Below, one piece after another: positions 1 through 64,000 of a stretch of DNA of 64,000 bases (the stretch's first letter is position 1; the number at the start of each line of letters is the position of its first letter). The notes beneath the pieces are model-generated. The model was not told the DNA's origin, searched no databases, and saw only the letters and a list, made by a program, of their open reading frames with translations. A program made the translations under genes and the position numbers. The stretch lies in contig NC_092674.1 of NCBI RefSeq assembly GCF_964355755.1, positions 27,764,001 to 27,828,000 on the forward strand. The letters are read 5' to 3'. Origin of the DNA: Antedon mediterranea (lineage: Eukaryota; Echinodermata; Crinoidea; Comatulida; Antedonidae).

Positions 1-21259
<21,259 letters not shown>

Positions 21260-21350
21260 AGTATGAATAAGTGCTGTATACATTTAAAATCCTCTGAATG
21301 CAACTATCTATAATCAGTCATAGTTCACAGTATAAATTTATTATATATAT

Positions 21351-21515
21351 AAATCCAAAGGCAAATTACTGAAAAATTGACAATGCTGTGTGTATCAGTG
21401 GCTGGATCTCAGTGGAGATACAAAAATAAAAGCGAAAAGCCAAATCAAAACGATAAAGTAAAACAGCAGAAAAGTTAGAAGAGCTTTTGGGCAACACTAG
21501 CCCTTCATCAGTGCA
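21351..21515 (-). repeat. Dispersed repeat with hammerhead-like motif, copy 1
   Basis: Nearly identical to 43601-43769. On the minus strand it starts GCACTGATGAAGGGCTAGTG and has TTGCCCAAAAGCTC; the other copy reads TTGCCCGAAAGCTC. It ends with 'aaatccaaaggcaaattactg' in + orientation. I do not know the family; the CTGATGA...GAAA arrangement resembles the hammerhead cores carried by some retroelements. Confidence 0.6.
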
Positions 21516-23630
21516 AAAAAATATATATATATATATTTTTGCTGTATCGCCCTCTACATTTGAAATCCTCTGAATGCTGTCCTCTATAATCAATCACAGT
21601 TTACATAAATTGTATATGTATTTTTTAAATGCAAACTTTGTACCCGTTTGCACTTTTGATATTTACATAAATGTAATTTTTTCCCATTTTTTAGTGTGAA
21701 TTCTCAGTTGGAGCGAAAGCTAGTTGTGACTTCTTCATAGGCTTCCTTGGATCTAAACCCAACAGTAAGGTCAAGCCTTCTTCACAGACTATCCTGCATT
21801 TCACACAGATACATCTCTGCAAGTCTCTCTGCTTTTATGTGATATGCGCCATATTTTTGTTTTATATAGGACATATACAACCTTATGTAACATTTTAATC
21901 CTGTCAAACCCATGTTTAAAACTGTGTATTCTGTTCTTGCATCCAATTTATCAACGTCTTCGCAAAAATCTGCCAAAAACTTGTTTAACTGCTGCAATTA
22001 TGTTTGGTGCGTTATTCTTCATATTGTTTTATTTATTTGAAATGTATATTTAAGATTGGTAGAAATACTCCATATTTTGCTGTAAATTCTCATTTTAAAG
22101 TTGACGTACGCAAACGCCAATATTATGTACGTCAGGATTGGGTGGGTCTCTTTATTCTGTATCATTGATACATGTATTATTGTTTAATTATTCATCTTGT
22201 GATATTATTGTATTTGGAAGGGGGTTCTGGGATTTATTTGACAATTATTATTGTACATATGTGTGGAATTCTTTGATATCATCTCCGCGTTCTAATCTAT
22301 CTTATTGCAGTAATAGTATTTGCCAGTTTAACACGCTTTACCGTAGATGCCTGGTTGTCGGTTCAATCCTCTTTTGTTCAATATAATATTACTTTTTCAG
22401 CACTATCACTAAAAATAGTAATATATTTACTTTTTCAATCAAGATAACTTCCGAACCATAGCTTATCAACATAAAATGTAATTTCTCATTGATCTTTGAT
22501 GCGTGCCTATTGCGTTTGAACACGCTCGTCAAACGTTCGTTTGCCAAACAGGTTTATTGATGCTCTTATATTTTATTACATCAATATACATTTACATCTA
22601 AACTCTTCTACGAAAAAAAAACACATATCCGGTACCAGCAACAACAAACGATGAAAATTAACATAATTTTCGGATTTTCACAATGTTGGAGAATATACTG
22701 TACTTCTACTATAATACTTGCGTGTTCTATTCTTCGTTATAATTGATGTTTTGTGACCAATCATTGGCTATCGGGGAATATTTCGAACTTCCCGGTTTTA
22801 CTACTCGTATATAATATAACTGTAGATGTATGTGTACATACAAGATTTCATTGTTTATCAACATTGTGTATACGAATCATAATATATTGTAGTATATCGT
22901 GTGATTGATACGGTTACCGTAAAAAACATTCGGCCTCGAATTAAATTGATTTCATATATTTTATACGGTTAAGAAATATTGTTTCAAAACATACGTTTTC
23001 TGTTAGATAGATATATGCTATCTTATGGCACACGGAAACTTGGTGCTAAGCAGGAGGCCTTCCAAACCTAATATGTTCAGGTCTTTAAAATTCAAAATAC
23101 TACGACCATATGTGTTTATTCATATGATCCAAATCATGTGAAGATTTACGGCTTTTCAAATAGCGTTGAGTGATTAAAAATTATTGGTAAATATGTGGTA
23201 TAATTCACTTAAATATTAATATATAAAGGTACCTTTAATATCATATCTTGTGCATAATTTAAAAAATTTATATAAGTTATATTTTGTGCAATAGTTTAAT
23301 TTGCATTTAATAGTTGTAGTTCACGCAAGTTCATTTTTTATCATAGTGTTGTATATTATATTATTTTGAAGATACGTTAAATTTTATTTTATTTAGTTAT
23401 TATTTACGCAAATTTATATATTTTAAATTAATTTGTAAATGTTTATTTAGTATTTTATGTTAATTGTTCATGTTATATTTATACAGCTATCGAGAGCGTA
23501 GAGCGACAGATATGTCTTCCGATATGTCGGTAAAGCGGAGATTGCGGAGGGGGAAGGGGTTGTATAGGCCTTTCTACAGTGGCGTAAAGGCTATGAGCGC
23601 TCACTGGCTAAACCCAGGAGCCCCGGAGTT

Positions 23631-23812
23631 TAAACTTGGTTCCCACTAGCGACGCAACGTAAGAAAATGCCCTTCCCATAATAGTGTTTTCCCCGCCTGC
23701 GTGAAATCAAACCTGTGATGTTTGCAACACATTGCGTCGTCGGTTCCCACTTGTGATTACGCAATACAGCACTTTGCGTCGATACGTCGCTGCTGGTGGG
23801 AACAACGCTTTA
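23631..23812. mobile_element. MITE, GTTCCCACTAG family
   Basis: The ends TAAACTTGGTTCCCACTAGC and TGGTGGGAACAACGCTTTA are inverted. ACGCAACG / TTGCGTCG repeats lie inside. Its family copies are at 13804-13900, 26981-27161 and 32963-33124. No coding capacity. Confidence 0.7.
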
Positions 23813-25059
23813 ACCTCCTGGGCCTTAGGCCTCTGCGTTATTCCACTGACTGCCTATCTACCACCAGTTCACGAAGTTGTTGCTCAACTGAGGGGTATAG
23901 ACACGCCTTCCATATAAAGCAATTACTACAGTTAGTTATAGGCCTACATAGGCCTATAGTTTAAAAAAATACACTTTTTGGGAGGAGAGGAAAAGGAGAC
24001 AGGATTGAATTATGGAATAAAATGTTTCTTTTCACAAAAAAAAGAAACAAACAAACAAAATGCGAATGTTCTATTTCCATTTAGTTATACATGGGAATAT
24101 TTATCATAAAAATTACATTTTTAATTTGCATATAAAAGCAAGCAACCGAGGTTTAGTTGTATGATCATTATAGAGAAAATGGACGCTTTTGCGATGAGTG
24201 TAGGTCACGCTAAATGCTTGTACTGGGCATTGTTTGTAAATAGGTGCTTTAACATTTCCATGTAAAGATAATCTTTTTAATTGTGTATTAATATTTAATG
24301 AAAAGTGCTTAATATTGATGTTTAGTGTTCGATGTAACGTTTAGGCCTATACGTGTAGGTAGTGTCGTTTATATATTAGGTCACACGACTATAGGTGGCC
24401 ATCTGCTAGAAACTGTGGTGCAATAAAGTGTTTAATATCTGTTATATTGCGTTAAAGTTTTATTAATCCTATTTACTTGCTTGAGAAAATCATACAAACC
24501 TAAACACGTTAGTTCGGACGCGTTTATGCGACATGTATGAGCGCGTACCGTAAGTCTTCAAATTGAAACCCTAGGTTATTATTCTTTGATTGTTTAAGGG
24601 TTGTTATTATTAGAGTAGTGGGTTATTATTAGAACGGGTTTCTATTACAGTTATTAGAAGATTTACGGTATCACATGTATGTCGCTTGATGGCCAAGATA
24701 CTGTAGTTTAGCAACAGTTGGGTTTACTTTTTAGAATGTACGGGCTTACACAATTTTTGTTAATTCAAGAAAATACAACTGAATAGATCTATTTTTGTCG
24801 TTTAATAGTCTACTGAAATAATACTGTTTTATATAACTAATCGAAGGCCAACTTTAGTTGGCGCAATTTCATAACCCCTCTAACCATAGAGGAAGTACAA
24901 TTGCTTCCTTCGCGCACTATTGGAACAATAATTGTTAGCCTGACAATGCTTAGTTAGTAGGCCTATGTACACGTAGGGGTTTAAAGTTCATTTTAAGTTA
25001 GCATTTATGTTGTTTGCTAAGGCCTACTGCTGCTTTTTAAAGTTCGTTAGTTGTCTAGA

Positions 25060-28000
25060 ATGGCGTTGTCGAGAAATAAGAGCTACGTTCATGCCCCAGG
25101 TCTAAAGCCCTTTATTGGGCTGACGATGCACGAAATGTTGGAAGAGAGAGTGAAGAAAAATCCGGACAGAGAAATGCTTATCTTTGTCGGCGATAATGAA
25201 CGAGTTACGTTTGCTGAATTCAAGAAAAGGGTAAGGGATATGCATTGCACATTAGGCTACCAGTAACATAACGAGAATATCTTATGTGAATTATACGTGC
25301 TGCATGCGTAAATATGTCTTTCTATGTCTTCCTATTCTATACTATTTTGTGGTTTTTTCATCAAGCCAGTAGAGTACAAAGTATTTTGGAACATATAGGG
25401 CCTAATTATGGTTACATTTTAAAAGCCATGGTTTGTCTAAATCTTACAATCGGATGTCATAATGGAATTCATTCTTATTTCAGGTAATAGACTTAGCAGC
25501 CGGGTTCTTACTCAAACTTGGTCTTCGTCGTGGTGATCGTATAGCTGTTATAGGTGCTAATCACGTAGAATGGCCCCTTATTACAGGTGCAGCGAGAGCA
25601 ATAGGCGTCGGTGTAGTATGTACCCCAATAACATCATATTATTTTAATGAATCAAATTATATGTTACGTTGATCTCCTAAACTATTATATTTTTTATTCT
25701 TAAGAAATAAATTTGAATTGATAAAAAATATATATTTGCTTTTATTCAGGCTAATCTGCTGCTTGGTCATACTCCTGAAACTTTTAAGAAAATAATGACA
25801 AAGGTATGTTCAATTTTGTTTCTTATGATTTTGAATTGATAATAATTTTTACACACGTACTTGATATAGAATCCGCTTATACTTTTTATATAAGGCTGTG
25901 CTTTTATTTTAAATTCGTTTCTGTTATTCTTTAGGACACCCTATTATGAGGATATATTCCTGTGTGAATCGCATGAGTGTAACACTCGGCCCACCCCTAT
26001 TCTGTGAGCATTCCTATTATAAATGGAACGTTTTTTAGCTGTCCGGGCCCTTATTAGTGGTTCTGCTCTAATTCTGAACGGGTTTATCCTATTCGAACGA
26101 GTATGTGATCCATAATAATAAACTCCTATTTCAAAGGTACCATGCAAAGCGCTGTTCATAACTCGCAGCCCGGACACACTTTACCAAATGGCTTGTGAAA
26201 TGATTCCAGAGTTAAGTGAAAGTATTCCAGGTGACCTAAATTCAAAACAGTGAGTACATTTATAAATTGAATTCACACATGGCTACTTACGAATCATATT
26301 TACTTTTTACACACTTTTATAAGCACCGTCATTTGGTTTGTTGTTTTTGTTTGTCTTTGTTTTTAGGTTTCCTGACTTAAAGAATGTCATAGCCGCTGGT
26401 GTAAATTGTAAAAGGTAAGTAGGCCTACTACATTTAGTAAAAAATGATAATAAGAAAAGGTTATCCTAATAAGTATAAAGACAAACCAGCCCAAAATCCA
26501 ATCCTGCACCCTCTGTAGTTGACAGTAGTAGACAATCTTTTTCAGTGGAACGTTGAATTTCGATGACCTATCTATTTCTGGATGTGAGGAAGAAGTAGCC
26601 AAAGCGGCCAAGAAAGTAACAATTGATGACATTAGCCACATTAACATGACATCGGTAAACAATAGTTTCAAACTTGCCTTTTCAATTTGTTCAATCTAAA
26701 TACATTTCAAAATAAACATAATGAAGTAGTTTTCACATTTTTATTTAATTCTTATGCTCTGTGTACACAATTAAAACGTTATGTGACACAAAATGTGCCC
26801 ATATATGGACAAGATGACGTCATATCACTACCATATTAGGGCACGTTACACTTTTTTGTCAAATGGTTTGATAGTTTAGACAAAGCTTAAGATGAAAATA
26901 AAATGTCAAGAAAACTATTAAATTCAAATCCTGTTTTAATGTATCCTGTATAACAGTACGATCAATGTTATACACGCTCTAAAGCGTGGTTCCCACTAGC
27001 GACGCAACGCAAGGACGTAACGCAATGCAAGTGAATTGACCAATCACAAGCGATGGCTTATTCGCTTGTGATTGCTAACTGTCTACTTCGCTTGTCATTG
27101 GTTAAAACGCTTGCGTTGCGTTTACGTCCTTGCGTTACGTTCTAGTGGAAACCAAGCTTTACGTACCAGGCCTTATACTTTTAAGTTATCGTCAAATTCA
27201 AATGTTTTATAGAGTAGTCAAGCCCGAAAACGATCTAAACTAATTCAGTTCATGGAATTTTCTGTTTCCAAAGGGTACAACTGGATCACCAAAATTGGCA
27301 CCGTACACCCATTTCAAAACTCTCAATGGTACCGTTTTTGTGCCAGATCAATTTGACGAAACACAAGTAGGTATTTATATATTGGTCATTTATTTAATGG
27401 AACGTTAAGTGAAACATTGGTAATGATGAGGCTACAAATGTGCATAGCGAGTTAACAAACAAAACAATGATAATGGTGAGGACGTCAACTGACGACGGCA
27501 ACCGAGTCGACGATGATGACAACTTTTAAGGCATTGTATTCAACGTAGTTGTCAACAACGTGTTGATATATATAAGACAATGAAAAATAAATTAACGTAC
27601 ACACTCGAAGATTACAGCGAACACGCTAACGAAAATGACGGATACGCTGATAAGAAGATGATTATGATAACGAAACTAATACGTAAATGTAATGATAGTG
27701 ATAATGGTAAATGTCGACACTAAATTCACTTTATAATACAGATCAATAAATTAGCATGTATCGGCAACATGGCGTACATTGTAGCAACGCAATTTAGTCA
27801 AGTAGCGCCACTCCTATACGGTACAACTTCAGTGTTTCCTTCACCAACCTATACATTTGAAAAGTTCATTCAAGCTGTCGAAGCCGAGAGGTAAAGTAGT
27901 TTTAAATAACAAGAATTCACAAACGCGAAACTTAACTATATAACGTTTACGTTTGATAATTATTGGTTTCATTAATGGCAGTTACGAAGCTGAGACACGA

Positions 28001-30744
28001 ATATACTGTGCATGAGGCGTATAGCCGTATTAATCTAATGAATTATATCGATGATTGACCTAAAATAATTATCTTTTTTTTAGAATCACCTTTTTCTTGT
28101 TGATGGTTGATGGTGTGGTTAATCTTGCGCATAATCCTATTTGTGACAAGTACGACCTGTCTTCAATAAAATCAGGTAATTGTAGTGTACATAAGTTTAA
28201 ATGATATAATAATGTAAAGAGGTACGTTACATCTAAGTATTACCGACTTATAAGGCAGAACATTATAATAAGTATATAAAAACAATGTCTATTTTTGATA
28301 AAAGGTATAACCGGTGGTTCACCTGTTCCGCCAGACGTTATTTTTGAGTTGCACAAAAAGTACGGAATTCGTCTGTTGGTAAGTTGGTCAAGGGATAAGT
28401 GAGATCTCTCTTCTTCAATGCATATTGACTATAAGCCTGTTTTCTCCCAGGATACAGCAGAGGTGAATTTTAAGTGGAGGACTTAAGAAGCAAGTAATCC
28501 ATGCTGTGGGGCCATGGGGATGTCACAGGCACCCACCCAGTGGGGTCAAGGGAAGCTGACTTGCTAGAGAATATAGGTCGTTTCCTGGTTTCGCCCCTGC
28601 ACACATATAATAATGGGTGACGAAACATTTAGTGTTAGTACTTGTGTTTCTTTTTTTCTCTAGAATTTGTATGCGTCAACGGAAACTAAAATCAGCTCGT
28701 TAACAGTCAATGACAGTCCAGTTGTTTGGAATACATCAGGCCGCCCCTTGCCCAATACTGAAGTAAGCCTAATATATTATCTTTGTCCCAACTATGTCAT
28801 CCCATTCATACAGCATTTAACTGTGTAGCCATATTATACAATAAATCGTACATTTTCAGATTCAAATAGTTGATAAAGAAGGCTGTCCCGTAGAAGTCGG
28901 AGAAAAGGGAGAGATATGGGTACGAAGTCCAGATGCCTTCAAAGGTTACTATGGTGATATTGAGAAAACAAAACAGACGATCACTGAACACGGATGGATT
29001 AAAACAGGGTACTATCACAACTGTTATATTTACTTAACAAGTCAAGTAAACATTAATTTGTTAGTAGACCTATGAAAAAATGTAATGTTAACTTTAATGT
29101 TGAATTTTTGTTTGAAATATTTTTCAGAGATGTTGGTAAACTAAGTGCAGATGGCTACCTGACAATCGTTGGTCGAATTAAGGTATTGAAATTGAATCGA
29201 TACATTGAATATAACTTACAATCCTTTCTTCCCGTGTGAATACAACTTCTGACTAATCTTCTGTTTCAAAAGTAAACGTGTCGAGAGATATTTGATTACA
29301 TTGACAGATTAACACGTTGAAATTATTTTATTTTCAGGAGATAATTATCAGAGGTGGTTTCGATATTTACCCATCAGAATTGGAAGGTTTAGTAATAACG
29401 CATGCAGCCGTAAACAGTGCGCAGGTAAATGTATAACATAACAATCTTTCTACACATGAGCCTACAGCCCCAGAATTGGATTTGTTCTCCAGGGCGGTAT
29501 AATTCTTCCATGATTTAGGAAAAGTGTACATCGTGTATGATACCACCAAACTTTCGAGTAAAAAAACAAGATTGTAAGGCAGTTTGCCTATTCATCAAAT
29601 GCCTCACAATCTTGATTTTAACTCGAAATGGTACAGTATTTAAAATGAGTTTAAATCATGGAAGTTTGGTTTTTTTTATCACAGGTTTTAGGAATTCCAG
29701 ATTACAGGATCGGTGAAGATGTGTGCGTATGTGTTACGTAAGTAATATTTTCATCTGTTTTTCATAAATTAGTGTTTTTTAAGGAAAATGGTAAAAAGTA
29801 AATTGTATTTCAAGCCAAACTAAAGTTGGTTTATGCGGTTAAATAAAGACTTCCAAAACAAAATTATACTACATTAAAAAAAAACACGAAACATTTAATT
29901 TATTATTTCAGATTAAATGAAGGTTGTAATGTCACCGAAGAAGAACTAAAATCATTCTTTGCTGGAAAGGTATAATAAAAACCTCAAGTTATATCGAATA
30001 AAATGAAGACTTATGTTTGAAGTTTGTAAAAACTGGTTTGATTTCCGAAACTTTACTTTCTTATGTCAAGTTTTGTTGTTTTTTTTTTCTTCAGATGTCG
30101 GATTTAATCCAGCCGTCTTACTTTCTAATTGTTGACTCTTTCCCATCTGGTGCTACTGGAAAGGTAATGTTTGACGTGCCTTTGTGTTTTTTTAATAATT
30201 ACATGCGTATATTTTTATCAATAGAAATATTGAATAGAAGAATGTATCGATATAATATACTTGTATAACATATCTTGCGACCGATAACAGCAAAGTGATT
30301 GACCTGAGACGTCATTGGCAACGAAAGTTTTCCGAAGTTTGCCAGTGACGTAGACAGGAAAGACTCGACAGAAAGTAGAAAGTAGTAGACGGCTAGTTTG
30401 CAGGAGTTAAGTCGTGAACCAAACAAGTTTGCTGATGTTTGTGAATTCAGCGACATAAAGACTGCTTTTGCAGTCACGTGATCCTCCAGAGACAACTCCT
30501 CTAGTAACTAGTCTAGAACTTCTTAAAAAATGGGCAAACTTTGTCAAAAGTCATTTTCAGGAAATTATGCCTAAATCCAAATTTAGACTATGTCAGCTAA
30601 TTTCTACTATATTAACATTTTTGCCAAAAACGTTATTATAATTTAAGTAATGTAAATTGTCATTTACAGGTGGACCGTAAGAAGTTGCAAGAGATGGCTA
30701 TTGGTAGAATTAAATTACCAGACAATCTATATGCCGACAAATAA
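25060..30744 (+). CDS. ACS-1: ACSF2-like acyl-CoA synthetase (ANL superfamily), 18 exons, intact
   Basis: Predicted ATP-dependent carboxylate:CoA ligase (acyl-AMP, then acyl-CoA). Exons: 25060-25230, 25484-25615, 25750-25803, 26137-26249, 26367-26414, 26546-26654, 27274-27366, 27742-27890, 28084-28175, 28305-28378, 28664-28762, 28860-29008, 29128-29182, 29338-29424, 29685-29737, 29912-29969, 30095-30163, 30670-30744. All are GT-AG with phases shared by every copy; total 559 aa. Motifs: P-loop TSGTTGSPK (~208-216), A5 NLYASTE (Gly replaced by Ala), A7 KTGD (~426-429), A8 GRIKEIIIRGGFDIYPSELE and A10 ATGKVDRKKL with catalytic Lys ~535. N-terminal SYVH...LKPFIGLT and PDLKNVIAAG match ACSF2. ACSF2 usually carries a mitochondrial presequence; this protein starts right at the conserved region, so a cytosolic place is possible. 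The A4 catalytic His position holds Tyr (~252). Exon 11 is one codon shorter than in its sisters. The substrate is unknown. Confidence 0.93.
26751..26890. mobile_element. Foldback repeat, GTCTACAC family, in ACS-1 intron 6
   Basis: It contains TGTGCCCATATATGGACAAG and CATATTAGGGCACGTTACAC with the end TTTGATAGTTTAGACAAAGC. It sits between exons 6 and 7 of ACS-1 and is absent from the same intron in ACS-2, ACS-4 and ACS-5, so it inserted after the duplications. Confidence 0.75.
26981..27161. mobile_element. MITE, GTTCCCACTAG family, in ACS-1 intron 6
   Basis: AAAGCGTGGTTCCCACTAGC at the left pairs with CTAGTGGAAACCAAGCTTTA at the right. Inside, GACGCAACGCAAGGACGTAA is inverted against GTTTACGTCCTTGCGTTACG, so most of the element folds back on itself. 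No ORF. Confidence 0.85.
29505..29664. repeat. 160-bp imperfect foldback in ACS-1 intron 14
   Basis: CTTCCATGATTTA at the left pairs with TAAATCATGGAAG at the right. The inner arms TCGAGTaaaaaaaCAAGATT and AATCTTGattttaACTCGA pair, with TGTAAGGCA / TGCCTCACA close to the loop. It could be a MITE or a hairpin in the intron transcript. Confidence 0.75.
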
Positions 30745-31926
30745 CTTGTTAACAAAGAGTAATCCATTCAGCAAAATGACGCCAAGACTTTACGTTAGGA
30801 ATTCAAAGGAAACTAAAACAAAACTTTTCATCTGAAATTCCTTGAGTTAACAAACTGATGTTATCTAATGTCCATTGTAGGGAAACTATGTTTTCCTCTT
30901 CTAGGATTGATGTTATTAGCCTCTTATAAGCTAAACTCATTCCAATAAAGAGTGCGGAATCATTAGGAGGTACTAAATACAATGCACTTTTGAAGCTAAA
31001 TCTTTCACTTCTCTCCGATAGGAGGAGGGTTGCCAAATGTTTAAAATGTGCACACTCCATCCACTCAGGATAAAAGGCATTATCATCAACAATGATGTGA
31101 ACCTACACCTGCTAAAAACACAAATTGTAAAACATTTAAATTGTAATGGTATGATACTAGGTTAGATTATAAATTATATAAAAGAGACTAAAAAAACAGA
31201 AAATAATTTGTAAAAAATGGTAGAAACTGTATACAAAATATGTAATAATTATTATTCAGGAAACATTGAATGAATAAGGGTGGGGTTGAACCACGATAAA
31301 AGAAATAAACAAAAACGCTGTAGGCTTATTTTATTCAAACTGTATTTATAATTGTATTATATTTGATTTAATTATTGTAGGCTACTACAATGCTATTTGG
31401 TGGAAAGCACGTATGACATACACTTACCAACGTTTAGTTCTACTAAAAACTATAGGAACTCACAAAGATGTTAATGTTACGATTTTCACCTGGCAAAAAA
31501 GAATAAATGGAATTGACGAATGTTGAAGAGCTAATAATTCCTGGCGTAATTTCAAATTCAAGAAAACATTTTCAAAATGTATAGCACTATAGATATATTG
31601 GTTTAGAGTAGATTTCGAGAAGATTAAAAAAAACAACTGATAATCCGTGCAGCGCGATATTAGCTTTTGTTTTGTTTGATACAACCTATACAAACAGTAA
31701 ATTTGCTGTTGTATAAAATCTAAACCCGCAACTCACCAATTTTATTGACATTATAGCTATTTCTATTCTCTTTTATTCTACGCCGTCAAATCAAGGTTAA
31801 CTGAGATTTATTTCTTTTGTACGAATTCCGTAAGTTGTACTGTGTGTATGTCTACAGTCCATTACTATACTATCATTTATCGTGAGATTGTATTTGTTTA
31901 TCCATCTGTAAATTTAGTCATTTTCA
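30745..31926. other. Spacer between ACS-1 and ACS-2
   Basis: AT-rich. It holds the ACS-1 3' UTR and the ACS-2 promoter region. Open frames on the minus strand (30803-31060, 31460-31693) have no recognisable domain and I do not call them genes. No clear transposon is seen. Confidence 0.55.
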
Positions 31927-34900
31927 ATGGCCTGTTCACGAAATGAGAGCTACGTCCATACCCCCAGTCTGAAGCCCTTTATTGGGCTGACGATGCACGA
32001 AATGTTAGAAGAGAGAGTGAAGAAAAATCCGGACAGAGAAATGTTTGTTTTTGTCAGCGATAATGAACGAGTTGGATTTGCTGAATTTAAGAAAAGGGTG
32101 AGCAACTTTTATCAATATAACTAGCAATGTTCTCCTTGTTTTAAATGTATTAACCTTTAGGTGATCCTGCCTTATTGATTCACTTTTGTAATGTGTTTAT
32201 GTCTTATTTGTACTGTATTTGAAATGTGCGAAATAAATGATATATTATGGTATTATATATGACATTGTAACATTAAATGTTCGGACCGGCTAGCTCAAGA
32301 TTTGAGTGAAAATCACTGCAAATCCACTGGTGAATACCGGTTATAGAGTAGACAGATGGTTTGTCAGTGACTGTATATAATTTAAACGTACTTACGTATA
32401 TTATTATAACTAATTAACATTTATTAATTATTCTTTTATTCAGGCAGCTCATATCTATATTATATTCTAACTTATCTCCACGTACTCTCACTCAATGGAA
32501 CACTCGTCTACGACCCTAAAATCATTTAAACATAATCTTTTAAAGATAACATAATATAACATTTAAATATGTATTTATATACTGTACATACTATTGTAAA
32601 AACGTTGTTGACATTGTATTCGTATTTTGTGTATATGTACAGTAACGGGCCATGTGTTGATCTGGGCCTCCGTAATTAAATAAGTTGAATTGAATTGAAT
32701 TGACCTCAATATTACAATGGAAGAACTTTATACTTTCTATTATTTTCATTTCGTTTTCAGGTAATAGACTTAGCAGCCGGGTTCTTATTCAAACTTGGTC
32801 TTCGTCGTGGTGATCGCATAGCTGTTTTAGGCGCTAACCATGTAGAATGGCCCCTTATAACGGCTGCAGCAAGAGCTATAGGAGTAGGTGTGGTAGGTAC
32901 CCCAGGCTATTATATATATATAAATTTTAAACTGACTGAAATTATAGTTTGTATTTCGACTATAAAGCTTGTTTCCCACTAGAATGTAACGTAAGGACGT
33001 AAGCACAACACAAGTATGACCAATCACAAATGATAGATTATTCAACTGTCGCTTGGATTATTGGCCAATTCGCTGTCGTTGCAGTTACGTCGTCGTGTTG
33101 CATTCTAGTAGGAACTAATCCTTAGAAATAGACAAATCAATGTAATTTATGCAAGAATTTGCGGTCAGTATAAATAAAATAATAATAATTACATTTATTT
33201 TTATTTTAGGTTAATCTACTACTTGGACATGCTACTAAAACTTTCCACAAAATAATCTTGCAGGTATATTCTTTACTGTCTTGCCGATATGCATAATTAT
33301 GATATTGAATAGTATAAGGATGTTTAACTTCTAGTATCATTTTATTGGAGTGGGATGACCCTGTAATCGACAATTACGCCTATATTTATAATGCCATCAT
33401 TGTTCACAGGTATCGTGCAAAGCGCTGTTCATAACTCGTAGCCCTGATACACTTTACCAAATGGCTTGTGAAATGATTCCAGAGTTAAATGAAAGTATTC
33501 CAGGGGACTTAAATTTAAAACAGTAAGTATACATTTTGATAATAAATTAGCGACTATTTTAATCAATCGTTATAATGCGTTGACGGTTATATGCTAGCTT
33601 GCTTACCGTAATACGTACCGTTTTTATTTTAGGTTTCCAGACTTAAAGAAGGTTATAGCTGCTGGTTCTAATTGTAAAAGGTAAGTACTTTGCTTTAAGT
33701 AAATAAAAGGTAGGCTTAAATATATGTATAAAAAAAAGCTATACAAACATTAACAAAGTTAGAAATAAATAGGCAGTGACGTTAGTGATCAATTTATTTC
33801 AGTGGAACATTGAACTTTGCCGATATATCTATTTCTGGATGTGAGGAAGAAGTAGCAAAAGCGGCAAAGAAAGTGACAATTGATGACGTCAGCCACATTA
33901 ACATGACATCGGTAAACAATAGTATTACAGAAAAAGACAATTGCAATCACTGGGTGCAAACTATTCTATTTTTGTATGTGAAATTCAAATGTAGACCTAG
34001 CTATCTGTTTCAAAAGAACGTTTTATTTGCATAACAAAGTATCAAACTAACTCATTGGTTGTCGTGCCTGATTTATGACAAGATTAGGCCTATAGGTCTT
34101 TAAATCATGTTTTAAAATTTAACCTAATATTCACATTTTAATGTATGGTTTTTATTGCCTACCATAGGGCACAACTGGATCACCAAAATTGGCATCATTT
34201 ACTCATTTTCAGGCACTCCACAGCAACCTCTTTGTACCAGGTCAATTTGACGAAACACAAGTAGGTTCAATATTTTAGTTTCTGGTTGATGTTCATATAC
34301 CGTACCGCACCGTATAACATAGGACCGATCGTCATTTATGACAAGGCACATTTGGTGGTGTTGAATTGGAGGACGATTATCGAACGGAACCACATCAAGA
34401 TGATGGCGAGAAGAATGGCAAAAATGATGGTGATGACAGACAGACAGAAGTCACATGTGATGACGATTATGACGGAATGACAATGATTAAAACAATAATC
34501 ATTTTATTCAATATTATTTCATTTTGTACTTAAGGTAAATAAATTGGCATGCCTCGGTAACATGGCATATGTTGGAGCGATGAATTTTAGTCATCTAGGG
34601 CCACTTATATTCGGTACAACGTCAGTGTTTCCTTCACCAACCTACACATTTGAAAAGTTTCTCCAGGCTGTCGAAGTAGAAAGGTTGAGTACACCACAAT
34701 TAAATTGACAACGAGTTTGAAACATTACTGTTGAAATGACTGCCATTATCAGTTTGAAGGCACTAGTCTGGATTCCAGACAGACGGAGTTTAGAATATAT
34801 TAGGAAAAAGATAAATATTTTGGCACATATGGCCTTCCATACGGATACTACTTGAGCTTGTAAATTTGTATTTTCAGACAAAAATCAAAACGTCGACTGG

Positions 34901-37563
34901 TAGACTAACATAAAAATGACAATAAATACAGACTTGGAGCAAGGCCATAAAGGCATCTGCCAAATTGTATACTGTTTATCTGTTACACTGCCATTCACTA
35001 TTTGTTCAACTATTCAAAGTTTAATATGCGACTTTTTTTAGATGCACCTTCGTATTGTTGATGATCAATGGTGTGATCGATCTTGCGTATAATCCTATTT
35101 GTGATAATTACGACCTGTCTTCATTGATATCAGGTAGTCTTTAGAATAATTATATAATATATATGAATACCCTGTAAAAGTATGACCGATCTATTTCACA
35201 AAGAATCGATAAGAGTATTATTTTTTTTTAATAAAAGGTATAACCGGTGGTTCGTACATTCCGCCAAGTGCTATGATCAAGTTGCATGAAAAGTATGGAA
35301 TTCGTCTATTGGTACGTACTGTATTACTATTAGTATTAGTACTATGGGTACGTATTGCATTACTATAATACTGTAGCTATATTGTGAACTTCTTTTATGC
35401 GCGAAAAGCACTGACACAACCGATTCTCGTACAGTATTACAATCGTACAGTGTCGTGTTTGCTGACGGGAAACAGCGGCCGTATTCACCAATCAATTATA
35501 CATAAGCTAGATATTTTCCTTAAATATTAAGTGTTTCCCTTAAATTGTATTCAATTAGATAGGAGATTTTTGTAATAAGGCTGTTTCCATTAGCCTAAAT
35601 GTAAATGGTAAATACGGCCACAGGCTCCTAACTATTACTACCCTTCACCAAACCCACTAAAATATCGGTAGAAATGATAGCGCTCGTATCGAGTAGCACT
35701 GAAGCAATAGCAAATTCATTTTAAATATTATATTTATATTATTAATGTGTTTTCTGTTGCATCAGAATGCTTATGGGTCAACAGAAACCACAACCATCAG
35801 CTCGATGACGGTTAATGACAGTCAGGACGTTTGGAATACAACAGGCCGCCCCTTACCAAATACTGAAGTAAGGCATAATAGATAGAGTTCCTGTATCATC
35901 CTGTTCATAAATTACTGTAATGTATAGCAACACTATCTGAAATTCTACATTTACAGATTCAGATAGTTGACGAAGAAGGATGTCCCGTTGAAGTGGGAGA
36001 AAGGGGAGAGGTATGGGTACGAAGTCCGGTTGCGTTCAGTGGTTACTATGGTGATATTGAGAAAACAAAAGAGAAAATCACCGAAAACGGATGGATTAAA
36101 ATGGGGTACTATAGCACAACTTGTATTTTTACATAATAGACTCAAGTATATGTCAAATTTTAAAGAATTGTTGTAGTGGGCTTATGAAACATATCACACT
36201 ATAAAGTTCTTCTAAAATTCCTTTTTCAGAGATGTTGGTAAGCTAAGTGAAGATGGCTACCTGACAATAGTCGGTCGAATTAAGGTACTGAAGTTAAATC
36301 TATACAATATACCATTTAACTTGTTCCTTTTGTTATAACAGCACCTCTTAAGTCTCAAGAGTAAACCCTTTGGGTGATGTTTTTCTTGCATTGATGTATG
36401 AGTGTTGTTACAATGTTTGATCTCAGTTAACAAGCTTTAAATGTTATTCTTTTCAGGATATCATTATCAGAAATGGTTCCAATATCCATCCATCAGAAGT
36501 GGAAAGTTTAGTAATAACTCATCCAGCCGTAAACATTGCGCAGGTAAAGTGTATAACATTGTGTGTAGGCCAATCCTGCACAATTTCAAAACGCTGGAGA
36601 ATTTGTAGGAACTGAAAGATAATTTGTATATTTTTTAAACTAGGCCTAAATGGGTTTTTTTTCAGGTTGTAGCAATACCGGATTACAGGGTCGGTGAAGA
36701 TGTGTGTGTATGTGTTAAGTAAGTAGGCATATATGGATTTTTTCTACCAAAACTAAAATTTGTATTATGAAAATCAGAACTAGGCTTATTTTCTTTCTTT
36801 TAAGTGAAATAAACATTACTTACAGGTAATTCAATATTTAAACTAATTAACCTTTTAACGTAAATTATTACATTTTTGCAATTAAAATAAATTATTATGT
36901 TTATGATTTCAGATTAAATGAAGGTTTCAATGTAACCGAAGAAGAACTGGAAACTTTCTTTGAAGGAAAGGTATAATAGCGAATAATAATACAAACAACA
37001 AATAATTATATTTTAAACTTTTTTCGAATCTTCACTTCTTTACGTTAATCGAACTTTTATTTCAGATGTCAGATTTAATCAAACCATCTTACTTTCTAAT
37101 ATTTGTCTCCTTCCCAAACGGAGCTTCAGGAAAGGTACTGTTTGCCGTGTTTTGTAATTATTAATTACAGTAGGCATATGTTTATTTTTTTAATCGAATC
37201 GATAAATGATTACGTCATGACAACAAGCCGGTATAAAACCAATATTCAAAGACATTTTCGATATGTAAAATGGTATTTGTGGTAATCAATCGACATACCA
37301 CTAGAAGCCATGTTGTCTTTAGTAGTAGGACTCTCCAAAACTAGTTTAACTCGACCGTTAATATAACCATATACACCAGTGATATAAAATAAACGATACC
37401 ACCAGAATCGACAAATTTATACCGAGTTACGTTTAAATATGTAATTTATTTAAAATCCTGTAATCAACAAAATTATCATTTCCAGGTGGATCGTAAGAAG
37501 CTGCAAGAGATGGCTATTGATCGAATTATATTACCTGATACGCCTTATGAAGAGTCGCAATAA
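31927..37563 (+). CDS. ACS-2: ACSF2-like acyl-CoA synthetase, 18 exons, intact
   Basis: Exons: 31927-32097, 32761-32892, 33210-33263, 33410-33522, 33633-33680, 33803-33911, 34168-34260, 34535-34683, 35042-35133, 35238-35311, 35766-35867, 35957-36105, 36230-36284, 36457-36543, 36666-36718, 36913-36970, 37066-37134, 37486-37563. Lengths and phases match ACS-1 except exon 11 (one codon longer) and exon 18. Total 561 aa. Motifs: TSGTTGSPK, a canonical A5 NAYGSTE, A7 reading KMGD (Thr replaced by Met), A8 GRIKDIIIRNGSNIHPSEVE with its conserved Gly (~454), and A10 ASGKVDRKKL with catalytic Lys. The A4 position is Tyr (~252), as in ACS-1. Its exon 10 (GITGGS) groups it with ACS-1 rather than with ACS-4/5. 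An AATAAA at 37603 follows the stop by about 40 bp and may be the poly(A) signal. Start ATG chosen because conserved similarity begins at once (ESYVHTPSLKPFIGLT). Confidence 0.93.
32440..32705 (+). mobile_element. LINE 3' end (CR1/L2-like tail) in ACS-2 intron 1
   Basis: A short reading frame at 32470-32550 resembles the C-terminus of CR1/L2-type LINE proteins (LSPRTLTQWNTRL and, in another frame, SFKHNLLKIT-stop). A non-coding tail follows, ending in TTGAATTGAATTGAATTGA, a pentamer repeat as in L2-type elements. It is strongly 5'-truncated and frame-broken. Confidence 0.6.
32963..33124. mobile_element. MITE, GTTCCCACTAG family, in ACS-2 intron 2
   Basis: AAAGCTTGTTTCCCACTAGA at the left; TCTAGTAGGAACTAATCCTT at the right. 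It contains 'gaccaatcacaa' as in the ACS-1 intron 6 copy. It inserted at a different intron, so it is an independent event. Confidence 0.75.
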
Positions 37564-39761
37564 GTTATTCAATCCAAACTGTAATACTTCCATTAAGCAC
37601 AAAATAAACTTAACCTCAAAACCTTTGTTGTTTTTATTTACTAACAGACTGTTTATTTTAATGATTTTATCAATGTCATGGTACATAATTAGGCTTAGCT
37701 AGTTGTTGTAGAGATGACGTCATAATATATGCATATTTTATCTCACAATCACGTTTAGACTCTATTGTGACAATGATTTCGATTTCTCACGATTTTCACA
37801 GAAAAAAAAGTACCTTTAATTGCACTGGAGAACAGAATGAAATCGCACAGATTTTTATCGGTTTTTTTTTAATAATACCGTAGCAACAGATGGAAATGGT
37901 GAACCTGGTAATTTAATTTATTGTCAACTATTTGGCATTCCGTCCTTTACAATTGTGCGGGTCTATAGTAAACGTTATCTATTCCAGCGTACATTTAGTA
38001 TAATATTTAAATCCATATATCAGTATTAGTATAGTATGTCTAAAATCGCCTTGTCGCGAAAAAAGAGTTACATCCATACTAGTCTGAAACCCTTTATTGG
38101 GCTGACGATGCACGAAATGTTGGAAGAGAGGGTGAAGAAAAATCCGGACAGAGAAATGCTTGTTTTTGTCAGCGATAAAGAACGAGTTACGTTTGCTGAA
38201 TTCAAGAAAAGGGTGAGTATTAAAACGTGAGCAAGTTTGCATAATATAGTGCAATATATAGTGTAAAGTAAACTTTTATAGGCCTACGATACGTTTGTTT
38301 TTTTTAATGGAGCACAATGTTTTCCGGAACCATGCAATAATAATGATGCACGAATTCAACGCGTGGAAACGTTATAGACACGAAATTGATTAAACTTTAT
38401 CTTGCGTTTTCGGCTGGGTAACAGTAAGTCTGATTTACATGATTGAAAGAGTCATACGTTTGCATATTGCTAAATCTTAAAAATATGGAGCAACACAAAT
38501 ATGGGTGTTGCTCAATAATTTAACTTTGATCGTATAGCTGTTATAGGTGCTAACCATATAGAATGGCCGCTTATTACAGGTGCAGCGAGAGCTATAGGCG
38601 TCGGTGTGGTAGGTACCCCAGCTATTATACTACAATATAATAATCAAATTTATTTTCTAAAAATAACCAAAAATGTATAATCTAAGTTCCGAATATTTTT
38701 TTTTTCTTCAGGCTAATCTGCTTATTGATCATACTCCTCAAACCTTTAAGAAAGTAATGAAACAGGTATGAATTATTTATCAAAATAATTCCATTTGTTT
38801 CCTTTATATTGAATATTGATGTAGTAATTTTGACACTTAGGCTACAATAGCAATATATTATATCACAAATCACAAAATTTATTAGTATAATTTCTTTTTA
38901 ATTTTTACGGCAATAAACTTTAGACGTTGTTTGGGAGTGTCTTTGGCACAGATATATATGGTGACTCAATTATGATAGTATGATTGATATGATTTCATGA
39001 TATAAATAGATAAATGATATTATTCAGGTGTCGTGCAAAGCGCTGTTCATAACTCGTAGCCCGGACACACTTTACTCAATGGCTTGTGAAATGATTCCAG
39101 AGTTAAGTGAAAGTATTCCAGGTGACCTGAATTCAAAACAGTGAGTATTGGACAATTTGAATATTTAATTATTTTACATTGACGATTCATGTACATAGGT
39201 TTATGTTGACTACTGTTTTTTGTAGGTTACCAGACTTAAAAAAGGTCATAGCCGTTGGTTCAAACTGTAAAACGTAAGTAATTATTATAAAATAAGCGTT
39301 TAGGAATTTATTTAAAAATGGAAAAACAGTTTAGATAATAAAAAAGCAACTTAGTAAGAGATCACTTTTATGAGCAAATTGTTTTCTTTCTTTTTCAGTG
39401 GAATGTTGAATTTCGATGACATATCTATTTCTGGATGTGAAGAGGAGCAAAAGCGGCCAAGAAAGTCACAATTGATGACGTCAGTCATTTTAATATGACA
39501 TCGGTACGAAATTACTATAATCAAAAAGATCTATTTGCTTAACAAAAACATAAGAACAGAAATTAAGTCCACAATCTCACATATTTTATTTTAGATTCTC
39601 TATTTCTACAGGGCACTACTGGATCGCCGAAATTGGCAACGTATACACATTTCCAATCACTCAATGCCACCATGTTTGTGCCAGGTCAATTCGACGAGGG
39701 AAAAGTAAGTTAAAATCGTAGGTTTTATAGGTGCTATGACGACACGAAGATATTATAAGTT

Positions 39762-39936
39762 AAGGGTAATCCACACCTGTTCCGACACGGTTCCGGTCTG
39801 GCGCCGAAAAATCCAATTTACGCGGATACGCGCATATCGATTGGTGCATATCCGCGTGGAGCGTCGTAAAAATAAAACATTGATGTTCGATTCGCCGGAC
39901 CGGAACCGTGCCGGAACAATTGTGAAATACCCTTTA
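39762..39936. mobile_element. 175-bp MITE with ~40-bp TIRs, inside ACS-3
   Basis: The left arm AAGGGTAATCCACACCTGTTCCGACACGG... is inverted against the right arm ending CCGTGCCGGAACAATTGTGAAATACCCTTT. GC-rich inner arms (CGGTCTGGCG / CGCCGGACCGG) and a central pair ATACGCGCATATCGAT / GCATATCCGCG are seen. A TTA or TA on each side may be the target duplication. The frame at 39736-39945 is only this element. Confidence 0.85.
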
Positions 39937-39974
39937 GGATGTTAAGATGACGATGAGGAGAAGACACTGATGCT

Positions 39975-40123
39975 TAACTAATGTCTACACTATCAAACTA
40001 TTTTAACAAAAATAAATCTGATGTGCCCAAATATAGTAGGGATATGCTTAAATGTGGTAGTGATATGACATCATCATATACATATATGGACACATCACGT
40101 TTGGTAGTGTAGATAGACCTTAA
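39975..40123. mobile_element. Foldback repeat, GTCTACAC family, inside ACS-3
   Basis: AATGTCTACACTATCAAACT at the left and GTTTGGTAGTGTAGATAGAC at the right. The core GATGTGCCCAAATATAGTAG lies in the opposite order relative to the copy at 6787-6920. Confidence 0.75.
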
Positions 40124-40214
40124 GATAGCAGTAATAAATGGCAACTGCCTAAGATTCCAACGGATGGATAACCTATTTTATAATTTATCGTACTTATAAT
40201 AAACTCTCATTCTC

Positions 40215-40337
40215 AGTCTCATTTGAGGCTGAGGGAGTGGAGTTGAAAAAGTCGTTAGTTACAACCTTGTCACTAGGTCAGGATTGAAACCCCGGACCTT
40301 AGGATCGGAAGGCAAGCACCAAGCTACAGCTCCACTA
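40215..40337 (-). mobile_element. tRNA-derived SINE fragment, GTGGAG family, copy 1
   Basis: The minus strand has GTGGAGCTGTAGCTTGGTGC (box A-like) and GGTCCGGGGTTTCAATCCTG (box B-like), then a body ending TTCAACTCCACTCCC. A related copy is at 57486-57596. No intact tRNA fold, so not a tRNA gene. Confidence 0.6.
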
Positions 40338-41761
40338 TTAAATGTTTCTGATTTTGTTTATTCTTTTTTTGAATACTAATTATTACAAAGATGGACATAT
40401 TGGCATGCATAGGTAACATGGCATACGTTGTAGCAACGCAATTTAGTCAAGTAGCGCCACTCCTATACGGTATAACTTCAGTGTTTCCTTCACCAACCTA
40501 CACAAAACTACATTTTGTTTTATCAAAGTGGGATAATTTAGAGAACAAACCCGAAGATAATGTTACCTCTAAAACGCGAAACCATTTAATAAAATGATTT
40601 AAATTACTGCATAATATTACAGTACATTCTTATTAATATTGATATCTTTACATCCTTTATGAATACATTACAAGAGAAGTGAGGACAGGTGTATCAATAC
40701 CGGATTACAGGGTCAGTGAAGATGTGTGTGCATGTGTTACGTAAGTATTATTTACTAAAATAATAAACTTTCTATTTCAGTAGAAAACAAAATCAATTTG
40801 TTTCTTAAATGTTAAGTAATATTTCTGAACAAAGGGTAACATTTATAATACATGTGTAATGCGGTTAGGTAAGATTAGGTAATTACCACGAATTCAACTA
40901 TACACTCAATAGAAATTGATTTATGATTTCAGAATAAATGAAGGTTGTAATTTAACCGAAGAAGAACTGAAAACTTTCTTTGTTGGAAAGGTACCAACTT
41001 CAAGTTATATATAATAAACACAATAAATTAATGCTCACTCGTTTTACTTGTTATTTTATTGTCACCCGACTTGACAATTTTTTCTGTTTTATTTTAGCTT
41101 ATAAAAGAACTGATTCTCTACATTTCTGTTCTTACAATAATAATTTTAATTTCAGATGTCAGATTTTATCCAGCCGTCTTACTTTTTAATCTTTGCCTCT
41201 TTCTCATCTGGAGCTTCAGGAAAGGTATGTCTTTTTGTTAATTTTATATACCGTATAAGTATATTTAACAAAAATAAATAAAAATTGATACAAGATAAAT
41301 CGATACATTGATTACATCGTCAATATAACGATAAAAAACCAATATTATCCAAACGACAAAAATAGTACCATGAAAAAAAAATAAAAAGTTTATGTATTTA
41401 TATTTGTGTTTTATTTGTACTTAAAACGGGTTATATTTGTCAGGTAGGGCGATATAACAATTTCGATCAGTGGTCGCGAGATGCCATTTCGATTACTTTC
41501 GTAATTACATAATGCTACCATGTAATATAACTAAATAATGTTACAGGCCAGTGACATTATACGACGTGGGCCGTATGCCTACCGAATCCAATAACTTAGA
41601 GCACGTCAATTCATTTTCTGTAGAGCATATATCATTTAAATTAAATCATGTAATAACTATGTTATCATTTACAGGTGGATCGTACGAAGCTGCAAGAGAT
41701 GGCTATCGGTCGAATTTAATTACCGGACACTGCTTATGCTGAATACAATTTTATTTATTAT

Positions 41762-41990
41762 TTAGACTGATGCACAGTACAACTCGTTCAATCAACATTG
41801 ATTGTTTTTACACAAGTTGTGATATTACAAAATAATACAATACCATATAGATACGAAAAAAATATTGAAAAGATGAATCAGAAGCAGAATCCCTTCCATC
41901 TGACACCCCTATTTAGGGGACACCATACCGGTACTTCCCACGTAAACAGGATTCTACTGTAGTATTTAATAAATGTTTTCTGTTTTCATA
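41762..41990. repeat. ~225-bp dispersed repeat, inverted copy at 53955-54180
   Basis: GACTGATGCACAGTACAACT at the left and CAGGATTCTACTGTAGTA at the right. The reverse complement is recognisable at 53955-54180 (CAGTAGAATCC, GATGGTGTACCCTAAATAC, GGGATTCTG, ATCATTATTGATTGAACAGG). A fragment with the GGGATTCTACTGTA end also occurs near 20010-20105. Family unknown. Confidence 0.6.
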
Positions 41991-42120
41991 AACGCATTTA
42001 ATTATATCATACATAGTTTATCTATTACAAATACTAGTTCAGTCTTCATTCAACATATCGCTATTATATAAAGCAGTAAAACACCTTATTTGCTCACTTC
42101 AATTTAGGTTTCCAATAATA

Positions 42121-42984
42121 GAGAGAAATGGCGAACCGACGTCTAAAATCCGAGTGGGTATAAAATCATAACAAACCGTTGAGGGCGACACATTTCCTAT
42201 GTTTATACACGTGAATCATGGCGTCGTCTAACCAATGTTGTTGCTGTAACACTCATCATAATTCTTGTTGTATTTGTGTATTTACACAATAAAACAATGA
42301 AATATGTATAAAAGTCATCCATCATTCACAATCATATTCGTAAAAATATCTCATATCTGTAGGTCTACATTAGACTAGGCCTATAGTATTATAGTAGAAT
42401 GGTGTTATCAAGCATTCATTACTGGCGGTAGCCCCCCCCCCCCCCCCTCTCCATGCAGGAAGCATCACTAGCCACATAACAAAATGGCAGTTGTCAAGCT
42501 GAAACTAATGCTAGGCCTACATCTACTAGAGATGCTCTATTTAGTCTTACTACCTAGCTAGGAGAGGCCTAGCAGCACCCTAGCTAAAGTAGTAGTAGTA
42601 GTACAGTATGCAATAACTTATTATTATTACTACAGTATTATAATAACCGATAATCCGTGCTAGGCTCGAGGTACTACAGCATACAGGCCAACTATCTCTA
42701 GGGCCTAGAGCTGGGTACAGTATATAACAAAAAGGGGTCTTAATTCAATCCAAATTAAAATAAAATATGTTAAGATTTGCCCATATAACATTAAAATTGT
42801 TAAGGGTGTTGCAAAAAAAAAGATACTGCTATTATGTGTGTTTTAAACGTTCTTTTCTACCTTCCTTTTTAACTCAACCCATCGGAATTTCCCATACAAA
42901 AACATGTGGCGAAATGGTTTGTTTACAATCTATACCCACTCGGTGAAATTTGAGTGACGTCATCGCGGTTCGCCATTTCACTCT
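42121..42984. mobile_element. ~865-bp TIR element, GAAATGGCGAACC family
   Basis: GAGAGAAATGGCGAACCGAC at the left end and, inverted, GTCATCGCGGTTCGCCATTTCACTC at the right end. The inverted similarity continues with CGAGTGGGTATAAAATC / GATCTATACCCACTCGG-type sequence and AACAAACC / GGTTTGTTT. The interior has a C16 tract and no long ORF, so it is non-autonomous. No target duplication is obvious. Confidence 0.75.
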
Positions 42985-43600
42985 GTTGAACGGTATTATT
43001 AACATTCTTGTTGTGATGACGTCAATTATATTAATATATTCATGACGTCACTAATTGTGACCAATAATTTGCACGCAGTTTTATTTTCACCAACAAAATG
43101 AAATGCTTATCGTTTGTATCGTAATATATTGTTTGAATGTTTGCATGGCAAAATCAAATGTTGATATAAAGTTTGCGGTACACCACGTATGTTAGTTCTG
43201 AAAAGAACTGTTGAGTTTCTCGACGTTTATATCAACATAATATCTTAATGTTATTATAAAATATTGCTGACGTATGTCACTGATACTATTGAGCTTCCAA
43301 CCTTGTATACGCTTTAACATCATTTATCTTTATTTATTTATTTATCTTTATTGGAAAATAAAATATTTATTATTCTATGAGTTTGTTAATCGCCGCTGCT
43401 GTCTCCGAGTAGCAAAAATAAGATTTGCCCTTCAATTATTACATGCCCTTATTTTGACCTATGGCAATCTTTATTATGTGGGTCTAAATGCTGTTATCGG
43501 CGGACGTCGTATTTATTTATTTAGTATTGGCCAATATGATTATCTGAATGATTATATATGATTGTGCAGGTAGTGAATATATATATATATATATACATAT

Positions 43601-43769
43601 AAATCCAAAGGCAAATTACTGAAAAAAATGACAATGCTGTGGGTATCAGTGGCTGGATCTCAATGGAGATACAAAAATAAAAAGCGAAAAGCTAAATCAA
43701 AACGATAACGTAAACAGCCAGAAAACTTAGCAGAGCTTTCGGGCAACACTAGCCCTTCATCAGTGCAAG
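43601..43769 (-). repeat. Dispersed repeat with hammerhead-like motif, copy 2
   Basis: Matches 21351-21515 along its length. The minus strand reads CACTGATGAAGGGCTAGTGT then TGCCCGAAAGCTCTGC. CTGATGA and GAAA are separated by a GGGC/GCCC stem, as in a hammerhead core, but with one extra A and no convincing helix III. Confidence 0.6.
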
Positions 43770-43801
43770 CAAGTACCCCCATACATATACATATATATAT
43801 A

Positions 43802-44050
43802 TAAACACAAGAGGCAAAGAACATTAATTCTAAACCGCCCAGTGATATACTGAAATTTAATTAATTAATTTGAAACGATAAAGATGAGGAAATCTATGAG
43901 AATGAGAAAAAGTCGCCCCAACCGAGACTCGAACTCGGACCGCCTGCTTGATATGCAGATGTCCTAACCATTAGACCACTGGGGCTTTCATGGTATTGTT
44001 CGAACTCGATTGGATAACGACTCTTTAACATTCTCGGCGTGGTACGGCGG
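43802..44050 (-). mobile_element. tRNA-derived SINE, copy 2
   Basis: Same 249-bp unit as 20182-20430, including the 71-nt tRNA-like part (43985-43915, minus) with intact acceptor, anticodon and T arms. The few differences are single bases, so both insertions are young or the family is under recent amplification. Confidence 0.75.
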
Positions 44051-44203
44051 TATTCACTACCTGCACAATCATATATAATCATTCAGATAATCATATTGGC
44101 CAATACTAAATAAGTAAATACATATATATATGTTCAGTTTACTTTTATCTCCATGAGTAATGTAATCGTTACATCCATTACACAGTAGTAAGGATTGTCT
44201 AGA

Positions 44204-47200
44204 ATGGCGTTGTCACGAAATAAGAGCTACGTCCATACCCCCAGTCTGAAACCCTTTATTGGGCTGACGATGCACGAAATGTTGGAAGAGAGGGTGAAGA
44301 AAAATCCGGACAGAGAAATGTTTGTTTTTATCTGCGATAATGAACGAGTTACGTTCGCTGAATTTAAGAAAAGGGTGAGTATATTTGGTGCATCTATACA
44401 ATTGTTTAACAACTGAAAACGCAGTCATTGACTTATTTCGTGTGCCTGGTGGTGCTGTATGTGGGTTATTGTATTGTGTTACATGTGACATGCATGTTTA
44501 AATTGTAACCTTTTGAGCACAAAGTTTTGGTTACCAGTGTATTATAGTATACCAGAGAAGAGTGAAATTACAATTTCACATTTCAATTTCACAATTTCAA
44601 TTTAAAATTGTAATTTGACTCCTCTCTGAGTATGCTACATGTTTTTCCTCTCCCATTAAAAGACAAGGTTAGCCAATGCTTTTTGCGATTAAAGTTCTTT
44701 ACTTCGAATTTGGTGAATGGTGAAAACTTGTAAATATATGTAAACTTCTTTATGTTTCAGGTAATAGACTTAGCAGCCGGGTTCCTACTCAAACTTGGTC
44801 TTCGTCGTGGTGACTCTATAGCAGTTATGGGTGACAATCACATAGAATGGCCCCTTATAGCGGCTGCAGCGAGAGCTATAGGTGTATGTGTGGTAGGTAC
44901 CTTAGATGTGATGTTTTTAAAATGTATTTTACCCGTAACAATACAGTTAACTAAAATAATTTTTTTTTTCTTCAGGCAAATCTGTCAATTCGTCATACTC
45001 CTCAAACTTTTACGGAAATAATGACACAGGTATTTCATAAATTTCATATATTGTTTGATATTTCCATATTGTATTATTTTGACGCAATAACTTCATGTTC
45101 TTGTCATTGCTGTTTAACCCTCGATCCATAATAATATTAATATCTGCCAACATATTATTCAGGTATCGTGCAAAGCGTTGTTCATAACTCGTAGCCCTGA
45201 CACGCTTTACCAAATGGTTTGTGAAATGATTCCAAAGTTAAGTGAAAGTATTCCAGGTGACTTAAATTCAAAACAGTGAGTATTGGACAATTTGATTGTA
45301 ATGCTGTATTTAGGATCTTCCATCATTAAAATATGTCACTTCAAGTGGCTGGTGAGAAAGTATGGAATAACCTTCCTATATTATTGCAATAAGCGACCTC
45401 TTACAATGCGTTTAAATACAAATACAAAACACAACGAAAATGATGTATTTAGATAGAAACTTTAACTTGAGAACCCGTGTAACTTGTGATGTATTTACTT
45501 AACTTGTTATTATTAATAATTCTGTGTCTGTATTAAAAATGTAATTGTACTTGTATGTCTTTCTATAATCTAAAAAAAAATGTTTGTAATTTTTGTAACT
45601 TATAACTGTTCATTTTTATGCATGCATTTCATTTCATGGACCATTTGTAAGAACATTATTTTAATGAAAATGTCATCTATGTAAAATAAGTTTATAAATA
45701 AAGAAATAAATTATCATAATACTAATATGCTGTACATATGATTTCTTTAGGTTTCCTGAATTAAAGAAAGTCATAGCCGCTGGTTCAAATTGTAAAAGGT
45801 AAGCCATAGGTCGTAGTATACAACATTTCTTATTTTGTATTACACGCCCCAGGCCGCGATATTTATTTTCGTACATAAGTTTGGTTCCCACCCCCCCCCC
45901 CCTCCTTGAAACGTCACAAAATAAACATGAATATAATCAAAGAACTTTGTTATAAGTTCTTTGATGTAATAATATTAGTTATTTCCAGGTGTGACGTAAG
46001 AATTGAGCTAACTACAATTCGCTAATGCAAACGATTTCTGTCGAGCCATCTGTGTAGTCGAGTGGATAAGACTATGGACTTTACATGTCGATGTATGGGG
46101 TTCGACTCCAATGAGCTACTTCTTTTACTTTATAGTGAGCGAGAGATTATTTAGAGGGTTAGGTTTAGTTATATTTAGGAAGTAGTTCGGCTATCTTTCA
46201 CTTAGGTACAAAAAAAATCGCCCCGGCTCGCATAAGTTATCTTCACCTGCTGGAAGTCACATTTAAATTCTTTTTTTTTCAGTGGAACGTTGAATGTCGC
46301 TGATATTTCTATTTCTGGATGTGAGGAAGAAGTAACAAAAGCGGCCAAGAAAGTCACAATTGATGACGTCAGCCATTTTAATACGACATCGGTACTAAAA
46401 CATTCTCGTAGTATAGTCAATGATATATTATAACAAATATATTTTCACATTTGCTTAAATGTAAGATAAGTTATACGTAATTCTACTGAAAAGTGAATAC
46501 ATGTTCTTGGAATGAAAGATAACAGATTCATGATTCCAAACTGCCCCTAAATTGAGCTTATGAATATTTTTTATTCTACTATAGGGCACAACTGGGTTAC
46601 CTAAATTGGTACTGTATACTCATTTTCTAACACTCAATGGTAACGTCTTTGCACCAGATCAGTTTGACGAGAAACAAGTAAGCTAAACAAGTATTTAAGA
46701 TTTCTAGTTTCTTGTGCTATATCATGGAATGTGATAGATATGATTATAGCAAAGACGTAATTTTACTTAAACGTTAAAACGTTAATGAGAATACAAAAGG
46801 TTAGGATGTTTGATAACTACAACCAGAACAATGTTTATGACAACTAAGACGCCTATAACGACGACGGATACGCTTATGACGGCGATTGGCGCTTATGACG
46901 ACGAAGATCACGTTTATGACGACGAATAATTATTCTTATGACGACAACGAATACGTTTATGATGACGACGAATACGCGTATGTAGACGAATACGTTTATG
47001 ACGACGACGAATACGCTTATGACGACGAAGATCACGTTTATGACGACGAATATGCTTATGACGACGACGAATACGCTTATGACGACGACGAATACGCTTA
47101 TGACGACGACGAATACGCTGATGACAACGATAGGTGATGTTGATCTAAGGGATACATTGATTATGACAACTTCATTTTTTATACTGTAGATCAATAAATT

Positions 47201-50091
47201 AGCTTGCCTCTACAACACGATCCATAGTTTAGTAATGCAAATGAGTCAAGTAGCGCCACTTCTTTTCGGTACAACTTCAGTGTTCCCATCACCAGCCTAC
47301 AACTTTGACAAGTTTATTGAGGTTGTCGAAGCTGAAAGGTAAAATAGTGTGGAACGAACGAAGAGAGTAAAAAATGGATTTAAAATATTAACTTTGCTAT
47401 TCTATTAATTATTAAATATATTTATTTGCACATCAGATGCAGTAGATACGAATATGAGTGAAAACACATCGTTATGACTAGGCTATAATTTTCAGTTTGA
47501 AGGTGCGCATCATGCGCACGTCAAGTGATAATAGTCGCATAAAACAATGCAATGTTTATAATGAATTGTATCGATGACCAATCTGAAATTCTTTTTTAGA
47601 TGTACCTTTGTCTTTTTGGTTATTGATGGTGCAGTTGATCTTGCCTATAATTCTATATGTGACAAGTACGATCTGTCTTCATTGAAATCAGGTAATATTA
47701 TAGTTTACTGTTATTGAAAATAATAATAATATTACTATGATAAGTACATTACACTACTGAGAATTGTACGTTACTGAGAATCGAAACATACTTGTTTTGT
47801 AATAACAGGTTTTGCGGCTGGTTCACCCATTCCGTCAGATATTATTTTCGAGTTAAATAAAAAGCGTGGAATTCGTTTGTTGGTAAGTACGTAATTTAGG
47901 TTCTGGCGGCGATTCAACTTAATATAGGTAAACACGATTATGGCATACATGGCGTGTCATACGGAATGATCTAAATCACATAATTATGGACAAAAACCAA
48001 ATAAATACTAACAGAATAACAAATAGAATAGCTTAGGCTCTTAATCTTATTTTTCTTGGACGTACAAACAACAAGTTGTATCAATCGCTACAAGTGTTTT
48101 GCTTTTTATTAGAATCTTTATGGAGCAACAGAAGCCCCCCGAGTCAGCTCGATGGTAGTCGATGATAACCCGGATGTTTGGAATACATCAGGCCGCCCTT
48201 TCCAAAATATAGAGGTAAGACAAATTATCTTTGTTTCAGCTTGTCATTCCATTCTGTTTATAAACTTTGATGTATAATAGTACTATTAAATGAATCCTAC
48301 AGCTTCAAATAGTTGATGAAGAAGGCTGTCCCGTAGAAGTGGGAGAGAAAGGAGAGGTTTGGGTACGAAGTCCGCTTGCGTTCAGAGGTTACCATGGTGA
48401 TATTGAGAAAACAAAACAGACGATCACTGAAAACGGATGGATTAAAATGGGGTACTATCACAACTTTTATATAAATTTACTAAATAGATACAATATTAGT
48501 AAATATTCTTACTCCTATCACATTTATACAATATTTTTTTTCAGAGATATTGGTAAGCTAAGTGAAGATGGCTACCTGACAATAGTTGGTCGAATTAAGG
48601 TACAGGAATTAAATACATATTTTCATCTTTTGCTTCTCGTGAATATCATTTCAGAACAGCCTATCGAATACCACGATTAGCTTGGAAGTCTGAAAAAATG
48701 TAACAATTAGGGGAATTTATTTATTTATTTTCTTGCAATACGCTGACACGCTTGTTAAAAACAATGTTACATTGATTATTTGACAATTATTTTATTTTTA
48801 GGACATAATTATCAAAATGGTTTATAAAATCCATCCATCAGAAGTGGAAAGTTTAGTAATAACTCATCCAGCCGTAAACAGTGCACAGGTAGGTGAATTG
48901 TCTTTAGTAATGTTACTGCGCCATTGCCATAGTTACATGGTTTTATGCTCCGGAGAACAAGGCATGTAAAGTGTATCACAAAGAAACCTACATTCAATAC
49001 TATTAATACTGCACGGTTGTAAGCCGACCCTATAAATAATTTAGAAAAATACTCTACGCTTCTGCCTAAGTATTGCTTCAAGTCTTATTTTGATAATGCA
49101 GCGTTTTTCTTTTTCTTTTCACAGGTTGTAGCTATACCAGATTACAGAATCAATGAAGATGTGTGTGCATGTGTTAAGTAAGTATAATTTTGTTACTAAA
49201 AATGTTCGTTTATGCAGTTTAAAAATAAGTATAAGCAAGTTACTATGTAAATCCAATAAATATAATTTGGTTTTTTTAATCGATGTATTATTTCAGATTA
49301 AATGAAGGTTACAATGTCACTGAAGAAGAACTGAAAACTTTCTTTGAGGGAAAGGTAGACAACCTCAAGTTATATCAAATAAATACAAGAAGTTATTACT
49401 CGTACTTAATGCTTGCAAAGCAACTGATACCGAAACCTCCGTGTTTGATAATCAGTTTTGTTTTATGATTTTTTTTTAGATTGCAGATTTAAAGAAGCCG
49501 TCTTACTTTCTAATTTGTGACTCCTTCCCAACAGGTGCTACAGGAAAGGTGAGTTACTTTATAGTGATTGTTACCCAAAGTAAGTTATTGGTTATGTTGG
49601 GTAATTATAAGTTTAATAATATACAAATAGTAGGCCTACATATATATCTCTTAAAAAATGTACTTCCATCGCGCGCGAAAAACCGCGAAAGTCATAACAT
49701 TAACATTCGCGACGAAAGTACAAAATAGGTGGCGCTGTTGTATTTCAAAAGCAATAGTATAAAATAATATTTTCCAAACGCGAGCAGATTTTTTTTTCGT
49801 ACACGAAAAAGTACTATTAAATGATCGTTTAATAGTGCGTACTATTGCACGCCATGTGACCCACAATCGTCCAATCAAATGACAGGAATTTATTTAGGTG
49901 TTATATAAAAGTTTTAATGTGAATGCACACAATATAATTAATAGATCATCCTTGCTATAATAGATTTCAACATGCCATTTAGATCGTGTCATTAACAACC
50001 TAATTATTATTTACAGGTTGATCGTAAGAAGCTACAACAGATGGCTATTGGTCGAATTAACTTACCAGACAATCCATACCGAACAAAGTAA
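44204..50091 (+). CDS. ACS-4: ACSF2-like acyl-CoA synthetase, 18 exons, intact frame, altered core motifs
   Basis: Exons: 44204-44374, 44761-44892, 44976-45029, 45163-45275, 45751-45798, 46283-46391, 46585-46677, 47190-47338, 47600-47691, 47809-47882, 48113-48214, 48303-48451, 48545-48599, 48802-48888, 49125-49177, 49297-49354, 49480-49548, 50017-50091. Total 560 aa, frame open throughout. Motifs: P-loop TSGTTGLPK (Ser replaced by Leu), A4 position His (~252, NTIH), A5 NLYGATE, A7 KMGD, A8 reading IIIKMVYKIHPSEVE in which the conserved Gly (~454) is Val, and A10 ATGKVDRKKL with catalytic Lys. Loss of the A8 Gly could weaken the thioester-forming half-reaction. Exon 10 (GFAAGSPIPSD) groups it with ACS-5. 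Intron 4 holds a LINE end, intron 5 a tRNA-like sequence and intron 7 a 21-bp tandem array. Start ATG chosen by identity with ACS-1 (ALSRNKSYVHTPSLKP). Confidence 0.92.
44547..44635. repeat. 89-bp foldback in ACS-4 intron 1
   Basis: GTATACCAGAGAAGAGTGAA pairs with the inverted TTTGACTCCTCTCTGAGTATGC, and ATTACAATTT with AAAATTGTAAT. Imperfect palindrome with an AATTTCA-rich loop. Confidence 0.7.
45331..45720 (+). mobile_element. LINE 3' end in ACS-4 intron 4
   Basis: A short frame reads KVWNNLPILLQ and then, after a stop, FKYKYKT, as at the C-terminus of Jockey/CR1/L2-type LINE proteins (WNNLP...FK..LK). An AT-rich tail ends in AATAAAGAAATAAA. Truncated and inactive. Confidence 0.5.
46043..46115 (+). 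mobile_element. tRNA-like sequence, probable SINE head, in ACS-4 intron 5
   Basis: Box A-like TAGTCGAGTGGATAAGAC and box B-like GGGGTTCGACTCC are spaced as in a tRNA. Acceptor pairing is poor and a body of about 120 bp follows, so I favour a SINE relic over a working tRNA. Confidence 0.45.
46843..47130. repeat. 21-bp tandem repeat (TATGACGACGACGAATACGCT) in ACS-4 intron 7
   Basis: About a dozen units, the last several nearly perfect. The unit length is a multiple of three, so both strands stay open: an Asp/Tyr-rich frame on + (46886-47137) and a Val-rich frame on - (46874-47194). It is inside an intron and low in complexity, so I do not call a protein. Related GAY-rich sequence fills the same intron in the sister genes. 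Confidence 0.9.
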
Positions 50092-50516
50092 AACACGCTC
50101 ATTAAAATATATAATATATTTTATCTATTCCACGAAATGCTTGTTCAGTCTTTTGCGAGGTCACTGAAACACAGCGTGTCTATTAAACTGTTTACGATGC
50201 TATTATGACATCAATCCTATTTTATTGATGGATCACAATCGATGGCCAAAACTATTACTTACTTCTTTGCTTGACTTAAACTGTAATTTTTAATCTATTA
50301 AGTTATAAGATTGTAAATCACTTAGAAAACCTATTTACTAAAGGTAATGCAAATGATATATTTGAATATATTCGTAAAAACAAAGAAATTGTTAATTCAC
50401 ATTGGGTGTGCCCTCTTAAACAATCTCTATTTGATTTATCAATTGCTAATTGGAGCCAAGAGTTAAATACAAAATCACCACTCAACGAATACAAATCTTT
50501 AAAAAAAAACCTTGTC

Positions 50517-51746
50517 CCCATGTTGTGACACATGCAATGTTATTGAGAATGATAAACATATGTTAGTAGAGTGCATAACAGTAAAATGTTTATGGAGAGA
50601 GATAAACGAAATAATTAGAGCAGTAAGCATACATATTCCTGTTTTTTCTTTCAAAAGACTTTTATTTGAAACTGACAATAATTACGTAAATAAATTATAC
50701 ACTTTAGGAGCATTTGTATTTATAAAGTAAAGATATTAAGTTTATTGGAAAAAGAAAAAAAAATCAATCTCCTACAAATGTTTAAATCTGAAAAAAAGAT
50801 AAGAAATATGTAAATCTGCAGGTATACTATATATGCTCAACCAGATTAAGGAAGAAAATATGTAAATGAGATACCATGAATGATGAATCTATTATTTTTC
50901 CTTGCTACTATACTGTATATTTTGTAAATATGTATACCTTGATGATTTGAAAACAAAAAGACAAAATGTGAAAAGCTTTTTATAGATTGATGATAAAAAA
51001 AAATGATGAAGGATAAGAAGGTTTAGGTTTAAGTGGTGAAGTGTTTTCATCAAAGCTTTCATATTATAGGTATATACCGTATATAGGTAATTTGCACATT
51101 CTTACTGCATGTGGAATTTTGAAATGATAAAATGGTTAAAAAGAAAAAAAAAATGTCTAATTTTTTTAATGGATCATTAAACACAAATGTTGTTAAATGA
51201 TAATGTATGTATAAAAAAATAATAGAATAAATAATAAGTTAAAAAAAATAATTGAATGAACCCACATAGGAAAAAAAAAGTTAAATGAAACTTTGATGGG
51301 TTATACTGTAGATGCAAAAAAAGATAATCTGTTGGAAATAAATTTTGTAAACATTTAAAGATCAAAAAAATCAATGTTAAAGGATGAGGAAAATATAATG
51401 TTAACAGTAAAAAGTTAGTAAGTAATTAGTATAACTGAGAATATGCATTGTTTAAATGAAAATATGTTTGCATAGATAAATCCAAAGAAAAATAAAATGG
51501 GACAAACCCATGGGATGGATTTATTAAACATAAACGTATTATAATTGTATGAAATAAATATGCATGTAAATGAAAAAAAAACCAAAAACAACTATGTAAG
51601 AAAAAATAAGCTTTGTTAATGAAAATGTGTTATAGATAATATGTATAAAAAGAGGAAACTATGTAATCAATGTGGTTAAATGATAATGTATGTATAAACA
51701 AAATAATATATGGAAATAGTTTTTTTTTTTTTTTTTTAAAGAAAAT

Positions 51747-51787
<41 letters not shown>

Positions 51788-52273
51788 GGAATGAATCCAC
51801 ATAAGAGAAGAAAGTAAAAACGTTAAATGAAAATTTAAGAAGTTATAGATGCAAAAAAGGATCTGCTGGTTTTGTAAACATTAAAGAACAAAAATATTAA
51901 TATTAATGTTAAAGGATGTGAACAATATTATGTTAACAGTAAACATTTAGTAAGTAATGAGTATAACAGAGAATATGCATTGTTAAACGAAAATGTGGTA
52001 GATGAAAAAATCAAAAACAACTATGTAAGAAAAAAAAAATAAGCTTGTTAATGAAAATGTGTTACAGATAATATGTCTAAAAAGAGGAAGCTATGTAATC
52101 AATGTGATAATATGTAAACAAATGAATAAAACTCTTTAAATAAGTATATGTATACAGATGATTAAACAAACATTGTAAATATAATGATATGTATAGTGTA
52201 TAGTGAAAAATATATGTAAAGAGAACAGTGGTATGGAAATAAAAGTGGGATGAACCCACATAAGATAAAAAAA
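50517..52273 (+). mobile_element. Nested 5'-truncated LINE with 14-bp target duplication
   Basis: AAAAAAACCTTGTC at 50503-50516 is repeated at 52274-52287, flanking the insert. The insert starts with a truncated ORF2 C-terminus: CCDTCNVIENDKHMLVECIT (zinc-binding RT motif CxxC..H..C), ending at a stop near 50730. The rest is an A-rich 3' region with two tandem copies of a roughly 500-bp segment. It ends with a short stem-loop GTGGGATGAACCCACATAAG and a run of A, then the target duplication. Confidence 0.8.
51721..51785. repeat. Long T-run and A-run inside the nested LINE
   Basis: A run of 17-18 T is followed after a short gap by a run of more than 30 A. It lies between the two tandem copies of the LINE 3' region and may mark an earlier poly(A) end. 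Confidence 0.8.
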
Positions 52274-53700
52274 AAAAAAACCTTGTCTTGAAACTTACCT
52301 TCTGGACAAAACAGATTTTGAAGGGGTAAGCATCAAACTTAAGCTGCGCACAAATACTCTGCCATTAGAAGGTAGAAAATGCAATTGGCTACTTGAAAGT
52401 GATGGTTTATGTAGTCTTTGCAATATGAAAAACGTATAGAAAACGTAACACACTTCCTATTTGAATGTCCTGCTTACGACAACATTAGAAAAGAAGAAAC
52501 CATGAGATTAAAACTACAATTGCAATCTTCTAACCTTAATCATATTTGGCACTTATTCATAAACTCTAATACTGATGTTAAAATACACCTAACACTTGGA
52601 AGTGACTATCATGTGTTCAGTAAAGAAACCCATCTAATACTTGATAAATTTTGCAAAATATATACCAAAAGAGCATGGAAAAAGCGCTCCGCAATTATCA
52701 ATTAATAGATCTAGAGATTGTACCAGATTTCCGTTCTGTATTGCAGAGTAAGACTTGCATAGTGTAAATTTCTGTTGTTGTTTTTTTTTTACTGTATCAG
52801 TTGATTTTAAAATGCCTTGTCATTCATTTATTTCTTATGTTTAACTTTATAATGTAATTTGTTAATTTTGCAAATGTAATTTCTGTTCATTTTAGGCCTT
52901 TTATTTATATCTGTATTTTGTATCATCATTGTAAACAATACTTAACTGCTGCATGGAGACTTTAAATTTATATTTAGAAAACTTTAAAAACACAATTAAA
53001 TCAGGATTATAATTTGAGGTATAATGGTTAATAAAACACTAAAAATAAGATTAAATATTAAAATTAGGAAAATCGAAATAATAATAAAAATAATACTACT
53101 TTAACTAAATAACACATAAAGATCATAACTCATAACATAATTAAATGATATACAGTATTAACAAGAACATAAATAATAAAATAATAATAAACAATATAAT
53201 ATTTAAATTAAATGACATTTTTAATGATAGGTCCAAAAATAATTCTTTAAAAATAACATATTAAAACATTGATAATAATACTAATAATAAATAATAACAC
53301 TCCATCAAAGTTAAGTATTGTACTTTTTGCTCTTTAGTTTCTTTTTGTACAATCCGTTTCCTTTCATTTAAATGTTTTTTGTTTTATTTTCTCTTTATAC
53401 TTTTATTTAGCCTTCAGGCTTATGTAATATATGTAAGAACGCACCGTCCAGAAGAACGTGTGCCGCCGATTTAAAGGCGTATGTTCAATAAAGTTATTAT
53501 TATTATTATGACACGATAAATGAATAGAATAGATTATGATTTTAAGGATATAGGCCTAGTATGTTGGAAGATATTCCAGTATCATTATCAAATGAAGACA
53601 GTAAAAACGAGTATTATATATCAGCATACGTAACACAATGTGTATTTAATCACTATTATTATAAAGTAAATGAAAACAAAAACATTTATTATGTACAACA

Positions 53701-53953
53701 GTAAAGGTAAAAAGGTAAAGGTGAGTCCCGTGTTCTCTGAACGTAGGGGAATGAGCTGTTAGGAGCTCATTGTACTAAGCCTCGGCATTATGTTGTAGGG
53801 TGGCCAGTTCCTTTCCACGCCGCCTTTTTTCTCCCTAGTATTTTCAACCAGGTACTCATTTACAGCTGAGTGGACTGGGAGTTGTCGGGAATTGAACCCG
53901 GGTCTATCTGTATGACAGTCAAGTGTCCTAACCACTCGGCTATCAACAACTCC
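53701..53953 (-). mobile_element. tRNA-derived SINE with GGTAAA-type tail
   Basis: On the minus strand it starts GGAGTTGTTGATAGCCGAGT, then GGTTAGGACACTTGACTGTC, then box B CCGGGTTCAATTCCCGACAA and CTCC; the first and last 7 nt pair (GGAGTTG/CAACTCC). A 170-bp body follows and the tail is a repeat of ACCTTTAC. The tail and body show a SINE, not a tRNA gene. Confidence 0.8.
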
Positions 53954-54179
53954 AACAGTAGAATCCCCATAAATTATACAATTTGATAGAGGTTCCCGTT
54001 TACACGGGAAATACCGATGGTGTACCCTAAATACAGAGGTGTCAGATGAAAGGGATTCTGGTGTAATTTTTTTCTTTTCAATTTCAATTTTTTCTATCTT
54101 TTTTTGTCGTATTTATATGGTGTTGGTTGGTAAAAACAATCATTATTGATTGAACAGGTTGTACTACACATCAGTCTCG

Positions 54180-54182
<3 letters not shown>

Positions 54183-54213
<31 letters not shown>
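54183..54213. repeat. TA microsatellite
   Basis: About 15 AT dinucleotides directly after the dispersed repeat at 53955-54180. Confidence 0.9.
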
Positions 54214-54216
<3 letters not shown>

Positions 54217-54454
54217 AAATAAAGTATTAAAGATTTAATTAATAAAGATTCCTGAAATTTATACAATGACATTTGTAATGTCTTGATAATTGATATTCAA
54301 ACGAGAAACAATAAACATTATTTAATGTGTCATACCATGACAAGAAAATTGTTTTTCTTCTAATACAGTATACCCAATAATGGTGTTTAAAATGCAATAA
54401 TTAGGCCTATATATGTATTGTTATTTTGCCATTATTGAAATTAATAAATGTTCT

Positions 54455-54805
54455 TTAAAGATGTATTGTCCCCCTGAAAAAATTATTCTTAAACAAAGAT
54501 GTGTTGAATATTCCATTTTAATGTAAACAGTTATCCACTTTGACCAAAAATTGGGTCTAAAAAAGTGTATTTACCTGAAAAAAAAAGTAATTTAAAGCAA
54601 AAAATTGTCAAATTGGCTGCCAGCCAATGGATTATTGGTTGAATTTAACCATTTATTTTGTCATTTTACTAGTGACAACATTATTTTTTTCGGGGTTTTT
54701 TTCTATGGAAGTGATTAACTTTATATTAACTACAAAATAAGGTATTCAAAGTCTGATTTAATTAATCTTAATTTCTCATGTTTTTGGGGGACAAAACATC
54801 TTTAA
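54455..54805. mobile_element. 351-bp MITE, TTAAAGATGTATTGTC family, copy 2
   Basis: Same ends and body as 6333-6682: TTAAAGATGTATTGTCCCCC at the left, GGGGGACAAAACATCTTTAA at the right, CTGCCAGCCAATGGAT inside. The right TIR differs at a few positions. Confidence 0.85.
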
Positions 54806-55860
54806 ATAAAAAATGTATACTTTACTTGATTTGTTGCCCTGCTATTATTATGATCATGAATCACCTGCCTTTTCTAGCGGTGAAACACAATGCTATTGCC
54901 TTGTTTCCTTTTATACAATGTTTCTTGATTTCAAGTTACATTATAACTCATAGTGGAATTAACATTTGATATATAATGTGTACAGGTATAAAGAAAGTAA
55001 AGTAACAGAGAAAGTCAATTCAGAGCTATTTGTGATAAAAAAATAAAAAAAAGGATGGGGTTAAACACACACTACTCACTAAGACGTCCTTTTGATATGC
55101 AAACATATAACGGTGACGTCATCTCGGGGCAAGCTACAGCTGTGTTCGTACTCAAAATTCTATGCTGACCAAACACGTCTTGGGTTGTACTAGTAGAACC
55201 AGTGGAGGGAGCAATAACGACAAATTATCGGGGGTGGCGTGGTGGTGGAATATCATTTACGTCCTAACAAAAGGATTTCTAGAGGCTAGCAAACATGCAA
55301 CTTTCCAAGTGAAATGTAACCTGGTGAAATGTGATTAAAAGTAAGCTGTGGTTATCAGAATGGGTTGGGTCCTTTTAAAACGCCGACGAAGGTATGTATT
55401 CACGACAACGTAGGCCTACTGTCTAGTGTGATCAATAAATTGACTATTTATTTTTAGTGAATAATAAAATAAACTTGGAATTTTCTCCTATTGTGTCTAT
55501 CTAATCTTCTTATCTAATAAAGTCATTGCATATTCTTGACACGCTATTAAGTTTCGTGAGCCAACTTTTCATTATCACACACATTTATTTCTCTTATTGA
55601 AAACGATATATGTCTGCCTTTCCAATTATTGGCCTTATTTCAACAAAATTCACCATTGTGTGGGTCTAAATTTCATGTTACCATCACTCGTAATTTTTAA
55701 TAGGTGATTTATGTTTGCTCATTGGTCATTACACTGTATTCTATACTGCATATAAGTTACCGGTAGGCTACGGTAACATTGTTCTTGTCGCGAAAAATAA
55801 AGCTTGTTCCACTGTAAAATTGAGTAGAGAGAATCGATCGTTCGTAAGATATTTTGTAGA

Positions 55861-58800
55861 ATGGCGTTGTCGCAAAAGAAGAGCTACGTGCATGCCCCAG
55901 GTATGAAGCCCTTTATTGGGCTGACGATGCACGAAATGTTGGAAGAGAGAGTGAAGAAAAATCCGGACAGAGAAATGCTTGTTTTTGTCAGCGATAATGA
56001 ACGAGTTACGTTTGCTGAATTCAAGAAAAGGGTGAGAAGTTTATGTACATCTGTACGAATGAAAACGCAGTCATTGTTCTACCGTTACCGTATAATATGA
56101 CGTTTTTATTGTATAATGTATTACGTGACCGTGCATTTCTAAATTTCATGGTAAAGCTTTTTACAAGTTTTGGAGAACCAATGTATGTAGTAATAATAGT
56201 TTAAAACGACAACAACTGTGCTTTTTGTCTCCTAACGTTACTTCAAATTATTATAAATGTACAACTCCTTACTTTTTCTTCAGGTAATAGACTTAGCAGC
56301 CGGGTTCCTACTCAAACTTGGTCTTCGTCGTGGTGATCGTATAGCTGTTATAGGTTACAACCACGTAGAATGGCCCCTTATAACGGCTTCAGCGAGAGCT
56401 ATAGGAGTTGGGGTGGTAGGTATCACAGATTATATATTTATGTCATATCAGTAACTAATTTCAAGCTCTTATCTCTGTTTAATGTAATTTTTACCTAAAA
56501 TAATTGCATTTTCTTTTCAGGCTAATCTACAAATTGGTCATACTCCTGAAACTTTTAAGAAAATATTGACAAAGGTATGTATCATATGTGTTTTAATAGG
56601 TTTCTCAATTAGTATTGTCTCATTATTGTATTGATGCAATAACCATATATACATTATCTGTTAACCCTCGGCTGTGATCCAGAATAACAATATTTGGAAA
56701 AATACTATTTCACAGGTATCGTGCAAAGCGCTGTTCATAACTCGTAGCCCGGACACACTTTACCAAATGGCTTGTGAAATGATTCCAGAGTTAAGTGAAA
56801 GTATTCCAGGTGACCTGAATTCAAAACAGTGAGATATATATTTTTCAATTTGTCAAAAGGTTAATTTCTATATAATGCTTACTCTACTTTACTGATATAG
56901 GTAGAATATATCTACCTAAATATGTTTGTAATTGTATAAGCTACCTATAAGTTGTTATTTTAAAATCATTGTGGCTCCCTTACATCACAAAACACATTAG
57001 TCAAATCAAATGTATTCACCTCCCTTAGGAGAAACATTTACAAAACTGTTATCACATCAAAATGAAGATTCACACGAGTCAAAAGATTAAAATGGTTTTA
57101 ACATGTTAAATAAGGTGTAAACGCCATCACAGATACCATGATTGACACAATCCACAGATTTATACATTTTTAAAAGATTATGACGTTATGTACTATTAAA
57201 AACAATATTACAAATAGAAAGTCTTTGCTTATATACGGTATTATTATAATATACTTTTGATGATTTCTCTAGGTTCCCTGGATTAAAGAGTATCATAGCC
57301 GCTGGTTCAAATTCTAAAAGGTAATAAAGAAACACTTTGTATAAATCATTTCTTATTATGTGTATTTATTTATTTTTTATCATATTTAATGAGGTTGATC
57401 AATCCACCAATTGCTGATCAATAGGGACCCTCAGAGGTTCACAAGACAAACATATACACACGATGCTCTACATAAACAAAGTCTTTGGGAGTGGAGTTGT
57501 AATTTTGTCCTTAGAAAAAATCCTGACATGTGACGGGACTTGAACCCAGGACCATTGGAGTGGTAGCCAAGCATCATAAGCCACAACTTCACTCCTAATT
57601 GTATAAGTCCAGAGTCCACATATATCTTGATTTTCTAGTCTTCTCATCTGCTGACAGTAAATGTTATCTTATTTTCAGTGGAACGTTGAATTTCGATGAA
57701 ATATCTATTTCTGGATGTGAGGAAGAAGTAGCAAAAGCGGCGAAGAAAGTCACAATTGATGACGTCAGCCATTTTAATATGACATCGGTACAATTATTGT
57801 CGGATTTATCATAATTTATAATTTATTTATCGCCCTAAGTTGAGAATAATTTAAAACCTAATCAGGATTTTCACGTTGTTTACATTAAATCTAAGATAGA
57901 AAAGTCTGTTTAAGATTTAGATAATCTTAATGGATTAATGATTGCCAATCCCGGAACTTGAGCTTATGTTTGTTTTCTATTCTACAATAGGGCACAACTG
58001 GAACACCCAAATTGGTACCGTATACTCATTTCCGAACACTCAATGGCAACCTCTTTGTACCAGATCAGTTTGACGAGAGAAAGGTAGGCTAAATAGAGAA
58101 TTTGCAATGTTAGTGCTCATATTACACCAATATTATATAAACTTCACTGGCTTCCAATTAAACAACGAATTATTTTTAAACTAATGTTAATTACATATAA
58201 ATCTCTTCACGACAAATCACCATCATATATTTCCAATTTAATTATACGTAGATCTTAAGTGTGTAAAAGATCTCTCATCCATCTGCACTTTTTGTTCCAC
58301 CCAGCCGCCTATACTGTGGAATAATCTTCCTGATCCTATTATCAAAACACTCTTAAAACCCATCTTATTTCTTTGTAATGTCTTTCTGTTTTTTCTCTCA
58401 GCGCTTTGGGATAATCTTTTGATTGTGTAAGCGCTATATAAATCGAACAACATTAACATTATAAAACACTAAACAAATTCTTTATATTAAAGGTAAACAT
58501 ATTAACAGGTGTTGGTAACATGGCCCACATTGTACCAATGCAATCGAGTCAAATAGCGCCACTTATATTCGGTACAACTGCAGTGTTTCCTGCACCAATC
58601 TACAACTTCGAAAAGTTAATTCAGGCTGTCGAATCTGAAAGGTAAAGTAGTGCGCGAAAGGTAAAGTGTGCGCGAAATATTAAAACAAAAATGTATACGC
58701 GCACAATTTAACGAATTGAAATACGTTTGCTTATAATTTATTCCTACGCCAGTTACAGTAGATACGAAACTGAGACGTAACAAGTTTGAAGGTGCGTGTC

Positions 58801-61691
58801 AAAAAGTGCATCACTGTGCGTCAGGTGAACATAAAACCATGCATCGTTTCTTTTAACGAAGTATGTTGTTGACCGATCTAAATTATTTTTTAGAATCTCC
58901 TTTTTCTTGGCGAGGATTGATGTTGCCGTTAATCTTGCGTATAATCCTATGTGTGATAATTACGATCTGTCATCATTAAAATCAGGTAATAGTATACCAT
59001 GGTTACAATAAGCAGGTACATTTTGTAAACGTATAATTACCGAATTAAACCACAGAATCGAAAAATTATAAGTACCTATTTGTTTTTTAATAACAGGTTT
59101 TGCCACTGGTTCACACATTCCGTCGGATATTATTTTCGAATTAAATAAAAAGCGTGGAATGTGTGTGTTGGTAAGTAAGTATTTTAGTAGTAATATATCC
59201 AAGTTATAGATGGCGATTTAACTTAATATTTGTAATGAAAGAAGTCAGAAACTGAGTGAAGTACTTTGCAAAGTATATTAAAGAAAACTACATTCGGAGA
59301 TAGAGCTCGCACTACTTGATAATAGTGTTAAAAGAATACAAAGGGTGTGCTATTTGATATCGAGTATGAAAGATAAATGTAAGTAATATTTCAATACAAT
59401 AAGCTTGTCTGACTGACGAATATATCATTTTTCATGAAAATCAACAGGCATGTTCCAACAAAATTAGGCCTGCTATATATAGTATTGAACCGCGCCATAC
59501 GTCTGTGCATTCTACAAACCTTTGACTACTTTTGTATTTTATGTATACTCGAATAAAATTAAAGAAAATATCCCTGTTGTATCCTGATTGACTAATGAAC
59601 GTGTTTAACATTTTTCTATAGAATCTTTATGGACAAACAGAAACTTCCATAGTGAGCTCGATGGTAGTCGATGACAGTCCAGATGTTTGGGGTACATCCG
59701 GCCGCCCTTTTGCCAATGTTGAGGTAAGACCACGGGAAATATCTTTATTCCACATTCGTCATTATAAACTTTGATGTAAACTAATAATATTAAATTAATC
59801 CTACAGATTCAAATAGTTGATAAAGAAGGATGTTCCGTAGAAGTGGGAGAAAAGGGAGAGATATTTGTACGAAGTCCGGTTGCGTTCAGAGGTTACTATG
59901 GTGATATTGAGAAAACAAAACAGACGATCACCGAACACGGATGGATTAAAACAGGGTACTATAACAACATTTATGTTTACTTATTTTGTAATGTTTAATA
60001 TACCTATGAAAGCACAAATATAGGAGTACAGAACATGTTTTGATACAATTTTTTTTCAGAGATGTTGGTAAGATAAATGAAGATGGGTACCTGACAATAG
60101 TTGGTCGAATTAAGGTACTGGAATTAAATATACTTAATACAACTCTTTAATATAATTTAAGAACATACTACAGACCTAATCTCTGCAGAGAACTTTTCTT
60201 ACAATAACCGGTTGCATTGATCTCAGTTAACAAGCTAAAATGATTTAATTTTTAGGACATAATTATTAGAAGGGCTGATAACATTCATCCTTCAGAAGTG
60301 GAAAATTTAATAATAACTCATCCAGCAGTAAACATTGCACAGGTAAGTGTATGATGTCAATGTCCATAACAATTGGTCTTCTTTCTCTTCTTCTTTAGAA
60401 AAAAAAATGACATTTATTCATTTTTGTACGATTTTAGTACGGTTAAAACAACATCATTGCAACAACAAACAAACAACAAATCATAACTTAAATAGTGAAA
60501 GTTTGTTCTCACAGGTCATACCAATTCCAGATTACAGGATCGGTGAAGATGTGTGTGCATGTGTTACGTAAGTGTTTCTACTAAAACTTGCAAATAAGTA
60601 TATTACTAACATATGTTTTCATTTGAAGTAACAATTATTTCACAACAACAAAAGTCATAAAGAAGAAGAGAAGATAAGACAATATTTAAAATAAAATGTT
60701 ATATTTAAATTAATAATACTAGCAAACAATAAGAACGGTTGAAGTACTAAAGTATAACATTACTTTATGTAATTATATATTGCTATTTCATTTCAATAAA
60801 ACATTATTTTCCTTTCAAAACAAAGTATTACTTAATTATACAAAATAATAATGATTTATAATTATGACATTCAAATGATTATAGAAAACTAAAAGTGTTA
60901 TAATTAAAATTTCGACAATGCCTATTATTTCAGATTAAATGAAGGTTTCAATGTCACCGAAGAAGAACTGAAAACTTTCTTTGAAGGAAAGGTATCAAAC
61001 CTTAAGTTACATTAAATAAACACAATATAATTGTTCATTATTTGGAGCTTCCACAAGAACTGATTCGGTTCCCGCAACTTTCTTTTTTACTTGTGTTAAA
61101 CAATCGGCATTATTGTTTCTTCAGATTATAGATTTAATGAAGCCGTCTTACTTTCTAATTTTTGACTCTTTGCCATCTGGTGCTACTGGAAAGGTAAGCC
61201 TCCGTTAAAGTATGTTGGACTATACAATGAGAGTAATGAGTAAATTGTACAATATAGGTTCGATGCTATAGATTCACCATATTAAAATATACAATGCTTA
61301 AAGCTTACAAAATGTGACCAGAAAATGTGATATCGACACGATGAAGTCACATAACTACCATAATTATTTGGGAAATGTATTTTTCAATCTAGATTTGATA
61401 GTGTAGACAGAGCGTAAGGGCCATTAAGTGTGCGAGTAATACAATTGTATAGAATATGATCGTTGCTATATATTTACCATATTGGAATATACAATGTTTA
61501 AAGTTAGTTTAAATATGTACGCATGCACAATACAATTGTACAGAAAAGGCATTCGTTGCTATGGCTTCACCATGTTAGATCGTGTCATCAAACAAATGTC
61601 TAATTATCGTTTACAGGTGGATCGTAAGAAGCTACAAGAGATGGCTCTTGGTCGAATTAAATTACCAGACACTCTTCATTTAAATGATTAG
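55861..61691 (+). CDS. ACS-5: ACSF2-like acyl-CoA synthetase, 18 exons, intact frame
   Basis: Exons: 55861-56031, 56284-56415, 56521-56574, 56716-56828, 57273-57320, 57679-57787, 57991-58083, 58493-58641, 58894-58985, 59097-59170, 59622-59723, 59807-59955, 60060-60114, 60256-60342, 60515-60567, 60934-60991, 61125-61193, 61617-61691. Total 560 aa. Motifs: TSGTTGTPK, A4 position His (~252, NMAH), A5 NLYGQTE, A7 KTGD, A8 reading IIIRRADNIHPSEVE in which the conserved Gly (~454) is Ala, and A10 ATGKVDRKKL with catalytic Lys. Exon 10 (GFATGSHIPSD) shows kinship with ACS-4. Intron 5 holds a SINE fragment, intron 7 a LINE end. GTTCGTAAG lies 15-25 bp before the ATG, also found before ACS-6 and, altered, before ACS-1. 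The substrate is unknown; activity with CoA is less certain because of the A8 change. Confidence 0.93.
57486..57596 (-). mobile_element. tRNA-derived SINE fragment, GTGGAG family, copy 2, in ACS-5 intron 5
   Basis: The minus strand has GGAGTGAAGTTGTGGCTTAT (box A-like) and GGTCCTGGGTTCAAGTCCCG (box B), then a body ending TACAACTCCACTCCC as in the copy at 40215-40337. Confidence 0.6.
58103..58465 (+). mobile_element. CR1/L2-type LINE 3' end in ACS-5 intron 7
   Basis: The + strand reads LHWLPIKQRIIFKLMLITYK then SLHDKSPSYISNLI, a classic motif in the C-terminal part of CR1/L2/Rex reverse transcriptases (LHWLP...YK.LH...P.YL..LI). The frame then breaks and ends near GCGCTATATAAATCGAACAA, a typical tail of this group. 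Truncated, inactive. Confidence 0.85.
61319..61420. mobile_element. Foldback repeat, GTCTACAC family, partial, in ACS-5 intron 17
   Basis: It keeps the right end TTTGATAGTGTAGACAGAGC and a diverged core; the left end is not clear. Confidence 0.55.
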
Positions 61692-61871
61692 CATAACTTT
61701 TTGACATTACTTTATGATTCTAAAATGTACGATAAATGATGGTAATGGTGTATATAGATTGCATGCTGATATAATTTAAGTTGGACAAACATGGAAGATT
61801 TATTCCTCCATGGACAACCCAAGCCTCGGTTAAAAATCAATTTAGCTTCACATCTCGTATGAATTGTGTAT

Positions 61872-62242
61872 TGTACCTGTATAACGAGGGTAATGATTAT
61901 GGTACCTGGATGACGAGGGTAATGGTTATGGTACCTGTATAACGAGTGTAATGATCATGGTACCTGGATAACGAGGGTAGTGATTACTGTAGGCCTACCT
62001 GTATAACGAGGGTAATGCTCATGGTACCTGGATAACGAGGGTAATAATTACTGTACCTGGATGACGAGGGTCATGATTATTGTTGTACCTGGATGACGAG
62101 GGTAATGATTATGGTACCTGGATGACGAGGGTAATGATTATGGTACCTGGATGACGAGGGTAATGATTATTTTACCTGGATAAGGAGGGTAATGATTATT
62201 TTACCTGGATAAGGAGAGTAATGATTATGGTACCTGGATAAC
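61872..62242. repeat. 29-bp minisatellite downstream of ACS-5
   Basis: About 12-13 copies of a unit like GGTACCTGGATGACGAGGGT + AATGATTAT. Copies vary between GGATGACG, GTATAACG and GGATAAGG. Confidence 0.92.
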
Positions 62243-63281
62243 TAAAACAAATATCGATAAGTGATTGCAGACGCATTCGCATTTCTGATATCAACCTCCA
62301 GGCTAATATTTTATTAAACTAGGGAGTATCTCCTGATTAAACAAGCCCCACTAGGCTGCTTGTAAGGGTGTGACTTACTAATTGTTTACCTGATAAAGAT
62401 GTTCATGTATCAATCTAGTAGAATAATGTTATTTGGTATTTTTAATTTTGTGGGATCAACGCACTTTTTTTCAAATGTATCATTAAACATAACATATTAA
62501 ATAGAGTTATCAATTGTTGCCAAGCTTTTTACAATTATTATTCATTTTTATCGAAGAAGCAGACTACTGATTGATGATTAGTAACAATTTAAGAGCGGAT
62601 TGTATAATTAATGTTTTGATTACCGGTTCAACTCCGTTTTTACGCCATTCGTAGAGTACGGTACGTACGACCACTCCTCGGCATATGGAGTGTCTGGTAA
62701 TTTAATTCTACCAATAGCCACTCCTGAAATACGATGGCTTGTGTTTGCCGCGTCAAACCATCAAGATAATTTGTCGTGTAATATACACATCGTGTAAGTC
62801 AATGACCCTAATAAGCTTCCGTAGGCAAAACCTTTTGATCACCTTAACATTGTAATCAATGATTTACCTTTTATTAACACCATGGTAAATAATTTTTATT
62901 TGAAAGGGCCATCACGACAATAACTAAATGTTATAATTAGACCACAAGCAGCTCTTGTTTATCATTACTTCAGTATACTGTAGAAGTGAATATTTAATTT
63001 AAATCTATAATACGTATTATTCGTATGACTGAATAATTGGTTTCTGTTTGTTTTTGTAAAATATTACAATATATTATCAGTCATTTGGTTTTATCTATCC
63101 ATGCAGTAATCTTATTTGTGTGACATGATGATGAATGTTTACCAGAAGAACATTTGAACAAACACATCGATCATTATTCATTAATGCAATATATGCTGGT
63201 ATTCAATTACCGTATATAACATTTTGTATAGTTCAATTAGTTCAGTGAAATTAAACGTTCGTAAGTTGCCTAAACCCTACA
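62243..63281. other. Spacer between ACS-5 and ACS-6
   Basis: AT-rich, no gene and no repeat I can name. GTTCGTAAGTTG at 63258-63269 just before the ACS-6 ATG resembles the sequence before ACS-5 and ACS-1. Confidence 0.5.
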
Positions 63282-63377
63282 ATGGCCTTGTCGCAAAATA
63301 ATAGCTACGTCCATACCCCAAGTCTAAAACCATTTATTGGTCATACTCCTTGGAGTTTTCAGAAAATAATATTACAG
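63282..63377 (+). pseudogene. ACS-6: start of a rearranged ACSF2-like copy (exon 1 fused to exon 3), cut by window end
   Basis: ATG GCC TTG TCG begins a normal exon 1 (MALSQNNSYVHTPSLKPFIG). After about 20 codons it continues without an intron into the second part of exon 3 (GHTPWSFQKIILQ), followed by a donor GTAAGT at 63378. The 3' part of exon 1, all of exon 2 and the start of exon 3 are missing, but the frame is kept. Sister genes have exon 4 within 130-350 bp; here no exon 4 is seen in the 620 bp that remain. It is probably a pseudogene, but a variant gene with a longer intron cannot be excluded. Confidence 0.75.
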
Positions 63378-63636
63378 GTAAGTTATCGATGTTCTTATTC
63401 CAGTTTCCCGTCGTTATTAGATGCCGTGTAGGCCTATTTAAAACATTTGTTAACCAGAAAAATATGGAATATTTGTCAACGTCCTCAACCAGCTTTTTTT
63501 TCCGACTTGTTTTTTTTTTGTACACATTCACATTGTATTGTATGATAATTCTTTACAAAAAAATTAATAATACTGTGAACTGATACCGTAACAAGGCCAA
63601 CAGCCATTAAGTCGCGTGCTACAATGCATAGTGATA

Positions 63637-63683
63637 CCGGACCGACAGACAGACCGACAGACAGACCGACCGACCGACCGACA
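63637..63683. repeat. GACAGACC / GACC short tandem repeat
   Basis: Starts at ACCGGACCGACAGACAGACC and continues as GACC units. Confidence 0.9.
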
Positions 63684-63890
63684 TAGTGAACTATAGCGTC
63701 GCGTCCACGCGACTAAAAATATGCAAAGAGTCACCTTATTAACTTATTGACATTTAGATTTTGTTTTTAGTACCATTGAAGTTATTTAAAAAAAGGCATT
63801 ATATTTGTAATTTATGTGTTTTTTATAATAAAATATAAGTAATTTCATATTTGTTAGGATAATATCTTTTAAATAAACATAAAATAACTA

Positions 63891-64000
63891 TTAAAGATGT
63901 ATTGTTCCCCTGAAAAAATAATTCTTAAACAATTTTTTGTTGAATATGCCATTTTAATGTCACAAAATAGTTATTCACTTTAACCAAAAATTGGATCGAA
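63891..64000. mobile_element. MITE, TTAAAGATGTATTGTC family, copy 3, cut by window end
   Basis: Starts TTAAAGATGTATTGTTCCCC and follows the other two copies (TTCTTAAACAA, TTATTCACTTTAACCAAAAA) to the end of the window. Confidence 0.85.

Follow-up and report, generated by a model that had tools for sequence, protein, structure and literature searches.

In ANL enzymes, ATP and an acid react to give an adenylate, and a second, thioester-forming step follows in which the A8 loop takes part. The A4 region contributes to the acid pocket, and the A3, A5, A7, A8 and A10 motifs have catalytic roles. Metabolic enzymes often expand in tandem, and the mammalian ACSM cluster is a tandem family of acyl-CoA synthetases whose members are mitochondrial and come from a different ACS family than ACSF2. 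A tandem-expanded ANL gene family is already a known kind of locus. Beetle luciferases are described as having arisen among duplicated ACS genes (PMC10798137), and a report on a vent sea anemone names ACSF2 among the expanded families (PMC9486505). The latter means that a claim that no ACSF2 expansion is in print would be wrong. Among the matches listed for ACSF2 and tandem, no animal gene array was evident from the title or the start of the abstract, and among those listed for ACSF2 or ACS expansion none was a leaderless ACSF2-derived array with a changed A4 motif.

The locus described here lies in a window of 64,000 nucleotides (C5:27,764,001-27,828,000) from a 354-Mb assembly of 18 contigs. 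Self-comparison of the window DNA showed exon-sized blocks recurring head to tail on the + strand, with repeated blocks starting at ∼25,056, 31,926, 38,041, 44,190 and 55,857 and an exon-1 piece at ∼63,278-63,340. The first unit, A01, was modelled by hand from splice sites and served as the template for the remaining units, whose models had to keep the A01 exon lengths to within 18 bases and the A01 phases, to be bordered by AG and GT (or GC) and to be free of stops. The resulting units are listed in Table 1 with the other features of the window.

Table 1. Array units and other features of the window, in window positions.
Feature	Position	Strand	Description
A01	25060..30744	+	Intact; 18 exons; 559 aa; all introns GT-AG; frame open; PF00501 and PF13193
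A02	31927..37563	+	Intact; 18 exons; 561 aa
A03	38045..41743	+	Broken; 9/18 exons modelled
A04	44204..50091	+	Intact; 18 exons; 560 aa; A8-loop glycine to valine
A05	55861..61691	+	Intact; 18 exons; 560 aa; A8-loop glycine to alanine
A06	63282..63347	+	Exon-1 fragment of a degenerate copy running beyond the window end
Protein kinase exon	17,885-18,241	+	PF00069, 98.5 bits
Satellite array	14,036-17,530		26-base unit, ∼135 copies, 95% matches
Paired segments	20,171-20,429 with 43,791-44,050		97%
Paired segments	21,331-21,516 with 43,580-43,768		92%
Short-period tandem repeat	46,833-47,130		In A04 intron 7
Short-period tandem repeat	61,869-62,242		Just after A05
Open frame	52,415-52,702	+	Resembles a retrotransposon remnant by eye
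Open frame	2,277-2,558	-	Resembles a retrotransposon remnant by eye

A first-pass annotation of this DNA had described six head-to-tail ligase copies, of which four were intact, one broken and one rearranged, all with the same intron positions and phases. The four intact copies and the broken one are confirmed by the exon models. In A03, exons 9-14 have no match, exon 2 is truncated, exons 6 and 15 carry indels and exon 18 has an early stop. The sixth copy is present, but only its exon-1 fragment lies within the window; past the window edge, its exons 4 and 6 are damaged, exon 5 is matched with its borders intact and exon 1 recurs in degenerate form, and the copy reaches approximately window-extended position 65,274. 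The 17 intron phases are identical in A01, A02, A04 and A05, with GT-AG borders in 68 of 68 introns, and intron length varies between these four units. A chance origin of the similarity between units was ruled out by the self-comparison together with a genome search with A01.

Outside the array, whole-window repeat finding was dominated by the 26-base satellite. The annotation saw nothing else in the window that resembled a pathway partner; a Pfam scan of nine chosen frames, seven of them outside the array, gave matches in one, to protein kinases, and the kinase exon presumably belongs to a doublecortin-like kinase. The two frames that resemble retrotransposon remnants had no Pfam match at an E value of 0.01. 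The paired segments occur in swapped order at their two sites, the second of which is just upstream of A04, and are perhaps a transposable element.

The array continues well beyond the window. The genome search with A01 returned at least 89 exon matches (78 of 305 candidates scored), and the array on C5 comprises 17 units over ∼135 kb (C5:27,789,060 to 27,923,704). Eight are intact (A01, A02, A04, A05, A13, A14, A15 and A17) and nine are not (A03, A06-A12 and A16). Of the latter, A07 retains 17 of 18 exons but exon 4 contains a stop, A10 has lost four bases of exon 6 and the exon-3 acceptor, and exon 11 of A11 carries a frame-shifting indel. A gap of 24 kb between A11 and A12 (C5:27,857,200-27,881,200) contains no matches to A01. 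Three further array-type units are on C1, where B01 and B02 are intact and B03 is without a recognisable exon 18, and three on C3, where D01 is intact, with exon 18 in an adjoining stretch, and D02 and D03 are remnants. The array type thus totals 23 units, 11 intact and 12 broken. The annotated count of six holds for the window, but falls short of the 17 units on the contig and the 23 in the genome; the local tandem expansion of one family that it proposed is borne out by the exon models and the genome search.

A 51-residue exon-1 query gave 30 matches (30 of 30 candidates scored), namely 22 array-type units, seven divergent loci and ACSF2. A06 does not count among the 22, since only a short fragment of its exon 1 is present. 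The divergent loci are at C5:24.31 Mb, C5:27.65 Mb, C5:11.51-11.56 Mb (three) and C2:13.93-13.95 Mb (two). With an exon-4 query, 24 of 25 scored candidates matched; these added no locus, and the C2 pair was missed. Array-type and divergent loci together number 30 (23 and 7), many of them broken and some known from one or two exons. Four of the seven divergent relatives were modelled. E01, whose exon 18 was not found, F01 (C5:27.65 Mb) and F02 (one of the three at C5:11.5 Mb) each have 17 of 18 exons; F03, from the C2 pair, has 12 and lacks the A10 TGK.

Unmerged haplotypes or misassembly could in principle produce a false array, and the near-identity of the 5′ parts of A14 and A15 would fit such an origin. 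We consider it highly improbable. Among pairs of intact copies, dS is 0.247-0.569 in 52 of 55 and 0.099 at its lowest, the units differ in their lesions and, in the four copies compared, in intron length, they are spread over three contigs, and there are zero N in the window and in the fetched array stretches.

The genome has its own ACSF2. A search with the PRK12583 profile located a separate minus-strand gene at C5:22.41-22.42 Mb, with 13 exons encoding 600 aa, which scores 771 bits against that profile (next profile, 404) and lies below its curated cut-off of 832. We take human ACSF2 to match PRK12583, and it is on this basis that the gene is named ACSF2. The 37 residues encoded by its first exon include six K/R and no D/E, which fits a predicted mitochondrial leader. 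With a separate ACSF2 gene on the same contig, the array is a paralogue lineage and not the ACSF2 orthologue of this genome.

The array descends from the ACSF2 lineage, as judged from profiles, trees and introns. A01, the sole array copy scanned, matches PF00501 (213.1 bits) and PF13193 (39.5 bits), both above cut-off, and its best NCBIfam profile is PRK12583 (341 bits, next 304), as is that of E01 (346 bits, next 293); the curated cut-off of this profile (NF009233), 832 bits, is missed by A01 and E01 as it is by the genome's ACSF2. Amino-acid identity to the array copies is 34-36% for ACSF2 and 47-51% for E01, and is 70-92% among the array copies themselves. Prokaryotic relatives were collected as at least 80 loci from a two-pattern scan, one pattern being the A7 motif, and 63 had a usable protein. 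The remaining 17 were dropped by a length and letter rule, and most of these were frames of >800 aa from ACSF2-like matches (39-44% identity). Plasmid proteins, of which the best match listed was 32% identical, were left out of the comparison.

The animal rows, 13 of the 76 in a quick tree, formed one group (SH-aLRT 98) that fell within the ACSF2-type rows of the prokaryotes among the matches listed (98); one row, L081, had a very long branch. A careful tree of 34 rows combined 22 of 23 hand-chosen prokaryotic rows with 12 animal rows (A01, A04, A14, A17, B01, B02, D01, E01, ACSF2, F01, F02 and F03), the animal rows of both trees being all from this genome. Here the 12 animal rows grouped together with support of 100/98 (bootstrap/SH-aLRT), which places the copies in the ACSF2 clade, and the array rows with E01, F01, F02 and F03 formed a group with 100/100 support on a branch of 1.19 changes per site. 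All 11 post-leader introns of ACSF2 recur in the array at identical phase; in the alignment 10 of them coincide exactly, the other is displaced by one column next to a gap, and the array has six introns beyond those of ACSF2. In another ANL gene on C8, presumably ACSF3, AMP-binding positions 6-245 are in one open frame, and its A4 stretch, LPLHHVHG, keeps the histidine. Judged by this one-gene contrast, the introns common to ACSF2 and the array are therefore no general ANL feature. The annotation of the copies as ACSF2-like is thus upheld by the tree, the best profile of A01 and the introns, with the qualification that at 34-36% identity they are a long-diverged paralogue lineage.

In all 11 intact array proteins the ATG is located just before SYVH, and a leader of the ACSF2 type is absent at the start. 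An in-frame stop is present 3 to 66 bases 5′ of the ATG in 11 of 11 copies. Between this stop and the ATG, a potential acceptor AG is lacking in A02 and D01; the AG near the ATG in the other nine leaves room for an upstream coding exon. The predicted absence of a leader is consequently firm for A02 and D01 only. An SKL-type C-terminus, which is a targeting signal, was present in none of the 11 intact proteins. The array enzymes are probably extramitochondrial.

The catalytic residues are kept in every intact array protein (11 of 11): the A3 lysine (K of TSGTTGxPK), the A5 glutamate (E of YGxTE), the A7 aspartate (D of (T/M)GD), the A8 arginine (R of GR) and the A10 lysine (K of (T/S)GK). Other positions that are nearly invariant in the 63 prokaryotic relatives among the matches listed are changed. 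The A4 histidine, present in 63 of 63, is retained in two array proteins (A04 and A05) and replaced by tyrosine in nine; the A4 proline (62 of 63) is N in all 11; the PKG glycine (61 of 63) is L in 10 and T in one; and the NPxY asparagine (59 of 63) is found in 0 of 11. The A7 threonine is methionine in seven array proteins; A7, unlike the other motifs, was itself a scan pattern, so that its conservation in the prokaryotic rows is in part a product of the scan. The second A8 glycine (62 of 63) is kept in nine array proteins, A04 and A05 being the exceptions, and is also absent from E01 and, by eye, F01. The A4 P, H, C, F and G are kept in 10 of 10 ACSF2-clade prokaryotic rows among the matches listed; the corresponding ACSF2 motif, P-x-(Y/F)-H-C-F-G, does not occur in the array proteins or, by eye, in E01, F01 and F02, and the histidine of F03 lies in another sequence context.

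The changed A4, A3 and A7 positions could mean weak or lost ligase activity. The copies might accordingly keep ATP and adenylate chemistry and no longer make CoA thioesters, or might be binding or regulatory proteins. The V and A at the second A8 glycine of A04 and A05, the loss of this glycine from E01 and F01, and the replacements of the A4 histidine and proline, the PKG glycine and the A7 threonine would all fit, yet the A8 glycine persists in nine of 11 array proteins, the catalytic K, E, D, R and K persist in every one, and selection overall is purifying. We consider this unlikely. Since the proteins have no leader at the start and a rewritten A4 motif, ordinary medium-chain acyl-CoA ligation is likewise not to be assumed.

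The array copies are under purifying selection overall. For the 55 pairs of the 11 intact copies, the median pairwise dN/dS is 0.34 (range 0.24-0.53) at a median dS of 0.38; by exon it is lowest in exon 4 (0.15) and exon 1 (0.19) and highest in exon 3 (0.69) and exon 14 (0.59). Column entropy was compared with that of 11 ACSF2-clade rows (10 prokaryotic and the genome's ACSF2) over 533 columns, with segments drawn after a first look at variable windows; the array rows are far closer to one another than the ACSF2 rows are, so that it is the ranking within each set, and not the raw difference, that is to be compared. The A8 loop has an entropy of 0.91 in the array versus 0.10 in the ACSF2 clade, and A4 of 0.78 versus 0.50. 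The corresponding values are 0.77 versus 0.84 for the segment after A3, 0.68 versus 0.63 for the former NPxY stretch, 0.67 versus 0.83 for positions 331-345, 0.15 versus 0.94 for exons 1-2 and 0.11 versus 1.12 for exon 4. The stretches 222-233 and 331-345 say little because they are about equally variable in the ACSF2 clade. Column by column, the entropies of the two sets are uncorrelated (r=−0.06, 533 columns).

In the A4 window pN/pS is 1.06 over the 55 pairs, or 1.19 over five chosen pairs (34 nonsynonymous and eight synonymous changes), compared with 0.59 and 0.47, respectively, for the A8 loop and 0.39 overall, the pairs not being independent of one another. Positive selection was looked for among the 11 intact copies by windowed pN/pS, in A4 and in the A8 loop, and was not demonstrated; the A4 value would be explained as well by relaxed constraint as by diversifying selection.

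Fragments, intact units and units with varied lesions are interspersed in the array, which evolves by birth-and-death. Exons 1-3 do not differ between A14 and A15, nor, by eye, do the last 120 upstream bases, but exons 9-11 of the two are 85-87% identical; A13 and A01 have common sequence just 5′ of the ATG, by eye. Partial duplication or gene conversion would explain the likeness within both pairs. No exact upstream 10-mer with at least three different bases was common to six or more of the 11 intact copies within 1000 bases upstream, so that this search revealed no shared promoter element.

Such exchange, which keeps some copies alike, together with an A4-window pN/pS near 1 and the breakage of 12 of the 23 array-type units, is what would be seen if near-equivalent enzymes were kept for amount, with the variation near active-site motifs representing relaxed drift and the substrate unchanged. 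On that account A4 and the A8 loop would be expected to rank with the best-conserved segments, a place that the A8 loop does have in the ACSF2 clade. In the array they are instead the most variable segments tested, and exons 1, 2 and 4 are the most conserved; we therefore regard selection for dosage as improbable too. That the copies vary most in A4, which helps form the acid pocket, and in the A8 loop, which acts in transfer, suggests that they probably accept different acids, which would fit the different substrates suggested in the annotation. A04 and A05, by their A8 residues, would be the best candidates for altered transfer.

Thus, we propose, with a probability of about 0.6, that the array is an ACSF2-derived, probably extramitochondrial enzyme family in which acid specificity has diversified across copies through birth-and-death duplication. 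A duplicate of ACSF2 would have lost, or never captured, the mitochondrial leader exon and come to differ from ACSF2 by six introns, and long divergence would have rewritten the A4 motif and the NPxY stretch. Tandem duplication would then have multiplied the lineage, with loss of copies and local homogenisation. ATP and a carboxylic acid are the most likely ligands of each intact copy, which would form from them an acyl- or aryl-adenylate and hand this on in the cytosol, the acceptor being most probably CoA. In this scheme the anatomy, the descent from the ACSF2 lineage, the open frames, the catalytic residues, the altered motifs and the distribution of the variation are observed, and we infer the activity, substrates, acceptor, location and expression of the copies. 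More tentatively, and on balance doubtfully, the ∼30 ACSF2-derived loci may constitute an animal adenylating subfamily that left the mitochondrion, with the A4 histidine mostly replaced and the A8 loop variable, and that activates acids beyond ordinary fatty acids, some copies perhaps using an acceptor other than CoA, as a combinatorial metabolic toolkit. Other animals may well carry the same subfamily.

Among known systems, ACSF2 is the closest to the array. It is the nearest clade in both trees, its post-leader introns recur in the array in 11 of 11 cases, its profile is the best match of both A01 and E01, and it has the two ANL Pfam domains that A01 has. Unlike ACSF2, the array proteins have no leader exon at the start, are 34-36% identical to it and are encoded with six extra introns; PLYHCFG of A4, NPxY and PKG are rewritten, and the A8 loop is variable. 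A catalogue label such as 'ACSF2, mitochondrial-like' would mislead as to location and perhaps as to substrate. The ancestral ACSF2, divergent paralogues and a recent array with common introns are present in one genome, and the passage from a mitochondrial fatty-acid enzyme to a diversified family can therefore be tested one copy at a time. The beetle luciferase and ACS genes are likewise tandem ACS duplicates, among which function has changed (PMC10798137); the beetle system is an insect ACS locus and the array belongs to the ACSF2 lineage.
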